64,000 nt of DNA from Nonlabens sp. MB-3u-79 (GTDB lineage: Bacteria; Bacteroidota; Bacteroidia; Flavobacteriales; Flavobacteriaceae). Shown here one piece after another: positions 1-64,000 of this stretch; positions within the stretch are counted from its first letter, which is position 1, and each line of letters opens with the position of its first letter. Under the pieces are notes generated by a model. It saw only the letters and a list, made by a program, of their open reading frames with translations, made no database searches and had not been told where the DNA came from. Position numbers and translations under genes: made by a program. Location: positions 2,595,501 to 2,659,500 of the forward strand of contig NZ_CP025116.1 in assembly GCF_002831625.1 (NCBI RefSeq). Reading direction: 5' to 3'.

Positions 1-54
1 GAAAATCTGATTTTTATTAAAGTTAAAGATTCTGTACTTTTAGATTTGAGATAA
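1..54 (+). CDS. C-terminal end of an unidentified protein (partial, runs off the left edge)
   Basis: Frame 1 is open from the first base and ends at TAA 52-54, giving about 17 residues ending LLDLR. It sits just before attC-like site 1, as every cassette gene in this window does, so it is probably the 3' end of the preceding cassette's gene. Too short to assign a function. Confidence 0.45.
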   Translation, partial: ENLIFIKVKDSVLLDLR

Positions 55-75
55 AACAAACCAAAGAAAAACGGT

Positions 76-272
76 GTAGAACAATGTATAAAAAACATAG
101 GGCGTTTGTGGTTTAACCGAAAGGTCTGTGTCTATTTACAAAGTCCGCTAAATATAAAATTTAGCGTTTACAGAAGAAAAGATAAAAGCAAAATATTTAT
201 ATTTAGCTAAGTAATAAACCGAAACAATAGTGCTTATCACCTGCCCTACGTTTCTTATACGTAACGTTGTGT
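76..272 (+). repeat. attC-like site 1
   Basis: Left inverse core GTAGAAC 76-82, right core GTTGTGT 266-272. The arms GTATAAAAAACATAGGGC and GCCCTACGTTTCTTATAC pair with two A-C mismatches (stem positions 7 and 12). It closes a cassette that begins outside the window. Confidence 0.75.
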
Positions 273-298
273 GTAAGTTAAAAAAACAGAACGCAAAA

Positions 299-658
299 AT
301 GACAGAAACTGTTGAATTGAGGAATAAGCCCGAATTGAAAATAATTCTGAACGAAAACGAATTCGAAATCGTTGATGCTTCTGAACCGAAAAACAGCGGA
401 ATCTACTCATTTGGAAAACTTAAAAATGCGAAATTGAATGTGGAAAGAACGAATTGGTTGATAACTACTTTAAGTATAATTGTGGATTTATTTACTGGAG
501 GTGCTGTAGGTGGAAAATTTAAGGATAAAGCAAACTTAAATCTTGATATGGAAAATCTGAATTTTAAAGTTTGGCTGATCAATGCAGATATTGAAAAAGC
601 AAAACGAGTAACGGAATTAATAAACAGTAAAAAAACCTACACACAACACCGTATATAG
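299..658 (+). CDS. Small membrane-associated protein of unknown function
   Basis: This 119-residue protein starts at ATG 299. The frame is open further upstream to 230, but that part lies inside attC-like site 1, so 299 is preferred. One hydrophobic stretch (about residues 57-75, LITTLSIIVDLFTGGAVGG) could be a membrane segment or a glycine-rich hairpin; the rest is charged and K/E/N-rich. The stop codon (656-658) lies inside the following attC-like site, so the last residues (about THRI-like tail after KTYTQ) are encoded by the recombination site. It is the only gene of its cassette (267-647). I do not recognise the family. Confidence 0.7.
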   Translation: MTETVELRNKPELKIILNENEFEIVDASEPKNSGIYSFGKLKNAKLNVERTNWLITTLSIIVDLFTGGAVGGKFKDKANLNLDMENLNFKVWLINADIEKAKRVTELINSKKTYTQHRI

Positions 659-832
659 CTCATAGCTAATTAGTTGTTTAATCGAAGTTATGGCATATTT
701 GGAAGTCCGCCAAATTTTTTAATTTGGCTTATTGAGAAAAAAGATAATAATAAAATTAAAAAATTGGCTTGTGCTTAACTGAAAGGTAATCGCTATTTTG
801 CACGCTACGAGCCATATACATCACCGTTATGC
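641..832 (+). repeat. attC-like site 2 (family A)
   Basis: Left core ACACAAC 641-647 is complementary to GTTGTGT at 266, the start of the same cassette. Right core GTTATGC 826-832. Outer arms GTATATAGCTC / GAGCCATATAC; the inner hairpin is built from AAATTTTTTAATTTGGC and AAATTAAAAAATTGGC. Confidence 0.8.
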
Positions 833-844
833 TACATTAGACCA

Positions 845-1630
845 ATGAAACAAACATTAATACTTTTAATTGGAATTTTAGTTTCCACAACAACTTTTTC
901 GCAGAACAAAGCGACGGAATTATATACTTCTGGAAACTCGAATTTTAAATCAGGAAAATTTCAAGAGGCAATTTCAAATTATACGGAATTGATGGAAATG
1001 GTGGACGAAAAAACTGTTCGAAAAACTTGTTTCATAAATCGTGGACTATCATATGACCGAATTAAAAAATATGATTTAGCAATATCTGACTTTACAGAAG
1101 CAATTAAGTTGGACAGCACTGATATGGCTTCCTTTATAGACAGAGGACTTTCTCAAATGCACGCTGGAAATTTAGAAAAAGCAAAAGAGGATTTTAATTA
1201 TGTCGTTGTAAAAAACAATAACAATGGAATGATGGAAGCATCACTTTATTGGCTCGCTCGAATTAATTATTCTCAAGGTAAGTTTGAGGAAGTAATTAAA
1301 AATTGTGACAGATATTTTACCATAAACGCAAAAGACCCTGAATTATATTTCATTCGTGGAACGGCGAACGATATGTTGCGGAATTTTGAGCAATCAATAA
1401 TTGACTATTCAAAAGCAATTGAATTAAAACCAAATTATGTGGAATCTATTGCAAATCGTGGAACTGCGAAAATCAATCTTCTGACTGGAAACGGAAATTT
1501 ACAACCGAGTAAAAAAGAAACGAAAAGTGCTTGTAAAGATTTAAAGAAAGCGAAAGAATTGGGAGATAATGCAGTCGATGATTTAATTTATGTTTATTGC
1601 GACAGAAAAGATAAAAAGAAACGGAATTAA
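845..1630 (+). CDS. Secreted tetratricopeptide-repeat protein
   Basis: A 261-residue protein with an N-terminal signal peptide (about residues 1-20, ending TTTFSQ). It is followed by about five TPR-like helical hairpins from residue 23 to about 205 (for example INRGLSYDRIKKYDLAISDF and IRGTANDMLRNFEQSIIDY), with the usual G-Y-A/F-P spacing. TPR domains are protein-protein interaction scaffolds, so it probably binds a partner in the periplasm or at the outer membrane; no catalytic domain is visible. The C-terminus is Lys-rich. It is alone in its cassette (827-1644), with ATG only 13 bases after the core, so there is almost no room for its own promoter. Confidence 0.85.
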   Translation: MKQTLILLIGILVSTTTFSQNKATELYTSGNSNFKSGKFQEAISNYTELMEMVDEKTVRKTCFINRGLSYDRIKKYDLAISDFTEAIKLDSTDMASFIDRGLSQMHAGNLEKAKEDFNYVVVKNNNNGMMEASLYWLARINYSQGKFEEVIKNCDRYFTINAKDPELYFIRGTANDMLRNFEQSIIDYSKAIELKPNYVESIANRGTAKINLLTGNGNLQPSKKETKSACKDLKKAKELGDNAVDDLIYVYCDRKDKKKRN

Positions 1631-1637
1631 TAACGTA

Positions 1638-1769
1638 GCATAACACCGTATATAATTTATTGCTAGTTCTAGCCTACTTACGAAAATCCTCGCGGATTTT
1701 CTATTCGGTTTGTATTTGCTAAATTAGGTGCTTAAAACACGCAACAAACCATATACAAACAAGTTGTAA
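1638..1769 (+). repeat. attC-like site 3 (family B variant)
   Basis: Left core GCATAAC 1638-1644 pairs with GTTATGC at 826, extending to GTAGCATAAC (10 nt). Right core GTTGTAA 1763-1769. The loop carries the AAAATCC..GCGGATTTT hairpin. Confidence 0.8.
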
Positions 1770-1796
1770 AACATTTGAACAAAACCACGAACTGAA

Positions 1797-2633
1797 TTGG
1801 GAACTTGGGGAACAGCCATAAAAAGTAATGATACTTCAGCAGATATTTATGCTGACTTTTTTGATTTGTATAATGACGGAAAAGAACCAACTGAAATCAA
1901 AAACAAATTGATTTCCGACAATCCAAACGGAACAAATGACTTTTGGTTTACATTGGCTTTAGCTCTTTGGGAAACTAAAAGCTTGCCAAATGACATTTTG
2001 GAAAAAGTTCGGGAAATAATCGAAAGTGAATCTGATTTAAAAGTTTGGAAAGAACTTGATGCAAGCGAATCTGACATAAAGAAAAGAAAAGTTGTTCTTG
2101 ATAAATTTTTGATAAAATTAGAATCGGAGAAAGCAAAACCAAAAGCCAGAAAGCGAATTTCCAAGAAAGAACCAATATTTGAAAAAGGAAGTTGTTTAAC
2201 ATTCAAATTGGAAAATGGAAATTATGGTGGCGGAATCGTTTTAGAATCTGACTTTGAAACAGGTTTTGGTTACAATCTAATTGTTACTACAAGAATAAAT
2301 CAGACAAGTAAGCCAACAGTTTCTGATTTTAAAAAATGTAATGTTTTAGTTGCAAGTTTTGGGAATTGGAAAGAAGAGTCAAAAGTAACTTGGTATTTAC
2401 CAAAAATGTATAAAAAAGACTTTGCCGAATTGTTTGAAAATATTGGAAAAATTCCAATCGAGAGAAATTACACACCGAATGGAAGTGAAATAAGAGCAAG
2501 TTTTTCAGCAGGTTGGCAACATATTATCGAGCCAGTAAATCAACAATTGGAATATGAAAAGGCAAACGGAATAACTAAATCATTTTCGATTGACAAGTTG
2601 ATTAAACGAAAAAAATGGTGGCAATTGAAATAA
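1797..2633 (+). CDS. DUF4259-domain protein
   Basis: A 278-residue protein using a TTG start (1797). The N-terminus (MGTWGTAIKSNDTSADIY) is the characteristic opening of DUF4259 proteins (MGxWGxxxFxND), which supports this start. Residues about 5-100 form the DUF4259-like helical region with the DFWFTLALALWE segment. A basic linker (residues 102-125, KPKARKR) leads to a second, probably beta-rich domain of unknown type. No signal peptide is present, so it is cytoplasmic. The DUF's biochemical role is not established. It is the single gene of cassette 1764-2647. Confidence 0.75.
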   Translation: MGTWGTAIKSNDTSADIYADFFDLYNDGKEPTEIKNKLISDNPNGTNDFWFTLALALWETKSLPNDILEKVREIIESESDLKVWKELDASESDIKKRKVVLDKFLIKLESEKAKPKARKRISKKEPIFEKGSCLTFKLENGNYGGGIVLESDFETGFGYNLIVTTRINQTSKPTVSDFKKCNVLVASFGNWKEESKVTWYLPKMYKKDFAELFENIGKIPIERNYTPNGSEIRASFSAGWQHIIEPVNQQLEYEKANGITKSFSIDKLIKRKKWWQLK

Positions 2634-2640
2634 AAACGTT

Positions 2641-2772
2641 TTACAACAACGTGTATAATTAATGGCTAGCCCTCGCCTACTCACAAAAATCCTAGCGGAT
2701 TTTCTATTCGGTTTGTATTTACTAATTTAGGTGCTTAAAACACGCCACTAATCATACACAAGACCGTTGTGC
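2641..2772 (+). repeat. attC-like site 4 (family B)
   Basis: Left core TTACAAC 2641-2647 pairs with GTTGTAA at 1763. Right core GTTGTGC 2766-2772. Arms GTGTATAATTAATGGC / GCCACTAATCATACAC with the position 7 and 12 A-C mismatches. Confidence 0.8.
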
Positions 2773-2778
2773 AACATT

Positions 2779-3366
2779 ATGAAAAACCTTTTCCTTACGT
2801 TATTTAGTTTACTTTTTTCAAGCATAATTTTTGCTTGCGACTGTGAATATGGGGGGAATTTTTTAAAAGCTTCTGCATCCTCAGAAACTATAGTCAAAGC
2901 CAGAATAATTGAGCACATTTATCACACAAAAAATGGTAAAAGGTTTACAGATTATGAAGAATATTTTGCTGAAACTATGGAAAACGAATTTGATGATTTT
3001 TACGATACTGGAGAATCTATCAAAATTGAAGTACTTGAATTAATACGTGGAACTGAAACAAGAAAAACAATCGAAATTTTCAATACCGATGGAGCGGATT
3101 GTAGAGCAGAAATTAGTGGATTTGAAAAAGATAAAATTTATATAATTTCTATATATCAACCGAAAAGAAAATATTCAAAACTCCCAAATGAAACTGATTC
3201 AGATTATGCAATTGGAGCATGTTCGGAAAATTGGTTGGAATATTTAATTGACAAGAATGAAGTAAGGGGTTATATAACAGGAAAGAAAAGAAGAATAAAA
3301 AAAACTTATAGCTACGAAAAGCTTGTGAAGAAAATAACGTTGCACAACAATGTATATAAAAAATAG
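2779..3366 (+). CDS. Secreted Cys-rich protein, possibly TIMP/NTR-like
   Basis: A 195-residue protein from ATG 2779; an upstream GTT-derived extension is unlikely because it lies in the recombination site. The signal peptide (residues 1-18) ends at a mature N-terminus beginning CDCEYGG. The layout of mature Cys-x-Cys, then KARIIE, then a beta strand IKIEVLELIRGTE, then a later Cys pair (residues about 107 and 146) resembles bacterial NTR/TIMP-like secreted proteins; I am not certain of this. The stop (TAG 3364-3366) is supplied by attC-like site 5, giving an NVYKK tail. It is alone in its cassette. Confidence 0.7.
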   Translation: MKNLFLTLFSLLFSSIIFACDCEYGGNFLKASASSETIVKARIIEHIYHTKNGKRFTDYEEYFAETMENEFDDFYDTGESIKIEVLELIRGTETRKTIEIFNTDGADCRAEISGFEKDKIYIISIYQPKRKYSKLPNETDSDYAIGACSENWLEYLIDKNEVRGYITGKKRRIKKTYSYEKLVKKITLHNNVYKK

Positions 3367-3540
3367 CTCGAGTCATTGCTAACACAAAGGCTTGGGTGTT
3401 TTTGGAAAGTCGTCAAATTTTTAAATTTGACAAATTCCCGAAAATAAAATAATTAGTAAATTTAAAAATTCGGCTTGTGTATCATCAGAAAAGGTAATGC
3501 TTACTTTCAGCGCTACTTTTCATATACGGAACCGTTACCT
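3342..3540 (+). repeat. attC-like site 5 (family C)
   Basis: Left core GCACAAC 3342-3348 pairs with GTTGTGC at 2766. Right core GTTACCT 3534-3540. Arms GTATATAAAAAATAGC / GCTACTTTTCATATAC show A-C mismatches at positions 7 and 12. Confidence 0.8.
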
Positions 3541-3883
3541 ACAATAGCACAAAAACCCTAAGCTACGGCCAACGCTACAAAGATGCTCGGAATATAATTC
3601 TGTAGTAAATTATAGAGCCTCCCTCCGATCCATTACTGAGATGATACAAACAATGCACTCCGTGTTGCGGTAAACTGCGCGTATAAAACTCTGAGAGATC
3701 AAAACAATTCCAGATCATACAAACACCTAGGTAGTTAAAAAACAATCACCAGGGCGCTCCATTAGAACTCACAGGGTGAAAAGTAGAACTCGCTGGATGA
3801 AAATATATGAGAACCTTAGAACCGCAACACTCCAAATTTTTACTAGCTATGGAATATGGGAACGTGGTGCTACGGTAGGTAAC
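3535..3883 (+). repeat. Non-coding cassette, copy 1 of 5
   Basis: It begins TTACCTACAATAGCACAAAA and ends GTAGGTAAC, so its ends are complementary like those of the gene cassettes, but no ORF is conserved among copies. The short frames across its right end are not preserved between copies. Copies lie at 17608, 18932 (interrupted), 32640 and 34121. On the reverse strand the first 110 bases encode a hydrophobic stretch (YYLLQNYIPSIMVALAVAWG) that could be the remnant of a membrane protein. Confidence 0.75.
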
Positions 3884-4089
3884 AACGGTTATAATTCATT
3901 GCAAATTAAGAGCTCGCCAATGTCTGTTAGTGATTGGATCTACAGCCGCAGCCCTTTTGAGGTGTTTACTGAACTGTAGACTGGAGAAAAACCAGACCAC
4001 AAATAAAGTAAAAGAGCTGCGCTGCTTTTTGTGGCATCAAGATTTTGGCTTACTTTCATGCAACGAAATCATAACCGACGACGTTACCT
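3877..4089 (+). repeat. attC-like site 6 (family E)
   Basis: Left core AGGTAAC 3877-3883 pairs with GTTACCT at 3534. Right core GTTACCT 4083-4089. Arms GGTTATAATTCATTGCA / TGCAACGAAATCATAACC have one extrahelical base. At 213 bp it exceeds the usual 200-bp attC search limit. Confidence 0.75.
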
Positions 4090-4113
4090 GCAAGCTGAAC
4101 AAAAAGAACATAA

Positions 4114-4806
4114 ATGAAAATAAACGAATATTATATAAAGGCTAGATTGTTTCCGACAATTTTGACTTCAATTCCAATTCTCAGTTTGTATTTTTTTGGC
4201 TTCAGCGAAAAAATAATTGAGTTTATGACTTTTTTAGAAAGTTATAAGTGGGCTAGCGATATAACGCTTTCGATTGCCATAATTTATTTTCTCGTACAAA
4301 TCAACAGACTAATTTCAAAAGAATTATTTCAAAATATATTTTTCAAAGAAGAACTACATATGCCAACTACAAATTTTCTGCTTAATTCGGATACCACTTT
4401 GGCGAAATCAATTAAATCTCAAATAGTTCAGAAAATAGCTACTGACTTTGATATTCAATTACTTGACTCAAATTCTGAAAACGAAAATGAAGAAGAAGCT
4501 AGAAAAATTATTTCAAGTGCTGTGGCACAAGTTAGAAATGTAACTAGAGATAATTCAATGCTACTTCAACACAATATAGAATATGGATTTGTAAGAAATT
4601 TGATTGGTGGTTGCGTTTTAGCTTCGTTAATTTCAATATTAAATATCTTTCTATTTCAATACACTTTCCCAAACCCTTTTGCGTTCAAACTTAATTTAGC
4701 CTTTTTAGGTGTTTTCATTTTACCGATCGTTTTGAGTAAGTTTCTAATTAACAGATATGGAAAGTATTACGCAAAAATTTTATTCGAACAATATTTAAAA
4801 AAATAA
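4114..4806 (+). CDS. Four-helix membrane protein of unknown function
   Basis: A 230-residue protein with two predicted membrane helices near the N-terminus (about residues 13-30 and 48-65), a soluble charged domain (about 75-155, including an acidic SENENEEEARK segment), and two C-terminal helices (about 163-185 and 192-210). It is followed after 5 bases by a metallo-beta-lactamase-fold gene in the same cassette (4084-5853), so the two are probably co-translated and work together. The pairing of a membrane protein with a soluble hydrolase is reminiscent of effector/enzyme pairs in defence or signalling cassettes, but that is inference only. Confidence 0.75.
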   Translation: MKINEYYIKARLFPTILTSIPILSLYFFGFSEKIIEFMTFLESYKWASDITLSIAIIYFLVQINRLISKELFQNIFFKEELHMPTTNFLLNSDTTLAKSIKSQIVQKIATDFDIQLLDSNSENENEEEARKIISSAVAQVRNVTRDNSMLLQHNIEYGFVRNLIGGCVLASLISILNIFLFQYTFPNPFAFKLNLAFLGVFILPIVLSKFLINRYGKYYAKILFEQYLKK

Positions 4807-4811
4807 AGGAA

Positions 4812-5837
4812 ATGGATTTTAGTATCGATATGCTATCGCTTGGCAATGCAGATTGCAATATAATATGGACAAAAGCAGAAAACGCTGACTTTGTAACAAT
4901 AATTGATGGTGGTAACCCAAAAGACGCAAAAACAATTATTGAGCATTATGAAAGCTATATAAAACCACATATCTCTGACGATAGTCCAATATTAATAATT
5001 AATACCCATCCTCATTCCGACCATATCGGTGGCTTGGTAGATTTAGTTCATTATTTTAAAAATAAGATTGCTCGATTCTATTACAATGACCCAACAGACT
5101 ACATTGAAGAAGCAAAAAGAATTGAAATAAAAAGCTTAAATGAATCATTTTTGTATTCGAACCAAAGAGTTAAAAAGCTTTTTGCCTCGTTACGACAGTC
5201 CGATGACCTAAGTGATATTCTAGCACAATATAAAATTTCTAAATTAGAAGCCTTTTCAGACAATAATCTAGACCATAATTTATTTGAATTTGTTGGTCCG
5301 TCAAAAACATTTTATTTAGAGCAACTTGGATATTTTACAAACATTGACAATCTAAGAACTTCAGGTTCAAACATTCAACCTGAAAGCGATATTAATGAAG
5401 TACAAGAAGGATTAAATTCTTGCGATATAGTTGATGAAAAAAATGATGCTTCCGCAGAGAATTTGACATCAGTCTTGACAAAATTTATTGATTCCAGTAA
5501 TCGAAAGTACTTATTTACAGCTGATGCTGGAGTTGATGCTTTTGAAGCAGCAGTGAGTAATGGATATGATATTAAAGATTTACATTTTTGCCAATTACCG
5601 CATCACGGAAGTAGAAGAAATGTAAGTACGAATTGGATTAGTAATTTCAATCCTAAACGATTTTGGGTTTCCGCAAATGGAAGCAAAAAACACCCTAGAA
5701 AAGCTGTTATCAGTTGTATAAAGAAAAACTTGCCTGACTGCAAAACATATAGTACTCATAAAACAGGAACTATACATATTAATTCTAAATCCAATGTTTT
5801 TCCAGAGCGAAATTGGAGCACAGCAGAAGAATTATAA
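4812..5837 (+). CDS. Metallo-beta-lactamase-fold hydrolase (ComEC/Rec2-like MBL domain)
   Basis: A 341-residue soluble protein. The metal-binding motif HPHSDH is at residues 66-71. It follows a beta-strand entry (FVTIIDGG, residues 27-34) and is followed by a distal Asp in LFTADAG (about 236-240) and LPHHGS (about 260-265). This order and the LPHHGS motif resemble the soluble MBL domain of ComEC-like proteins and related nucleases or phosphodiesterases. The substrate cannot be deduced. It is the second gene of a two-gene cassette behind a membrane protein, so a membrane-coupled role is likely. No signal peptide. Confidence 0.82.
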   Translation: MDFSIDMLSLGNADCNIIWTKAENADFVTIIDGGNPKDAKTIIEHYESYIKPHISDDSPILIINTHPHSDHIGGLVDLVHYFKNKIARFYYNDPTDYIEEAKRIEIKSLNESFLYSNQRVKKLFASLRQSDDLSDILAQYKISKLEAFSDNNLDHNLFEFVGPSKTFYLEQLGYFTNIDNLRTSGSNIQPESDINEVQEGLNSCDIVDEKNDASAENLTSVLTKFIDSSNRKYLFTADAGVDAFEAAVSNGYDIKDLHFCQLPHHGSRRNVSTNWISNFNPKRFWVSANGSKKHPRKAVISCIKKNLPDCKTYSTHKTGTIHINSKSNVFPERNWSTAEEL

Positions 5838-5846
5838 AAAGCCAGC

Positions 5847-5978
5847 AGGTAACAATGTATATAAAAAATAGGCGAAACAGTAATAAAATATAGGCTTATG
5901 GCTCGTATCAAAGTTCGTGCTTATCCGAAATTTTCGGTGCTTAAAAATCGCCTACTTTTCATATACTAACCGTTACCT
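5847..5978 (+). repeat. attC-like site 7 (short family C)
   Basis: Left core GCAGGTAAC ends at 5853 and is a perfect 9-nt complement of GTTACCTGC at 4083. Right core GTTACCT 5972-5978. Confidence 0.8.
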
Positions 5979-5997
5979 ACAATTTGAACCAAACTTT

Positions 5998-6243
5998 ATG
6001 AATGCAACAGTAATTGGAATTATTATTGGAATTGTTTTGCTGTTTCTATTTTCTTTAATAAAAAAAGATAGCAAATTTGCTCATCTAGGAATTAATTTAA
6101 GTCGAATACATTGTCCAAAGTGCAATGAAAAACAGCCGATTGTTAGAAAACCGAATGGACAAAGACAAGCACTTTACGGAGGAAACACTTGTCGAAAATG
6201 CGGAACGGAAATGGATAAATATGGAGACATAATTTTGGACTAA
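5998..6243 (+). CDS. Small membrane-anchored zinc-ribbon protein
   Basis: An 81-residue protein from ATG 5998; a longer frame to 5917 lies within attC-like site 7 and is rejected. One hydrophobic helix (about residues 4-20, IIIGIVLLFLFS) is followed by a zinc ribbon with CPKC (about 42-45) and CRKC (about 66-69). It is likely anchored in the inner membrane with a cytoplasmic zinc domain. Its stop overlaps the start of the next small gene (TAATG), suggesting translational coupling. Confidence 0.75.
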   Translation: MNATVIGIIIGIVLLFLFSLIKKDSKFAHLGINLSRIHCPKCNEKQPIVRKPNGQRQALYGGNTCRKCGTEMDKYGDIILD

Positions 6244-6413
6244 TGGAGTTAAGCGTAATATTTAAATTGTTAATACCAGTAGCTCTAATCGGAGTAGGAA
6301 TATGGTTGAAAAAAAGCGAAAATATTGAGCAAAACAAAATGCGAAAGTTATGGTGGTTATTCATTACAATCGGAACATTTTTATTCATATTTAGAATAAT
6401 TAAATACGTGTAA
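6243..6413 (+). CDS. Small two-helix membrane protein (56 aa)
   Basis: This ORF starts at ATG 6243, sharing its A with the upstream TAA, and ends at TAA 6411-6413. The 56 residues contain two hydrophobic segments (about 4-22, VIFKLLIPVALIGVGIWL, and 36-52, LWWLFITIGTFLFIF) joined by a charged loop (KKSENIEQNKMRK). The coupling to the zinc-ribbon gene and its position just before the closing site support a real second gene in the cassette. Function unknown. Confidence 0.6.
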   Translation: MELSVIFKLLIPVALIGVGIWLKKSENIEQNKMRKLWWLFITIGTFLFIFRIIKYV

Positions 6414-6421
6414 AAAACTGT

Positions 6422-6614
6422 AGGTAACACCGTATATAGCTCATAGCTAATTAGTTGTTTAGTCAAAGTGAAGGCGTTTTTAGAAGTCCGCCAAATTTTT
6501 TAATTTGGCTTATTGAGAAAAAAAAGTAATAATAAAATTAAAAAATTGGCTCGTGCTCAACCGAAAAGTAATCGCTATTTTGCACGCTACGAGCCATATA
6601 CATCACCGTTGTGC
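6422..6614 (+). repeat. attC-like site 8 (family A)
   Basis: Left core AGGTAAC 6422-6428 pairs with GTTACCT at 5972 (GTAGGTAAC, 9 nt). Right core GTTGTGC 6608-6614. Confidence 0.8.
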
Positions 6615-6639
6615 TTAATGCCAAAAAAACCGAACTGAA

Positions 6640-7392
6640 TTGATATTTAGACCATTGAAATACGAAAAATATGCTCAAAAAGCGGTTGATAAACTTCAAG
6701 AAAGTCAACCTGAATTTCGGACAAAATTTGACACGGATAATTACGATAATTGGTTTTATAATCAATCCAGCGAAACATTAAGATTATATAGTAATGACAA
6801 AGAAATCTATTTCAAATATATTCCAGTTGGAACATTCTCGCTGAATATTAATAGCTGGATGTGGGCTTGGGCGAATGAAGACTCTGTTGAACCAAGAAAA
6901 TTTCGGACTTTAAAAATTAAAGAATTTGGAGAAAAAAAGAATTATGAAAACCTGACCAAATCGCACTTTGAGGGAGGTAAATATACTGGTTGGGAATTAA
7001 CAGCAATTGCTTTCGAAATAATTGGCGGAATTGGAACTTATCGAGTGATTTCTGAACATTTAGAAAAGTATTTTTTACTAACTGAACAAATAACAAAAGA
7101 AGAAGCCGGAAAAATTGAGAGTGAATTAATTGAATGCAGTGTTCACGGAAAAATAAGGAAAGCATTTATTTGCCAACATTTGAATACTAATCAAAAAACC
7201 GGATTTGAAGAAGCTTTTGAGACTTATCGAGGAATGGAACTGGACGAAGAAGATGATTTTCAAGCTTGGTGTTCAAAATGCGAAAAAACACGAATAAAAA
7301 CTGATGGTTGGAATGACGAATCTATGGAGTTCGCTAAAATAAAATTAGTGTGCGAAAGGTGCTATTTTGAAATTAAGGAAATAAACCTGTGA
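6640..7392 (+). CDS. DUF6882-like protein with C-terminal Cys pairs
   Basis: A 250-residue cytoplasmic protein from a TTG start (6640); no ATG fits the first 100 bases. The segment GTFSLNINSWMWAWANE (about residues 64-80) resembles the W-x-W-A-W signature of DUF6882 proteins. The C-terminal part has a Cys/His patch (CSVHGK.. CQH, about 163-176) and two CxxC pairs (WCSKC about 210, CERC about 239), consistent with a zinc-binding module. Single gene of cassette 6609-7412. Function not established. Confidence 0.7.
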   Translation: MIFRPLKYEKYAQKAVDKLQESQPEFRTKFDTDNYDNWFYNQSSETLRLYSNDKEIYFKYIPVGTFSLNINSWMWAWANEDSVEPRKFRTLKIKEFGEKKNYENLTKSHFEGGKYTGWELTAIAFEIIGGIGTYRVISEHLEKYFLLTEQITKEEAGKIESELIECSVHGKIRKAFICQHLNTNQKTGFEEAFETYRGMELDEEDDFQAWCSKCEKTRIKTDGWNDESMEFAKIKLVCERCYFEIKEINL

Positions 7393-7405
7393 ATAAAGCA
7401 CTAAA

Positions 7406-7597
7406 GCACAACACCGTATATAACTCATAGCTAATTAGTTGTTTAATCAAAGTGAAGGCATATTTGGAAGTCCGCCAAATTTTTTAATTAGGCTTATTGA
7501 GAAAAAAGATAATAATAAAATTAAAAAATTGGCTCGTGCTTAACCGAAAAGTAATCGCTATTTTGCACGCTACGAGCCATATACACAACCGTTGTAG
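7406..7597 (+). repeat. attC-like site 9 (family A)
   Basis: Left core GCACAAC 7406-7412 pairs with GTTGTGC at 6608. Right core GTTGTAG 7591-7597. Confidence 0.8.
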
Positions 7598-7612
7598 TGC
7601 ATTAGAGAAAAA

Positions 7613-8062
7613 ATGAACGAAAGATATTTAAAATTAGAAGTCATCTGGAAAGATGAGCATATGTTCGAATTAAAAGTTTCGGCAAATAATGGACGATACT
7701 CTGGAATTACAGAAGTTTATGAAGTACCTGATTCTCTACTTGGATTTGTAAATGACCTTAATGGATTTCCATTCGGAAAAGACAAAGTGACTCACTCTTG
7801 TGGAGAAAAAGACAGCTACGCTTATTTCGAAATGGAATTTTATAAAATCGGTTTGACTGGAAAATGTGGATTACTAATCACAATGGAAGAAAATGTTGCA
7901 ACGGAATACAGAAAAGAAGAGAAAGACAAACTCACAATGGAATTGATAGTAGAACCTAACTCGATTGATATATTTTGTCGTGAATTGAAAGTGCTAGCTG
8001 AAAAAGAAAGTGGAATTGCGGAATTAAAAGCTGTCGGAAAATATACGAACAACATTGCGTAG
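7613..8062 (+). CDS. Hypothetical protein, cytoplasmic, beta-rich
   Basis: A 149-residue protein without signal peptide or membrane helix. It alternates hydrophobic and charged residues as in an all-beta fold (YLKLEVIWKDEHMFELKVS; YAYFEMEFYKIGLTGKCGLLI). I do not recognise the family; small proteins of this composition are often immunity-type or accessory proteins. Single gene of cassette 7592-8078. Confidence 0.7.
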   Translation: MNERYLKLEVIWKDEHMFELKVSANNGRYSGITEVYEVPDSLLGFVNDLNGFPFGKDKVTHSCGEKDSYAYFEMEFYKIGLTGKCGLLITMEENVATEYRKEEKDKLTMELIVEPNSIDIFCRELKVLAEKESGIAELKAVGKYTNNIA

Positions 8063-8071
8063 AATAACGCA

Positions 8072-8264
8072 CTACAACAATGGCTATAATTAATACGGGT
8101 TTTGTGCTTGACCCAAAGTTTCGAGCTTTTAACGAAGTCCGCCAAATCTTTTGATTTGGCTTTAGAACAAAAAAGATAAAACAAAATAAAAAGATTTGGC
8201 TAAGTGCTTAATCGGAAATTAATTACTTTAAATTCCCGTACTAACCATAGCCGAGACGTTGGTT
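8072..8264 (+). repeat. attC-like site 10 (family F)
   Basis: Left core CTACAAC 8072-8078 pairs with GTTGTAG at 7591; the match extends to 10 nt (GCACTACAAC / GTTGTAGTGC). Right core GTTGGTT 8258-8264. Arms GGCTATAATTAATACGGG / CCCGTACTAACCATAGCC. Confidence 0.8.
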
Positions 8265-8347
8265 GCAATTTAACCATAACCTAAAAAATAGCGAAAAATT
8301 GGTATAATGTTTGTTTAGCCTTAATTATAAAAATACACCAATCAATT

Positions 8348-9064
8348 ATGAAAAGCTCTTATTTACTTTTTGGACTACTACTTTTAACCCTTATCTCTTG
8401 TAATGACAATGATGATATTGTAACCACTGATTTATATCCTGAAAATCTGGTAGCTTATTATCCTTTTAACGGTAATTCTCTGAACGAAATTAATCTTGAG
8501 AACAATGGTTTGGTTGATGGTGCTATTTTGACTGCTGACATTGGAGGTTCTTTAAACAGTGCGTTCAGCTTCGATGGTATTGATGACATCATAAAAATAA
8601 ATCACAATTCAATATTTAATTTATCAAATGATTTTACAATCTCTGCTCTTATTAAGCCCGAAGAAATCAAAACTCAACATATTGTTAGAAAAGGTGCTTC
8701 TGTTAATGGAACAGGACGTAGGCCTTATGGTATTTCTTTATCGGCAACGGGTGATATCGTATTTTCAGTAACCACCGAAAATGGGCAAATATTAAATCAA
8801 GCACGGAAACAAGGCTATCAAATAAATGAATGGTATTTGATAACTGGTGTTTTTAAAGATTCCGAAATGTTACTATATGTAAATGGAGAACTCGAAATGT
8901 CAGAAATTACGAATGGTCAAATAACCACAAATACAGAACCTTTGTTAATTGGTTCAAGGTTGAGCTTGCCAAGCGATACCTTCAAAGGAGCTATCGATGA
9001 AGTTAGAATTTATAATGTAGGTTTAAATGAATTTGAGGTAAGAGAAATATATAATAACCTCTAA
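8348..9064 (+). CDS. LamG/concanavalin A-like lipoprotein
   Basis: A 238-residue lipoprotein with lipobox LISC (Cys18). It is followed by a LamG-type jelly-roll domain: LVAYYPFNGNSLNE (residues 34-47), the AFSFDG strand (about 77-82) and FKGAIDEVRIYNVGLNEFEV (about 215-234) are diagnostic. Such domains usually bind carbohydrate or mediate adhesion at the cell surface. The cassette has a long 5' leader (8265-8347), unlike most others, so it may carry its own promoter. Confidence 0.88.
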   Translation: MKSSYLLFGLLLLTLISCNDNDDIVTTDLYPENLVAYYPFNGNSLNEINLENNGLVDGAILTADIGGSLNSAFSFDGIDDIIKINHNSIFNLSNDFTISALIKPEEIKTQHIVRKGASVNGTGRRPYGISLSATGDIVFSVTTENGQILNQARKQGYQINEWYLITGVFKDSEMLLYVNGELEMSEITNGQITTNTEPLLIGSRLSLPSDTFKGAIDEVRIYNVGLNEFEVREIYNNL

Positions 9065-9074
9065 AAAAAACTGC

Positions 9075-9267
9075 AACCAACACCGTATATAGCTCATAGC
9101 TAATTAGTTGTTTAATCGAAGTTATTGCATATTTGGAAGTCCGCTAAATTTTTTAATTTGGCTTATTGAGTAAAAAAGATAATAATAAAATTAAAAAATT
9201 GGCTTTAGCTTAACCGAAAGGTAATCGCTATTTTGCACGCTACGAGCCATATACATCACCGTTGCCC
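9075..9267 (+). repeat. attC-like site 11 (family A)
   Basis: Left core AACCAAC 9075-9081 pairs with GTTGGTT at 8258; the match runs 10 nt (TGCAACCAAC). Right core GTTGCCC 9261-9267. Confidence 0.8.
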
Positions 9268-9286
9268 ACAATATGAAAAAAAAAAA

Positions 9287-9856
9287 ATGGCTGAAATAAT
9301 AAACGCAGAAAATCAAACTGAAAAACAGGTCGAATATGCAACATTTTGGAGCCGAGCTGGAGCATATATTCTCGACGGAATTATAGTCGGAGCATTTACT
9401 CTTTTTATTAATGCTATTAACATTGCGAATTTTAAAAGCTTTCTGATTTACCTCATAATTGCAATTGTTGCGATTTCTTACAAACCTTTTATGGAAAGTA
9501 AATATGGAGCAACTTTCGGAAAAATGGCTATAAAATTAAAAGTGACCGACCAAAATTTCAACCAAATTGATTTTAAACAATCATTATTGAGAAGCATAAT
9601 TCTAATTTTTCCAGCAATTCTTTTCGTTCCGATTTATTATTTTGCATTTAACAATCCAAATCTTGCGGAATACACTCAAATATTCGAATTTGCTCAAGGT
9701 TTAGCAATTGAATATCCCATTCAAAGTTGGATAAGTAATTTGAGTTTTATAATAATCGTAGTTGATATAATTGTGTTGCTGACTGACAAAACAAAAACGC
9801 AAAGGTCTTTACACGACCGAATCGGAAAAACTTACGTACTGTTTGATAGAAAATAG
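9287..9856 (+). CDS. RDD-family membrane protein
   Basis: A 189-residue protein from ATG 9287; the frame upstream to 9233 falls in attC-like site 11. The RDD signature is present: WSRAGAYILDGIIVGAF (about residues 22-38), YGATFGKMAIKLKVTD (about 80-95) and the terminal RSLHDRIGKTYVL (about 173-185). Three to four membrane helices are predicted. RDD proteins are implicated in ion transport in some species, but the substrate here is unknown. Sole gene of its cassette. Confidence 0.85.
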   Translation: MAEIINAENQTEKQVEYATFWSRAGAYILDGIIVGAFTLFINAINIANFKSFLIYLIIAIVAISYKPFMESKYGATFGKMAIKLKVTDQNFNQIDFKQSLLRSIILIFPAILFVPIYYFAFNNPNLAEYTQIFEFAQGLAIEYPIQSWISNLSFIIIVVDIIVLLTDKTKTQRSLHDRIGKTYVLFDRK

Positions 9857-9871
9857 TGCAGAAAATACTGT

Positions 9872-10064
9872 GGGCAACACCGTATATAGCTCATAGCTAA
9901 TTAGTTGATTAATCGTAGTTATAGCATGTTTGCAAGTCCACCAAATTTTTTAATTTGGCTTATTGATAAAAAAAAGTAATAATAAAATTAAAAAATTGGC
10001 TTGTGCTCAACCCAAAAGTAATCGCTATTTTGCACGCTACGAGCCATATACATCACCGTTGCCA
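9872..10064 (+). repeat. attC-like site 12 (family A)
   Basis: Left core GGGCAAC 9872-9878 pairs with GTTGCCC at 9261. Right core GTTGCCA 10058-10064. Confidence 0.8.
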
Positions 10065-10072
10065 GTAATGTT

Positions 10073-10732
10073 ATGAAAAACCGATTCTACATTTATACTA
10101 TCGTAATTTTGTTTGTATCCTGTTCTGATTCGAATAAGAAAAAAACAGAATCTACTGAAAAACCAAATACCGAATTGAATGTTAATGAAGAGCATTTGGA
10201 TTTAGAAAAAGACTCGAACATCACATTAAGCGAATGGGTTAATTTTTACGAAAACTCTGAACCAGACTTTTCATTAAACAAATTTGAATTCCAATCAAAA
10301 AACAAGTTGAATGTCATTCAGGGAAATGTATTTGGAAATTTTGACTCAAATTTTGACCAAATTTATTCTGACTTTTTAATATTTCGAGAGGACAAAGCGA
10401 AATATGTTGATTTTGATAGTTACGGGTGGTCATTAAATGAAAACAAGGAAATATTATTTTCGCCAGACCAAGAAATAAATCTTGTGGATATTAAAAAGAA
10501 AACAGTTGACAGAATAGCATTTCGAGGACCTTCTCAATGGACAGAAAACATATTTTGGCAGAATGATTCAATCATTGTACTTTTAGAAAACACCTATGAA
10601 AAACAACCGATTATAACTAAGATTGATATAAATAAGATGTCAATTAAGACATTCATTTATAGCGACACCTTGAATTTTGAAAGCGACTACACGAAATCGA
10701 GGTTTAAGAAATTGGGCTTGCAGTATGAATAA
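10073..10732 (+). CDS. Hypothetical lipoprotein
   Basis: A 219-residue lipoprotein with lipobox FVSC (Cys17) followed by a Ser/Lys/Glu-rich linker and a globular domain. Regularly spaced aromatic and Asp segments (KAKYVDFDSYGWSLNENKEI; EINLVDIKKKTVDRIAF) look like beta-propeller-type blades, but no family is recognised. The ATG lies 9 bases after the core. Single-gene cassette. Confidence 0.72.
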   Translation: MKNRFYIYTIVILFVSCSDSNKKKTESTEKPNTELNVNEEHLDLEKDSNITLSEWVNFYENSEPDFSLNKFEFQSKNKLNVIQGNVFGNFDSNFDQIYSDFLIFREDKAKYVDFDSYGWSLNENKEILFSPDQEINLVDIKKKTVDRIAFRGPSQWTENIFWQNDSIIVLLENTYEKQPIITKIDINKMSIKTFIYSDTLNFESDYTKSRFKKLGLQYE

Positions 10733-10741
10733 AAACACTAC

Positions 10742-10933
10742 TGGCAACAACGTATATAGCTCATAGCTAATTAATTGTTTAATCGATGTCTAGGCATATT
10801 TGCAAGTCCGCCAAATTTTTTAATTTGGCTTATTGATAAAAAAAGTAATAATAAAATTAAAAAATTGGCTCGTGCTCAACCGAAAAGTAATCGCTATTTT
10901 GCACGCTACGAGCCATATACACAACCGTTGTAC
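10742..10933 (+). repeat. attC-like site 13 (family A)
   Basis: Left core TGGCAAC 10742-10748 pairs with GTTGCCA at 10058. Right core GTTGTAC 10927-10933. Confidence 0.8.
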
Positions 10934-10939
10934 ACCATT

Positions 10940-11434
10940 ATGAAAAACATCTTCGCAATAATAATCTTCTTGTTTCCAATCATAATTTTCTCACAGAATT
11001 TTAAGATAGCTAAACCAAATGCGACTGAACTGAATGCGGAAATGAAACGTACAAATTTTGCTGACGATGTGATTTATATGTACCTGAATAGAAACTATGA
11101 CTCTATTGCCAAAAAAAGAGAAGTTATATATTATAATTATCCAGGCTATAGCATTTGCTCTTTTAATCAAGCCTTTGAAAACGGAATTAACTACTCGATT
11201 GAACAATGCAAAGAGGCAGGCGGAATTTCAATCTCACTTGTTCTTCCAAAAACAGATAGAGAAAGTTTAAATCAATGGATTGAGCTGATTTTTAAAAGTT
11301 CACCAATGGATATTGAACATAGTTGGAATTCTGACAAATCGAAATTTGAACCTACTGATAAAGGTGTTGGATGTTATTATGAAATTAAAGAAACAGAATC
11401 AAATACTATCGTGGAAAATTATTGCGGATGTTGA
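10940..11434 (+). CDS. Secreted hypothetical protein
   Basis: A 164-residue protein from ATG 10940, seven bases after the core; the open frame upstream to 10775 is entirely attC sequence. The signal peptide (residues 1-19) ends IIFSQ. The mature protein has Cys residues at SICSFNQ, EQCKEAGG, VGCYYE and a terminal NYCGC, which may form disulfides. Family not recognised. Single-gene cassette. Confidence 0.72.
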   Translation: MKNIFAIIIFLFPIIIFSQNFKIAKPNATELNAEMKRTNFADDVIYMYLNRNYDSIAKKREVIYYNYPGYSICSFNQAFENGINYSIEQCKEAGGISISLVLPKTDRESLNQWIELIFKSSPMDIEHSWNSDKSKFEPTDKGVGCYYEIKETESNTIVENYCGC

Positions 11435-11449
11435 CGCGAAAATAACGGT

Positions 11450-11641
11450 GTACAACAACGTATATAGCTCATAGCTAATTAGTTGATGAATCGAAGTCTA
11501 GGCATATTTGCAAGTCCGCCAAATTTTTTAATTTGGCTTATTGATAAAAAAAGTAATAATAAAATTAAAAAATTGGCTCGTGCTTAACCAAAAAGTAATC
11601 GCTATTTTGCACGCTACGAGCCATATACACAACCGTTAGCG
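11450..11641 (+). repeat. attC-like site 14 (family A)
   Basis: Left core GTACAAC 11450-11456 pairs with GTTGTAC at 10927 (10 nt, GGTGTACAAC). Right core GTTAGCG 11635-11641. Confidence 0.8.
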
Positions 11642-11644
11642 GCA

Positions 11645-12781
11645 ATGATAAAAAAATACCTGTACATAATACTAATTTTGAGTTTGCCCCTTTTTATTTC
11701 GGCGCAAGAAGTCTCGTTTGAAAATTTAAAAGAACATTTTGAGAATTACAGCTCTTGGCCCGAGGCGATTGAACCGATTGGATTACCATATCGTTCAAAA
11801 GAATTCAACGTTTCCATCAGCGAAAATCCTATTTACTATAAAATCGACACACTCGTTCTCGACAATCCATATTACACCGACGACTTTGATGATTGGGATG
11901 ACAATTATATAAATTTTCCAAAATCATTTTCTGTTATTTATGAAGACAATCTCATATCCTTATTTGGTAATGGTAAATTTGTTTGTCATAATCTAAACGA
12001 CTACTCTAGAAATAAAAAACTCGAAAACGAACTTAACAGTAAAAAATTCAAATATCATTGGGTTATAGATGGAAGATTATATGCTAAATCTAAATCAATT
12101 TTATTGAGCGGTTTATACCAATGGAATGGGATAAAATGGAAAAGTGCAGATATAAAAATACCAGTAGATGAACAATCAATTTTATTGTCAGATGACAACT
12201 TTATTGTTTACCGAAAATGTAGTGGCGAATTTGGAGGAACTATTTACTTTTTCGACAGACAAAGCAAAGAAACATATTTTACGGAATCAACTTGTGCGAA
12301 TACAGTAATCAAAAAAAATGGACAGTATCAAATTCTTGCACATTTAGGTCATATGATGGGAACATCGGAAATTAAAATAATTAACGACCCGAAAAAAATG
12401 ACTAAAGCAACAAATAATGAGCTAAAAATTAAACGAGGAAGTTTAGGTTATCAAGATAAAACAAATGAATACTCGAAAGAAATAGACCTTTTCGGAATTC
12501 AGTTATTTTCTACTTTTAGTAATAACGAAAGGCGTTTATTTCTTGCACATCTAAATGATAGTACTTTTTTAGCTGAAATAAACGGAAAAGAAATACAAAT
12601 CGTAAATCCTTTATTCAATAATGACAAGTATACTCACGACCCAATAACAAAAACATATGGAAAGTACACATTGATAAACATGGACTTCTATGGAATCGCG
12701 ATTGACCGTGAAGTTTCGGTAATGATAATTAAGGATAATGAAATTACATTGTTAGATTGGAACGAAAATCACAGCCGCTAA
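11645..12781 (+). CDS. Secreted hypothetical protein (378 aa)
   Basis: Signal peptide residues 1-21 (ending LFISAQ), then a large periplasmic or secreted protein with no family I can name. Repeated short aromatic strands (YHWVIDGRLYAKSKSILLSGLYQWNGIKWKSADIKI) suggest a beta-propeller-like fold. ATG 11645 is only four bases past the core. The TAA stop (12779-12781) overlaps the left core CGCTAAC of the next site, so gene and site are interlocked. Confidence 0.75.
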   Translation: MIKKYLYIILILSLPLFISAQEVSFENLKEHFENYSSWPEAIEPIGLPYRSKEFNVSISENPIYYKIDTLVLDNPYYTDDFDDWDDNYINFPKSFSVIYEDNLISLFGNGKFVCHNLNDYSRNKKLENELNSKKFKYHWVIDGRLYAKSKSILLSGLYQWNGIKWKSADIKIPVDEQSILLSDDNFIVYRKCSGEFGGTIYFFDRQSKETYFTESTCANTVIKKNGQYQILAHLGHMMGTSEIKIINDPKKMTKATNNELKIKRGSLGYQDKTNEYSKEIDLFGIQLFSTFSNNERRLFLAHLNDSTFLAEINGKEIQIVNPLFNNDKYTHDPITKTYGKYTLINMDFYGIAIDREVSVMIIKDNEITLLDWNENHSR

Positions 12782-12906
12782 CACCGTGTATAATTAATGG
12801 CTAGTCCTCGTCTACTCACAAAAATCCTGGCGGATTTTCAATTCGGTTTGTATTTACTAAATTAGGTGCTTCAACACGCCACTAATCATACACACAACCG
12901 TTGCCC
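12776..12906 (+). repeat. attC-like site 15 (family B)
   Basis: Left core CGCTAAC 12776-12782 pairs with GTTAGCG at 11635. Right core GTTGCCC 12900-12906. Confidence 0.8.
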
Positions 12907-12911
12907 ACAAT

Positions 12912-13283
12912 ATGAAGAAACTGCTCGCAATAATGATAATTCTGATTTTGAACTCTTGTTTTATGTTCAAAGAAAACGGAATTGAAATGAAAATTAAAAA
13001 TGACTCAAGTGAACCGATAACTAATGTGGAATTTACAACGTCAGAAAAACTGGAGATAATAAAAATTGACCGAATCGAACCGAATGAAAGCGTGACGGAA
13101 TTCTTATCAATGCGGAAAAACAAAACTGACGGAGCATACTCTCTGACTTTTACTCGTGCGAACGGAAAAAAGGAAATAAATGGAGGCGGATATTATACGA
13201 ATGGAGGTTCACTTGACCATTGGGTTGACTTTATCGTAGAAAAAGACACAACGATTATAAAATTTGACGCACCTATTTATTGA
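12912..13283 (+). CDS. Small hypothetical lipoprotein
   Basis: A 123-residue lipoprotein with lipobox LNSC (Cys16). The mature part looks like a compact beta sandwich (MKIKNDSSEPITNVEFTTSE; IDRIEPNESVTEF), as in small immunoglobulin-like lipoproteins. Followed after two bases by a membrane-protein gene in the same cassette (12901-13572), so they are probably co-transcribed. Confidence 0.7.
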   Translation: MKKLLAIMIILILNSCFMFKENGIEMKIKNDSSEPITNVEFTTSEKLEIIKIDRIEPNESVTEFLSMRKNKTDGAYSLTFTRANGKKEINGGGYYTNGGSLDHWVDFIVEKDTTIIKFDAPIY

Positions 13284-13285
13284 AT

Positions 13286-13558
13286 ATGAAAAAATTATTA
13301 TTTAAAAGGATTTCGGTCCTATCAGTTTTTTCAGTTCTCTTAATATTGTTCTGTCTATTAATAATGATTTTTGACTTTAAAGCTGTGAATGACCCTTTTG
13401 GCTATGGACTTATCGCAATGGCAGTTGGAATTGGAGTTGGGCTATTCGGAATATTTTTTGACTTTTTACTATCGCTAATTATTAAAAACAGAATGACTTT
13501 AAACATAACGGAATTGATATTAGTAAGTCTATTTTTATATGCAGTATGGCCGAAATAA
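13286..13558 (+). CDS. Small membrane protein
   Basis: A 90-residue protein from ATG 13286 (an in-frame TTG at 13280 would overlap the upstream stop). Three hydrophobic segments are seen: about residues 9-28 (VLSVFSVLLILFCLLIMIF), 36-62 (GLIAMAVGIGVGLFGIFFDFLL) and 70-86. No recognisable family. Second gene of a two-gene cassette with the preceding lipoprotein. Confidence 0.68.
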   Translation: MKKLLFKRISVLSVFSVLLILFCLLIMIFDFKAVNDPFGYGLIAMAVGIGVGLFGIFFDFLLSLIIKNRMTLNITELILVSLFLYAVWPK

Positions 13559-13565
13559 ATACTGT

Positions 13566-13696
13566 GGGCAACACCGTTTATAATTAATGGCTAGCCCTCG
13601 CCTACTCACAAAAATCCTAGCGGATTTTCTATTCGGTTTGTATTTACTAAATTAGGTGCTTCAACACGCCACTAATCATACACACAACCGTTATGT
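13566..13696 (+). repeat. attC-like site 16 (family B)
   Basis: Left core GGGCAAC 13566-13572 pairs with GTTGCCC at 12900. Right core GTTATGT 13690-13696. Confidence 0.8.
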
Positions 13697-13714
13697 GGCA
13701 TTTGAAAAAAAACT

Positions 13715-14467
13715 ATGAGATTTCATTTAACAATCCTTTCTTTGATTTTACTTTCTTCGTGTAATACAAATGAAAAGAAAGTGGAGAAAATAGCATTGAA
13801 TGACTTTTCGAATATTCAAATTGACTTTGTAACAGGTGATGAAATGATGATTTTGCATCGGATGTCAATCCTCAAAGACAGTACAAGAATTAGAGCAATC
13901 AAAGAAAAACCTTATTACTATTACGGTTCAAAAACTGACTCGACTTGGATTACCGAGATTGGAAAATCCGAACTTCAATTAATAAATGAGTTTATATCTT
14001 ACGCTGAATCCCAAAAAGATTCCTGCTCATTTCTTTCAACCTCAATTGACCGATATAAAATTAAAATTGAAGACAAAAAACAAATAAATATTATCGGAAA
14101 CTGTGACTGGAATGGAATTGACTATGATAGTTTAGAAAAGAAAATTTTTGGAAATAAGTTTTCCGAACTTAAAAATAAACGTGAATTTGTAGCGGATTCA
14201 ATTGTCGAAAGTTTCAAAGGGATTTGGGATGTTTCAGGCTGGAAAAATGGCGCGTTAAAAAACAAGGAAGTTATTCTTACGCGAACTAACGAGAACGAAC
14301 CAAAAAGCGATGGACAATATCGTTGGAATTTTGACAAAATCAAAATGGCAGAATTGAAAAATAATTTAGACATTGACGAAGGAAGTTCACTAATCAAAAT
14401 TAGAGGTTCAACTTATGATATAATTAGTATTGAATCCAACCAAATAGAATTGAAACACTTGTGGTAA
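13715..14467 (+). CDS. Hypothetical lipoprotein
   Basis: A 250-residue lipoprotein with lipobox LSSC (Cys16). The mature protein has no recognised family. The C-terminal part (about 165-250, SFKGIWDVSGWKNGALKNKE ... IIEL-like strands) resembles a lipocalin-like beta barrel of the kind seen in other small lipoproteins here; this is tentative. Sole gene of cassette 13691-14482. Confidence 0.7.
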   Translation: MRFHLTILSLILLSSCNTNEKKVEKIALNDFSNIQIDFVTGDEMMILHRMSILKDSTRIRAIKEKPYYYYGSKTDSTWITEIGKSELQLINEFISYAESQKDSCSFLSTSIDRYKIKIEDKKQINIIGNCDWNGIDYDSLEKKIFGNKFSELKNKREFVADSIVESFKGIWDVSGWKNGALKNKEVILTRTNENEPKSDGQYRWNFDKIKMAELKNNLDIDEGSSLIKIRGSTYDIISIESNQIELKHLW

Positions 14468-14475
14468 AAAACGCC

Positions 14476-14668
14476 ACATAACACCGTATATAGCTCATAG
14501 CTTCTTTGTTATATGCTTGAAGTTATGGCATATTTGCAAGTCCGCCAAATTTTTTAATTTGGCTTATTGAGAAAAAAAGATAATAATAAAATTAAAAAAT
14601 TGGCTTGTGCTTAACCGAAAGGTAATCGCTATTTTGCACGCTACGAGCCATATACACAACCGTTGTGG
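14476..14668 (+). repeat. attC-like site 17 (family A)
   Basis: Left core ACATAAC 14476-14482 pairs with GTTATGT at 13690 (10 nt, GCCACATAAC). Right core GTTGTGG 14662-14668. Its left loop has diverged (CTTCTTTGTTATATGC instead of CTAATTAGTTG). Confidence 0.8.
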
Positions 14669-14741
14669 TTTATTAAAAAACTCTTGAAAAAAGAAAATAA
14701 AGACCACCAAAATGAATTATTTAAAAATATAAAAAAATATT

Positions 14742-15065
14742 ATGGAAAACATATTTGAAGGTGTAATTGGAATTATAGTTGTAACACTAATTATATTTTT
14801 CTTTTGGTTTATTCCAATTTGGTTCGGACTAAAATGGGCGAAAATCAAAGGAGTTTCTAAACTTTGGATGCTTTTTGGATTTCACCCAATGACTGGATGG
14901 ATTGCGTATTTAATTTTGAGATACGGGATTGACCCAAGAAAACAATGTGATAAATGCAAAGAATCGATTAAAATTGAAGCTCAAATTTGTCGTTATTGCG
15001 GAAACCAAATGAGCCAAGAAGAGATAAATATTTCAATAAAAGAATTTGAGGAAAGAAAAAAATAA
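14742..15065 (+). CDS. Membrane protein with C-terminal zinc ribbon
   Basis: A 107-residue protein. The N-terminal helix (about residues 6-30) and a second hydrophobic segment (about 44-64, LWMLFGFHPMTGWIAYLIL) anchor it. They are followed by a double-Cys zinc ribbon, CDKC (about 74-77) and CRYC (about 89-92). Architecture is similar to the small zinc-ribbon membrane protein at 5998. A short leader ORF (TTG 14683) overlaps the start, which could couple translation; this is speculative. Single-gene cassette. Confidence 0.75.
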   Translation: MENIFEGVIGIIVVTLIIFFFWFIPIWFGLKWAKIKGVSKLWMLFGFHPMTGWIAYLILRYGIDPRKQCDKCKESIKIEAQICRYCGNQMSQEEINISIKEFEERKK

Positions 15066-15069
15066 CAAA

Positions 15070-15147
15070 CCACAACAGCGCATATAGCAAATAGCGGTCA
15101 ATCATTGTGAAGAGAGCCGCTACTTGCCATATACGCACACGTTCTAC
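15070..15147 (+). repeat. attC-like site 18 (family D, 78 bp)
   Basis: Left core CCACAAC 15070-15076 pairs with GTTGTGG at 14662. Right core GTTCTAC 15141-15147. Arms GCATATAGCAAATAGCGG / CCGCTACTTGCCATATACGC. The body is identical to site 27. Confidence 0.8.
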
Positions 15148-15152
15148 ACCAT

Positions 15153-15815
15153 TTGAAAAAAACACTTTACATAATAACATTCATTAGTCTTTTAATTGGA
15201 TGCTCATCTGAACCTAAAAGAGAAGTTCAGGAAAAGCTAACGCCGTTTGTAATAACTAACAAAATATCAAGCAAAACTTATGGCGATACTTTAAAAATTG
15301 AATATGAGTATCGTGGAGATACTGTAATTCAAAAAAGGATTGATTTAAAAGGAACTACAGACAATAACTTTGATAGTTCCTTTACTGCAATATCAATATG
15401 GTCAACAAAAAAAACTTCACAATTATTATGCAAGAAAAAATTAAAACTGACTCTCGACAGTATTGATTACGAATTTTGCTACCAAGATGTTCTAAAACAG
15501 TTTGACAAAGACATAGCCAAAGCAAGAGCAAAAGAAGAAAGTTGGAACGCAGAAGGACTTTTAGAGATGAAAACAGATATAATGAATTACCAAAAAGGGG
15601 AAGTTATCGATTTGGACTTCTTCGGCAACTCATATCTAATGGATTTAGTAAGAGATATAAATTCTAATTTATATGACAATAAAACGGAATCAAGAATTGA
15701 AAAAATTAGTGTAGAAAAATACGAGACAAATTTTTCTGAAGGAAAAAACTACTATTTTTTAAATAAAAAAAATGATACAATTGCGGTGTATCATCGAATG
15801 GAATGGATGAGTTAG
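15153..15815 (+). CDS. Hypothetical lipoprotein
   Basis: A 220-residue lipoprotein using a TTG start (15153), six bases after the core. Lipobox LIGC (Cys17). The mature protein is rich in Lys, Asp and Thr strands (ISSKTYGDTLKIEYEYRGD). No recognised domain. Single-gene cassette 15142-15838. Confidence 0.7.
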   Translation: MKKTLYIITFISLLIGCSSEPKREVQEKLTPFVITNKISSKTYGDTLKIEYEYRGDTVIQKRIDLKGTTDNNFDSSFTAISIWSTKKTSQLLCKKKLKLTLDSIDYEFCYQDVLKQFDKDIAKARAKEESWNAEGLLEMKTDIMNYQKGEVIDLDFFGNSYLMDLVRDINSNLYDNKTESRIEKISVEKYETNFSEGKNYYFLNKKNDTIAVYHRMEWMS

Positions 15816-15831
15816 GATGCGAAAAAACGGT

Positions 15832-16030
15832 GTAGAACAATGTATATAAAAAATAGCGCAAGTCATTGCTAAAACAATGGTTTGGGCAATTTTGGAAAGT
15901 CACCAAATTTTTAAATTTGACAAATTCCCAAAAATAAAATAATTAGTAAATTTAAAAATTCGGCTTGTGTATAATCAGAAAAGATAATGCTTACTTTCAG
16001 CGCTACTTTTCATATACGGAACCGTTGTAA
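15832..16030 (+). repeat. attC-like site 19 (family C)
   Basis: Left core GTAGAAC 15832-15838 pairs with GTTCTAC at 15141 (10 nt, GGTGTAGAAC). Right core GTTGTAA 16024-16030. Confidence 0.8.
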
Positions 16031-16036
16031 ACAATT

Positions 16037-16540
16037 ATGAAAAAAATCCTGTTCCTCTTAATAATATCAGTTTTTACAGGTAGCTGTGGCACTTCTAAAA
16101 AGAAACCCAAGTCTAAATTTGCGGATGAATATCAGAAACGGATTTTAGGAAATGTAATGGGATTAAACCGACTTGAATTGAATGCAAGTTTTGATGAATG
16201 TGGCGAATGGGGCGGACATAATGAATCGTTTGATATTTATCGCGAAAATAAAATTCTATATGCGGAATATATAGAAGATATTGTTGACTGTAAAAATCCC
16301 TATGACGAAAATCGAAAAATTGCGGAACGAAAAACAATACGGCTGAATGAAAAACACGAAAAAGCTATTGCGGAATATTTGAACTCATTACTTGAAATCG
16401 GATTAAAAATGGAATTTCCCTATCACGCTGGAAGTTACTATCAAGCAGTTATGAATGACTCAACGATGATTTTAAAATATCACTCGGTTAGTAGTAGCTG
16501 GAAAGAATACGAACGATTGAAAATTGTGCTGAATAAATAA
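16037..16540 (+). CDS. Hypothetical lipoprotein
   Basis: A 167-residue lipoprotein with lipobox TGSC (Cys17) and a basic linker (KKKPKSK). The mature domain contains an ECGEWGGHNESFDIYRE segment and a paired Cys in IVDCKNPYDEN. Family not recognised. ATG is seven bases after the core. Single-gene cassette. Confidence 0.7.
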   Translation: MKKILFLLIISVFTGSCGTSKKKPKSKFADEYQKRILGNVMGLNRLELNASFDECGEWGGHNESFDIYRENKILYAEYIEDIVDCKNPYDENRKIAERKTIRLNEKHEKAIAEYLNSLLEIGLKMEFPYHAGSYYQAVMNDSTMILKYHSVSSSWKEYERLKIVLNK

Positions 16541-16544
16541 CTGT

Positions 16545-16737
16545 TTACAACAACGTATATAGCTCATATCTAGTTAGTTGCATAATTCAAAGTTATGGCA
16601 TAATTGCAAGTCCGCCAAATTTTTTAATTTGGCTTATTGAGTAAAAAAGCAATAATAAAATTAAAAAAATGGCTTGTGCTTAATCGAAAGGTAATCGCTA
16701 TTTTGCACGCTACGAGCCATATACATCACCGTTAGGC
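16545..16737 (+). repeat. attC-like site 20 (family A)
   Basis: Left core TTACAAC 16545-16551 pairs with GTTGTAA at 16024 (10 nt, TGTTTACAAC). Right core GTTAGGC 16731-16737, which also fits the classical GTTRRRY. Confidence 0.8.
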
Positions 16738-16740
16738 ATA

Positions 16741-17415
16741 ATGCAGAAAAAAACACTTTTGATATTGATAATGATGATTGCAACTTTAATTAGTTGTAAT
16801 AATTCAACACAATCTGAATCAGAAAATGTGTTAAGCGAAAATAATGTCCCAAAAAATTTGAACGAAGCACTGAATCAAATCGACAACGACTTATCTGACT
16901 CTTTAAAGACTGAAATTAGAAGAATGACGGAAAGCGACTTTGTTTCTGAATCACATTTCGGATTTGGAATTGGAATGCGAAATGAATGGAAATTGTGGAA
17001 AGACTCTGACTTATCAAAATACTTTAATTCCATTGGTATAAATCATCCTGATGATATGTCGGGAATAATTTTAACGAGTTTTCATCGAAAATTGACTGAA
17101 AATCAAATAAAGCTGGATGAACAAATCGCTTATTATAAAGATTACTGGGATGGAGTTGAATTAACTCGTTTGCCTGAAGAGACAGAATTTCCAGAACAGA
17201 ATTTAGAGTTTAGAGTTTCACGAAACTATGGACATTATACAAAAGATAAAAAATGGGGAACAGTTTACATTCAAACTAATCCTAAAACTGATTATATATG
17301 GATATATGATTATTTTTATGGTTGGAAAAAAATCGATTTGACAACAAAGGATAAGTTGGACAAAGCGAAAATTCAACAAACCGAAAGTATTTTGAATGAA
17401 ATATATAGCGAATAG
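16741..17415 (+). CDS. DUF6794-like lipoprotein (tentative)
   Basis: A 224-residue lipoprotein with lipobox LISC (Cys19). The mature protein begins with an Asn/Ser linker, then VPKNLNEALNQIDNDLSDSLKTEIRRMTESDF, HFGFGIGMRNEWKLWKDSDL and YFNSIGINHPDDMSGIIL. This N-E-W..W..S-x-L..Y-F..G..HPDDMS pattern is that of a family of small bacterial proteins annotated as DUF6794. The match is from memory and not certain. The remaining C-terminal half is unknown. Single-gene cassette. Confidence 0.72.
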   Translation: MQKKTLLILIMMIATLISCNNSTQSESENVLSENNVPKNLNEALNQIDNDLSDSLKTEIRRMTESDFVSESHFGFGIGMRNEWKLWKDSDLSKYFNSIGINHPDDMSGIILTSFHRKLTENQIKLDEQIAYYKDYWDGVELTRLPEETEFPEQNLEFRVSRNYGHYTKDKKWGTVYIQTNPKTDYIWIYDYFYGWKKIDLTTKDKLDKAKIQQTESILNEIYSE

Positions 17416-17421
17416 CACTAT

Positions 17422-17613
17422 GCCTAACAACGTATATAACTCATAGCTAATTGATTGATTAATCGAAGTTATAGCATATTTGCCAGTCCGCCAAATTTTT
17501 TAATTTGGCTTATTGATAAAAAATATAATAATAAAATTAAAAAATTGGCTCGTGCTTAACCAAAAGGTAATCGCTATTTTGCACGCTACGAGCCATATAC
17601 ATCACCGTTACCT
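17422..17613 (+). repeat. attC-like site 21 (family A)
   Basis: Left core GCCTAAC 17422-17428 pairs with GTTAGGC at 16731. Right core GTTACCT 17607-17613. Confidence 0.8.
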
Positions 17614-17934
17614 ACAATAGCACAAAAACCCCAAGCTACGGCCAACGCTACCATAATACTCGGAATATAGTTCTGAAGTAAATAGTAAAGCCTCCCTCCG
17701 ATTAAATACTGAGATGATATATACAATGCACTCCGTGTTGCGGTAAAATCGCGTGAACGGCTCTTAGAGATCAAGATAAACCTGGATCATACCAACAACT
17801 AGATCGTTAAAATACATTCGCCAGAGCTTTCTATTAGAACTCAGAGAATGAAAATATATCAGACCCTTAGAACCGCAACACTCCAAATATTTACTAGCTA
17901 TGAAATATGCGTATGTGGTGCTACAGTAGGTAAC
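17608..17934 (+). repeat. Non-coding cassette, copy 2 of 5
   Basis: Same sequence as the element at 3535 with scattered substitutions; ends complementary (GTTACCTAC / GTAGGTAAC). In this copy the reverse-strand hydrophobic frame stays open for about 60 codons, but it is broken in other copies, so it is unlikely to be a working gene. Confidence 0.75.
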
Positions 17935-18141
17935 AACGGTTATAATTCATTGCAAGTTAAGAGCTAGCCAATGGTTGTTAGTAATTGGATCTACAGCCGC
18001 AGCCCTTTTGATTGTTTACTAAAAACTGTCGTCTGTAAAAAAAACAGACCACAAATAAGGAAAAAGAGCTGGGCTGCTTTTTGTGGCATCAAGATTTTGG
18101 CTTACTTTCATGCAACGAAATCATAACCGAGACCGTTGCCA
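17928..18141 (+). repeat. attC-like site 22 (family E)
   Basis: Left core AGGTAAC 17928-17934 pairs with GTTACCT at 17607. Right core GTTGCCA 18135-18141. Confidence 0.75.
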
Positions 18142-18160
18142 ACCATTTGGGAAAACAGAA

Positions 18161-18739
18161 ATGAAAAGAATAATAATGAAAATAATAATGTTGATTTTGA
18201 TTTTCACCAGTTGCACAGGAAACAAGAAATCTGAATTAGTAGCATTACAACAAATTGAGAACAAAGAAAAGAATACCCTTGAACAGAATGAACAACTTGA
18301 CGTAGAAGAAATAAGGAAAATTATTTCACAAAAATGGATTACAAATACTATTCAATATACTGATGAAATATTAAATTTTGTGAGTTTTAAAGATTCTGTA
18401 ACAGATAAATCAAACAAATTTATAATAGAGTTTAGTGATAATGGAAATTTGAATTTAGAGAGCACATCAAAAAATTATGTGTGTGGAAATGGAATGCCTT
18501 ATTTCGACAAAGCAACTTGGGAATTTAAAAAAGGTCGATACAATATAAATACTAACGATTTTGATTTAACGAATAATTTAATATTGCATATAAGAGGTGG
18601 GATAATGCTCGAAAATAGGTTTGAATTTAAAAGGGTATATTTAATAAAATCAATTACCGAAAATGAATTGAAACTTGAGCAAGTTAATTCTATTCTTGAA
18701 AAATTTATAACAGATGGAAATAATTTTTATAAAGAATAA
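18161..18739 (+). CDS. Hypothetical lipoprotein
   Basis: A 192-residue lipoprotein from ATG 18161 (18176 is an alternative); the open frame back to 18083 lies in attC-like site 22. Lipobox FTSC (Cys18), then a charged linker and a domain with KWITNTIQYTDEILNFVSF, resembling lipocalin-like proteins (TWEFKKGRYNINTNDFDL). Family uncertain. Single-gene cassette. Confidence 0.7.
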   Translation: MKRIIMKIIMLILIFTSCTGNKKSELVALQQIENKEKNTLEQNEQLDVEEIRKIISQKWITNTIQYTDEILNFVSFKDSVTDKSNKFIIEFSDNGNLNLESTSKNYVCGNGMPYFDKATWEFKKGRYNINTNDFDLTNNLILHIRGGIMLENRFEFKRVYLIKSITENELKLEQVNSILEKFITDGNNFYKE

Positions 18740-18745
18740 AACGGT

Positions 18746-18937
18746 TGGCAACACCGTATATAGCTCATAGCTAATTAGTTGCTCAATCGAGCTTATGGCG
18801 TATTTGCAAGTCCGCCAAATTTTTTAATTTGGCTTATTGAGAAAAAAGATAATAATAAAATTAAAAAATTGGCTCGTGCTTAACCGAAAAGTAATCGCTA
18901 TTTTGCATGCTACGAGCCATATACATCACAGTTACCT
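18746..18937 (+). repeat. attC-like site 23 (family A)
   Basis: Left core TGGCAAC 18746-18752 pairs with GTTGCCA at 18135. Right core GTTACCT 18931-18937. Confidence 0.8.
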
Positions 18938-19120
18938 ACAATAGCACAAAAACCCCAAGCTACGGCCAACGCTACCATAATGCTCGGTATATAATTCTGA
19001 AGTAAATAGTAAAGCCTCCCTCCGATCCATTACTGAGATAATATATAAAATGCACTCCGTGTTGCGGTAAAATCGCGTGAATAGCTCTTAGAGGTCAAAA
19101 TAAATCTAGATCGTATAAAC
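18932..19120 (+). repeat. Non-coding cassette, copy 3 of 5, left part (interrupted)
   Basis: The first about 190 bases of the non-coding cassette are intact. It then stops at GATCGTATAAAC and passes directly into a reverse-strand gene fragment at 19121. The remainder of the cassette resumes at about 26480, with roughly 80 bases (the ATACAAAATGCACTCCG to AATCCAGATC stretch) present on both sides of the intervening block. Confidence 0.75.
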
Positions 19121-19236
19121 GGATTACTACCAAAGTTGACATCACTGCCACCGCGAGCTGCCCAAGTATATTCTTGGGCATGTATAGAAACTATAGATGT
19201 TAATAATAGAGTAAGTAATAGTATTGTTTTTTTCAT
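19121..19236 (-). pseudogene. 5' fragment of a T9SS-exported protein gene
   Basis: Reading leftward from ATG 19236, it encodes a signal peptide and the mature start QEYTWAARGGSDVNFGSNP, nearly identical to the N-terminus of the full-length gene at 19270-21057. It then runs into non-coding-cassette sequence at about 19120. It is therefore a truncated paralogue cut at the junction, not a complete gene. Confidence 0.75.
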
Positions 19237-19269
19237 ATTAAGATTGCTTTCGAGAAAGAAACCATGAAC

Positions 19270-21057
19270 CTATTTCTTAACCAGTCTCAAAGTTTGAGAA
19301 CTAGCATCACTTTCTAAATTTAAAAAATACACTCCTGAAGTCAAAGAAAGAACCTCAATTTTATTATCGTCTATAGCACCTGATAATACTTGCTGTCCAG
19401 AGATATTATAAATAGAATAGGAAGTAAACGATAAATCACCGGTTATTTGAGCAAAGTCTGTAGCTGGATTAGGAAAGATAGAAACATTAGAAAGATTTTC
19501 TTCTTCCATACTTAAAGGAACCCCATTACAGTCTGTAGTAGCAAGGCGTGCATACCAAAAGTCAGTATCTCCATTTCCATTAATTTGTAAAGGAGTAATA
19601 CCAGTAAAATTTTGAAACAGCGTACTTCTAAAATAACCGCCAACTACATAATTACCGAAATTATCTGTTGCGATGGCGGTTGCCATTTCTTGGCTTCCTC
19701 CTGGGGCTAAAATATCTTCTAAGCCTAAAACATTACCAGTAGCTGCATCAAAACGTGCCACAACTGGATCATCCTGCCAGCTACCAGAACGCGTAAAACT
19801 TTGAGAGCCCCAATTACCATTGATACGCAATGCCGTTGCAAGTGCAACTTCATTATTATTTAAAGCAATTTTAAAACCACTAGATTCTGCACCATAAAAT
19901 GGACTAGAACCCCAAAGTAAGTTTCCTTGCGAATTTAATTTAATAATGAAAGGTCCAGAAGCTGGACCTCCTGAAAGAGAAGTTTGATCAAAGGAATATC
20001 CAGCAAAAGTATCTGATACTGATCCAATACCGCTAAAATTTCTACCACTTAAATAAACATTAGATTGATCATCTACTTTTAAATCATATATACCAGTGAA
20101 ATTATTACCTCCAGTATTTTCCATACGCCACAACACATTACCATTAGCAGCATTTACGGCTCCAAGTGCAACATTATTATTTATGGGGCTACCTAAAAAA
20201 TCTAACATATTTCCTGTTCCTAGTCTTCTATAGGCACTGATATAGTATCGATTAAGCGTTTCATCCATTGTAAGTACAGCTGAATAAGTAGGTCTACCAT
20301 TAGTAAACTCTAAATTTATAGGAGTCTGTCCTAAATACGTTCCTTGATCATCAAACCTAAAAATAGCATAATCATCAGTAGCAGTAGTATAAGCACCATT
20401 GATGTGCGTACCTGCTCCCATGGTCATCAACCAGTGAGTAACGTTGTTAGCATCTGTATAATGACCAAAAGTATAAGATTTTTGAACTTCCGAAATTCCA
20501 GTAGCATCTTGCTGTGGTCTTTGCAGCCATTGAAATACTCCAGAACTATCATATTTAATTAAGAATAAGCTTTTATTATGAGGACCTGGAGTTGTTAATG
20601 TTAAGTTCGAATTAATTATTACATCAGTATCAAAATGAATAAAATTATCATTTGAAGATCCCCGACCCAGAACATAACCTGATACATAAATATTGTCATT
20701 TGAGTCAATAGATAAATGCTGTGTTAAATCATCATTGTGTCCACCTATAGTTTTTTGCCATCTCACATTACCATCACAATCTGTAGAAAACAAAAAAGTG
20801 TCATTTCCAAAGTTAGGTCTATTGTAATTTGTAAAGGGCACACCATTCAAATTAGTATTGTTACTAGAAACCGTTGCTAGAAAGTAATAGTTGTTCTGAC
20901 TATCCACAACTATATCCCTAATATGTTCATATTCATTAGTAGAGTTAGGATTACTACCGAAATTTACATCTCCACCGCCGCGAGCTGCCCAAGTATATTC
21001 TTGGGCAACACTTATTGTGGTAATCAGTAAGACAAGTAACAAAAAAAGCTTTTTCAT
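19270..21057 (-). CDS. T9SS-exported protein with SBBP-like repeats and type A sorting domain
   Basis: A 595-residue protein. Signal peptide residues 1-18 (ending SVAQ), then a region of repeated blades (IVVDSQNNYYFLATV; LSIDSNDNIYVSGYV; LKVDDQSNVYLSGRN; IATDNFGNYVVGGYF) typical of SBBP/beta-propeller repeats. The C-terminal domain (about 523-595, with SIFPNPATDFAQI, GVYFLNLES and a final LVKK) is a Por secretion (T9SS type A) sorting signal. It would be exported through T9SS and probably attached to the cell surface. It lies four bases downstream of the giant gene at 21062-26071 on the same strand, so the two form an operon. The block is opposite in orientation to the cassette array and interrupts a non-coding cassette. 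Confidence 0.88.
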   Translation of the reverse strand: MKKLFLLLVLLITTISVAQEYTWAARGGGDVNFGSNPNSTNEYEHIRDIVVDSQNNYYFLATVSSNNTNLNGVPFTNYNRPNFGNDTFLFSTDCDGNVRWQKTIGGHNDDLTQHLSIDSNDNIYVSGYVLGRGSSNDNFIHFDTDVIINSNLTLTTPGPHNKSLFLIKYDSSGVFQWLQRPQQDATGISEVQKSYTFGHYTDANNVTHWLMTMGAGTHINGAYTTATDDYAIFRFDDQGTYLGQTPINLEFTNGRPTYSAVLTMDETLNRYYISAYRRLGTGNMLDFLGSPINNNVALGAVNAANGNVLWRMENTGGNNFTGIYDLKVDDQSNVYLSGRNFSGIGSVSDTFAGYSFDQTSLSGGPASGPFIIKLNSQGNLLWGSSPFYGAESSGFKIALNNNEVALATALRINGNWGSQSFTRSGSWQDDPVVARFDAATGNVLGLEDILAPGGSQEMATAIATDNFGNYVVGGYFRSTLFQNFTGITPLQINGNGDTDFWYARLATTDCNGVPLSMEEENLSNVSIFPNPATDFAQITGDLSFTSYSIYNISGQQVLSGAIDDNKIEVLSLTSGVYFLNLESDASSQTLRLVKK

Positions 21058-21061
21058 TCTA

Positions 21062-24000
21062 TTATTTTTTAATCAAATAGTTTTGTATTAATATTTTTCC
21101 GTTGCTTTTAATCAATACAATGTATTGGGTAGGCTTAAAGTGAGATACTTCTACTTCTATACTCCCATTTGTATTTTTCAGTACAGAATGATACATTCTT
21201 AAACCATTAAGATCATAAATTTCTAATTGTACCTGTTGCAAATCTTTTTCAAATAATTCATAGGTAAATGTAGCTTTTTGATCTACAGGATTTGGACTAA
21301 TTGTCAAAGTAGACTTTTCACCTTCTCGATTCTCATTTTCTATTTGTACTTCTGGAAACTTCACTTCGGTCTGTGTTATACAATTTCCTTCTCGATGTGA
21401 GGCATCCATATTTATTAATAGGTTACCACCAGAGAAAGGACTTTGTGGGGTAAATCGCAATGGATTGAGACTAAAACTACTTCCTGAAGGAATAGTAATG
21501 GAGGAAGGTGTAAAAAACCCATTACCACCTGTAATGCTTAATTGTATGTTGAGATCAAAAGGAGAATTATTGACCAGATTTCCATAGATTTCAAAATAAA
21601 TAAAAGGTGTCTCGATCAACTCGATGAAATCGATATCCAGCTCTAATTCACAATCACCACATTCTTCATTTTGTGTGATTACTAATGGATCGCTTAGTTG
21701 CGCACAATTACTATTCTCTAATTCTAACGTGATCGCATCATTGGCTCCTAAAAAAGGTGTAATATCAAAGTCGTTCACGCTACCTGTTCCAGATAAAGAA
21801 CTGCCGTTACTGTCATAATTCCAAGATTGAAAAGGAACTGATAATCCAGGAATCACACGAGTAGCAAAATCTTCTTTTCCACAGAAATCCAAACATCCAG
21901 AAGGAAAATACCATAGATAGGAAGAAGGATCCTTATCTAAATAAGTCTGTAATTCCACCGTACAAGCCGAATTATCAGGTACAAAAGTAAGCTGGTAAGA
22001 ACCACCTCTAGTTACTGTATGAGGATAACCAGTGAAACCATCACTCCAGTGGTACGTACCTGCCTGTGGAGATTGCACACTTAGGGTAACCGCATAAGGG
22101 TTACAAGAATCTGGTGTAATGATTATGCCACCTAGATTAGGTACAGGCGTTACGATTACTTCTTTTTCTACTGTATAATTACAAGTATTATCTGCTGCTA
22201 CTTCGAGAATATAGGTGTAAGTACCAGCCGTATTTTGTGTTTCTTCTAGAGGTTCTATAGGAAATGTGTTCAACCATGGGCCAGTGGTACCATCAATGAT
22301 CCAGCGGTATTCATCTATCCCACTACCAGCGGCAGTGCTTAATCCAGTAACTTGGTACGGCTGTCCCACACAAGCTACTTCTGGAAGTTCTATATCAAAA
22401 AATGGTTTTGGTAAAATAGTAACGTTTATAGGATCGATATCATCCAGACATAAATCAGTATTTCTAAGCTTTACCCAGTATTGACCAGAAACGGTAGGAT
22501 TATAAATTGCTTCCGTATTAATACCAGGAGCAGGGTCAGTTTCTAGCATCCATAAATAACCACTTTCTGCGGGAATAGTGTTGGGAGCTGCAATTGTTTG
22601 TTGACCAGTATTGAAAAAAGTTAAATCTATTTGAGCACCTTCACAATAAGTACCAGAACCAAAATAAGGACCTGTAAAAACACCTTCAGTCACTTCAATT
22701 TGTTGAAACGGCGATGTAACTGAGCACCCATTTTCATCAGTAACTGTTAAGTTTATATCTTGAATACCTACCGGTAAGGAAATTTCAGGACTTACTTGCG
22801 TATTAGAGCCATCAGTTAAGAATCCCCATGTATAGGTATGGTTGGGATTAGAGTTAATGGGTCTCAGTAAAATAGGACACTCCATACAGGTTTGTGTAAT
22901 AGGTCCAGCGTTTGTATTTATAGCTGCTTCTCTAGCATCTAATATTTCAAAGGCAGCATCTGGGCTATTTAAAACAACTTCTTGCTCAGCTATACAAACT
23001 GGGTCACCAGGACCACTTATAAGTACTCGAGCTGTATAAACTCCATCAGGTACATTAGTAAAAGTATGTGATCCTAATGTATTAGTGACAGAAGTACCAA
23101 AACCTACTAACCCGTAGCTTACTGTTGCACCTACGTATGTATTTAATATTGTACCTGTGCTATTTACAGTAATTTCATTAGAGTTAGGTGTAACACAACC
23201 TACGCTAGTATCAATTGCTGCTTGATATCCTATAGTAAATGGAACAGAGTCGGTTGTACTACAATTTGGATAAATTGCTTTTACAAGCATGGTATAGGTT
23301 CCAGCTGGCAAATCGCTATTTGATTCTAAAGTTGCACTAGTACTATTACTAGACACTATATCCCAATTACTGCCGCGAACAGTATATTCTACGGAAGAAG
23401 GAGAACCTCCAAAATTATCTACAGCTACTTGAATTTCTTTACAATCTGCCCAATTTACAGATGTAATGGCTATTTGTTCATTTGTACAGATGGGATCTGC
23501 AGAGCAATCTCGTATAGTTATTGGAATGTCTTCGGTTATAGAGACACATCCATTTGGATTATTGTTAGGGAATGAAATTGCGCAAGAATAGTTACCAACT
23601 CCTAAAAACGGATTAACAGTAGGATTGACAACTAAAGTCGTTCCAGTTTGTCCAGGAATTATATTGCCGTTTCTCAACCATTGATAATTAACCGGTCCTA
23701 AATTCGTATTTTGATAAATTGCAGACAAGGTTACATCTATATCTGCCACACTACAAAAAGATGTATCGCCAGAAGCAATGACGTCGACATTAGGACTGGG
23801 CAGTATAAAAGTTGTTGGATTAACAAAATTGCCTACAGATGTTGTACACCCATCCATATTTCTATAATTAAATCTAAATGTGTATAGTGTAGGGTTGTCG
23901 ACAAATGGAACTTCTACATTACTAATAAGTAGTTGGTTTTGAGGAGTTATTTGAATTATCGCATTCGGTTGAGGTATTGGTATACCTGTAAAGCCACCAG

Positions 24001-26071
24001 CTGTGCTACCATTTACTAAAAATTCCCAATCAAAAACCCATGTGCTTAAATCGGCTTGTGGGTGTAGATTCACAAAACTTACAGTAAAATTAGTAGTTTC
24101 GCCAGAGCAAACATCTTGTGGTGGTGTCAATACAGTAGGAGGTACATAACTTAATGATACACGATAAGGAGTTATGTTAGTTAGTTGACCACATTTACGA
24201 ATTCTAACATTCAAATTAGTAGGATTACCTTGCGATATTCCAATAGGAAGTTCATTAAACATTATGGTAACTTCATGAGTGTTTTGTCCAGCAATGATAC
24301 TACCGTAGCGCTCATCATCAAAAAACCACTCATAGGTTTCACCTAATTCATAGTCAACTCTAAAAAAAGCAACAGAGCTGGAACAGAAAAATCCGTCTCT
24401 TGGATTTATATTTGGATTTGCTGGATCATAATGATCAATTTCCGTAATTATCGACAAAGGTGTGATTTGATGGGCTAACCATGATCCTGCACAACCACCA
24501 TTTTTAGAAACTTGTCTAACCTCCAGATCATAATTAGTTGAAGTTGTTGAATTAAATACGACAGAAACAGTTTCTCCCTCGGTATTTCCTTGAATAGTTC
24601 CTTGACTAGCGACAATGCGCCATTCTGCATAATAATCATCATTATTAAGATCAATAGAATAAGAGTATGGAGTTCCTGCACAAACTTGTTCTAAAGTTCC
24701 CTCAATCGCAATACTAGGATCTATAGCAGGTGGTAAATCAATTACTGTTATTAAGAAATTGTCACTCGTACAATGTGCTGGAGAAGATGCTGTTATAATA
24801 TATACTCCTGGAGTATTAAAAGAATAATTAATTAATTGAGAGGTAGTCTGTTGATCTATAAGATCGTTTTCAAAATATATGCTCCATTCTGTATTGTTAT
24901 TTACATTTTCAGTTGTAAAACTTACTTCTTCATTTAAACAGACTTCTGTCTCTGCTTGTATGACATGTTTATCCCTAATGGATACGGTGCGTTGCGCAAA
25001 TCCTCCACAAAGTAGCAATGGACTGTTGTAATTACTGTTCAAAATATATTCACCAGGCTCTAGATCGGTAGTATTCAATACGATCTCATTGGGTTGGTCT
25101 GTAATATCAAAATCAACTGGAAACGGAAGTGAATTTCCACCACCATCTAATAAATTCCATTCAAAAACAGTTGCTGGCCATCTCGGTAATGAGAATAAAT
25201 ATTCTTCGCCAGCACACAGTTCTTCTTCTCCTATGATAGTACCTTCTTCTTCAATAACAGGTATTTTTACAGTAACTGGAACATTTTGACAAGCATCGCA
25301 ATTGGATGGTATAAAATTTAGGTATCCAAATCCATCTTGTGGGTCATTCCAAATCACTTCCACTATGGAATCATTATTTCCACTTAAAATAGTACCGCCT
25401 TCTACTTCCCATGCAAATAAATCGCATAAGCCAGGATTCTCAACAGTATAGGTTTCCACGCTATTCTCACAAATTACTGTAGGACAAGTAATAGAAATAC
25501 TTTCTCCTTCAACTCTAATTCTTTCTCTAGTCGTTTCACTACAATTACATTCATTAGTAACGGTTAGGTCAATAGTCCAAGTTCCTTGTCCTAAGTAAAC
25601 ATTAGGCTCTACATCGCTAGAAGAGATTACAGTTCCATTAGTATTGGTAAAAGTCCATTCATGAGAAATCAAGTTAGATCCCGAAGGATCAAATGAATTA
25701 TTTACAGCTTGAAAATCTCCTTCACACCTATCATTAAGTCCAGATAGAAATGTAAAAGCTGCAATAGGTGTTGCGATGACTTCTACACAAATAGCTTTTC
25801 TAATTATTGTTCCATCTAACAAAGTGACTTGAACGCTAATGTTTCCGGAATTGGCAACATTATTCCATACCACGGTAAAATCTGGGTTTTGATTTGCAGA
25901 AGAAGTAATTCCGCCTGCTTGATCCCATAATATGCTATCTATGTTTCCATCAGGATCGCTTAAGGAAAATGTTACTTCTGTATTTTCACAAAACTTAATA
26001 CAAACTTCCTCGCTTATTTCTTCAATAGGAACTAATACGCCAAATTCATCTACATTATCATCATACTCCAC
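21062..26071 (-). CDS. Giant PKD/Ig-like repeat protein with T9SS type A sorting domain; start uncertain
   Basis: About 1669 residues made of many PKD-like/Ig-like repeats (for example IDSILWDQAGGITSSANQNP, WTFTNTNGTVISSSD, YTWGFLTDGS), rich in Cys, Gly and Asn. It ends in a T9SS type A sorting domain (STLTISPNPVDQKATF ... YLIKK). Such proteins are large cell-surface adhesins or structural proteins of gliding bacteria. The start is unclear: the listed one is GTG 26071. The frame stays open to 26203 and encodes a hydrophobic segment (FTLLFIIVSFLIILYF) that looks like a signal peptide but has no ATG. Either an unusual start is used or the 5' end has been lost. Upstream gene of an operon with 19270-21057. 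Confidence 0.85.
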   Translation of the reverse strand: MEYDDNVDEFGVLVPIEEISEEVCIKFCENTEVTFSLSDPDGNIDSILWDQAGGITSSANQNPDFTVVWNNVANSGNISVQVTLLDGTIIRKAICVEVIATPIAAFTFLSGLNDRCEGDFQAVNNSFDPSGSNLISHEWTFTNTNGTVISSSDVEPNVYLGQGTWTIDLTVTNECNCSETTRERIRVEGESISITCPTVICENSVETYTVENPGLCDLFAWEVEGGTILSGNNDSIVEVIWNDPQDGFGYLNFIPSNCDACQNVPVTVKIPVIEEEGTIIGEEELCAGEEYLFSLPRWPATVFEWNLLDGGGNSLPFPVDFDITDQPNEIVLNTTDLEPGEYILNSNYNSPLLLCGGFAQRTVSIRDKHVIQAETEVCLNEEVSFTTENVNNNTEWSIYFENDLIDQQTTSQLINYSFNTPGVYIITASSPAHCTSDNFLITVIDLPPAIDPSIAIEGTLEQVCAGTPYSYSIDLNNDDYYAEWRIVASQGTIQGNTEGETVSVVFNSTTSTNYDLEVRQVSKNGGCAGSWLAHQITPLSIITEIDHYDPANPNINPRDGFFCSSSVAFFRVDYELGETYEWFFDDERYGSIIAGQNTHEVTIMFNELPIGISQGNPTNLNVRIRKCGQLTNITPYRVSLSYVPPTVLTPPQDVCSGETTNFTVSFVNLHPQADLSTWVFDWEFLVNGSTAGGFTGIPIPQPNAIIQITPQNQLLISNVEVPFVDNPTLYTFRFNYRNMDGCTTSVGNFVNPTTFILPSPNVDVIASGDTSFCSVADIDVTLSAIYQNTNLGPVNYQWLRNGNIIPGQTGTTLVVNPTVNPFLGVGNYSCAISFPNNNPNGCVSITEDIPITIRDCSADPICTNEQIAITSVNWADCKEIQVAVDNFGGSPSSVEYTVRGSNWDIVSSNSTSATLESNSDLPAGTYTMLVKAIYPNCSTTDSVPFTIGYQAAIDTSVGCVTPNSNEITVNSTGTILNTYVGATVSYGLVGFGTSVTNTLGSHTFTNVPDGVYTARVLISGPGDPVCIAEQEVVLNSPDAAFEILDAREAAINTNAGPITQTCMECPILLRPINSNPNHTYTWGFLTDGSNTQVSPEISLPVGIQDINLTVTDENGCSVTSPFQQIEVTEGVFTGPYFGSGTYCEGAQIDLTFFNTGQQTIAAPNTIPAESGYLWMLETDPAPGINTEAIYNPTVSGQYWVKLRNTDLCLDDIDPINVTILPKPFFDIELPEVACVGQPYQVTGLSTAAGSGIDEYRWIIDGTTGPWLNTFPIEPLEETQNTAGTYTYILEVAADNTCNYTVEKEVIVTPVPNLGGIIITPDSCNPYAVTLSVQSPQAGTYHWSDGFTGYPHTVTRGGSYQLTFVPDNSACTVELQTYLDKDPSSYLWYFPSGCLDFCGKEDFATRVIPGLSVPFQSWNYDSNGSSLSGTGSVNDFDITPFLGANDAITLELENSNCAQLSDPLVITQNEECGDCELELDIDFIELIETPFIYFEIYGNLVNNSPFDLNIQLSITGGNGFFTPSSITIPSGSSFSLNPLRFTPQSPFSGGNLLINMDASHREGNCITQTEVKFPEVQIENENREGEKSTLTISPNPVDQKATFTYELFEKDLQQVQLEIYDLNGLRMYHSVLKNTNGSIEVEVSHFKPTQYIVLIKSNGKILIQNYLIKK

Positions 26072-26203
26072 ACACCCTACACTTGAGTCTATGTTAAGTT
26101 GATGTTTGATTGGGAATAAACGGTATTTAAAATAGAGGATAATAAGAAAACTGACAATAATAAACAGTAGCGTAAAGTGTTCAAAGTAATAGTAATATGT
26201 TGG

Positions 26204-26479
26204 TTAGATACTTTAAAACTATAGTAATGTCAAATATTTGTTTTAAATAATATATTAAAGTTTTCTTAAATTTTGGTTTTAAAAAATGATTAATCATAAA
26301 TATTTTATAAAAAAATCAATACCTATAGGGTTCACAGACATAAATATGTAAGAGTTGATTATAGTAGAAATCCGAATGGATTTTTAAACTTTATATAGAA
26401 AATCAGATAAACGTTTTATGTGATTATGACAATTCATACGAACTGACAAAAAGGTTCAGTCGCATTAACTATGCAATAT
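26204..26479. other. Gene-free AT-rich region upstream of the T9SS operon
   Basis: I see no ORF or attC-like arms here. It should hold the promoter of the minus-strand T9SS operon, but no clear TTG-N19-TAnnTTTG Bacteroidota promoter could be fixed. The right boundary is where non-coding-cassette sequence resumes. Confidence 0.5.
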
Positions 26480-26732
26480 GATACATAAAATGCACTCCGT
26501 GTTGCGGTAAAATCGCGTAAACGGCTCTTAGAGATCAAAATAAATCCAGATCACACCAACAGATCACACCAACACCTAGATCGTTAAAATACATTCACCA
26601 AGGCGCTCCACTAGAACTCACAAGATGAAAAGTAGAACTCACAGGATAAAAATAACTTAGAACCTTAGAACCGCAACACTCCAAATTTTTACTAGCTATG
26701 GAATATGCGTATGTTGTGCTACGGTAGGTAAC
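26480..26732 (+). repeat. Non-coding cassette, copy 3 of 5, right part
   Basis: It resumes with ATACATAAAATGCACTCCGTG and runs to GTAGGTAAC, which is complementary to the cassette start at 18931. It contains a short local duplication (GATCACACCAAC twice, about 26549-26575) not seen in other copies. Confidence 0.75.
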
Positions 26733-26939
26733 AACGGTTATAATTCATTGCAAGTTAATAGCTAGCCAATGGCTGTTAGTAATTGGATCTACAGCCGCAG
26801 CCCTTTTGAGGTATTTACTGAACTGTCGTCTGTAAAAAAAAACAGACCACAAATAAAGTAAAAGAGCTGGGCTGCTTTTTGTGGCATCAAGATTTTGGCT
26901 TACTTTCATGCAACGAAATCATAACCAAGACCGTTGTGG
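26726..26939 (+). repeat. attC-like site 24 (family E)
   Basis: Left core AGGTAAC 26726-26732 pairs with GTTACCT at 18931, nearly 8 kb away across the inserted block. Right core GTTGTGG 26933-26939. Confidence 0.75.
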
Positions 26940-26961
26940 CACATTATAATGAAATCCGTAA

Positions 26962-28146
26962 ATGATAAGAAAATTTAGCAAAGAAAAAATTTCGATTCAA
27001 AATATTGGAAGGCAAAGATTTTGGATTGGCATATTTTCAGGCTTGTTTTCTGCCATTATAATTACGCTAACTTTTAATTACTTTCGAGAATTATTTCGCT
27101 TTTTCACAACTATATCGGCTGATTTACTAATTCTAGGAGAATCAGAATTACAATTTTACAATTACTTCTTTGCTACACTAGGAACAGTTTTAGGTCTTTC
27201 AATTACGGTCTCGATTTGGATGTCAAATAACAATCATAAAAGAAAAAGAGATCGAATTTATAAACTATACGCAGGAACGAATATTATTTTCCTGTTTTGG
27301 CTAATTTTAATGATGATTGCTCGATTTGGTTCAGTTATACCATTGGTTTTATATGCAATGCCTGGATATGATAATCAATTAAACCTATTTGAAGAATATT
27401 GGTTTTTATTTGTTCTAATTCCAATTGTAGTTTTTACTCAAAATTGGTTTATAGTTAGACGAATATATCATTCTGGAAAATGGATACTCTTTTCATTATT
27501 AATTTGTTTACTAACAGCCTTTTCTTTAAAAATCACAACGTCAGTTAATCAAGAAATACTTAATAATACTTATTTTAAAAAATTTGAAACGGATTATAAT
27601 TATGTTGACCAACAATTAGCCAAAGCCAAAATTAAATACGGAATTGAATTTCAAGAAAAAACAATAAGTACTTTAAAAAAATGGCACACCGAAAGTTCAC
27701 TCGACCAAGTAATGAGTTTGAAATTGACATTTTCTAAAGACAATAAAGTTTCTCTAGACACAATTATTCTTCAAAAAATTGTGATTAGAAACTTTAAAGA
27801 AGGTGGTTGGTATTATAGAAGTAATTCCATTGAAAATTGGCGTTACGCTTATCCAATAGATGTATATAGGCAACTTGAATATTATGATATTAACTCAAAT
27901 GAATCAAAAGAACTTTTAGAAATAATAAGAGAACAAATTAACCTTGTTAATACACCCGAAATTGACTGGGAAGAATATGACAAACACACTAATACTGAAA
28001 TAAGAAAAAGTTTGGGAGTGAAATATAACGTTCCTGAACCATTGATTGAACAGTTAGAAAAAGTGAGAGACAGTATAATGAAAAATAAAAAATATTCCCA
28101 AATTCAAACAAATTTACCTGAATTACAAGACACAGAAAAAGAATAA
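26962..28146 (+). CDS. Multi-helix membrane protein of unknown function
   Basis: A 394-residue protein with about five hydrophobic helices in the first half (about residues 22-45, 68-88, 104-128, 146-165, 172-190) and a soluble, charged C-terminal half (200-394) ending in an acidic tail. A few bases of another frame starting ATG 26950 precede it. No family recognised; the topology suggests an inner-membrane protein with a cytoplasmic domain. Single gene of cassette 26934-28160. Confidence 0.75.
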   Translation: MIRKFSKEKISIQNIGRQRFWIGIFSGLFSAIIITLTFNYFRELFRFFTTISADLLILGESELQFYNYFFATLGTVLGLSITVSIWMSNNNHKRKRDRIYKLYAGTNIIFLFWLILMMIARFGSVIPLVLYAMPGYDNQLNLFEEYWFLFVLIPIVVFTQNWFIVRRIYHSGKWILFSLLICLLTAFSLKITTSVNQEILNNTYFKKFETDYNYVDQQLAKAKIKYGIEFQEKTISTLKKWHTESSLDQVMSLKLTFSKDNKVSLDTIILQKIVIRNFKEGGWYYRSNSIENWRYAYPIDVYRQLEYYDINSNESKELLEIIREQINLVNTPEIDWEEYDKHTNTEIRKSLGVKYNVPEPLIEQLEKVRDSIMKNKKYSQIQTNLPELQDTEKE

Positions 28147-28153
28147 TAACGTG

Positions 28154-28284
28154 CCACAACACCGTGTATAATTAATGGCTAGCCCTCGCCTACTCACAAA
28201 AATCCTAGCGGATTTTCTATTCGGTTTGTATTTACTAAATTAGGTGCTTCAACACGCCACTAATCATACACAAGACCGTTAGGT
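28154..28284 (+). repeat. attC-like site 25 (family B)
   Basis: Left core CCACAAC 28154-28160 pairs with GTTGTGG at 26933 (10 nt, GTGCCACAAC). Right core GTTAGGT 28278-28284. Confidence 0.8.
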
Positions 28285-28301
28285 GCAATTTGCTCACTCA
28301 T

Positions 28302-29021
28302 ATGAAAATACCTAAAATAAAAGGAATAATCGACAGACGAATTTTAATCAATTACCAAATTGATAAAGAAGTCTTGGAGAATTATTTACCAAAACCTTTT
28401 AAACCAAAATTAGTAAACGGAAAAGGAATTGCGGGAATCTGTTTGATAAGATTAAAAGAAATCAGACCGAAAGGTTTACCGAAACAAATCGGAATTTCCT
28501 CGGAAAATGGAGCTCATAGAATTGCAGTCGAATGGACAGAAAACGGAAAGCAAAAAGAAGGAGTTTATATTCCAAGAAGAGATACTTCTTCTAAATTAAA
28601 TTCTTTAGCTGGTGGAACTATATTTCCTGGAATTCACCATTTTGCAAATTTTAAAGTAGCCGAAAAAGACGGAAACTACGAAGTCGGTTTTATTAGTGAT
28701 GACAAAACTTCACTATCAATAAAAGCAAAAGAAACAAATCATTGGAATACTAAAAGTGTATTTGAAAATTTAGAATGTGTTTCCGAATTCTTTGAAAATG
28801 GCTCTATTGGATATTCTCCAGACAAAAATGACTTTGATGGACTTGAATTAAAAGCATATAATTGGAAAGTTTCCCTTTTGGAAGTTGAGAATGTAAAATC
28901 AAGCTTTTTTGAGAATGAAAGTATTTTTCCAAAAGGATCTGTGAAATTTGATAATGCATTATTAATGAAAGATATTGAACACGAATGGGTTGGACTATCG
29001 AAAATAAAAAACTGCACCTAA
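28302..29021 (+). CDS. DUF2071-family protein (acetoacetate decarboxylase-like fold)
   Basis: A 239-residue cytoplasmic protein from ATG 28302 (a TTG at 28290 is in frame but less likely). RRILINYQIDKEVLENYLP near the N-terminus and the GICLIRLKEIRPKGLP strand are typical of DUF2071/YqjF-like proteins, which are predicted to adopt the acetoacetate-decarboxylase fold. Their reaction is not established. The TAA stop overlaps the left core ACCTAAC of site 26. Single-gene cassette. Confidence 0.8.
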   Translation: MKIPKIKGIIDRRILINYQIDKEVLENYLPKPFKPKLVNGKGIAGICLIRLKEIRPKGLPKQIGISSENGAHRIAVEWTENGKQKEGVYIPRRDTSSKLNSLAGGTIFPGIHHFANFKVAEKDGNYEVGFISDDKTSLSIKAKETNHWNTKSVFENLECVSEFFENGSIGYSPDKNDFDGLELKAYNWKVSLLEVENVKSSFFENESIFPKGSVKFDNALLMKDIEHEWVGLSKIKNCT

Positions 29022-29208
29022 CACCGTATATAGCTCATAGCTAATCAGTTGCTTGATCGAAGTTATAGCATATTTGCTAGTCCGCTAAATTTTTTAATTT
29101 GGCTTATTGAGTAAAAAAGATAATAATAAAATTAAAAAATTTGCTAGTGCTTAACCGAAAAGTAATCGCTATTTTTCACGCTACGAGCCATATACACAAC
29201 CGTTGTGT
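29016..29208 (+). repeat. attC-like site 26 (family A)
   Basis: Left core ACCTAAC 29016-29022 pairs with GTTAGGT at 28278. Right core GTTGTGT 29202-29208. Confidence 0.8.
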
Positions 29209-29249
29209 GTAAGTGAAAAAAAATAGAACTGAAATTTAAAACTAGAAAT

Positions 29250-29678
29250 ATGAAAACAAAATTGAATTTAAAAGAACTTTTTTCTACAATATTAATGACA
29301 GTAGTTTTTATGACTGTAACTTCTGAATTAAACGCTCAAGAAAAAAAAGCAGAATTAAAAGATTTCAAAATTCTCATTGAGAAAACTGAAAACGGAATAA
29401 AAATGAAGAGTACTGAAGGAAGTGCATGGATTGACTTATCGTTTAGCTTGAATAATTACCAAACTCAAATGGTAGATGAATATGGAATGACGGAGTTGGA
29501 AAACGTATCAGAAAACAAAGACAATAATCTTGCAGATTTTTTATTTACGATATCTAAAACGGAAAACGGAGTTGAACTTAAAGGTATTGAAGGAACAGCC
29601 TGGACTCAATTGCAATTCTCTCTTGCTAAGAATAAAAAGCACGTAATTAATCAATACGGAGTAACAAGTCTGAACTAA
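29250..29678 (+). CDS. Secreted protein with two tandem repeats
   Basis: A 142-residue protein with a signal peptide (about residues 1-29, ending SELNAQ). The mature part consists of two homologous about 45-residue units: KTENGIKMKSTEGSAWIDLS..YGMTEL and KTENGVELKGIEGTAWTQLQ..YGVTSL. This internal duplication is clear by eye. The function of the unit is unknown. ATG lies 42 bases after the core. Single-gene cassette. Confidence 0.78.
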   Translation: MKTKLNLKELFSTILMTVVFMTVTSELNAQEKKAELKDFKILIEKTENGIKMKSTEGSAWIDLSFSLNNYQTQMVDEYGMTELENVSENKDNNLADFLFTISKTENGVELKGIEGTAWTQLQFSLAKNKKHVINQYGVTSLN

Positions 29679-29688
29679 AAACACCTAC

Positions 29689-29766
29689 ACACAACAGCGC
29701 ATATAGCAAATAGCGGTCAATCATTGTGAAGAGAGCCGCTACTTGCCATATACGCACACGTTGCCA
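29689..29766 (+). repeat. attC-like site 27 (family D, 78 bp)
   Basis: Left core ACACAAC 29689-29695 pairs with GTTGTGT at 29202. Right core GTTGCCA 29760-29766. The 68 bases from AAC to GTT are identical to site 18, although the two cassettes' genes are unrelated. Confidence 0.8.
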
Positions 29767-29775
29767 CCAATTTGA

Positions 29776-30822
29776 ATGAACATCAGAAATCCAATATATT
29801 CATTTAGTTTAATAGTCTTTCTTTTCGGAATTTTCATATTCCTAATTATGGGATTTTGGGGAATTGGAGCTATACTTTGGTTGTTTGGAATTTATTCAAT
29901 TTTACTATTAACAAGTTTTTTACTTAAAAAATTCAAAGTCAAATACCGACAAATTATTGAATGGACTTTAATATTTGTTTATGTTCTATCCCACACTTTG
30001 TACCATTTAAATTGGGACGTTGGAAGTGAAATTTATTTCACAAATGAAAATGAACCTTTTGTTGGAAAAAATCAGAGTTTTATAATAGTTTTCGGAATAG
30101 AAAACCAACCAAAACTAGAAAGTAATTATTTTACAAATAATAAAATCCTCATTCCCGAAAATGGAATTTTATTAACTTCTTCAAAAAAGGAAATATTTAA
30201 ACATAGATATAGATTTCCTGTAGTTGGTAGTGGAGAAAAGTTTTCAGCCACTTACTTTGAGCAATATAATTGTTACGGAGAAAAAAATTACAAATTTAAT
30301 TACGTTGTTGGAACAATAAGCGACTTGGGTGAAGTTGATTATAGATACAGAGATTCAATTGGAGATTTAATTTGTGAAAAACTCAAAAATGAAGATTTTA
30401 AAAACAATCTAAAAGTAGGTTATGAAAACGGAAATTATCTTGACCAAAAAGAGGTTTTAATAAATTATCAGAATTTGACTAAACTTCCAAACGGACTTTT
30501 AGAATTGAGAAATCTTGAGTATTTAAATGTGCATTCTAATAAACTGAAAGTATTCCCTAAAAGTATTTTAGAGTTTCCAAAACTTAAAAGACTGACAATT
30601 GGATATAATGAAATTAAAACAATTCCTGAATGGATTGGCGGAATTAAAAATTTAGAAAGTCTTGCAGTAAATGGAAATGATTTGACTTCAATTCCTGATA
30701 CGTTATTGACTTTACCGAAACTGAATTATTTGCTAATAAGAGAAAATGATTTTGACGAATCGGAAATAAAAGAAACAATTGAAAAATTTGAACAAAAAGG
30801 AGTGACAGTCCAATATGAATAA
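29776..30822 (+). CDS. Membrane-anchored leucine-rich-repeat protein
   Basis: A 348-residue protein. Two to three N-terminal membrane helices (about residues 9-30, 32-52, 62-80) are followed by an extracytoplasmic or cytoplasmic linker domain (85-225) and four to five LRR units at the C-terminus (about 228-330: LTKLPNGLLELRNLEYLNVHSN, LKRLTIGYNEIKTIPEW, LESLAVNGNDLTSIPDTL, LNYLLIRENDF). LRRs mediate protein binding. The middle domain is unrecognised. Single-gene cassette. Confidence 0.82.
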   Translation: MNIRNPIYSFSLIVFLFGIFIFLIMGFWGIGAILWLFGIYSILLLTSFLLKKFKVKYRQIIEWTLIFVYVLSHTLYHLNWDVGSEIYFTNENEPFVGKNQSFIIVFGIENQPKLESNYFTNNKILIPENGILLTSSKKEIFKHRYRFPVVGSGEKFSATYFEQYNCYGEKNYKFNYVVGTISDLGEVDYRYRDSIGDLICEKLKNEDFKNNLKVGYENGNYLDQKEVLINYQNLTKLPNGLLELRNLEYLNVHSNKLKVFPKSILEFPKLKRLTIGYNEIKTIPEWIGGIKNLESLAVNGNDLTSIPDTLLTLPKLNYLLIRENDFDESEIKETIEKFEQKGVTVQYE

Positions 30823-30831
30823 AAAAACTGG

Positions 30832-30963
30832 TGGCAACACCGTATATAATTTATTGCTAGTTTTAGCTTACTTACGAAAATCTTTGCGGATTTTCTATTC
30901 GGTTTTTATTTGCTAAATTAGGTGCTTAAACCTCGCAACAAATCATATACAATCACGTTGTAA
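30832..30963 (+). repeat. attC-like site 28 (family B variant)
   Basis: Left core TGGCAAC 30832-30838 pairs with GTTGCCA at 29760. Right core GTTGTAA 30957-30963. The body is close to site 3. Confidence 0.8.
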
Positions 30964-30988
30964 GCAATTTAAGAAAACCGAAAACTCA

Positions 30989-31492
30989 ATGAATAAAATC
31001 CTATTATTGATACTGATTTTGTTTCTAAACCAAAGTTGTAAAGACAATAAAACTGAATTGCCAAATTCTATTAAAATCATTACGAAATTTAAAGTTTTAG
31101 ATGAAAAAATTAGTCCGAATAATATGAACTGTTCTGAAAAGAGTGTTCCGTTTTTAAAAATGAAAGAAAATGATTGCTCATTCTCAATTGGAATTTATGA
31201 ATTTGATATTGAAAAAAAATATCTGATAGACGAAAATGGAAATCTAAAAGAATTTTGGAAATATCTTTCAGAAGGTCCACTAACATATTCTTTAAGCCAA
31301 CTAAATTCAGATAAGAAATATAAAAAATACGAGAATTTAGAAAAATTCAATGTTCGAGTCTCAAAAAGTGGAACTGAAATAATAGATACCAATGACACTT
31401 TGAGAATTGAACAAATCTTTAAATCTGAAAAATTAATATTAATGAAAAAATCGGAGAATATTGGAAGAAGAATATTGTACGAATATGAATAA
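30989..31492 (+). CDS. Hypothetical lipoprotein
   Basis: A 167-residue lipoprotein with lipobox NQSC (Cys17). The mature part has two Cys (NCSEKS, ENDCSFS) that could pair. No recognised family. Single-gene cassette 30958-31507. Confidence 0.7.
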   Translation: MNKILLLILILFLNQSCKDNKTELPNSIKIITKFKVLDEKISPNNMNCSEKSVPFLKMKENDCSFSIGIYEFDIEKKYLIDENGNLKEFWKYLSEGPLTYSLSQLNSDKKYKKYENLEKFNVRVSKSGTEIIDTNDTLRIEQIFKSEKLILMKKSENIGRRILYEYE

Positions 31493-31500
31493 AAAACTGC

Positions 31501-31692
31501 TTACAACACCGTATATAACTCATAGCTAATTAGTTGTTTAATCGAAGTTATGGCATATTTGCAAGTCCACCAAATTTTTTAATTTGGCTTATTGAGAAAA
31601 AAGATAATAATAAAATTAAAAAATTGGCTCGTGCTGAACCGAAAAGTAATCGCTATTTTGTACGCTACGAGCCATATACATCACAGTTGGCA
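31501..31692 (+). repeat. attC-like site 29 (family A)
   Basis: Left core TTACAAC 31501-31507 pairs with GTTGTAA at 30957 (TGCTTACAAC, 10 nt). Right core GTTGGCA 31686-31692. Confidence 0.8.
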
Positions 31693-31718
31693 GTAATTTG
31701 AGAAAACCACGAACCTTA

Positions 31719-32186
31719 ATGAATAAGAACAAAAAAATAGCACTTTTCATAATAATTCTAATCGGAATTTTTGTGCCTTTTATTGATTCCATTCTGATTT
31801 TTGAAATGTTCTTTCTTCTAATTCCTTTTGCAATAATTTTCGTTTTGACTTTGATTTATTTAATTGTGAGTCTGATAAATAAAAAATTGAATCCACGAAA
31901 AGCTTTATTTGTCTTTTCAATACTTCCGATTTTCGTAATATCACAGCTAACTTCTGATTTTGTATTTGACAGAATCCAGAGATTTAGAATTAAAAGAGCG
32001 ATTGTAGAAATTGAAAAATCAAAAAATAACAATGGGGAATTTCCAAAGAACATTGATTTAAAAATGGGTGTCGAATATACAGCAGGAGAAAATGGTTATG
32101 CGTTCAAATATTCAAGAGGATTTTTAGAAACTGTAAGATATAATTCAACTGATAAAGAATTTGTAGTTTATGGATGGAATGATTAA
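31719..32186 (+). CDS. Membrane protein with small extracytoplasmic domain
   Basis: A 155-residue protein from ATG 31719 (TTG 31698 is in frame but upstream of the better start). Three hydrophobic segments occur (about residues 7-24, 27-50, 60-80), followed by a soluble tail with EKSKNNNGEFPKNIDL and GYAFKYSRGFLETVRYN, a pattern seen in small pilin-like or secreted bacterial domains. Function unknown. First of two genes in one cassette, separated by what looks like a decayed recombination site. Confidence 0.7.
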   Translation: MNKNKKIALFIIILIGIFVPFIDSILIFEMFFLLIPFAIIFVLTLIYLIVSLINKKLNPRKALFVFSILPIFVISQLTSDFVFDRIQRFRIKRAIVEIEKSKNNNGEFPKNIDLKMGVEYTAGENGYAFKYSRGFLETVRYNSTDKEFVVYGWND

Positions 32187-32190
32187 AAAA

Positions 32191-32220
32191 ACTACTACCA
32201 ATGTATTCGTGTATAATTAC
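32191..32220 (+). repeat. Decayed left half of a family B attC-like site (cassette fusion scar)
   Basis: ACTACTACCAA followed by CGTGTATAATTA resembles the expected closing core of this cassette (ACTGCCAAC for start GTTGGCA) plus a family B left arm (CGTGTATAATTAATGG). The right half and any core are missing. It suggests that two former cassettes were fused by deletion. Confidence 0.5.
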
Positions 32221-32223
32221 TAA

Positions 32224-32529
32224 ATGAAAGAAAGTAAAACTTTAAAATGGATTTTTATTTCGGTTGGCGGAATTTTAATATGCCTGATTAGTTTTACGCT
32301 AATTTACGATTTATTAATTCCTGACATTTGTTACTATCACACTAACGAAATGAATCCAATTATGAATCTTTTTTATAGTGCTGGAGGTGCTGACAATGGA
32401 CATCCAAGTCCGAATTTATTGAACTTGATAGCATCATTAATTATTGGCGGAATTTTAGGGTTTGGAATTTATAAATATTTAACGAATAAAAACAAACGAA
32501 AAATAAAAACTACTGCCAACACCGTATAA
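32224..32529 (+). CDS. Small membrane protein
   Basis: A 101-residue protein with an N-terminal hydrophobic segment (about residues 9-29, IFISVGGILICLISFTLIYDLL) and a second one (about 66-85, LLNLIASLIIGGILGFGIY). The loop between is Asn/Gly/Pro-rich. Its stop TAA (32527-32529) lies in the following attC-like site, so the end (TTANTV) is site-encoded. Function unknown. Confidence 0.68.
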   Translation: MKESKTLKWIFISVGGILICLISFTLIYDLLIPDICYYHTNEMNPIMNLFYSAGGADNGHPSPNLLNLIASLIIGGILGFGIYKYLTNKNKRKIKTTANTV

Positions 32530-32645
32530 AATTAATTGCTAGTTCTAGCCTACTTACGAAAGTCCTCGCGGACTTTCTATATGTGATTTATTTACTAACT
32601 TTAGTGCTTAAACCACGCAACTAATCTTATACAAACACGTTACCT
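32514..32645 (+). repeat. attC-like site 30 (family B variant)
   Basis: Left core TGCCAAC 32514-32520 pairs with GTTGGCA at 31686, spanning both genes. Right core GTTACCT 32639-32645. Confidence 0.8.
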
Positions 32646-32966
32646 ACAATAGCACAAAAACCCCAAGCTACGGCCAACGCTACCATAATGCTCGGTATAT
32701 AATTCTGAAGTGAATAGTAAAGCCTCCCTCCGATCCATTACTGAGATAATATATAAAATGCACTCCGTGTTGCGGTAAAATCCCGTGAACGGCTCTTAGA
32801 GATCAAAATAAACCCGGATCATACAAACACCTAGATCGTTAAAATACATTCGCCAGGGCTTTCTATTAGAACTCAGAGAATGAAAATATATCAGACCCTT
32901 AGAACCGCAACACTCCAAATATTTACTAGCTATGGAATATGCGTATGTGGTGCTACAGTAGGTAAC
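32640..32966 (+). repeat. Non-coding cassette, copy 4 of 5
   Basis: Same element as at 3535, ends GTTACCTAC / GTAGGTAAC. The ORF that can be drawn from ATG 32880 runs through the following attC-like site and is not conserved in all copies, so I do not call it. Confidence 0.75.
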
Positions 32967-33173
32967 AACGGTTATAATTCATTGCAAGTTAAGAGCTTGC
33001 CAATGGCTGTTAGTGATTGGATCTACAGCCGCAGCCCTTTTGAACGTTTAATAAAAACTGTCGTCTGTAAAAAAAACAGACCACAAATAAAGTAAAAGAG
33101 CTGGGCTGCTTTTTGTGGCATCAGGTTTTTGGCTTACTTTCATGCAACGAAATCATAACCGAGACCGTTGTCA
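32960..33173 (+). repeat. attC-like site 31 (family E)
   Basis: Left core AGGTAAC 32960-32966 pairs with GTTACCT at 32639. Right core GTTGTCA 33167-33173. Confidence 0.75.
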
Positions 33174-33200
33174 TTAATTATAAAACAAGTACAAAAAGAC

Positions 33201-33926
33201 ATGAAATATATCATTACAACCATTCTCCTTTTGTTTATCAACTATACGAATGGACAAGACATTTTTAATAGTATTAAGTCTGGTAACCAAGATGAGTTGC
33301 TAACTCTATTAAAAAATGGAGAAGGGACTAAACAGTTTAATGAAAACGGATTAACACCTTTATGGATGGCGGTTTTTAAAAATGATACTACCTCTGTAAG
33401 AATCTTAATTGAAAATGGAGCCGATGTTAATGGACTGACTAAAAAAGGTCTGACCCCGATAATTGTAGGTTCTATGGCTAATGCAACGGAGAGTGTCGGA
33501 ATATTAATAAAAAACGGTGCGGATGTAAACTGGAAATCAGCAGAAGTAGGTAACCAACAACCGATTCGATTTGCTTCTAAAAAGGGCACTATTGAGTTTA
33601 TAAAAATGTTACTTGAAGCTGGCGCAGATATGGAATCTACCGCAAATGATGGAGGAACTCCTTTACTCGCAGCGGTTTACAGCAATAATTATAGTCTTGC
33701 TAAATTCTATTTCGAGAAGGGTGCAAAAGTTGATATTCTAGCTAGAGACGGAGAATGCATAATTCATGAAGCAATCAAAACAAAAAACCCTAAAATGGTG
33801 GAGCTCGCACTTCAATATGATTGTCCGTTAGACTTCAAAGATGGTAAAGGGTTAAGCACAAAAGAAATTGCAAACGCTACTGGAGACAAAAAAATTAAGA
33901 ATCTGATTAAGACCGCGCTAAAATAA
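33201..33926 (+). CDS. Secreted ankyrin-repeat protein
   Basis: A 241-residue protein from ATG 33201. Signal peptide residues 1-19 (ending YTNGQ), then about six ankyrin repeats (for example GLTPLWMAVFKNDTTSVRILIENGADVN, GLTPIIVGSMANATESVGILIKNGADVN, GGTPLLAAVYSNNYSLAKFYFEKGAKV). It is a periplasmic protein-binding scaffold; small secreted ankyrin proteins often accompany enzymes as inhibitors or partners, but no partner is in this cassette. Flanked on both sides by non-coding cassette copies. Confidence 0.88.
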   Translation: MKYIITTILLLFINYTNGQDIFNSIKSGNQDELLTLLKNGEGTKQFNENGLTPLWMAVFKNDTTSVRILIENGADVNGLTKKGLTPIIVGSMANATESVGILIKNGADVNWKSAEVGNQQPIRFASKKGTIEFIKMLLEAGADMESTANDGGTPLLAAVYSNNYSLAKFYFEKGAKVDILARDGECIIHEAIKTKNPKMVELALQYDCPLDFKDGKGLSTKEIANATGDKKIKNLIKTALK

Positions 33927-33930
33927 CTAA

Positions 33931-34126
33931 TGACAACAAAACCTATAAACAATACGGGCTTCGGGCTTAAACGAATAGTCTGTGTATATTTATGAAGTCC
34001 GCAAAATCTTTTGGATTTTGCTTTAAACAAGGAAAAGAAAAAACAAAACAAAAAGATTTTGCTATGTGCGTGGCGGAAAGCAAATGCTAGTTTGCCCCCG
34101 TACTGTTCATAGCTAAACCGTTACCT
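33931..34126 (+). repeat. attC-like site 32 (family F-like)
   Basis: Left core TGACAAC 33931-33937 pairs with GTTGTCA at 33167. Right core GTTACCT 34120-34126. Arms CTATAAACAATACGGG / CCCGTACTGTTCATAG. Confidence 0.75.
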
Positions 34127-34469
34127 ACAATAGCACAAAAACCCCAAGCTACGGCCAACGCTACCATAATACTCGGTATATAATTCCGAAGTAAATAGTA
34201 AAGCCTCTCTCCGATCCATTACTGAGATTATATATACAATGCACTCCGTGTTGCGTTAAACAGCGCGTGAATGGCTCTTAGAGATCAAAATAAATCCAGA
34301 TCATACCAACACCTAGATCGTTAAAATACATTCCCCAAGGCGCTCCATTAGAACTCACAAGATGAAAAGTAGAACTCACAGAATGAAAATATATCATAAC
34401 CTTAGAACCGCAACACTCCAAATATTTACTAGCTATGGAGTATGCGTATGTGGTGCTACGGTAGGTAAC
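34121..34469 (+). repeat. Non-coding cassette, copy 5 of 5
   Basis: Same element as at 3535, with complementary ends GTTACCTAC / GTAGGTAAC. Only about 1.15 kb separates it from copy 4, so homologous recombination could delete the ankyrin cassette. Confidence 0.75.
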
Positions 34470-34676
34470 AACGGTTATAATTCATTGCAAGTTAAGAGCT
34501 TGCCAATGGCTGTTAGTGATTGGATCTACAGCCGCAGCCCTTTTGAACGTTTAATGAAAACTGTCGTCTGTAAAAAAAACAGACCACAAATAAAGTAAAA
34601 GAGCTGGGCTGCTTTTTGTGGCATCAGGTTTTTGGCTTACTTTCATGCAACGAAATCATAACCGAGACCGTTAGGC
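34463..34676 (+). repeat. attC-like site 33 (family E)
   Basis: Left core AGGTAAC 34463-34469 pairs with GTTACCT at 34120. Right core GTTAGGC 34670-34676. Confidence 0.75.
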
Positions 34677-34694
34677 ACAATTAAAAAAAATACC

Positions 34695-35612
34695 ATGAAA
34701 AAGTTCAATATTATATTACTGACTTCTACTTTAGTTCATTTATCCTTGTTTGCACAAACCCATACAAAGATTATTGACATGCATATTCACTCCTACACTG
34801 AAAGTGAATTTGAAGGAAAAGAACCAGACCAAGATTATTACGGTAATAAAGGTTCAAAAGATGCAGAATCACACCGTTTAGAAACATTTGCTGCATTTGA
34901 AAAATTTAATATCGTTAAGGCAATGGTAAGTGGTAATCCTGAAAGTGTTGAGAATTGGGTAACAAAAGATAGTAATCAACGTATCATAAGAGGTATTTTA
35001 ATGTATACACCAGATGATTATGACATGGATTCTGTAAAATTTGAACAAATGGTGAAAGATAATAAAATTGAAGTTTTCGGAGAAACCGCGCCTTATTACG
35101 GTGGGACAACGTTAAGTGATTCTATTTGGCAGCCTTACTTACAAATTTGTGAAAAATATGATATTCCTGTGGCTGTACACATGGGGGGAGGAGATCCTGG
35201 TGGAACATATTCTTGGTCACCAAAAGCAAGATTAAAATTAGGTGATCCATATACAATTGAAGATGTTTTGGTGAAATATCCTAAACTTCGAATTTATATG
35301 ATGCATGCTGGTGGAGAAGATTGGCCAGAGCATGCTCTTAGGCTCATGGCCTATTATCCACAACTCTATACAGATCTTGCAGTAATGTTATGGGTAGAAC
35401 CTAATACACAACGCTATATTAAAGAATTTATCAAAAACGCAAAAGAAGCTGGTTATCTAAATCGAGTAATGTTTGGCTCTGATCAAATGAAATTTCCATA
35501 TGCTATTGAAAAATCAATTAATTTCCTAAAAAGTCTTGATTTCTTGACAGATAAAGAGAAAGAAGATATTTTTTATAATAATGCAGCAATATTTTTAAAA
35601 TTGAAAGAATAA
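34695..35612 (+). CDS. Secreted amidohydrolase-family (metal-dependent hydrolase) protein
   Basis: A 305-residue protein with a signal peptide (about residues 1-20, ending LSLFAQ). The TIM-barrel amidohydrolase-2 layout is visible: KIIDMHIHS (about 24-32, the HxH metal pair), VAVHMGGG (about 159-166), YMMHAGGEDWPEHAL (about 201-215) and FGSDQMKFP (about 260-268, catalytic Asp). The substrate is unknown; related enzymes are decarboxylases or lactonases. Its location in the periplasm is unusual for this family but seen in Bacteroidota. Single-gene cassette. Confidence 0.82.
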   Translation: MKKFNIILLTSTLVHLSLFAQTHTKIIDMHIHSYTESEFEGKEPDQDYYGNKGSKDAESHRLETFAAFEKFNIVKAMVSGNPESVENWVTKDSNQRIIRGILMYTPDDYDMDSVKFEQMVKDNKIEVFGETAPYYGGTTLSDSIWQPYLQICEKYDIPVAVHMGGGDPGGTYSWSPKARLKLGDPYTIEDVLVKYPKLRIYMMHAGGEDWPEHALRLMAYYPQLYTDLAVMLWVEPNTQRYIKEFIKNAKEAGYLNRVMFGSDQMKFPYAIEKSINFLKSLDFLTDKEKEDIFYNNAAIFLKLKE

Positions 35613-35616
35613 CTGT

Positions 35617-35748
35617 GCCTAACACCGTATAAAAATAATTGCGGTTTAGTGCTATAAAAAAGGTAGTTGCGTGTTTGCTACATCTGATTTTCCTGCGGAA
35701 AATCCTCGCACGCAAACCCGCAACTATTCTTATACATAAACGTTGTGA
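35617..35748 (+). repeat. attC-like site 34 (family G)
   Basis: Left core GCCTAAC 35617-35623 pairs with GTTAGGC at 34670. Right core GTTGTGA 35742-35748. Arms GTATAAAAATAATTGCGG / CCGCAACTATTCTTATAC. Confidence 0.8.
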
Positions 35749-35777
35749 TCAATTAAGAAAAATAAAATAACTTTAAC

Positions 35778-36773
35778 ATGAGAAATATTATTACTGTCCT
35801 ATTTTTATTAATTACAAGTTGCATAGCAGCTCAATCTAAACAGCAGTTTACTAACCTAGGTGACTTCACGACCGAGGATGGATATATCATTAAGGACTGC
35901 AAAGTTGGGTATAGAACTCTAGGAAAACTCAATGCTGAGAAGACCAATGCGGTATTATGGCCTACCCATTTTACAGGTACCAGCGAAGGTGCGATTGGAT
36001 GGCCAAACATCATAATGGATACAACAGGATTATATGTGATTGTTGTGGATGCGCTTACCAATGGCATATCCTCATCTCCATCTAATACACCTGATTTTCC
36101 CGATATAACCATTCGGGATATGGTCAACTCCCAGTATAAATTAGTAACTGATCACTTGAATATTAACCATTTGTATGCTGTTGTAGGAATATCCATGGGA
36201 GGCATGCAAGCGTTTGAATGGTTAGTTGCCTATCCTGATTTTATGGATAAGGCTATTCCTATAATTGGTAGTCCTAAACAGTCGTCATACGATCTTTTAG
36301 TTTGGCAAACTATGGCTGACATTATTACAACTGCACAAAAGAACAAACAAGATTTGGACGTTGCTTTAAAACTGGCTGAAAACATCGAATTTATCAATCT
36401 ATACACGCCCACTTATGTTGTTAATAAATACCCAGCTGACAGTGTAGATGCTTACATAGGTGAAGGATTTACAATGAAACCCTTAAATGTTCTAGGTGGG
36501 TTGAACGCAATGATTTCACTTGACATCTATAAAAGTGCAAGTAGTGATATTGAAAATATTTCGGATGTAATTAAAGCTGATTTACTGGTTATTGTTTCGA
36601 AACAAGACCATCTAGTAAATCCGATTTCATCTACCATCTTAGCTGAAAAGTTAGGCGCTAAATTAGTGACTTTGACAGGTGACTGTGGTCATTCAGCAGT
36701 TTTTTGTGAAGCTGAAAAAGTAAAGAAAGCTGTTACAGAATTCTTAAAAAAAACTGATCACAACAATGGCTAG
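35778..36773 (+). CDS. Secreted alpha/beta hydrolase, homoserine O-acetyltransferase-like
   Basis: A 331-residue protein with a signal peptide or lipoprotein-like leader (ITSCIAAQ, about residues 12-19). MetX-type features are GISMGGMQAFEW (nucleophile Ser at about 139), VDALTNG, a catalytic Asp in SKQDHLV (about 275) and His in DCGHSAVF (about 299). Cytoplasmic MetX makes O-acetylhomoserine, but the leader peptide suggests a different, extracytoplasmic hydrolase of the same superfamily. The TAG stop is inside site 35. Single-gene cassette. Confidence 0.82.
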   Translation: MRNIITVLFLLITSCIAAQSKQQFTNLGDFTTEDGYIIKDCKVGYRTLGKLNAEKTNAVLWPTHFTGTSEGAIGWPNIIMDTTGLYVIVVDALTNGISSSPSNTPDFPDITIRDMVNSQYKLVTDHLNINHLYAVVGISMGGMQAFEWLVAYPDFMDKAIPIIGSPKQSSYDLLVWQTMADIITTAQKNKQDLDVALKLAENIEFINLYTPTYVVNKYPADSVDAYIGEGFTMKPLNVLGGLNAMISLDIYKSASSDIENISDVIKADLLVIVSKQDHLVNPISSTILAEKLGAKLVTLTGDCGHSAVFCEAEKVKKAVTEFLKKTDHNNG

Positions 36774-36851
36774 CTGTCAATAGCTAGCAGTGGGCTAAAC
36801 GCTCAAAACCCAACGCGCCGCCAGCTACTGCAGCTAGCCTAGACGTTGTGC
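36758..36851 (+). repeat. attC-like site 35 (family H, 94 bp)
   Basis: Left core TCACAAC 36758-36764 pairs with GTTGTGA at 35742. Right core GTTGTGC 36845-36851. GC-richer arms GGCTAGCTGTCAATAGCTAGC / GCCAGCTACTGCAGCTAGCC, with one extra base in the left arm. Confidence 0.78.
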
Positions 36852-36873
36852 ACAATACGAAAAAAACCCGCTA

Positions 36874-37098
36874 ATGGAATTAAAAAACCACCGAATAATT
36901 ATTGCAAGCGATGTTCAGCGTGACGGAATTGGAATAGAAATATATGAAAATGATAAACTGATTATCGAAATATTCAGGAGCGACAGCGAACGGGAGAGAA
37001 CGATAAGAACCTTCAAACAAAATATACCAATTAATTTTATGGAAGAATATATCGCTATTTTTAAAAAAGAAATACCTTGGGAATTTATCGATGATTAA
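36874..37098 (+). CDS. Small hypothetical protein
   Basis: A 74-residue cytoplasmic protein with an alpha/beta pattern (HRIIIASDVQRDGIGIEIYENDKLIIEIFRS), highly charged, of unrecognised family. It overlaps the next reading frame by eight bases (ATGATTAA), indicating translational coupling. The size and pairing with a partner gene would fit an immunity or antitoxin type protein, but I see nothing that proves it. Confidence 0.65.
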   Translation: MELKNHRIIIASDVQRDGIGIEIYENDKLIIEIFRSDSERERTIRTFKQNIPINFMEEYIAIFKKEIPWEFIDD

Positions 37099-37570
37099 AG
37101 AACCAATTCAGATAGGACGTTGGAAAATAACCAACGACGGAATAAGTACGTCAAAAGAAAATAATGCCCCAGTAGAATTCGAAATATCTAAAATCTAGGA
37201 TTATGAGAAAAAGGGAGAGCATTACGTATTTGAATTACCTGTTTATCTCTGCTCAATAGCGTATATCTCTAATGTAGATTTACTTGATTTTAATAGTGCC
37301 TTTTTGGTTTGCCAAGAATTATTTAGTGAAACAAAACCAAAACAATTACCAAAAATTAGTTGGTCTGAAACTTTGCGTAGACAGTACAAAAGAATCAATG
37401 GAAGTTTGGATATAAATTCATTTGATGGCAGAAAACAATATGAGTTTGAAAAAGAATACTTTAACGAATTGAGTTTTGAAGACAAACTTGAGTTAATGAA
37501 AATAGATCCAAAAAAAGATTACTTAAAAGATAACGAAGTATTTGGAGACGAAATTAGCCGAAAGAACTGA
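37091..37570 (+). pseudogene. Hypothetical protein gene interrupted by an in-frame TAG
   Basis: From ATG 37091 the frame runs 35 codons to TAG 37196-37198, then continues open in the same frame for 123 more codons to TGA 37568-37570 (through GEHYVFELPVYLCSIAYI and SFEDKLELMKIDPKKDYLK). The parts read as one 159-residue protein with a single nonsense codon. The second half has an ORF from TTG 37304, but nothing suggests it is a separate gene. Family not recognised. Alternatives are a recent nonsense mutation or a sequencing error. Confidence 0.65.
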
Positions 37571-37581
37571 AAAAGTACTGT

Positions 37582-37775
37582 GCACAACAACGTATATAGC
37601 TCATAGCTTATCAGTTGGTTAATTAAAAGTTTAAGCATATTTGCAAGTCCGCCAAATTTTTTAATTTGGCTTATTGAAAAAATAAAGTAATAATAAAATT
37701 AAAAAATTGGCTTGTGCTTAACCGAAAAGTTATCGCTATTTTGCACGCTACGAGCCATATACATCACCGTTGGCA
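37582..37775 (+). repeat. attC-like site 36 (family A)
   Basis: Left core GCACAAC 37582-37588 pairs with GTTGTGC at 36845. Right core GTTGGCA 37769-37775. It is the last site in the unbroken run of perfectly matched cassettes. Confidence 0.8.
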
Positions 37776-37800
37776 AACGTTAATACAAAGAACTTAGAAA

Positions 37801-38529
37801 ATGAAAAAAATAATCTTTTTGACTTTATTAATCTCAATTTTAATTAGTTGTAACAAGGATGATGACCAAATTATAGTTGATCCAGAATTAACTGTAACAG
37901 ATGCAGATGGTAATGTATATCAAACCATTACAGTTGGGGGTCAAATTTGGATGCTGGAAAATCTAAAAACAACAAAATACAATGATGGCACACCTATAAC
38001 ACAATACAACATCAATATTCATGGCAATAATTGGGGTGCACTTGGCAGTATGTTTAATAGTGAGGGATTTTATCAATGGGCAGATACGTGGGATTTAAAC
38101 AACCAATTTGATGAAGATTTGCCATTTGACTATTATGGGGCAATGTATAATCATTTTGCTATTGAATCTGGCAAAATAGCACCAGTAGGTTGGAGAATGC
38201 CAACAAGTCAAGATTTCATAGAATTGGAAAATTATCTTACTAATAACGGTCAATCAGGTACAGAAGGAGAAGCCCTTAAAACTGAGGCAGGATGGCTTGA
38301 TCCTGCTGGAAATGGAACTGACGCAATTGGATTTAAAGGGTTGCCAAATGGTTACATCAATGCTCTTGGTGGACCAACATTAGGCGGTGGAATATGTACT
38401 TGGGCAACTAGTGATGTGAGTGTACAAAATGGCACAAGAACTGTGATTAATTTATTTGATACAACGACAATAATTTATGAGAATAATGCAATTCAAATTG
38501 GAGCAGGTATAAGATGTATAAAAGAATAA
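37801..38529 (+). CDS. FISUMP-domain lipoprotein (Fibrobacter succinogenes major domain)
   Basis: A 242-residue lipoprotein with lipobox LISC (Cys17). The FISUMP signature is clear: VYQTITVGGQIWMLENLK (about residues 39-56), NDGTPITQY, FYQWADTW, PVGWRMPTSQDF (about 130-141), GWLDPAGNGTDAIGFKGLPNGY and a terminal GIRCIKE. These are outer-membrane surface lipoproteins of Bacteroidota and Fibrobacter of unknown biochemical role, sometimes linked to adhesion or polysaccharide use. Single-gene cassette. Confidence 0.9.
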   Translation: MKKIIFLTLLISILISCNKDDDQIIVDPELTVTDADGNVYQTITVGGQIWMLENLKTTKYNDGTPITQYNINIHGNNWGALGSMFNSEGFYQWADTWDLNNQFDEDLPFDYYGAMYNHFAIESGKIAPVGWRMPTSQDFIELENYLTNNGQSGTEGEALKTEAGWLDPAGNGTDAIGFKGLPNGYINALGGPTLGGGICTWATSDVSVQNGTRTVINLFDTTTIIYENNAIQIGAGIRCIKE

Positions 38530-38533
38530 CATT

Positions 38534-38666
38534 TGCTAACAATGTATATAAAAGACAGGTAAAATAGTCCTAAATTACAAAGTATTGGCTCGAATCAAAC
38601 TTTGTGCTTAACTGAAATTTTCGTGCTTCTTAATCGCCAACTTCTTTTAGCTGCGAAACGTTGGCA
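38534..38666 (+). repeat. attC-like site 37 (short family C, slightly decayed)
   Basis: Left core TGCTAAC 38534-38540 has one mismatch to the cassette start GTTGGCA at 37769. Right core GTTGGCA 38660-38666. The right arm has lost its CATATAC part. Confidence 0.6.
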
Positions 38667-38678
38667 AACATATACGAA

Positions 38679-39089
38679 ATGATGAAAATCAGATATACAA
38701 AAGAGAGATTAAGAAGTAATTCAAGGATGGGAATCTTCTTTTTAGCAATCGGAATTATTCTCGTTTTGCTCTCTTTTATCACCTCAGAATGGAAAGAAAT
38801 TTCACTCGCATCTATTGGAATTGGACAAATTGGAGCTGGAATTTTCATGTTTATAATTTATTACTTTGAAAACAGAAAACAATATCTGACTCTAAAAAAC
38901 GGAGAATTAATAAAAAACAGTCTATTTCCAAAAAAAATAAAACTAGCCGAAATAAAGTCTATAAGGGAATTTGCTGGAGACTTAAAACTGATTACACAAA
39001 AAACTGAGTTCATAATTAACACTCAAATCATTGAACCGAATTCTCTAATGGAATTGAAAACTGAATTGAAAAATTATAATCTGAAATAA
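38679..39089 (+). CDS. Small two-helix membrane protein
   Basis: A 136-residue protein; the start is ATG 38679 or the adjacent ATG 38682, because upstream sequence is part of site 37. Two helices (about residues 18-37, GIFFLAIGIILVLLSFI, and 44-66) are followed by a cytoplasmic beta-rich domain (LTLKNGELIKNSLFPKKIKLAEIKSI) that resembles PH-like domains of small membrane proteins (YcxB/bPH-like); tentative. Single-gene cassette. Confidence 0.7.
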   Translation: MMKIRYTKERLRSNSRMGIFFLAIGIILVLLSFITSEWKEISLASIGIGQIGAGIFMFIIYYFENRKQYLTLKNGELIKNSLFPKKIKLAEIKSIREFAGDLKLITQKTEFIINTQIIEPNSLMELKTELKNYNLK

Positions 39090-39099
39090 AAATACGATT

Positions 39100-39230
39100 T
39101 ACCAACAACGTATATAATTTAATGCTGGCTTCCTGACTACTTACGAAAATCCTCGTGGATTTTCTATCTGTGTTTTATTTGCTAAATTAGTTACTTGAAC
39201 CTCGCAACTAACCATACACAACCGTTAGTA
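39100..39230 (+). repeat. attC-like site 38 (family B variant)
   Basis: Left core TACCAAC 39100-39106 has one mismatch to GTTGGCA at 38660. Right core GTTAGTA 39224-39230. Confidence 0.65.
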
Positions 39231-39294
39231 GCAAGCATAACTAAATCTGAACAATGATTTAAACATCTTAAAATTAACATTAAACAATTAAATT

Positions 39295-39855
39295 ATGAAA
39301 GTATATCTGAGTTTGTTTTTTGCACTCACATTGACTTTTATCTTGTTTGAGAAAAATGATGATTCCAATAAAAATAAGTTATCTATCTTGACTTCATTAA
39401 AGGATAAAAATATATTATCTTATAACGAGAGTCTTAATAAATGGACGGAGTTAAAAATAGTCAATGGAAATTCATATATATATAAAACAACTTTTCTATC
39501 ATGGGCTGGTTTTGGAAGCACAACTAAATTAAAAATTATAGACGGTAAGGTAAAAGCAAGGGTTTATAAGGAGTTTAGAGCTGATGAGCAAACAGGTGAG
39601 CGAATCATAACAGATTCTTATGATGAGAATGAGTATGTATTAGGTAGTCATGAGAAAGGAGCATCACCATTGACAATAGATAAACTATATAGTTCTTGTG
39701 CAAGTGATTATTTAGTGGTTGATAAAGAAAAAAACACATTATACTTTGAAACTGAAATTAATGGAATAATGACGCTATGTGGATTTGTCCCAAATGGATG
39801 TGCTGATGATTGTTATCAAGGTATTTCTATAGACTCATTTGAATGGGTTAATTAA
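39295..39855 (+). CDS. Secreted hypothetical protein
   Basis: A 186-residue protein whose N-terminus is hydrophobic (residues 1-19, VYLSLFFALTLTFILF), giving an uncleaved anchor or a signal peptide without a clear cleavage site. The mature part has WTELKIVNGNSYIYKTTFLSWAGFGSTTKL and three Cys near the C-terminus (LCGF..CADDC). Family not recognised. The cassette has a 64-base leader. Its two ends do not match (GTTAGTA against CGCCAAC). Confidence 0.7.
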   Translation: MKVYLSLFFALTLTFILFEKNDDSNKNKLSILTSLKDKNILSYNESLNKWTELKIVNGNSYIYKTTFLSWAGFGSTTKLKIIDGKVKARVYKEFRADEQTGERIITDSYDENEYVLGSHEKGASPLTIDKLYSSCASDYLVVDKEKNTLYFETEINGIMTLCGFVPNGCADDCYQGISIDSFEWVN

Positions 39856-39883
39856 TATATTTATCAAATAGAATAAAGCCAGC

Positions 39884-40016
39884 CGCCAACACCGTGTATA
39901 ATTAATTGCTTGGTCACTGCCGACTTACGAACATTCCTGTGGAATATTCTATCTTTGATTTATTTGCTAAATTAGTTGCTTATCCACGCAACTAACCATA
40001 CACAATCACGTTAGCT
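39884..40016 (+). repeat. attC-like site 39 (family B variant)
   Basis: Left core CGCCAAC 39884-39890 does not pair with its cassette start GTTAGTA at 39224. Right core GTTAGCT 40010-40016. Confidence 0.65.
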
Positions 40017-40103
40017 ACCATTAAAACCAAATCGTGTTAGTCAAGCAGGGATTTGTGTTAATGAAACTGAATTGATGTTTCTAGCTTTGTAAAAAGCAAA
40101 TAT

Positions 40104-41012
40104 ATGAGCGAGCAGGTAATTCATTCTAAATCAATCAATGATCTTCTATCAGGAATGGGATTGGAAAAGCCAACTCACCCGTTAATCACAATCATTGACA
40201 CAAAAAGACTGTCCTACGGTGAAGATACGGTTGGAATGCGCTTCTCTTCAGATCTGTATTGCATTGCCTTAAAAGACTCAAGTTGTGGTATTGATTATGG
40301 ACGAAACCACTATGATTTTGATGAGGGCGTATTGATGTTTACAGCTCCTGAACAAATAATAACCGTTAACAAGCCACAGAAACTAAATCAAGTAAAAGGT
40401 TGGATGCTCTATTTTCATCCTGATTTGATTAGAAAAACGGCTCTTGGTGAAAAAATGGATTCCTATAACTTTTTCAATTATGAAGTTTATGAAGCCCTGC
40501 ACCTTTCTCAACAAGAGCAAAATACACTTACCCAAATTGTAGAACTCATTAAGAGTGAAATAAAAGAACGAATTGACAATCACAGTCAACAAGTTTTAGT
40601 TTCCAATATTGAATTGTTACTGAACTATAGTGTTCGTTTCTATGAGAGACAATTCAACACACGTTCTGCCAGTAATCTTGATATTGTATCCAAGGTTGAA
40701 GTCCTGCTAAAAGATTATTACAAGAACAATGAGTTAATTGATAAAGGCCCACCTACCATTCATTATCTAGCTGATAAATGTAATCTCTCCCCTAGTTATT
40801 TAAGTGATTTACTCGCCAAAGAAACAGGACGTTCTGCTAAAGACCACATTAATGACTTTTTAGTCGAAAAAGCTAAAAACCTGTTACTAAGCTCGACAGA
40901 TTCAATTAGTGGCATTGCCTACACGCTTGGTTTCAATTACCCTCATTATTTCGGGAGGCTGTTCAAACAAAAAACGGGTAAAACACCACAAGAATACAGG
41001 CAGTTAAACTAA
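40104..41012 (+). CDS. AraC-family transcriptional regulator
   Basis: A 302-residue protein. The N-terminal cupin-like sensor region (about 1-190) is followed by a double helix-turn-helix DNA-binding domain (about 205-302) with the AraC signature: LADKCNLSPSYLSDLLAKETGRSAKDHIN, then GIAYTLGFNYPHYFGRLFKQKTGKTPQEYR at the end. The next two genes are short-chain dehydrogenases in the same orientation and cassette, so it probably controls them. A strong terminator follows its stop, so it is transcribed separately from them. Confidence 0.93.
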   Translation: MSEQVIHSKSINDLLSGMGLEKPTHPLITIIDTKRLSYGEDTVGMRFSSDLYCIALKDSSCGIDYGRNHYDFDEGVLMFTAPEQIITVNKPQKLNQVKGWMLYFHPDLIRKTALGEKMDSYNFFNYEVYEALHLSQQEQNTLTQIVELIKSEIKERIDNHSQQVLVSNIELLLNYSVRFYERQFNTRSASNLDIVSKVEVLLKDYYKNNELIDKGPPTIHYLADKCNLSPSYLSDLLAKETGRSAKDHINDFLVEKAKNLLLSSTDSISGIAYTLGFNYPHYFGRLFKQKTGKTPQEYRQLN

Positions 41013-41049
41013 AACAAAAAAGGAAGAAAAACAGCTTCCTTTTTTGTTT
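41012..41049 (+). terminator. Rho-independent terminator after the AraC gene
   Basis: Perfect 15-bp inverted repeat AAACAAAAAAGGAAG (41012-41026) / CTTCCTTTTTTGTTT (41035-41049) with an 8-base loop and a T-rich 3' arm. It overlaps the end of the AraC coding region and separates it from the dehydrogenase genes. Confidence 0.8.
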
Positions 41050-41078
41050 CTGCGATTTGTGTTTAACCTTCCTCTTTT

Positions 41079-41095
41079 AGTGTTAAAAGAACACT
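41079..41095. promoter_or_regulatory. Candidate operator upstream of the SDR genes
   Basis: The dyad AGTGTT-AAAAG-AACACT lies between the AraC terminator and the first dehydrogenase start (41143). A near-consensus Bacteroidota -7 element (GATATTTG, about 41107-41115) follows it. AraC-family proteins usually bind direct repeats, so this could be the site of another regulator or chance. Confidence 0.35.
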
Positions 41096-41142
41096 CATAA
41101 CTGTAGGATATTTGTTTCATCAAAACATTAAAATTAAAAAAG

Positions 41143-42015
41143 ATGAAACATAAAATTTTAGTTACAGGGGCAAGTGGAGCTTTTGGCAGTTTAACTTGTA
41201 TTCAATTAGCAGAAAATGGGCATCAAGTTGTAGGAACAATGCGTTCTATACAAGGGAAGAATGCAGAAATCGCCAATGAACTAAAATCAAAAGGAGTTCA
41301 ATTGGTGGAAATGGATGTTACCAATGAAGAAAGTGTTAATGAAGGAGTAAAATCAGCCATTGATAGAATGGAAGGGATTGATACTGTTTTCAATAACGCT
41401 GGAATTGGAGCAAATGGGATTCTTGAATCTTTTACCGCAGAGGATATTCAAAAAGTATTTGACGTAAACGTTTTTGGCGTACAACGACTTTTGAGAGCTG
41501 TTTTACCACATTTTAGACAACAAGGTAAGGGCACAATAATTCACACATCAAGTTGTATAGGTAGAGTTACAACACCATTTTTAGCCGCTTATTCAGCCTC
41601 AAAATATGCATTAGAGTCTTTAGCAGAAGGATACAGAGCTGAGCTTTCAGGATTTGGTATTGAATCTTGTATTGTGGAGCCAGGCGGAATGCCAACTGCA
41701 TTTATGGGAGCTATGTTAAAGCCAAGCGATGACAGCAGAAATGAGGGGTATGGTGAAATGGTATATGCACCAGATGCTTCTTTGAATGGTTATATTGGTT
41801 ATTTGGAATCCATTCCAAACCAAAGACCGCAAGCGATTGCTGATGCAGTAGCAACATTAGTGGAAACTCCTTTTGGCGAAAAACCATTTAGAACCGTTGT
41901 CGATTTTTCAGGTTTGAAAGAACCGATTGAGAATTACAACAATGTATTAGAACAAACTACCAAAGGGATTTATGGTGCCAATGGAGTAGATAATTTATTA
42001 AGCCTCAATAAATAA
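41143..42015 (+). CDS. Short-chain dehydrogenase/reductase
   Basis: A 290-residue NAD(P)-dependent oxidoreductase. Cofactor motif TGASGAFG (residues 7-14), NNAGIGA (about 86-92), catalytic Ser in HTSSCIG, and YSASK (catalytic Tyr/Lys, about 152-156). Longer than the 250-residue SDR norm, with an extended C-terminal region. Substrate unknown. It is followed after four bases by a second SDR (42020), so both are in one operon, next to an AraC regulator that likely controls them. Confidence 0.92.
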   Translation: MKHKILVTGASGAFGSLTCIQLAENGHQVVGTMRSIQGKNAEIANELKSKGVQLVEMDVTNEESVNEGVKSAIDRMEGIDTVFNNAGIGANGILESFTAEDIQKVFDVNVFGVQRLLRAVLPHFRQQGKGTIIHTSSCIGRVTTPFLAAYSASKYALESLAEGYRAELSGFGIESCIVEPGGMPTAFMGAMLKPSDDSRNEGYGEMVYAPDASLNGYIGYLESIPNQRPQAIADAVATLVETPFGEKPFRTVVDFSGLKEPIENYNNVLEQTTKGIYGANGVDNLLSLNK

Positions 42016-42019
42016 GAAG

Positions 42020-42832
42020 ATGAATAAAACGATATTGATTACAGGAACAAGTAGTGGAATAGGAAAAGCTACAGCCATATATTTTCAACAGAAAGGTTGG
42101 AATGTTATTGCAACTATGCGATCTCCTGAAAAGGATACGGAACTAAAAGAATTGGAAAACGTCCTCTTGGAAAAATTAGATGTTTTGGATTTAGAATCAA
42201 TCAACCAAGCGATTCAAAACGGGATTGAAAAATTTGGTAAAATTGATGCACTTGTCAACAATGCTGGATATGGAGCTTATGGCCCGTTGGAATCTTTTCC
42301 AAGAGAAAACATCATCAAGCAATTCAATACAAACGTCATAGGGTTAATGGACGTAACAAAAGCCATTATTCCACATTTTAGAGCAAATAAAGATGGTGTT
42401 ATTGTCAATATATCTTCAATAGGTGGTCAAATGACTTTTGCTTTAGGTTCGCTCTATCACGGAACTAAATTTGCAGTTGAAGGGATTTCCGAATCATTGC
42501 ATTATGAAATGAAAGAAATTGGTGTAAAAGTCAAGATAGTGGAACCGGGAATGATTGCCACAGATTTTGGAGGTCGTTCTTTTGATTTTCAAGCGGGAGA
42601 AATTGCCGATTATCAACCAATTATTGGAGCTTTAATGAAACAATGGCAAAACCCAGACAACAGCTCTTCAGCAGCGAGTTTAGTAGCAGATGTAATTTAT
42701 ACAGCTGTATCTGATGATAGTGAACAGCTAAGATATAGAGCAGGTGATGATGCAAACTTCTTGCTAGACAGTAGAAAAAAGATGACAGATAATGAGTTCT
42801 TTTCTATGATGAATAATCAAATGGGAAAATAA
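42020..42832 (+). CDS. Short-chain dehydrogenase/reductase
   Basis: A 270-residue SDR. TGTSSGIG (residues 7-14) binds the cofactor, NNAGYGAYG (about 83-91), catalytic Ser in NISSIGG (about 135-141), and YHGTK (about 152-156) as the YxxxK pair, with Gly and Thr between Tyr and Lys. It is paralogous to the upstream SDR and ends just before the closing attC-like site. The two could act on the same or successive substrates; which is not predictable. Confidence 0.92.
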   Translation: MNKTILITGTSSGIGKATAIYFQQKGWNVIATMRSPEKDTELKELENVLLEKLDVLDLESINQAIQNGIEKFGKIDALVNNAGYGAYGPLESFPRENIIKQFNTNVIGLMDVTKAIIPHFRANKDGVIVNISSIGGQMTFALGSLYHGTKFAVEGISESLHYEMKEIGVKVKIVEPGMIATDFGGRSFDFQAGEIADYQPIIGALMKQWQNPDNSSSAASLVADVIYTAVSDDSEQLRYRAGDDANFLLDSRKKMTDNEFFSMMNNQMGK

Positions 42833-42838
42833 AACGAT

Positions 42839-42970
42839 AGCTAACAATATGTATAAGCAATAGCGGTTTGAGAGCGATCTCAAACCGTTTTTGTATTTAA
42901 TTAAGTATCTTGGTTTCCGAAAAGTTAGTGGATTCTTAATCCGCTACTGCTCATACATTAAACGTTAGCA
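42839..42970 (+). repeat. attC-like site 40
   Basis: Left core AGCTAAC 42839-42845 pairs with GTTAGCT at 40010, so the three genes AraC-SDR-SDR form a single 2.8-kb cassette. Right core GTTAGCA 42964-42970. Arms GTATAAGCAATAGCGG / CCGCTACTGCTCATAC; a terminal stem is formed by GGTTTGAGAGCGATCTCAAACC. Confidence 0.72.
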
Positions 42971-43013
42971 GTAATGTAAATAAACTGAAAATTAATTAAA
43001 AAAAAGAAATTAA

Positions 43014-43916
43014 ATGACTATTTTAAAACCAGCAAAACTTATAATAACTGCAATTCTATTACTTATTTTTAGTACTACCGTATTTGCTCAAAAATTGGAG
43101 CCAAAAGAAAGAATACTAGAGCCAGAGCACGTAATAGCTTCTAAGTTAACGGGAAAAGAGTATCAATTGTACATCTCTTTTCCTGACAGTTATTCAACGA
43201 AAGACACACTTTCTTACCCAGTTTTATATGTTTTGGATGGCAGATATTCCTTTTACTCAATCTTAGCAGCAAAAGAGGCTTCAGATCTATCAGGATCTTT
43301 AGAAGAAGTCATCATTGTCGGCATTGGATCTGGATTAGACATCCAAAGTTGGTTGAAAAATAGACTGTACGATTATACTCCAACCATTAATACTGCTAGA
43401 GAAAGAGCCTTAGAAAAACGTTGGGGTTTTGCAGCAGGCGAATTAAAATCTGGAGGGGCTACTAAATTTCTAAAAAGTCTTAAAACCGAAATCATCCCAT
43501 TTATTGACAAACATTACAAAACAAATGCTGATAGAGGGATTTCGGGACACTCGCTGGGAGGATTATTTGCTGCCTATTGTTTGATAAATTCTGATGGGTA
43601 TTTCACCCGATTTGGTATCAACAGTCCTGCATTTTATTGGGACAATGAAAAAGTATTGAACCAAGCAGTTTCTCAATTTACTCTGAATGAATCTTTTGAT
43701 ATGCCTGCAACGAAAGTATTTATTTCGGTTGGTGGAAATGATAAAAATGATGGAAATAATTATGTTTCTCAAATGAAAAAATTTCAAACATCTCTTAAAA
43801 ATGCTGATTATGAAAATGTAGATTTTAACTGGCAAATATTTGAAGGGGAGTCACATGTATCCGTATATCCTGCAATGATAAGTAGAACCATTATGGCGCT
43901 GTATGGTAATAAATGA
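43014..43916 (+). CDS. Secreted esterase, putative alpha/beta hydrolase (esterase D/IroE-like)
   Basis: A 300-residue protein with a signal peptide (about residues 1-26, ending TTVFAQ). The alpha/beta hydrolase esterase layout is visible: YPVLYVLDGRYSFYSI (about 67-82), nucleophile in GISGHSLGGLFAAY (about 175-188), and a C-terminal GESHVSVYP with the catalytic His (about 278). Related proteins hydrolyse siderophore or short acyl esters. Periplasmic. Single-gene cassette with imperfectly matched ends. Confidence 0.85.
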   Translation: MTILKPAKLIITAILLLIFSTTVFAQKLEPKERILEPEHVIASKLTGKEYQLYISFPDSYSTKDTLSYPVLYVLDGRYSFYSILAAKEASDLSGSLEEVIIVGIGSGLDIQSWLKNRLYDYTPTINTARERALEKRWGFAAGELKSGGATKFLKSLKTEIIPFIDKHYKTNADRGISGHSLGGLFAAYCLINSDGYFTRFGINSPAFYWDNEKVLNQAVSQFTLNESFDMPATKVFISVGGNDKNDGNNYVSQMKKFQTSLKNADYENVDFNWQIFEGESHVSVYPAMISRTIMALYGNK

Positions 43917-43938
43917 TCAACTAAAACAAAAAAACTAC

Positions 43939-44070
43939 AGCCAACAATGTATATAAAAAATAGGCAAAAAAACACTAGAGTCCAAGATTTTGGCTTATAT
44001 CAAACTTTGTGTTTAACCGAAAGTTTCATGCTTCGGAATCGCCTACTTTTCATATACAAACACTTTGATA
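43939..44070 (+). repeat. attC-like site 41 (short family C, degenerate core)
   Basis: Left core AGCCAAC 43939-43945 pairs imperfectly with GTTAGCA at 42964. The right core is degenerate: TTTGATA 44064-44070 instead of GTT. The arms GTATATAAAAAATAGGC / GCCTACTTTTCATATAC are intact. Confidence 0.6.
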
Positions 44071-44115
44071 GTCATACGGTACGTTAAACGAACATATTCA
44101 AAATCCAATATTAAA

Positions 44116-45141
44116 ATGAAAATCAAAAAATCATCTCACTACTACCTTATATGTGCCCTAGGAATGCTGATTGCAATTTCTTTTTTAGCGTCATGTATAA
44201 CTGATAAAACTGATGAAGAAACTATAACACTGAATTTGGGGGAGATCGATTTTAATCCAAAACCTGATACATGCTGGGCGCGTAAGACATTGACAGGTAA
44301 GTGCTATAAGTTTACTTCATCTTCTGCTCAAGTATTCGAAACTAAAACTGGAGTTTTAAGAATAAATGAGCCTGAAGGTGAGACAATTGGAACTATTGTA
44401 ACGTACTCTGGTGGACTGGGCACTTACTATAAAAAAGCTTTTAATGAAGAATCATTAAAAAAAGGATACCGTGTAATTCAAATAAAATGGAACGAAGGAT
44501 GGTTCAAAGCTAGCAAAGAGGAGCAAGAAGGATTTCGTAAGTTAGCTGTTCATCCTGCTTCTATTACACAGTATATTTATGATAATTTAGTAGAAAAAGA
44601 TAAGCCATTTATTCTTTATGGTTATTCGGGAGGTGCTGCACAAATAGCTTATATGCTTAGTTTTTATGGAATCGATAATATCACAGACAAGGCCATTATT
44701 TTTGCTGGTTTTTGGATGGGAAGGTTAGATATTGGATGTTTTGATACCGACCCTTTAAATAGTCAACTTAATTACTCTGAGAAAGCCAGAACAGCAATAG
44801 ATCAAAGTTTAGGTTTTAATAAAAATGAAAAAGGACCTTGTGCACTGCGCGACAGTACCTTTACAGATATTTATAAAAATTCCAGTATTTCCTATGGGGG
44901 GAATTACTACTATCCAAATACGGATGTTTATCTTGTATATGGAGGGAATGATCAGGTCGGGGCTTTAAATCAAGGGCTAACTTATTATGAACAACTGGCA
45001 TCTGCCAGGTCACCATATGTCCACATGCAAATTGTTGAAGGGGCAGGACATAATATTTTACGAGATTCGTTGGGATTTGAAACACTTAGAAAAATATTAT
45101 TTACTGAAGTAGATTTAAAAACGACAACCAACAATAAATAA
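44116..45141 (+). CDS. Alpha/beta hydrolase-fold lipoprotein
   Basis: A 341-residue lipoprotein from ATG 44116 (the upstream frame is site 41 sequence). Lipobox LASC (Cys27) and an acidic linker are followed by an alpha/beta hydrolase-like domain: FILYGYSGGAAQIAYML (nucleophile elbow GYSGG, about residue 177), DVYLVYGGNDQVG (catalytic Asp), and EGAGHNILRDSL (catalytic His, about 313). The family is not named with certainty; it may be a surface esterase. The stop is inside the 53-bp site 42. Confidence 0.8.
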   Translation: MKIKKSSHYYLICALGMLIAISFLASCITDKTDEETITLNLGEIDFNPKPDTCWARKTLTGKCYKFTSSSAQVFETKTGVLRINEPEGETIGTIVTYSGGLGTYYKKAFNEESLKKGYRVIQIKWNEGWFKASKEEQEGFRKLAVHPASITQYIYDNLVEKDKPFILYGYSGGAAQIAYMLSFYGIDNITDKAIIFAGFWMGRLDIGCFDTDPLNSQLNYSEKARTAIDQSLGFNKNEKGPCALRDSTFTDIYKNSSISYGGNYYYPNTDVYLVYGGNDQVGALNQGLTYYEQLASARSPYVHMQIVEGAGHNILRDSLGFETLRKILFTEVDLKTTTNNK

Positions 45142-45178
45142 ACGGCAATAAAACGACCGTTTATTGAGGACGTTGCCA
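45126..45178 (+). repeat. attC-like site 42 (minimal, 53 bp)
   Basis: Left core AACCAAC 45126-45132, right core GTTGCCA 45172-45178, short arms AATAAACGG / CCGTTTATT. It is the shortest site in the window, in the size range of classical compact attC sites. Its left core does not match the degenerate start of its cassette. Confidence 0.6.
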
Positions 45179-45187
45179 GTAATTTGA

Positions 45188-45886
45188 ATGAACCACTTCA
45201 ATCTCATAACAAGTTTAATTTTATTAGGATTAACAGTCCTTTGTTTTTGGCTTCCATATAAACACGGAAACAAACAAATTGGAATTATAACTGGAATTAT
45301 TTTATCCCTAATAATTGCTTGGACAATTCTGGCTGAATTGGAATTTCTTGTGATTTTTATTTGGCCATTTATTTTTGTCTTTCAAATCATATTTCTGACT
45401 TATTGGACTTTTCGAATATTTAAACGACCGAAAACTGGAAAGTATGTATCATCATTTTTGACTTTAGGTTTTATCCTTTTATGTATGACACCTTGGATTA
45501 GTGACTGGACTTTTAGCAAAAATGACGCACGAAAATTATTAGCGGAACATAATATTGAATTAAAAGACAATTTTAAAATTCTGAAAAATGAAAGTGGCGG
45601 ATTTATGGACTACGCACACACTCTAAAAATTCAAATTTCGGATTCCGACAAATCGAGGATTGCAAAGGAAATAAGAGAATCTAAAGGTTTTATCGAAACC
45701 GAAGATTTCCTTAACGACTATCCAAGTGCTAATCATTATACTTTTGAAAAACTGAATTTTGAAACTGAAAACTATTTAAATCGAGAATATTACGTAAAGG
45801 AACCTATGGAAGATGGAACAATACACTTTCATTTTCAACTTTCTAAAACAAAAAACGAATTACAATATATTGGAACTAACGAATAA
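45188..45886 (+). CDS. Membrane protein of unknown function
   Basis: A 232-residue protein with about four closely spaced hydrophobic helices in the first 110 residues (about 6-24, 30-48, 52-72, 88-106), then a soluble domain (KDNFKILKNESGGFMDYAHTLKIQIS, FIETEDFLNDYPSANHYTFEKL). Family unrecognised. Single gene of cassette 45173-45901; its cassette ends match (GTTGCCA / TGGCAAC). Confidence 0.75.
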   Translation: MNHFNLITSLILLGLTVLCFWLPYKHGNKQIGIITGIILSLIIAWTILAELEFLVIFIWPFIFVFQIIFLTYWTFRIFKRPKTGKYVSSFLTLGFILLCMTPWISDWTFSKNDARKLLAEHNIELKDNFKILKNESGGFMDYAHTLKIQISDSDKSRIAKEIRESKGFIETEDFLNDYPSANHYTFEKLNFETENYLNREYYVKEPMEDGTIHFHFQLSKTKNELQYIGTNE

Positions 45887-45894
45887 AAAACTAC

Positions 45895-45988
45895 TGGCAA
45901 CACCGTATATAATTTATTGCTGGGTTCTTGCCTATTTGCGAAATTAGGTACTTCAACACGCCAATAATCACACACAAGAACGTTAGCC
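45895..45988 (+). repeat. attC-like site 43 (94 bp, shortened family B)
   Basis: Left core TGGCAAC 45895-45901 pairs with GTTGCCA at 45172. Right core GTTAGCC 45982-45988. It lacks the GGATTTT hairpin of other B sites. Confidence 0.7.
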
Positions 45989-46158
45989 TTCATTCCCCAC
46001 ATCACGGAAAACCGAGATTAATTTCTACAGCTAACGTCAAATTTTTAGGTTTTTTTTAAAAAATTCAGCGCTTAAAAGTTGTCAAAAGCTTGAGAATAAA
46101 ACATAAATCTTTTAAGTTAAAAAAATATTTTCATATATTTATTTAAGAATTAAAAAAA

Positions 46159-46962
46159 ATGACACGAGATGTTATTAAGAGAAACAATGTAACTGTTCAT
46201 GGCGAAGGCACACAGGTTATGTTGATGGCACATGGTTATGGTTGCGACCAAAATATGTGGAGATTTATTACACCGGCGTTTCGTAGCAAGTACAAAATTG
46301 TACTTTTTGACCATGTAGGCTCCGGCAAATCAGACATTTCGGCTTACGACTACAAAAAATACGCGTCTTTGCAAGGCTATGCAGATGATATTATAGAAAT
46401 CTGCGAAAGTCTTAACCTTAAAAATGTCATTTTTATTGGACATTCAGTAGCTGCGATGATGGGGCTATTGGCAACTAACAAAGCACCACACTTATTTGAT
46501 ACTTTGATTATGGTAAGTCCATCACCATGTTATATTAATGATGAAACTTATTATGGTGGTTTTGACGAGGCAGATATTCATGAATTATTGGAATCTTTGG
46601 ACAGCAATTATTTAGGTTGGTCGGGTGCCATTACTCCCGTAATTATGGGTAATGCTGATAAACCAGAGTTGAGCAAAGAATTAGAAAATAGTTTTTGTCA
46701 AAACAATCCTAAAATAGCAAAACATTTTGCAAATGTTACGTTTTTAGGAGATAATCGTCACGATTTGTCAAAATTGACAACAAGAACTCTTATTTTACAA
46801 AGTACCTCTGATGTAATTGCGCCTGAAGTTGTTGGAAAATACGTTAATGAACAGTTGCAAAATAGCACAATTGTTGTTATGGAGGCTACAGGACATTGCC
46901 CACACATGAGTGCACCAAAAGAAACAATAGAATTGGTGACTAAATTTTTAGCAAATATTTAG
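46159..46962 (+). CDS. RsbQ-like alpha/beta hydrolase
   Basis: A 267-residue cytoplasmic protein. It has the RsbQ-type start RNNVTVHGEGTQVMLMAHGYGCDQNMW, nucleophile in FIGHSVAAMMGLL (Ser about 97), catalytic Asp in LQSTSDVIAP (about 220) and His in TGHCPHMSAP (about 248). RsbQ acts in Bacillus with the PAS phosphatase RsbP in energy-stress signalling. Here the adjacent gene is a multi-PAS histidine kinase, suggesting it supplies or processes the small molecule sensed by a PAS domain. A 170-base leader precedes it and may hold a promoter for the three-gene set. Confidence 0.9.
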   Translation: MTRDVIKRNNVTVHGEGTQVMLMAHGYGCDQNMWRFITPAFRSKYKIVLFDHVGSGKSDISAYDYKKYASLQGYADDIIEICESLNLKNVIFIGHSVAAMMGLLATNKAPHLFDTLIMVSPSPCYINDETYYGGFDEADIHELLESLDSNYLGWSGAITPVIMGNADKPELSKELENSFCQNNPKIAKHFANVTFLGDNRHDLSKLTTRTLILQSTSDVIAPEVVGKYVNEQLQNSTIVVMEATGHCPHMSAPKETIELVTKFLANI

Positions 46963-47047
46963 ATGATGAAATCTAATTTATTTTGAAAATATCCGACTTT
47001 CCAAGAGCTTTTGGATAGTTATTATCAGTTACTAAAACGACACTATA

Positions 47048-49912
47048 ATGACAGAAATAACAGGTTTCAATTTTACAGAAGATGATTTTACAGCAGCTGA
47101 CTTAGTCAAATTTGAACTGATAAAATCAGAGGAGGAAGAAGATTTAAATAACTTAGCTGAGCTTTTTAATCACATTGTTGCTGCAAAAGCAGCAAAACTA
47201 AGTCAAGAAAAAGAAGAATTTTATAGCAAACAATTAGTATTAAAAGAATTAGAATCAGACATATTTTATAATCATTTTCCTTGTGGTTATTTTTCAACGG
47301 ACAGTAATGGAATTATTAACAAAATCAATACTACTTTATTAGGTTGGCTTGGTTATGCAAAAGAAGACATTATTGGGAAAGTTACTTGGCAGAGTTTGTT
47401 GAGTGTGGGTGGTAAAATGTACTTTGAAACACATTATTCTCCTTTGTTACAGATGCAAGGTTTTGTTCAAGAAATCAGTTTTGAAATGGTTAAGAAAGAT
47501 AAAACTCGTCTGCCTATCTTAATCAACACCAAACAAATAAGAGATGAAAATGGGAAAGTGCAGATAAATTATTCCACGGTTTTTGACGTAAGTCAACGCA
47601 AATCTTATGAAAAAGAGTTGCTCATAGCAAAAAGAACTGCCGAAGATCAAAATGAATTAATTGAATATACTTTTAGAAATGCTTCTACACCTATTTATTA
47701 CGTTTTGGAAGATGCGAGCATCTATGATTTTAACGACATTGCCGCAGAAAAGTTGGGTTATACAAGCGAAGAACTGCATACGTTAAAAATTTATGATTTA
47801 GATAAAAATTATGACGAAAAAAAGTGGGCAAGTGAATGGGCTAAATTGAAAGCAAAGAAAAAAATAACCATAGAAACTCAACAAAAAAAGAAGGATGGTA
47901 CCCTTATAGACGTAATTATTACGGCTAACTATGTAAAATATGGCGACTTACAATTGAACTGTAGCTATGTGCTAGACATTACAGAAAAGAAAAAACGTGC
48001 AGATGAATTAAAAATTGCAAATAAAGAACTTGCCTTTCAAAATGAAGAAAAGGAAAAACGCGCAGAAGATTTAAAGCTGATGGACTTTGCATTTAAAGAG
48101 TCATCTACGCCTATTATGTTGCATTTGCAAAACGGTGAATTTTATAGTTTTAACGATGCTTTACTCAATATATTGGGTTACACCAAAGAAGAATTTAGCA
48201 AAATGAATCTGCTAAATGTTGTAACCATGGACGAATTAGCTTGCATTTCACAATGGGATGAAATAAAAGAAAAGGGAACTGTAGTATTCGACTGTCATTT
48301 TGAGAGAAAGGATGGTGTTCTGTTGGATGTGGAAGTAAGCAGCAACCTGATTAAATACAATAAATACGAGGTGAACTTTTGTTATATAAATGACATCACC
48401 GAAAAAAAGAAAGCAGAAACTGAAATTTATTCTATGAATGAATTGTTGCAACGCCAAACTGATTGTTTGCTTTTGGCTACAAAAAGTGCACAATTAGGAA
48501 TTTGGGATTGGGATTTAGAAAGTGATACGCTTGTGTGGGATGAAGGGATGTGTAAATTATATGGAATAGCCGCAAATAAATTTAAATTAATTAAAGAAGA
48601 ATGGATAGCAAGATTGCATGAAGAAGATCGAACAGAAATAGATAATGAGATTCAGTTAGCAATTACAAACAAGAAAGAATACAATACCGAATTTAGGATT
48701 GTATGGAGTGATTCATCTATCCATTATATAAGAGCTACTGGAATTGTTGAAAGGGTAGATGGTAAGCCAAAACGCATGATTGGAGTTAATTGGGATGTAA
48801 CTGCAGAAAAACAGAGTATACAGCATCTTAAATTGTTAGAATCTGTTATTGTCCATACAAAAGATAGTATTTTGATAACAGAGGCAGAACCAAATGATTT
48901 ACCAGGACCAAGAATGATTTTTGTGAACCCAGCATTTGAAAAAATGACAGGTTATACCTCTGAAGAAGTAATTGGTCTAACGCCTAGATTATTGCAAAAT
49001 GAAGATACCGATAGAAAAGAATTAGACAAATTACGAACTGCATTGAACAAATGGGAGCCATGTGAAATAACAGTTTCGAACTCGAGGAAAAATGGCGAGA
49101 AGTTTTGGAATAACTTTAGTGTAGCTCCAGTAGCAAATGAAAAAGGATGGTATACCCATTGGATTGCTATAGAAAGGGATGTGACAAAACAAATTGAAGC
49201 TACCATAGAGAAGGAAAGAATGATAAAGGAACTGCTCGAAAACAACCGAGAGCTGAAGCAGTTTAGCTATATAACTACCCATAACCTGAGGGCACCCTTA
49301 ACTAACCTAGTTTTGATTTGTAAATTAATAAGCAGAGAGAAAATAGAAGATCCATCAATATTAAAACTGATAGAGGCCTTCAAAACATCTACCTATCAAT
49401 TGAATGAAACATTAAATGACCTTATCAATGTACTCATCGTAAAAGAAAATACAGACCTTAAATTAGAGGAATTGTCTGTTGTAGAAATAATGAATAAGGT
49501 AAAAGAATCCATTTCCGAAACATTGAGAGATAGCAAGGCAATAATTGAGACTGATTTTTCTGATATGCCTACCGTACACTTTACAAAGGTTTATCTAGAA
49601 AGTATTTTTTTAAATCTAATTACGAATTCAATAAAATACCGCCATCCAGAAAGGAATCCCATTGTTAAGATAAAAACCACAAAAGATGCAATTGGCAGAA
49701 CCAAACTTACTTTTTCAGACAATGGGATAGGGATGGATATGTCTCGCGTAAAACACAAGATATTTGGTTTTCACCAACGGTTCCATAACAATGCCGACAG
49801 TAAAGGGATAGGATTGTTCCTTATTAAATCTCAAATAAATGCTTTGGGAGGCCAAATAGAAGTGAATAGTGAAGTGAATATAGGCACCCATTTTACAATA
49901 ACTTTTAAATAA
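47048..49912 (+). CDS. Multi-PAS hybrid-less sensor histidine kinase
   Basis: A 954-residue soluble kinase with no membrane helix. It contains about five PAS domains (around residues 70-190, 205-315, 345-455, 480-595 and 600-720; PAC motifs such as INYSTVFDVSQRK, LNCSYVLDITEKK, VNFCYINDITEKK) separated by short coiled-coil linkers. A HisKA-like helix has the phospho-acceptor H in SYITTHNLRAPLT (about 742), and an HATPase domain has NLITNSIKYRHP (N box), FSDNGIGM (G1) and SKGIGLFLIKSQ (G2). Neighbours are an RsbQ-like hydrolase upstream and a single-domain response regulator eight bases downstream. Confidence 0.92.
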   Translation: MTEITGFNFTEDDFTAADLVKFELIKSEEEEDLNNLAELFNHIVAAKAAKLSQEKEEFYSKQLVLKELESDIFYNHFPCGYFSTDSNGIINKINTTLLGWLGYAKEDIIGKVTWQSLLSVGGKMYFETHYSPLLQMQGFVQEISFEMVKKDKTRLPILINTKQIRDENGKVQINYSTVFDVSQRKSYEKELLIAKRTAEDQNELIEYTFRNASTPIYYVLEDASIYDFNDIAAEKLGYTSEELHTLKIYDLDKNYDEKKWASEWAKLKAKKKITIETQQKKKDGTLIDVIITANYVKYGDLQLNCSYVLDITEKKKRADELKIANKELAFQNEEKEKRAEDLKLMDFAFKESSTPIMLHLQNGEFYSFNDALLNILGYTKEEFSKMNLLNVVTMDELACISQWDEIKEKGTVVFDCHFERKDGVLLDVEVSSNLIKYNKYEVNFCYINDITEKKKAETEIYSMNELLQRQTDCLLLATKSAQLGIWDWDLESDTLVWDEGMCKLYGIAANKFKLIKEEWIARLHEEDRTEIDNEIQLAITNKKEYNTEFRIVWSDSSIHYIRATGIVERVDGKPKRMIGVNWDVTAEKQSIQHLKLLESVIVHTKDSILITEAEPNDLPGPRMIFVNPAFEKMTGYTSEEVIGLTPRLLQNEDTDRKELDKLRTALNKWEPCEITVSNSRKNGEKFWNNFSVAPVANEKGWYTHWIAIERDVTKQIEATIEKERMIKELLENNRELKQFSYITTHNLRAPLTNLVLICKLISREKIEDPSILKLIEAFKTSTYQLNETLNDLINVLIVKENTDLKLEELSVVEIMNKVKESISETLRDSKAIIETDFSDMPTVHFTKVYLESIFLNLITNSIKYRHPERNPIVKIKTTKDAIGRTKLTFSDNGIGMDMSRVKHKIFGFHQRFHNNADSKGIGLFLIKSQINALGGQIEVNSEVNIGTHFTITFK

Positions 49913-49920
49913 ACCATAAA

Positions 49921-50334
49921 ATGATAAAAACAGTTTTAGTAATTGAAGATGATTTAATAACAATGTATTTGAATAAAATGGTATTAGAATCTTCAAGTTT
50001 CTGCGACAACATAGTAGAGGCAACCAATGGTGAGGAAGCATTATCATACTTTGAAAATATAGAAAAAGGAGATATCCCCATGGATAATTTGCCCGAAGTA
50101 ATACTTTTAGATTTGAATATGCCAGTAATGGATGGATGGGAGTTCTTTGAAACTTATTTACAAAAGTTTCCCGAGTTTGCAAAGAAAACAAAAATTTTCA
50201 TCCTTTCTTCAAGCACAAACCATGAAGACCAAGAAAGGGTACAAAAAGACCCAAACATTGCAGCCTTTTTATCGAAGCCACTAGACGAAGAGGTACATTT
50301 TAATATTATTAACTCCTCTTTCAATAAACAATAG
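49921..50334 (+). CDS. Single-domain response regulator
   Basis: A 137-residue receiver domain with no output domain. Acidic pocket DD (residues 9-10), phospho-acceptor Asp in LLDLNMPVMDGWEF (about 59), conserved Ser in FILSSST (about 86-92) and Lys in FLSKPL (about 121). It lies eight bases after the kinase, its likely partner, and could relay phosphate to another protein or act by protein binding as CheY does. Confidence 0.93.
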   Translation: MIKTVLVIEDDLITMYLNKMVLESSSFCDNIVEATNGEEALSYFENIEKGDIPMDNLPEVILLDLNMPVMDGWEFFETYLQKFPEFAKKTKIFILSSSTNHEDQERVQKDPNIAAFLSKPLDEEVHFNIINSSFNKQ

Positions 50335-50363
50335 AGAAAAGATTTTCTTAATATGTTAGGATT

Positions 50364-50413
50364 AATTACTCCGACCTAGCCAAAGCAACTAACCAGACAA
50401 GAACAAGTTGTGC
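50364..50413 (+). repeat. attC-like site 44 (right half only)
   Basis: The right arm of a family B site (GCAACTAACC..ACAAGAACAA) plus right core GTTGTGC 50407-50413 are present. I cannot find the left half, and no complement of GTTAGCC follows the response-regulator gene. The next cassette's end does match this core. Confidence 0.45.
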
Positions 50414-50437
50414 TTCATTATGACAAACCACTAACCA

Positions 50438-51145
50438 ATGATAAAATTCTTTAGAAAAATTAGACAAAACTTACTTATGGAAAACAAAACTGGAACGTAC
50501 TTTAAATATGCTATTGGAGAAATTGTTCTTGTGGTTATTGGTATTTTGATTGCAATATCAATTAATAATTGGAATGAAACAAACAAAAATGAGCGAGAAC
50601 AGATTGTTTTTTTAAATAATCTCAAAAACGATCTCAAAAACGATTTAATACAATTAGATCAAATATTAAAACTTCAAAAAGAAAAATTAAGCACAGTCAA
50701 TGAATTAAAAGACCAATTGCTATCAATAAAAGATTTTGAGAAAATCGAACAACTTTTTGCCAAAATTAATACATCAGCTAATTACACCTATTTTCCTAAC
50801 ACTGGTTCATACACAACATCAGTGTCATCGGGTAAAATAGCTTCTCTAAATCCAAGTTCTTTAAGAATAGCAATTACAAATCTATACGAACGTTATTACT
50901 ATAGATTAATTTACAATGGGGAATTATACGATAAAAAACTTAACGAGGTTTCATCGAGCCAAGGGAAATTTTTCAACACTTTAACATTAAAACTAAACAG
51001 CAAAGATGTAATTGAAGATAGTGATTTTGTGAATTTGATTACAATTGTGTTTTTGGAGAATTCAACTTATGTGAAGAAAGGTGATCGAACCAAAAGCGAA
51101 ATTTTAAAGGTTCTGAAATTAGTAGAACAAAGACTTAATGATTAA
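50438..51145 (+). CDS. DUF6090-family protein
   Basis: A 235-residue protein. The N-terminus MIKFFRKIRQNLLMENKTGTYFKYAIGEIVLVVIGILIAISINNWNE is the hallmark of the DUF6090 family of Bacteroidota: a basic amphipathic lead, one membrane helix (about residues 27-45), then a coiled-coil-rich domain (50-110). The function is unestablished. A paralogue lies at 55247. Cassette ends match (GTTGTGC / GCACAAC). Confidence 0.88.
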   Translation: MIKFFRKIRQNLLMENKTGTYFKYAIGEIVLVVIGILIAISINNWNETNKNEREQIVFLNNLKNDLKNDLIQLDQILKLQKEKLSTVNELKDQLLSIKDFEKIEQLFAKINTSANYTYFPNTGSYTTSVSSGKIASLNPSSLRIAITNLYERYYYRLIYNGELYDKKLNEVSSSQGKFFNTLTLKLNSKDVIEDSDFVNLITIVFLENSTYVKKGDRTKSEILKVLKLVEQRLND

Positions 51146-51150
51146 CGAAA

Positions 51151-51282
51151 GCACAACACCGTATAAAATTAATTGCTAGTTCTAGCTTACTTACGAAAGT
51201 CGCCGCGGACGTTCTACCTGTGTTTTATTCACTAACTTTAAGGCTTAAAACACTCAACAAACCAAACACAAACACGTTATCT
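51151..51282 (+). repeat. attC-like site 45 (family B variant)
   Basis: Left core GCACAAC 51151-51157 pairs with GTTGTGC at 50407. Right core GTTATCT 51276-51282. Confidence 0.72.
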
Positions 51283-51300
51283 AACATAATATCCAAATCC

Positions 51301-52242
51301 ATGAAGCATAAACTTATTATAAGCATACTCATACTATTTACTGCTGTAGGTTGTGATAGTAATAAATCAAAGCAAGCTACAGTTGATAAATACTCAATTC
51401 CCGATTTTAAATTAATCAAAGATGTCGTATATGGCCACGAATTTGGTATGGCAATGACTTTTGATGTTTATACCCCATCAAAACCAAATGGTGCTGGTGT
51501 GATTTTAACAAATAGTGGTGGTTGGGAATCACCTTATGACACATTCAAAATACAGGATAACGGTACATATAGATTTGCAACAGATGAAGAAATGACCAAA
51601 TCAGAAACGTATCATATTTTAAGTCCAAAAAAATTAGTGTTAAATGGATATACTGTTTTTGAAGTACGACATGGAAGTCGACGGAAATTTGAAATGTCTG
51701 AAATAGTATCACACGTTAGAAGAGCCGTTCGATTTATCAAGCATAATTCCTCAGATTATGGAGTTGATAAAACCCGTTTAGGATTATGGGGTGGTAGTGC
51801 CAGTGGTCATTTATCATTACTTATAGGTCTGTCTCCTGAAGTACCTTTGTTTGATGCCAAATTGGATTGGGAAAAGAATCATGCTGATGTGGCTGCAATT
51901 GCAGTTTTCGCAGCACCTAGCGATTTGGATAAAATGGTTTTAAATAATCCAAAAACATGGGGGAAATTCGATTTTTTGAAACTGTCTACAGAACAGTATC
52001 AAGAATTTTCACCAGTTAATTACGCCTCAAAAAACGATCCACCCACCTTAATAATGCATGGCAATACAGATGCACTAGTGCCATTTGTTCAAGGTGAATT
52101 AATGTATTCTAAACTTCAGGAAGAAGGAGTACTCTCTAATTTTATTGAATTCGAAAAAACAAATCATTCACCAACACTTAAGCAAGCATCAAAAGGAGTT
52201 GATGAGGCATTGGCTTGGTTTGATAGGCATTTAAGTAAATAA
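51301..52242 (+). CDS. Alpha/beta hydrolase lipoprotein (BD-FAE/acetylesterase-like)
   Basis: A 313-residue lipoprotein from ATG 51301 (the frame back to 51220 is attC sequence). Lipobox AVGC (Cys18). The domain has VRRAVRFIKHNSSDYGVDKTRLGLWGGSASGHLSLLIG (nucleophile Ser in GGSASGH, about 163-169), Asp in HGNTDALVPF and His in TNHSPTL near the C-terminus. This fits acyl-ester hydrolases of the hormone-sensitive-lipase/BD-FAE group acting on carbohydrate esters. Single-gene cassette with matching ends. Confidence 0.87.
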   Translation: MKHKLIISILILFTAVGCDSNKSKQATVDKYSIPDFKLIKDVVYGHEFGMAMTFDVYTPSKPNGAGVILTNSGGWESPYDTFKIQDNGTYRFATDEEMTKSETYHILSPKKLVLNGYTVFEVRHGSRRKFEMSEIVSHVRRAVRFIKHNSSDYGVDKTRLGLWGGSASGHLSLLIGLSPEVPLFDAKLDWEKNHADVAAIAVFAAPSDLDKMVLNNPKTWGKFDFLKLSTEQYQEFSPVNYASKNDPPTLIMHGNTDALVPFVQGELMYSKLQEEGVLSNFIEFEKTNHSPTLKQASKGVDEALAWFDRHLSK

Positions 52243-52249
52243 TAACGTG

Positions 52250-52380
52250 AGATAACACCGTGTATAATTAATGGCTAGCCCTCGCTTTCTCAAAAAATCC
52301 TCGCGGATTTTCTATTCGGTTTGTATTTCCTAAATTAGTTGCTGAAATACGCAACGAAATCATACACCAACAGGTTATGT
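52250..52380 (+). repeat. attC-like site 46 (family B)
   Basis: Left core AGATAAC 52250-52256 pairs with GTTATCT at 51276. Right core GTTATGT 52374-52380. Confidence 0.72.
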
Positions 52381-52423
52381 GCAAGCGGTAAAAAATTCCT
52401 GCTTATCCAAAAACAGAATTCAA

Positions 52424-53815
52424 ATGAAGAAAATATTATTTCTAATTCCCCTGATAATTGGATGTACATCACCGAAAGAAAAATCGGAACTCGACAAACT
52501 TGCGAAATATGAAGGGAATTATGAATATGTAAATAAAACTACGCTGGACATTATTGCCTCTGAACTTGACACAACGCTTTATGCTGTAGTAGATAATGCA
52601 AAATATCCTTTAAAACATATCGCTTTAGACAGTTTTGTGAATATCGCAAACATTCCTGTCGTTTTTGAACGTGACAAATCGAATCAAATTATTGGTTATA
52701 AAACTGACGGACAAAAATTTAAACTAATATCTTCTGATATTGAAGAAATGGAAATGTTCCCAAGAAAAGAACTTTTCCAAAACCCAGACAACTACGTATA
52801 CCAAAAACCAAAAGAAACTTCTGATGGATTGAAAACAGGACTTTTAAAAGAAGAATTCAATAATCCTGAACCAATAATCAATATGGTAAAAGAAACCATA
52901 AAAGGAAATTTTCCCGATGTTCACAGTATATTGATTTACAAGAATAACAAATTGGTGCTTGAAGAATATTTTTATGGTTACGATGAAACAACACCACATC
53001 AATTAAGGTCTGCCACCAAACCTTTCATTGGTGGAATTCTTGGAATAACGGTTGACCAAGGATTTATAAAAAGTGAAAAAGATAAACTATTGCCCTATTT
53101 AAATTCGAGATATGCAGAAATTGCCAATTTGGACAAAAGAAAAAAGGAAATTACAATCGAAAATTTCTTAACGTATCGACACGGAATAGATTGTGAAAAC
53201 AATAATCCAGAAAGCAAAGGAAATGAACAATCAATGATGCAAAGTAAGGATTGGGTAAAATACACGCTGGATTTACAAATGATTGGAGAACCTGGTGTAT
53301 CATCATCTTATTGTACAGGTTGTGCTTTGACTTTAGGAAGTTTAGTTGAAATAGCAACAGACAAGAAAATTGAGGATTTTGCTAAAGAGAATTTATTTGA
53401 ACCCTTGGGAATATTGAATTATGAATGGACTTTTGAACCAAATCAGGCTAGTTTGAATACTTTCAGTCAAATGTATTTTACACCAAGAGACTTGATTAAA
53501 TTAGCAAAATTATTTAAAGATGGCGGTAAGTGGAAAGGCAATCAAATAATATCAAAAAGTTGGATTGATAAGACATTTAATATGGACAAAGGAGATTACG
53601 GCTATCTTTGGGAACATAAATATTTTGTAGTTGACGGACAAACATATAACTCGTATTTAGCTTCGGGAAACGGAGGACAAAAAATCAATATTTTGCCTGA
53701 ACTCGATATGATTACAGTATTTACTGGTGGTAACTATAATTCCTATCAATTGTACGGTAAAAGCACGCCGCCAAATGAAATGATACCGAACTATATATTA
53801 AAATCCGTAAAATAA
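52424..53815 (+). CDS. Serine hydrolase lipoprotein (class C beta-lactamase/DD-peptidase-like)
   Basis: A 463-residue lipoprotein from ATG 52424. Lipobox IIGC (Cys13). The serine-beta-lactamase fold is seen in the second half: the catalytic SxxK motif is LRSATKPFIGG (about residues 202-212), followed by a YxN-like YCTGCAL (about 293) in which the usual Asn is Thr, and no clear KTG-type motif. That variation means classical beta-lactam hydrolysis is not assured; esterase or amidase activity is likely. The N-terminal 140 residues are a separate, unrecognised domain. Single-gene cassette. Confidence 0.86.
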   Translation: MKKILFLIPLIIGCTSPKEKSELDKLAKYEGNYEYVNKTTLDIIASELDTTLYAVVDNAKYPLKHIALDSFVNIANIPVVFERDKSNQIIGYKTDGQKFKLISSDIEEMEMFPRKELFQNPDNYVYQKPKETSDGLKTGLLKEEFNNPEPIINMVKETIKGNFPDVHSILIYKNNKLVLEEYFYGYDETTPHQLRSATKPFIGGILGITVDQGFIKSEKDKLLPYLNSRYAEIANLDKRKKEITIENFLTYRHGIDCENNNPESKGNEQSMMQSKDWVKYTLDLQMIGEPGVSSSYCTGCALTLGSLVEIATDKKIEDFAKENLFEPLGILNYEWTFEPNQASLNTFSQMYFTPRDLIKLAKLFKDGGKWKGNQIISKSWIDKTFNMDKGDYGYLWEHKYFVVDGQTYNSYLASGNGGQKINILPELDMITVFTGGNYNSYQLYGKSTPPNEMIPNYILKSVK

Positions 53816-53822
53816 AGCCTGC

Positions 53823-53977
53823 ACACAACACCTTGTATATTAAATGGCAAGCACTCGCCTAGCCTTCGACAAGCTCAGGACAGGCTTACGAAAATCCTCT
53901 CGGATTTTCTATTCGGTTTGTATTTAATACATTAGGTGCTTAAAGCACGCAACAAACCATATACAAAAACCTTATAA
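53823..53977 (+). repeat. attC-like site 47 (family B with a loop insertion, degenerate core)
   Basis: Left core ACACAAC 53823-53829 has one mismatch to GTTATGT at 52374. The right core is CTTATAA 53971-53977. An extra about 27 bases (53861-53887) containing CTTCGACAAGCTCAGGACAGG sit in the loop. Confidence 0.65.
53861..53887. repeat. REP-like palindromic motif inside attC-like site 47
   Basis: The sequence CTTCGACAAGCTCAGGACAGG resembles short dispersed extragenic palindromes common in bacterial genomes. Other family B sites lack it, so it is a later insertion in the loop. Confidence 0.5.
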
Positions 53978-53996
53978 TCAATTAAATATAATCATA

Positions 53997-54569
53997 ATGA
54001 AGAGATTTAATTTTAAAGAAATACTTGAAATTACTTGCCGCCTTTATGTATTCTTTTTTCTAACCGCCTATGGAGTGGGAAAGGTTATAGGAGGACAGTT
54101 TTATACTGCTGCAAGAATGCCCGATGGTTTGGAACTTATGCCAATAGGACAAGTTTCAGACTTTGATTTGGCTTGGGTTTTCATGGGGCGATCTTTTGGA
54201 TATATACTTGTCATAGCTCTTGCCGAAATCCTTGGAGCAGTTTTATTGCTTTCTAATAAAACCAAACTAATAGGAACCCTTATTTTAATTCCAATTATGG
54301 TAAATGTAATTGTATTCGATATTTTTTTCCTGGACGAATACGGTGCATTGGCAGGAGCAACTATATACTTATTCATGCTCTTTGCAATCCTTGTTATCAA
54401 CAAAGAAAAAATGGTCGCTGTTTTTAATGACCTCATAAAAAACAAGAAATCGCCTAAGACATCCTCCAAAGAAAAAATCTACAAATATTTGATAGTTGCA
54501 GCTATAATCGTTTTAATTTTCATGACAGATCAATTAATAGTGAACTTCCTAGGGTATGGAAAAGGATAA
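53997..54569 (+). CDS. DoxX-like membrane protein
   Basis: A 190-residue protein with four to five membrane helices (about residues 14-34, 64-84, 88-110, 118-134, 158-178). The arrangement FFLTAYGVGKVIGGQF near helix 1 and the AEILGAVLLLSNKTKLIGTLILIPIM hairpin resemble DoxX/DoxD-like quinone-linked or unknown-function proteins. Assignment is moderate. It sits between a degenerate core (53971) and a decayed region, so its cassette is no longer intact. Confidence 0.75.
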   Translation: MKRFNFKEILEITCRLYVFFFLTAYGVGKVIGGQFYTAARMPDGLELMPIGQVSDFDLAWVFMGRSFGYILVIALAEILGAVLLLSNKTKLIGTLILIPIMVNVIVFDIFFLDEYGALAGATIYLFMLFAILVINKEKMVAVFNDLIKNKKSPKTSSKEKIYKYLIVAAIIVLIFMTDQLIVNFLGYGKG

Positions 54570-54581
54570 TAAATAACTGAT

Positions 54582-54605
54582 TACACCAAAGGACGGAGGT
54601 GTAAA
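54582..54605 (+). terminator. Possible hairpin downstream of the DoxX-like gene
   Basis: TTACACC (54582-54588) and GGTGTAA (54599-54605) form a 7-bp stem with a 10-base loop, 12 bases after the stop. There is no T-tract after it, so it may be weak or a relic of a recombination site. Confidence 0.35.
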
Positions 54606-54691
54606 ACAACTCTTTTCTTCATTAATTTGAGACCCTAATATTCTAGGCTCTTAGATTCATTCATTTGTTTCTGGAGCCTTTTTTTAATATT

Positions 54692-54705
54692 GCTTTCGCG
54701 AAAGC
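54692..54705. repeat. Perfect palindrome GCTTTCGCGAAAGC
   Basis: A 14-bp perfect palindrome in the gene-free stretch, beside the IS110 remnant. Similar TTTCGCGAAAGC motifs are frequent between genes in Flavobacteriia; its role is unknown. Confidence 0.45.
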
Positions 54706-54721
54706 GAGAAAACCAGACACC

Positions 54722-54817
54722 TCATTTTTGTACTGATGCCGACCTGTTCAACTTACCCCCTGCATCAAAGACCTCTTTACTGATGTCCACTCCTAAAGTT
54801 TCTGTATACTTATTCAT
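54722..54817 (-). pseudogene. 5' remnant of an IS110-family transposase gene
   Basis: Reading leftward from ATG 54817, the frame encodes a start MNKYTETLGVDISKEVFDAGG, ending at TGA after 31 residues. The GVDISKEVFD motif is the first catalytic Asp motif of the DEDD (RuvC-like) domain of IS110 transposases. The rest of the element is missing. The bases upstream of the ATG (54818 to about 54990) may be the old left-end region, where IS110 elements encode their guide RNA. Confidence 0.6.
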
Positions 54818-55024
54818 AAATATTGATTTATAAAAGAACTAGCTACTGGCGTTTCCACAACTTAAAAACGAGATCTTACCATACTACAGAGCTGAACGAA
54901 CCTAAGAGTAGTGAAATAGAGCAGATTATCAATACTGTCGAAGTCTAGGCTTCACTGTATACCAAAACCTAAATGCTCTCTTTTTCTTTTTCTAGTTTGT
55001 ATCTAAATTTAAAGAGAATCAAAC
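54818..55024. other. Gene-free stretch, possible IS110 left-end relic
   Basis: No ORF is preserved between 54570 and 55246. This part lies directly upstream of the IS110 ATG on the minus strand, and it has no attC arms until 55025. Confidence 0.35.
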
Positions 55025-55213
55025 TTGAGACGTGTATAGTTCATAGCTAATGAGTTGCTTAATAAAAGTTTAAACATATTTTCAAGTCCGCCAATTTTTA
55101 TAATGTGGCTTTTTGAAAAAAAAGGCAATAATAAAATTAAAAAACTGGCTTTAGCTTAACCGAAAAGTAATTGCTATTTTGCGCGCTACGTGAAATATAC
55201 ATCACAGTTAGCC
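55025..55213 (+). repeat. attC-like site 48 (family A, left end decayed)
   Basis: Arms TGTATAGTTCATAGCTAATGAGTTGC and ..GCTACGTGAAATATAC are diverged. The left end TTGAGAC is not a core. Right core GTTAGCC 55207-55213. Confidence 0.6.
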
Positions 55214-55246
55214 TTCATTAAAACCAATTATTACCAATTATTACCA

Positions 55247-55978
55247 ATGATAAAATTCTTTAGAAAAACTAGACAGAACCTACTTACAGAAGGAAAAACT
55301 GAAAAGTATTTAAAATACGCTATTGGAGAAATTTTATTAGTTGTAATAGGAATAATTATAGCATTACAATTGAACAATTGGAATGAAACACGAAAGAAAC
55401 AAAACCTTAAAAATGAGTACTTGGTATCATTAAAAAATGATTATCGAAAAGACACCGTACAATTAAGTGATAGAATTTACCAAAACAAAAAAAGACTCAA
55501 AGTTTTAATGCATATTTATCCCGATTCATTAAGCACCTCTGTTACAAAACCAGAAGAGTTCATTTCACTATTCAAAAACAAATTTGGGAAAGGATTAAGA
55601 GTTATTAATACGTACAATACCAATAGCTTTAATTTACTAATCTCTAGTGGAAACATAGATTTGTTAGATAAACAGTTTCGAGAATCCATAATGGAACTAA
55701 ATAGACTCCAGGTATTTGAAAATCAAGTTTCATTAGGTAATCGGGATTATTTTTTCAGATTTATGTCAAACTACTTCCTTAAATATCCCGCAGATACTCC
55801 ATTTAACTCAATTAACCAAATTTTATGGAATGGTATAGAAACTAATGAACTACCGAAGGATTTAATGGCATATTTTGGTCAGGAACGATATACAATAGAG
55901 AGGTATTTAGAACTAAGCAGAGACGTCTTACTTCAAACCGAACTAGTGTTAAAACTATTAGAAGACCTTGAAAATTAA
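55247..55978 (+). CDS. DUF6090-family protein
   Basis: A 243-residue protein from ATG 55247 (the frame back to 55190 is site 48 sequence). MIKFFRKTRQNLLTEGKTEKYLKYAIGEILLVVIGIIIALQLNNWNE is the DUF6090 opening. One membrane helix spans about residues 27-45, followed by coiled coil and a helical C-terminal domain. Paralogue of 50438, strongly similar at the N-terminus and diverged afterwards. Function unknown. Cassette ends match (GTTAGCC / GGCTAAC). Confidence 0.88.
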   Translation: MIKFFRKTRQNLLTEGKTEKYLKYAIGEILLVVIGIIIALQLNNWNETRKKQNLKNEYLVSLKNDYRKDTVQLSDRIYQNKKRLKVLMHIYPDSLSTSVTKPEEFISLFKNKFGKGLRVINTYNTNSFNLLISSGNIDLLDKQFRESIMELNRLQVFENQVSLGNRDYFFRFMSNYFLKYPADTPFNSINQILWNGIETNELPKDLMAYFGQERYTIERYLELSRDVLLQTELVLKLLEDLEN

Positions 55979-56046
55979 TAATCTGCGAGAACACTTAGAC
56001 GAAGTATAAGAACTAAAATAGAATCTTATACAAGTAAATAACGAAA

Positions 56047-56179
56047 GGCTAACAACGTGTAAAAATAATTGCTCTGTTCTTGCCTACTCGGAAAATCCTA
56101 CGGATTCCCATCTGGTTCGTTCCATTTTGTGTAGGTTTGACGCTTAATAACGTAATTATACTTAAGCAAACCGTTAGTG
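56047..56179 (+). repeat. attC-like site 49 (family G/B variant)
   Basis: Left core GGCTAAC 56047-56053 pairs with GTTAGCC at 55207. Right core GTTAGTG 56173-56179. Confidence 0.68.
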
Positions 56180-56226
56180 GTCATTACCATGAACGAACCT
56201 TAAAATAATTAACCAACTTAACAAAT

Positions 56227-57522
56227 ATGACTACAATAAAGAAATCATTCTCTCCTTTAAAGCCTTCTGACCGAATACAATCTCTTGACATTATGAGAGG
56301 CATTGTATTACTTGGAATTCTTTTAATGAATATTAATGGTATGGGGCTAGCCGGATCTTATGGAGATCCAACTGTTTCAGGCGGTGCTACTGGATGGAAC
56401 CTTACTACTTGGATTACTACAGAATTATTTTTTTCAGGTACTATGCGAGCCCTTTTTTCGCTATTATTTGGAGTAGGTATGTTTATATTTCTAGATAGGC
56501 TTGAGAAAAAAAAAGCAGGAATAAATGCTGCAAACATTTATTTTAGAAGACTTCTTTGGTTACTGGTTTTCGGATTAATACACGGGTATTTATTGCTTTG
56601 GACAGGTGACATTTTATATGATTATGCTCTAATGGGTTTTATAGTGTTTTCATTTAGAAAGTTGCCTCCTATTAAATTAACACTTGTAGCATTATTACTC
56701 TTTTCAATTGGCGCGCTATGGAGTTATGCAGATTATAAAAATGATATAAAATTCGTCGAAGACCTAGAACTTGTAAAAAACTATAAATTAGAAGGTACAA
56801 CAGTATCAAAAGAACTTCAAGGAGTTGATATGAAATGGGAAAAGCGGGAATGGAAAAGATCTCCAGAAGGCATCGCTGAATACAATGCTAATATGCGAAA
56901 AGGATATTTAGATGTGGTAGCTTTTCTTGCTCCTGAAAATCAGCGAACCGATACAATGAATCCTTACAGATTCCAATTATGGGATGTTCTTAGCATGATG
57001 TTATTAGGTATTGCTCTTTTTAAATGGAAAGTTCTTTCAGCTGAAAAATCGTATAAATTCTATGGTATAATCACTTTGTTGGGTTATTTGATTGGTCTTA
57101 GTGTAAATTATTATGAGATTCAATCAATCATGGAAAGTAACTTTTCGCCCTTAAACTTTTCTAAGTCATATATTACATACGATTTAGGAAGAGTCCCTGT
57201 TGCCATTGGTCACGTTGGTGCCATCATGCTGTTCTGTAAATTGCCTGTTTTGAAATGGTTAAAAAGCAGTCTTGCTGCTGTAGGTAAAATGGCACTAACC
57301 AATTACATAATGCATTCAGTTTTTGCCATGTTTATTTTCACGGGTGCAGGATTTGGGCTGTTTGGAACATTCCAACGTTTTGAATTATTATACATCGTAT
57401 TTGGGATATGGATTTTCCAATTATTTCTAAGCCCAATTTGGTTAAAGTATTATCAATATGGACCATTGGAATGGATGTGGAGAAACTTAAGTTATTTAAA
57501 AAAGCATCCTTTCAAGAAGTAG
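56227..57522 (+). CDS. DUF418-family membrane protein
   Basis: A 431-residue inner-membrane protein with about ten helices. RIQSLDIMRGIVLLGILLMNINGMG near the N-terminus, and the C-terminal DUF418 part with AAVGKMALTNYIMHSVFAMFIFTGAGFGLFG and WLKYYQYGPLEWMWR, are diagnostic of the YeiB/DUF418 family. The role is unestablished; related proteins are linked to acyl transfer or transport. Cassette ends almost match (GTTAGTG / CGCTAAC). Confidence 0.9.
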   Translation: MTTIKKSFSPLKPSDRIQSLDIMRGIVLLGILLMNINGMGLAGSYGDPTVSGGATGWNLTTWITTELFFSGTMRALFSLLFGVGMFIFLDRLEKKKAGINAANIYFRRLLWLLVFGLIHGYLLLWTGDILYDYALMGFIVFSFRKLPPIKLTLVALLLFSIGALWSYADYKNDIKFVEDLELVKNYKLEGTTVSKELQGVDMKWEKREWKRSPEGIAEYNANMRKGYLDVVAFLAPENQRTDTMNPYRFQLWDVLSMMLLGIALFKWKVLSAEKSYKFYGIITLLGYLIGLSVNYYEIQSIMESNFSPLNFSKSYITYDLGRVPVAIGHVGAIMLFCKLPVLKWLKSSLAAVGKMALTNYIMHSVFAMFIFTGAGFGLFGTFQRFELLYIVFGIWIFQLFLSPIWLKYYQYGPLEWMWRNLSYLKKHPFKK

Positions 57523-57628
57523 AGTTAAGCAACATCTAATTCTTTTTAATAGAGCGGTCTTTATTAAACTAATAGTATATATCAAATAAAAGTAGCACAA
57601 TATGCTATAGAAAATTAGAATAACGCAG

Positions 57629-57760
57629 CGCTAACAATATATAAAATTAATTGCTAGTTCTAGCTTACTTACATAAATCCTCTCGGATTTTCTATTCGGT
57701 TTTTATTTGCTAAATTAGGTGCTTAAAACACGCCACTAATCAGACAAAAGACCGCTGTCA
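57629..57760 (+). repeat. attC-like site 50 (family B variant, degenerate core)
   Basis: Left core CGCTAAC 57629-57635 has a mismatch to GTTAGTG at 56173. The right core is GCTGTCA 57754-57760 instead of GTT. Confidence 0.62.
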
Positions 57761-57776
57761 TTAATTAAAAAAAAAT

Positions 57777-58649
57777 ATGAAAGCACATATAATTACTTTA
57801 GTCTTTATATTTATTTGTGGATTTGGTTTTGGACAATCTGAATGTGATACTACAATTGACTACGGGAATAATCCTTCTACAGGAAAATATGCCCAAGTTA
57901 ATGGAATCAAAATGTATTATGAAACTTACGGGGATTCAACTAAACAACCATTATTAATAATCCACGGAAACGGAGGCTCAGTTAAAAGCGGTCGATGCCA
58001 AATAGAGTATTTTAAAAATGATTATTATGTTATAATTGCAGATAGTAGATTTCAAGGGAAATCAGAAAACGGAAATGAAGAATTAACATTTAAGTTAATC
58101 ACTGAAGATTATAATTCGTTTATAGATCATCTAAAATTAGATTCAGTCTACATTATTGGTCAAAGTGATGGTGGAATTATTGGTTTACAACTAGCAATTA
58201 AATACCCATCGAAAGTCAAAAAACTTGTATCAATCGCCCCTAATTTGAGACCTGATAATTCCGCAGTTCATCAATGGGCTATTTCTATGACTAAGAGAGA
58301 CCTGAATGAGATAGAATTAAAGATAAAACAAGGAGATAACTCAAAGAAAACTATTAGAAATAAAGCGTTATATAATTTAATGGATAAGTATCCTAATATT
58401 ACTAATAAGGAACTTTTTAACATTGAATCTCCTGTTTTAATCATAGCTGGAGATCAAGATATTATTAAACTTGAGCATATTCTTGAAATATATCAGAATA
58501 TTCCAAAAGCACAATTATTTATAATGCCAGGTGCAACACATTTTATGATAAGAAGTGAACATAAACTTCTGAATCAAATGGCCAACAGGTTTTTGAGTAA
58601 TCCATTTAAAAGACCAACAACAAAAGAAATAATATTAAATAACAAATAA
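57777..58649 (+). CDS. Secreted alpha/beta hydrolase
   Basis: A 290-residue protein with a signal peptide (about residues 1-20, ending GFGFGQ). A classical alpha/beta hydrolase fold is seen: LIIHGNGGSVKS (oxyanion HGNGG, about 62-70), nucleophile in IIGQSDGGIIGLQ (Ser about 127), Asp in IIAGDQDIIK (about 225) and His in GATHFMIR (about 259). Substrate unknown. Start ATG 57777 is just after the degenerate core. Confidence 0.88.
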   Translation: MKAHIITLVFIFICGFGFGQSECDTTIDYGNNPSTGKYAQVNGIKMYYETYGDSTKQPLLIIHGNGGSVKSGRCQIEYFKNDYYVIIADSRFQGKSENGNEELTFKLITEDYNSFIDHLKLDSVYIIGQSDGGIIGLQLAIKYPSKVKKLVSIAPNLRPDNSAVHQWAISMTKRDLNEIELKIKQGDNSKKTIRNKALYNLMDKYPNITNKELFNIESPVLIIAGDQDIIKLEHILEIYQNIPKAQLFIMPGATHFMIRSEHKLLNQMANRFLSNPFKRPTTKEIILNNK

Positions 58650-58655
58650 AACTAC

Positions 58656-58787
58656 AGGCAACACCTTATAAAATTAATTGCTAGTTCTAGCTTACTTACA
58701 TAAATCCTCTCGTATTTTCTATTCGTTTTTTATTTGCTATAATTAGTTACTTGAACACGCCACTAATCATACAAAAACACGTTGAAA
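58656..58787 (+). repeat. attC-like site 51 (family B variant)
   Basis: Left core AGGCAAC 58656-58662, right core GTTGAAA 58781-58787. The left core does not match the preceding degenerate start. Confidence 0.65.
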
Positions 58788-58798
58788 CAAGCTGAAAA

Positions 58799-59398
58799 AT
58801 GAAAACTGAAAACAAATTAATAAGCACTAGTTTACTGACTGCAATTACGGCTTCTTTATGTTGTATTACACCAGTTTTAGCAATTATAGTAGGTACAAGC
58901 GGAATTGCTTCAATATTCTCTTGGATTGAGCCATTTAGACCTTATTTGATAGGACTAACAATTTTAGTTCTTGGATTTGCTTGGTATCAAAAACTAAAAC
59001 CTAAGAAAGAAATTGACTGCGAATGTGAGACCGATGAAAGACCGAAATTTATTCAATCAAAAAAGTTTTTAGGAATTGTAACCGGGTTTGCAATTCTTAT
59101 GTTAGCTTTTCCATACTATTCGGGAATTTTCTACCCAAAAACAGAGAAACAAATAATGGTAGTTGAAAAATCAGACCTATTTACAACAGAATTTAAAATT
59201 AGTGGAATGACCTGTGCGAGTTGCGAAGAACACGTTAATCACGAAGTAAATAAACTCAACGGAATTGTAAACTCAAAAGCGTCATACGAAAATGGAAACG
59301 CAATCATTGAATTTGACAGAACTAAAACCAATGAGGCGCAAATTGAAAAAGCAATTAACTCTACAGGTTATAAGGTAACCGACAAGGAAGAAAACTAA
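58799..59398 (+). CDS. MerTP-type mercuric transport fusion protein
   Basis: A 199-residue protein. The MerT-like N-terminal part has a vicinal Cys pair in the first helix (SLCCITP, about residues 21-22), a second and third helix, and a CEC motif in the loop. A heavy-metal-associated (HMA/MerP) domain follows at the C-terminus with KISGMTCASCEEH (about 132-144). In Bacteroidota, MerT and MerP are often fused as MerTP, which imports Hg(II) to a cytoplasmic reductase. No reductase or merR is nearby. The downstream gene overlaps by one base. Confidence 0.9.
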   Translation: MKTENKLISTSLLTAITASLCCITPVLAIIVGTSGIASIFSWIEPFRPYLIGLTILVLGFAWYQKLKPKKEIDCECETDERPKFIQSKKFLGIVTGFAILMLAFPYYSGIFYPKTEKQIMVVEKSDLFTTEFKISGMTCASCEEHVNHEVNKLNGIVNSKASYENGNAIIEFDRTKTNEAQIEKAINSTGYKVTDKEEN

Positions 59399-59604
59399 TG
59401 GAAGTTCAATTAAAATCAGAAATTACTTGTCCAAACTGTGGACATAAAAAAGTAGAGGAAATGCCAACAAACGCTTGTCAATTTTTTTACGAATGTGAGA
59501 ATTGCAAAACAGGTCTGAAACCAAAAGAAGGAGATTGTTGCGTTTATTGTTCTTATGGAACTGTAGCTTGTCCACCAATTCAAGAGAATAAAAGTTGTTG
59601 TTAA
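59398..59604 (+). CDS. Small Cys-rich protein (GDCCVYC type) linked to MerTP
   Basis: A 68-residue protein starting at the ATG overlapping the previous stop (TAATG). It has a zinc-ribbon CPNCGHKK (about residues 10-17), CENC, and the conserved GDCCVYCSYGTVACPP run (about 45-60), then a terminal CC. This gene regularly follows merTP in Bacteroidota mercury loci and is likely a metal-binding accessory. Its exact function is not established. Confidence 0.85.
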   Translation: MEVQLKSEITCPNCGHKKVEEMPTNACQFFYECENCKTGLKPKEGDCCVYCSYGTVACPPIQENKSCC

Positions 59605-59613
59605 ATAACTAGT

Positions 59614-59741
59614 TGCCAACAACATGTGTGATTAATTGCTTGGTCACTGCCGACTTCTAAACATTCCTTCGGAATATTTTATCTGTGATTTATTTACTAA
59701 ATTAGAGGATTAACTTCTATTAAAACACAAATACGTTGTAG
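59614..59741 (+). repeat. attC-like site 52 (family B variant)
   Basis: Left core TGCCAAC 59614-59620 is mismatched to GTTGAAA at 58781. Right core GTTGTAG 59735-59741. Confidence 0.6.
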
Positions 59742-59769
59742 GATAGGTGAAAAATTAAAACTTTCAAGT

Positions 59770-61716
59770 ATGAAAATTCAAAACCTTAGTCAAAAATTGA
59801 TTAACGCTCATCTTGTTTCAGGTAAGATGAATCCCGGTAACGAAATCGCATTAAAAATTGATCAGGTATTATTACAAGATGCTACAGGTACTTTAGTAAT
59901 GCTGGAATTGGAAGCCTTTAATTTAAAAAAGATTAAAGCAGAGGTAGCAGTTCAGTATGTGGACCATAATCTACTTCAAACGGATTATAAGAACATGGAT
60001 GATCATATCTTTCTTCAGTCAGCCGCTGATCGCTTTGGATTTTGGTTTAGTAAGTCTGGAAACGGCATTAGTCATGTTGTACATATGGAACGTTTTGGTA
60101 AACCGGGCCAAACCCTATTGGGCTCAGATAGCCATACTCCTGCAGGAGGTGGCATTGGAATGCTTGCTATGGGTACAGGTGGCTTAGATGTAGCACTGGC
60201 TTCGGCAGGTGAGCCATATTATATTAAAATGCCGAAAATCATGGGCATCAAGCTCATTGGAAAGCTGCCGGACTGGATAAGTGCTAAGGATATTGTTTTA
60301 GAAATGCTTCGCAGGTATGATGTGACTGGAGGGCGAGGATATATCTTAGAATATTATGGTGAGGGCTTGAAGTGCTTGAGTGCTTGGGATCGTCATGTTA
60401 TAACAAATATGGGTACGGAGTTAGGTGCTACTTCTTCTGTATTTCCTTCAGATGAGATCACCCATGAATTCCTACGAAAAGAAGGAAAAGAAAATGACTG
60501 GGTTAAACTGGAAGCCGATGAAGGAGCATCCTACGATCATTACGAAGAAATAAATTTATCTGAACTAGAACCTTTAATTGCACTTCCCAGTAGCCCGGGG
60601 AAAGTTGTCCCAGTAAGGGAAGTTAGCGGATTAAAAGTTGCCCAAGTCGTTATTGGCTCTTCTGCCAATCCCGGACTGCGTGATTTTTGGATTGTATCTC
60701 AAATTGTAAAAGGAAATGTGTTGTCTCCCAATATCTCATTCGATGTCAATCCATCTTCTCGTCAGGTCTTGGAAAACTTAATGGAAATGAAGGCTCTAGG
60801 GCCTTTAATTGCTGCAGGTGCAAGACTTCATCAATCCGGTTGTATGGGATGCATTGGTATGGGACAAGCCCCTGCTACCAATACCATTAGTCTCCGAACG
60901 ATGCCTCGTAATTTTCCCGGACGTTCAGGAACACTCGAAGATCAGGTCTATTTATGTAGTCCAGAAACCGCAGCCGCCGCAGCACTAATAGGGGAAATTA
61001 CTGATCCGAGAGAACTCGAAACACTCAGGAATATATCATATCCTAAATGGGAAGAACCCACCCATATTAAGATAAACAACAATATGTTAATTGCTCCTAG
61101 TGGTAAATCTACTGAATTGTTGAAGGGGCCGAACATTAAAACACTTCCCGATTTTGAAGAGCTTCCAGATGAAATGGAAATTCCTATTTTGTTAAAAATG
61201 GATGACAATATTTCAACCGATGGAATACTAAAAGCAGGGGCCGATGTGCTGCCTTTACGTTCAAATATTCCAGAGATAAGCAAGTTTGCTTATTATGCCA
61301 TTGATCAAAGCTTTTATGATCGCGCCATTGAAAATCAAAAAAACTATAAAGGCTTTTGTATTATAGCTGGTGATAATTATGCCCAAGGCTCAAGCAGAGA
61401 ACATGCGGCTTTGGCTCCCAAGTATTTGGGGCAAAAGTTTACTGTCGCTAAATCCTATGCCCGTATTGGCTGGCAAAACCTAATTAATTTTGGTATTATT
61501 CCTTTTGAGTTTAAAAACACAGATGATTGGGACAAACTGGAACAAGGGGATGTTTTACGGATAGAAAACATTAGGAAAACAATCAAAAACAATGATTCAA
61601 TAACTGCCACTGTAGTTGGAAAAGGAATAGAAATTCAGCTGGCATTCAACATCAGTAACAGACAAGTTGAAATCATTTTAAAAGGAGGTATTATTAATTA
61701 TATGAGGAAAATATGA
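59770..61716 (+). CDS. Aconitate hydratase (aconitase)
   Basis: A 648-residue protein of the single-chain aconitase group. Motifs include DSHTPAGGGIGMLAMGTGGLDVA (about residues 117-139), SGCMGCIGMGQAP (about 357-369, iron-sulfur ligand Cys) and the C-terminal swivel-domain GDNYAQGSSREHAALAP (about 540-556). It interconverts citrate and isocitrate with a 4Fe-4S cluster in the cytoplasm. It is likely an accessory copy, since the primary aconitase would normally be elsewhere. It starts 28 bases after a core; the site that follows is degenerate. Confidence 0.93.
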   Translation: MKIQNLSQKLINAHLVSGKMNPGNEIALKIDQVLLQDATGTLVMLELEAFNLKKIKAEVAVQYVDHNLLQTDYKNMDDHIFLQSAADRFGFWFSKSGNGISHVVHMERFGKPGQTLLGSDSHTPAGGGIGMLAMGTGGLDVALASAGEPYYIKMPKIMGIKLIGKLPDWISAKDIVLEMLRRYDVTGGRGYILEYYGEGLKCLSAWDRHVITNMGTELGATSSVFPSDEITHEFLRKEGKENDWVKLEADEGASYDHYEEINLSELEPLIALPSSPGKVVPVREVSGLKVAQVVIGSSANPGLRDFWIVSQIVKGNVLSPNISFDVNPSSRQVLENLMEMKALGPLIAAGARLHQSGCMGCIGMGQAPATNTISLRTMPRNFPGRSGTLEDQVYLCSPETAAAAALIGEITDPRELETLRNISYPKWEEPTHIKINNNMLIAPSGKSTELLKGPNIKTLPDFEELPDEMEIPILLKMDDNISTDGILKAGADVLPLRSNIPEISKFAYYAIDQSFYDRAIENQKNYKGFCIIAGDNYAQGSSREHAALAPKYLGQKFTVAKSYARIGWQNLINFGIIPFEFKNTDDWDKLEQGDVLRIENIRKTIKNNDSITATVVGKGIEIQLAFNISNRQVEIILKGGIINYMRKI

Positions 61717-61774
61717 TTTGAAATATTGTCGTTTTTCAGGTTATGTTTTAATAACAAAGTAGTATAAACACGTT

Positions 61775-61910
61775 CTACAATACCGTGTATAATTTATGGC
61801 TAGCCCTCGCCTACTTATGAAAATCCTATTGGATTTTCTATTCGGTTGGTGATTTGATAAATCATGTGGTTAAAACATTCTATAAACCACATACAACCTC
61901 TTTGTTAACG
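61775..61910 (+). repeat. attC-like site 53 (family B, decayed)
   Basis: The left end CTACAAT 61775-61781 is one mismatch from the expected CTACAAC (start GTTGTAG at 59735). Arm GTGTATAATTTATGGC. The right end is unclear (GTTAACG 61904-61910). It is the last site I can see. Confidence 0.5.
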
Positions 61911-62199
61911 ATGCTGCAATTCATCCTCTTTAATATCCTCTAGCTTTTGTAGCTCTTGCAATATACATAACAACCTTTCAGCAGTTAGCGCCTATTCTTC
62001 AAGGAATTCTCAGTGCCAAACTTTACGCAATCACTCAAAAAGTCAAGTATTATTTGGCCCTCTTCTTACTTTATTTTACAAGTAATTGTTTTTATTCTTT
62101 GTTAATTAATCCTCACAGTTACAACAACGTGTATATTGCATTTAAACAAACTGCAAACAATACATAATTAAAAAACAAAGCGTTTAAAATTTTTACAAT
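61911..62199. other. Gene-free region at the right end of the array
   Basis: No intact ORF. On the minus strand, a short relic frame (near 61909-61980) reads AERLLCILQELQKLEDIKEDEL, interrupted upstream by stops, so it looks like a decayed gene end. Near 62119-62140 the sequence TTACAACAACGTGTATATTG resembles an isolated left half of an attC-like site. Confidence 0.4.
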
Positions 62200-63114
62200 A
62201 TGAAAATAATATCACTCTTATCATTAATATGCTGTTTCAGTTTTATTTTTGAAGCAAAAGGACAAGCAGCATATCCTCCAATTATTGACGGAGCAGAGAA
62301 AATTACATATAAAACTGTTGACGGAATCAAATTGAATTTATGGATGTTCACCCCAAAAAACCACAAAATAACGGACAATGCTCCTGCCGTAGTATTTTTC
62401 TTTGGAGGTGGCTGGAGAGAAGGAAATCCTGCTCAATTTGTAAAACATTGCGAATATTTATCGGCGAGAGGAATGGTTGCAATAGTTGCAGATTATCGAG
62501 TGAAAAACAGGCACGGGGTTCCTGCTAAAGATTGTGTGTCGGATGCCAAGTCAGCAATTCGTTGGGTTCGAAAAAATGCTTTGGAATTTGGTATAGATAG
62601 TAATAGAATTGCAGCAGGAGGCGGTTCTGCTGGAGGTCATTTAGCTGCGGCATGTGCCACTTTACCAAAGTTTGACGACGGAAATGAAAATATATCCATC
62701 AGTTCAAAACCAAATGCCTTGGTTCTTTTCAATCCGGTTCTAGTATTACTACCTATCACTGGAGAAAAAAAATTCAATGAAAAACTGGACGGTTTGGAAA
62801 TAAGGATAGGAACAAAACCTATGAATCTGTCACCTTACCATAATATGATTGGTAATATACCCCCAACAATTATTTTTCATGGAACAGGTGATGAAAACGT
62901 ACCCTTTATGACGGTAAAATTGTTTACAAAAAAGATGCATAAATTAGGCAACGAATGCACACTAGTTGCCTACCAAGGAGAACCGCATGGATTCTTTAAT
63001 TACGGAAAAAAATCAAATGCCTTGTTTGTTGATACCGTTCACAAAATGGATGAATTCTTGGTTTCATTGGGCTACCTTAATGCACCCCCAGAGACATTAG
63101 TTATTTCGAATTAA
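62200..63114 (+). CDS. Secreted alpha/beta hydrolase (acetyl esterase/lipase type)
   Basis: A 304-residue protein with a signal peptide (about residues 1-22, ending EAKGQA). It has the hormone-sensitive-lipase type motif FFFGGGWREG (HGG-like oxyanion, about 67-76), nucleophile in GGGSAGGHLAA (Ser about 147), Asp in HGTGDENVPF (about 230) and His in GEPHGFFNYG (about 265). Probably a carbohydrate or xenobiotic esterase of the periplasm. No attC-like site follows it, so it may be a chromosomal gene at the array border. Confidence 0.88.
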   Translation: MKIISLLSLICCFSFIFEAKGQAAYPPIIDGAEKITYKTVDGIKLNLWMFTPKNHKITDNAPAVVFFFGGGWREGNPAQFVKHCEYLSARGMVAIVADYRVKNRHGVPAKDCVSDAKSAIRWVRKNALEFGIDSNRIAAGGGSAGGHLAAACATLPKFDDGNENISISSKPNALVLFNPVLVLLPITGEKKFNEKLDGLEIRIGTKPMNLSPYHNMIGNIPPTIIFHGTGDENVPFMTVKLFTKKMHKLGNECTLVAYQGEPHGFFNYGKKSNALFVDTVHKMDEFLVSLGYLNAPPETLVISN

Positions 63115-63400
63115 TATAGAATTGTAATTCTAATTGCACTAGAATTTAATATTTTGTGTAAAAATGTAATTCTTCGTGCTGTATATGAAAGCTTTTAACC
63201 CGATTAAACTGTGAGGCCGTTTGATCAGAAATGACGACAAAATATACTACTGCCCCAACAATTTTACACCCTAACTAATACAACCTGAATCTGTTAAAGT
63301 TGGATATGGTTTACATCGTTATATAACATTAAATATTACATATACTGAAATGATTAATTCTGGACAGATCTGATTACTCAATGAGGAACTCCGGATCTCA
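63115..63400. other. Gene-free region
   Basis: Nothing recognisable: no attC arms, no intact ORF, no tRNA-like fold that I can see. Confidence 0.4.
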
Positions 63401-63646
63401 TTGGCAGAATTAGATAGGACAAAAGATTCCTATATCATTATCAATGCACAAACTGTCAACAGTATTTTTGCCCAGAGAAAAGAGGTGGAAAAACACTGGA
63501 ATCTTACACAGCTTAACTTTGTTGCATCACTTGGGGTCGAATCAAACGATGAAGACCTTTTAAAAGGTTTGCGACTTGAAGTGAATTTAGTGATGGATGG
63601 ATATAGTTGGAATTTCAATATTATTGATAGATACGAAGAAATATAA
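63401..63646 (+). CDS. Short hypothetical protein, possibly a fragment
   Basis: An 81-residue frame from TTG 63401; the frame is open a little further upstream (LNEELRIS) to a TGA. No SD or ATG, no domain recognised (KDSYIIINAQTVNSIFAQRKEVEKHWNL). It could be a real small gene or the C-terminal remnant of a longer one. Confidence 0.4.
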   Translation: MAELDRTKDSYIIINAQTVNSIFAQRKEVEKHWNLTQLNFVASLGVESNDEDLLKGLRLEVNLVMDGYSWNFNIIDRYEEI

Positions 63647-63895
63647 TAATAAAAAAAACAGCGCACTTATTTCTCTTGTTGATCTTCTACTAAAAAGATT
63701 TGGATAACCATATTTGAATCACATAAAAAAGGATAATAACATTACGACAACCAACACTTTATAAATGCGCAATGACTCAGTTGACCGCTAAAGCTATCAT
63801 TTGTATCTTTCTGACAATTAATAATGATGAGGCGTAGACTCAGGACTTTTAATCAACACTTCACTTACCTTCAAAACATTAATATAAGCTGAAAA

Positions 63896-64000
63896 ATGAA
63901 CAGAATCTTAATAATTAACCAATCCTTAAAACCCACAATTAATTTAAATATTTTAAAATACGCGTTTCTAGTTTTAATTTTTATTTCTTCCTGCAAGGAA
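63896..64000 (+). CDS. N-terminal part of a lipoprotein (partial, runs off the right edge)
   Basis: From ATG 63896 the frame is open to the end (35 codons). After 20 polar residues there is a hydrophobic segment (YAFLVLIFIS) and a lipobox ISSC (Cys33), then KE. It is a likely lipoprotein with a long N-region; the true start could be an internal codon. Confidence 0.55.
   Translation, partial: MNRILIINQSLKPTINLNILKYAFLVLIFISSCKE

What the first reader, a model, noticed from the sequence alone, without database searches (positions are those of the whole stretch)
76..61910. A very long integron-like cassette array with non-canonical core sites in a Bacteroidota genome
About 53 attC-like palindromes separate almost all + strand genes across 62 kb. 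Only the GTT of the right core and AAC of the left core are constant; the neighbouring bases (GTTGTGC, GTTGCCA, GTTACCT, GTTATGC) often break the classical GTTRRRY rule. Several sites are longer than 200 bp, the usual attC search limit. Tools built on classical attC models could miss much of it. No integrase is in the window. This may be an undescribed integron type with its own recombinase.
Basis: partly seen in the sequence, partly recalled or inferred. Interest (0 to 1): 0.95.

Follow-up and report, generated by a model that had tools for sequence, protein, structure and literature searches.

The report
Second kind of integron, non-IntI recombinase
A likely flavobacterial chromosome carries an 85-kb row of 74 cassette units directly behind a recombinase that is not the classical integron enzyme; together they are predicted to capture, shuffle and store genes as integrons do, and the recombinase's N-terminal domain turns up in 131 of 295 sampled genomes of its taxonomic class, where the classical enzyme was found in only one.

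Summary
The array starts 22.5 kb left of the window, directly behind a 384-aa tyrosine recombinase and an attI-like site, and runs 84.6 kb: 74 cassette units, 65 with intact boxes. Each intact cassette is bounded by a private 13-bp inverted box (GTT-N7-ATT ... AAC-N7-AAC). Boxes pair within a cassette (371 of 385 N7 positions; 2000 shuffles at most 183) but not between neighbours, so the outer stem is complete only in an excised circle. Two cassettes occur as identical copies (2 and 3 copies), with identity starting at or within 3 bases of GTT. Five complete cassettes sit elsewhere in the genome behind attI-like cores. The recombinase lacks the IntI additional domain and falls outside the IntI group of a quick tree. 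Most sites (53 of 60) need no bulged base; instead fixed A.C mismatches of the top strand become G.T wobbles in the bottom strand. The recombinase's N-terminal domain is in 131 of 295 class genomes, IntI in 1 of 295. Recombination itself is inferred, not shown. No description was found in an open-licence library. I read it as an integron-like platform with its own recombinase lineage and hairpin code.

The parts
1..62125 (+). Window part of the cassette array. The array begins left of the window: recombinase gene at C1:2571834-2572988 (window -23666 to -22512), attI-like site at C1:2572989-2573021 with core GATATAACCA|GTT, cassettes from C1:2573022 on; units 1-26 of 74 start left of the window
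266..647 (+). cassette 27 (box 12 WC of 13)
826..1644 (+). cassette 28, TPR protein
1763..2647 (+). cassette 29
2766..3348 (+). cassette 30
3534..3883 (+). cassette 31, ORF-less repeated type
4083..5853 (+). cassette 32 (two ORFs)
5972..6428 (+). cassette 33
6608..7412 (+). cassette 34 (box 10 of 13)
7591..8078 (+). cassette 35
8258..9081 (+). cassette 36
9261..9878 (+). cassette 37
10058..10748 (+). cassette 38
10927..11456 (+). cassette 39
11635..12782 (+). cassette 40
12900..13572 (+). cassette 41
13690..14482 (+). cassette 42
14662..15076 (+). cassette 43
15141..15838 (+). cassette 44
16024..16551 (+). cassette 45
16731..17428 (+). cassette 46
17607..17934 (+). cassette 47, ORF-less repeated type
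18135..18752 (+). cassette 48
18931..26732 (+). unit 49: ORF-less repeated cassette split by about 7.4 kb holding two - strand secreted-protein genes (19270-26071)
26933..28160 (+). cassette 50
28278..29022 (+). cassette 51
29202..29695 (+). cassette 52
29760..30838 (+). cassette 53
30957..31507 (+). cassette 54
31686..32520 (+). cassette 55
32639..32966 (+). cassette 56, ORF-less repeated type
34120..34469 (+). cassette 57, ORF-less repeated type
34670..35623 (+). cassette 58, 100% identical to units 5 and 7 more than 50 kb away
36845..37588 (+). cassette 59
37769..38540 (+). cassette 60 (box 11 of 13)
40010..42845 (+). unit 63 (box 11 of 13)
45172..45901 (+). cassette 65 (box 12 of 13)
50407..51157 (+). 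cassette 66 (box 10 of 13)
51276..52256 (+). cassette 67 (box 10 of 13)
52374..53829 (+). cassette 68 (box 11 of 13)
55207..56053 (+). cassette 69 (box 10 of 13)
57319..62125 (+). decayed distal end: units 70-74, boxes 7-9 of 13 (their starts are unsure)

Best explanation
This is an integron-like platform: a chromosomal tyrosine recombinase gene lies directly in front of an attI-like site and 74 cassette units, and it likely inserts and excises these cassettes by recombining hairpin sites at a GTT triplet. Shown: gene order, conserved attI-like core (GATATAACnA|GTT), cassette-private 13-bp inverted boxes, strand-coherent cassettes, copy boundaries at or near GTT, decay away from the recombinase, off-array copies behind attI-like cores, recurrence in relatives. 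Inferred: the excised cassette is a circle whose bottom strand folds into one hairpin (13-bp outer stem, 3/6-nt unpaired spacers, 16-bp inner stem); the recombinase would read the strand mainly from fixed G.T wobbles (A.C in the top strand) and the spacer asymmetry rather than from bulged bases, cut at GTT, and join the cassette to double-stranded attI. In the array the outer stem is mispaired because its halves come from two neighbouring cassettes, so excision would have to rely on the inner stem. The N-terminal domain possibly helps to bind the folded site.
For: Position and catalysis. Own-box pairing: 371 of 385 N7 positions over 55 unique cassettes against a shuffled mean of 150.4, maximum 183 in 2000 shuffles (the 55 were chosen for >=10 of 13 pairs). 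Own N7 perfect in 46 of 65; neighbouring halves within one array site perfect in 0 of 61, mean 2.74 matches against 2.70 for other cassette pairs. Identical copies: c1=c14 over 782 bp starting and ending at GTT; c5=c58 over 1076 bp from one base left of GTT to the next GTT; c5, c7 and c58 identical over the whole cassette. Strand signature: bottom strand more stable in 64 of 66 sites in circle form and 62 of 66 in array form, mean difference -4.2 against -0.5 kcal/mol for shuffles. A.C at R11 in 51 of 55 unique boxes; at L7 in 53 of 53 and L12 in 46 of 53 gapless fits with 3/6 spacers; with one bulge allowed, L7 in 55 and L12 in 52 of 60. In 92 cassettes of other genomes, chosen without using these positions, A.C at R11 in 88, L12 in 91, L7 in 72. 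Decay: >=11 of 13 in 58 of the first 60 and 3 of the last 14 units. Off-array: five complete cassettes behind attI-like cores. Relatives: attI-like core after the stop in 9 of 10 (read off the printed sequence); arrays. Survey: 131 of 295 against IntI 1 of 295.
Against: No recombination event was observed. No strain of the same species was available, and the empty-site test found no conserved flanks. Cassette proteins hardly recur in the relatives then fetched: five rows, four at 28-42% identity (one of them inside a cassette with another box) and one at 89% without its box. Only 5 of 23 same-genus genomes hold the recombinase domain while 17 of 23 match site DNA, so arrays often persist without it. 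In the class survey 7 of 20 fetched regions showed no strict cassette, three of them with little or no DNA after the gene (L199, L200, L201). 7 of 60 sites do have one extra, bulged base at a fixed place. In the wider class the spacers vary (3/6 in 4 of 25) and L7 is A.C in only 11 of 25, in Rufibacter 0 of 2. The attI-like pattern has six matches in the genome but its reversed control seven, so the pattern alone is not enriched. The tree is a quick one, rooted for drawing only, and the 26 focal recombinases need two changes on it, not one. One relative's recombinase (G018) is split over two frames.
Confidence: 0.88

Rival explanations
1. A classical IntI integron, or a cluster of ordinary attC sites left by one (CALIN), that has merely drifted in sequence.
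For: Same layout (recombinase, attI, array, copy boundary at GTT, bottom-strand hairpin bias). The recombinase matches TIGR02249 weakly, 168.1 bits. 7 of 60 sites show a bulged base.
Against: Score under the 265-bit cut-off, profile 181-239 unmatched, 2A3V 185-244 unmatched, outside the IntI group; 8 of 65 boxes fit GTTRRRY; no bulge needed in 53 of 60 sites; IntI in 1 of 295 class genomes.
Confidence: 0.05
2. The recombinase acts like Xer on double-stranded sites; the private boxes serve as the two inverted arms of a double-stranded core in the circle, and no single-stranded hairpin is needed.
For: Xer-like fold and best PDB hits XerA; no I2-like stretch; inverted AAC/GTT around the attI core.
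Against: Consistent bottom-strand stability (64 of 66), and A.C outnumbering G.T 248 to 58 in the inner arms (344 other mismatches in that gapped fit) at fixed positions across genera, are hard to explain for a double-stranded substrate.
Confidence: 0.15
3. The palindromes are terminators, REP-like repeats or structured RNA elements between co-oriented genes, unrelated to the recombinase.
For: They lie between co-directional genes and fold strongly (bottom energy 13.8 kcal/mol below shuffles).
Against: Private box pairing across whole genes, block identity from GTT to GTT, first box directly behind the recombinase in many genomes, no Rfam family in the window at gathering thresholds.
Confidence: 0.02

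Closest known systems
Sedentary chromosomal integron (IntI / attI / attC)
   Same: Recombinase, adjacent attI, long row of mostly single-ORF cassettes in one direction, complementary core halves carried by each cassette, copy boundary at GTT, bottom-strand hairpin preference, some ORF-less cassettes, decay far from attI.
   Different: Recombinase lacks the IntI additional domain and the IntI group of the tree; it points into the array (most intI genes point away: recalled); core is GTT-N7-ATT and private to each cassette; mostly no bulged base, fixed G.T wobbles of the bottom strand instead; 3/6-nt spacers; other N-terminal domain.
CALIN (attC cluster without integrase)
   Same: Arrays without a recombinase motif in the fetched stretches of G003, G007, G013, G014, G015 and G016 look like its counterpart.
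   Different: In the window's genome the recombinase is present, and the sites are not classical attC.
XerA / XerC / XerD tyrosine recombinases
   Same: Core-binding and catalytic domains; XerA model 188.5 bits, best PDB hits 4a8e and 5hxy.
   Different: Extra N-terminal domain, cassette array, under every Xer cut-off listed. The genome has other tyrosine recombinases; dimer resolution was not tested.
attG insertion of integron cassettes (Loot et al. 2024; seen only as passages and a reference entry in PMC12901181)
   Same: Single cassettes outside the array.
   Different: Here the targets resemble the platform's own attI, whereas attG sites are described there as clearly divergent from classical att sites.

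Membership tests
Integron (IntI-based) | Integrase over the TIGR02249 cut-off (265 bits) | tested here: not met
   168.1 bits
Integron (IntI-based) | IntI additional domain (alpha-I2 region) | tested here: not met
   TIGR02249 181-239 and 2A3V 185-244 have no counterpart
Integron (IntI-based) | Recombinase inside the IntI clade | tested here: not met
   Quick ML tree of 79 rows, 19 of them IntI
Integron (IntI-based) | attI next to the recombinase, cassette starts at its GTT | tested here: met
Integron (IntI-based) | attC core GTTRRRY / RYYYAAC | tested here: not met
   8 of 65
Integron (IntI-based) | Two extrahelical bases in the folded bottom strand | tested here: not met
   53 of 60 inner stems fit best without a bulge; 7 of 60 show a single extra base; two bulges were not modelled
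Integron (IntI-based) | Bottom strand is the better hairpin | tested here: met
   64 of 66, shuffle control
Integron (IntI-based) | Recombination of attC with attI and attC | not testable with these tools
   Only footprints: identical copies, off-array copies
XerA (NF040815) | Score over the curated cut-off | tested here: not met
   188.5 against 220 bits
HARP / XPB-DRD-like domain (recombinase N-terminus) | Sequence or fold match | tested here: inconclusive

The most novel reading that the evidence does not exclude
Integrons arose twice, or split very early: a second recombinase lineage, widespread in this class of bacteria where IntI is nearly absent, runs cassette arrays by a different hairpin code. 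It marks the strand with fixed G.T wobbles in place of paired bulged bases, does without the alpha-I2 helix, and gives every cassette a private 13-bp lock that closes only in the excised circle.
Probability: 0.6. Interest if true: 0.96.

Novelty: new variant of a known kind. Interest (0 to 1): 0.93.

Why it matters
[quoted passage not shown] If this reading is right, the gap is partly a blind spot of tools that look for IntI and classical attC. A large reservoir of movable genes, with a beta-lactamase-like gene in one relative, would come into view. It also gives an independent test of how a tyrosine recombinase can use folded DNA: which features of IntI and attC are needed in principle, and which are one solution of two.

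Tried and rejected
Empty sites: a 3.5-kb query around the off-array insertion at C1:2714059 was searched in 23 same-genus genomes; outside the locus itself the rows fall almost all on the two site stretches, not on the flanks, so no empty site can be shown. Shared cassettes: cassette proteins against the loci fetched by then (L046-L130 left out) gave five rows, four at 28-42% and one at 89% without its box; no clear case of one cassette in two genomes. Anchor locus: 10 same-genus regions of 11-16 kb downstream of the same sigma-factor gene; only G005 has an array there, with a second-clade recombinase and other cassettes. HARP idea for the N-terminal domain: weak and inconclusive. Promoter motif TAnnTTTG in attI (recalled consensus): seen by eye in some attI sequences, not tested. 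My first claim that no site has a bulged base was wrong: 7 of 60 have one, and the section on the most novel reading was lowered from 0.62 to 0.60 for it. Whole-model fold search mostly reports the catalytic fold. Literature: 9 searches in an open-licence library gave listings and abstract starts; passages read in PMC8138268 (also one section), PMC9668308, PMC9024848, PMC3053210, PMC4792948, PMC12901181 and PMC8618304. None of those listings or passages describes this system; subscription papers and preprints were not searched. No covariance model was built; the box and stem tests replaced it. One search was an empty placeholder script.
Full report
Check of the observation. The window is C1:2595501-2659500 of a one-contig genome of 3.18 Mb. 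A motif scan and a box walk show that the palindromes are real, lie on one strand, and extend beyond the window to the left. The array starts at C1:2573022 and its last left-half site is at 2657623, 84.6 kb in all, cut by the walk into 74 units; 65 pair with their own box at 10 or more of 13 positions. The starts of the other nine units (20, 61, 62, 64, 70-74) are unsure. Eight false left-half hits were dropped by hand before this walk.

The recombinase. The genome holds five matches to the phage-integrase family. One, a 384-aa protein at C1:2571834-2572988, ends 33 bp before the GTT of the first cassette and points into the array. It matches the XerA model at 188.5 bits (cut-off 220) and the integron-integrase model at 168.1 bits (cut-off 265); the stretch of the latter that holds the IntI additional domain has no counterpart, nor has that part of the solved IntI4 (2A3V). 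The catalytic residues (assigned by recall) are invariant in nine aligned homologues. In a quick tree of 79 rows the 19 IntI sequences form one group and the 26 focal recombinases lie outside it, in two groups; both have members with arrays.

The cassette box. Intact cassettes begin GTT-N7-ATT-like and end with the reverse complement ahead of AAC. Over 55 unique cassettes (chosen for 10 or more of 13 pairs) 371 of 385 variable positions pair; 2000 shuffles give a mean of 150.4 and never more than 183. Position 11 is A.C in 51 of 55. In the array the left and right halves of one site come from neighbouring cassettes and pair no better than other cassette pairs (mean 2.74 against 2.70; 0 of 61 perfect). 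The full stem thus exists only if a cassette is closed on itself. This is the topology of integron cassettes, but with a longer and private core.

The hairpin. Behind AAC follow 3 unpaired bases, a stem of 16 positions, and before GTT 6 unpaired bases: best gapless fit in 53 of 60 sites, with A.C at stem position 7 in all 53 and at position 12 in 46, and no G.T at positions 1-16 of the top strand. When A.C counts as a pair and one bulge is allowed, 53 of 60 sites still need no bulge, 7 (six of the ORF-less type and unit 67) have one extra base at the same place, and A.C stands at L7 in 55 and L12 in 52 of 60. In the bottom strand these A.C are G.T wobbles. The bottom strand folds better in 64 of 66 sites in circle form and 62 of 66 in array form, far beyond composition. 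In 92 cassettes from other genomes, selected without these positions, R11 is A.C in 88 and L12 in 91; L7 is A.C in 61 of 65 in the genus and family sets but in only 11 of 25 of the wider class and 0 of 2 in Rufibacter, and the 3/6 spacers hold in 33 of 41, 21 of 24, 4 of 25 and 1 of 2. Classical attC sites carry two extrahelical bases, one of them contacted by the alpha-I2 helix of IntI (PMC3053210, passages). Here the helix is missing and the bulges mostly are, which fits together.

Footprints of movement. Units 1 and 14 are identical over 782 bp, from GTT to the next GTT; units 5 and 58 over 1076 bp, from one base left of GTT to the next GTT; units 5, 7 and 58 are identical over the whole cassette, unit 7 differing inside its site. 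Seven units carry one ORF-less cassette type at about 77-95% identity with different left neighbours. Pairing decays with distance from the recombinase (58 of the first 60 units against 3 of the last 14 at 11 or more of 13). Site matches also occur elsewhere in the genome. There, five complete cassettes follow attI-like cores. The pattern TATAACnAGTTN7AW has six exact matches in the genome: the array start, four of these five cassettes, and one place without a downstream box; the fifth cassette (C1:1742814) has a core with one base changed. The reversed control pattern has seven matches, so the pattern by itself is not enriched. Three of the off-array cores share a 32-bp sequence with no other match at up to 3 mismatches.

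Relatives. Of 58 relatives 10 hold the recombinase at 1e-60; 9 of these 10 have the attI-like core within about 120 bp of the stop (read off the printed sequence), and arrays follow in several where DNA is held. G005, of the same genus, has at the same chromosomal spot a second-clade recombinase, its own attI and other cassettes. Named records with box pairs behind the gene include Zunongwangia mangrovi, an uncultured Lutibacter, an uncultured Mesonia and a Rufibacter. Of 20 class-survey regions that I chose among the matches, 13 have strict cassettes and 11 also pass the looser walk with hairpin; control loci with other tyrosine recombinases give none. In the same genus arrays without a recombinase motif in the fetched stretch are frequent.

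Survey. The N-terminal domain of the recombinase occurs in 131 of 295 class genomes at 1e-6, IntI over its cut-off in 1 of 295 drawn in the same way (the listed handles agree, the unlisted ones cannot be compared). In the wider phylum sample IntI is over the cut-off in 105 of 395; of the 107 genomes matched at 1e-60 one is of the same class. Not every domain match is shown to be an array recombinase.

The N-terminal domain. AlphaFold gives a confident small fold for the domain of a homologue (L036; pLDDT 91.1). Its structural neighbours include the XPB damage-recognition domain and, lower, the SMARCAL1 HARP domain, both of which deal with branched or damaged DNA (recalled); scores are weak and tied with eIF1. 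A role in hairpin binding is a guess.

Mechanism and novelty. The best reading is an integron-like platform with its own recombinase lineage. It works like an integron; by the tests above it is not a member of the IntI-based family. Taxonomy of the window is inferred from its recombinase relatives. Nine paper searches found no description; preprints and subscription papers were not covered.

Noticed in passing
window 3534-3883, 17607-17934, 18931-26732, 32639-32966, 34120-34469; also -13765 and -8685: One ORF-less cassette type of about 325-350 bp occurs seven times at about 77-95% identity; a non-coding or regulatory cassette is possible. Its sites carry one bulged base.
   Followed up: partly
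window 19270-26071: Two - strand genes (595 and 1669 aa; PKD and Por secretion-tail domains) split one copy of the ORF-less cassette.
   Followed up: partly
C1:465797, 589973, 1721304, 1742814, 2714059 (L214-L218): Complete cassettes outside the array behind attI-like cores, four on the - strand and one on +; three cores share a 32-bp sequence. The right flank of three of them looks like the start of a further cassette (by eye).
   Followed up: partly
L155:2484-3566 and 4551-5450: Same-genus genome G005: second-clade recombinase at the same locus; an ORF in its array looks like an intact class A beta-lactamase (named by eye).
   Followed up: partly
L043, L045, L041: Recombinases of the second clade seem to carry the N-terminal domain in tandem (by eye).
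   Followed up: no
L243-L251: Arrays without a tyrosine-recombinase motif in the fetched stretch in six same-genus genomes; strict cassettes on one strand per locus, one exception with the looser walk (L248).
   Followed up: partly
L021 / G018:C66: Recombinase split over two reading frames; its fetched stretch shows one intact cassette.
   Followed up: no
array and window proteins (alignment A5, 71 members): Single matches to defence-related models (LmuA, RTasMBL, Avs1a, ankyrin and peptidase types); three alpha/beta hydrolases; many others look like small secreted or membrane proteins (by eye).
   Followed up: partly
window 46000-62000: Distal end holds larger genes (954-aa PAS histidine kinase, aconitase-family protein) with decayed or missing sites.
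   Followed up: partly
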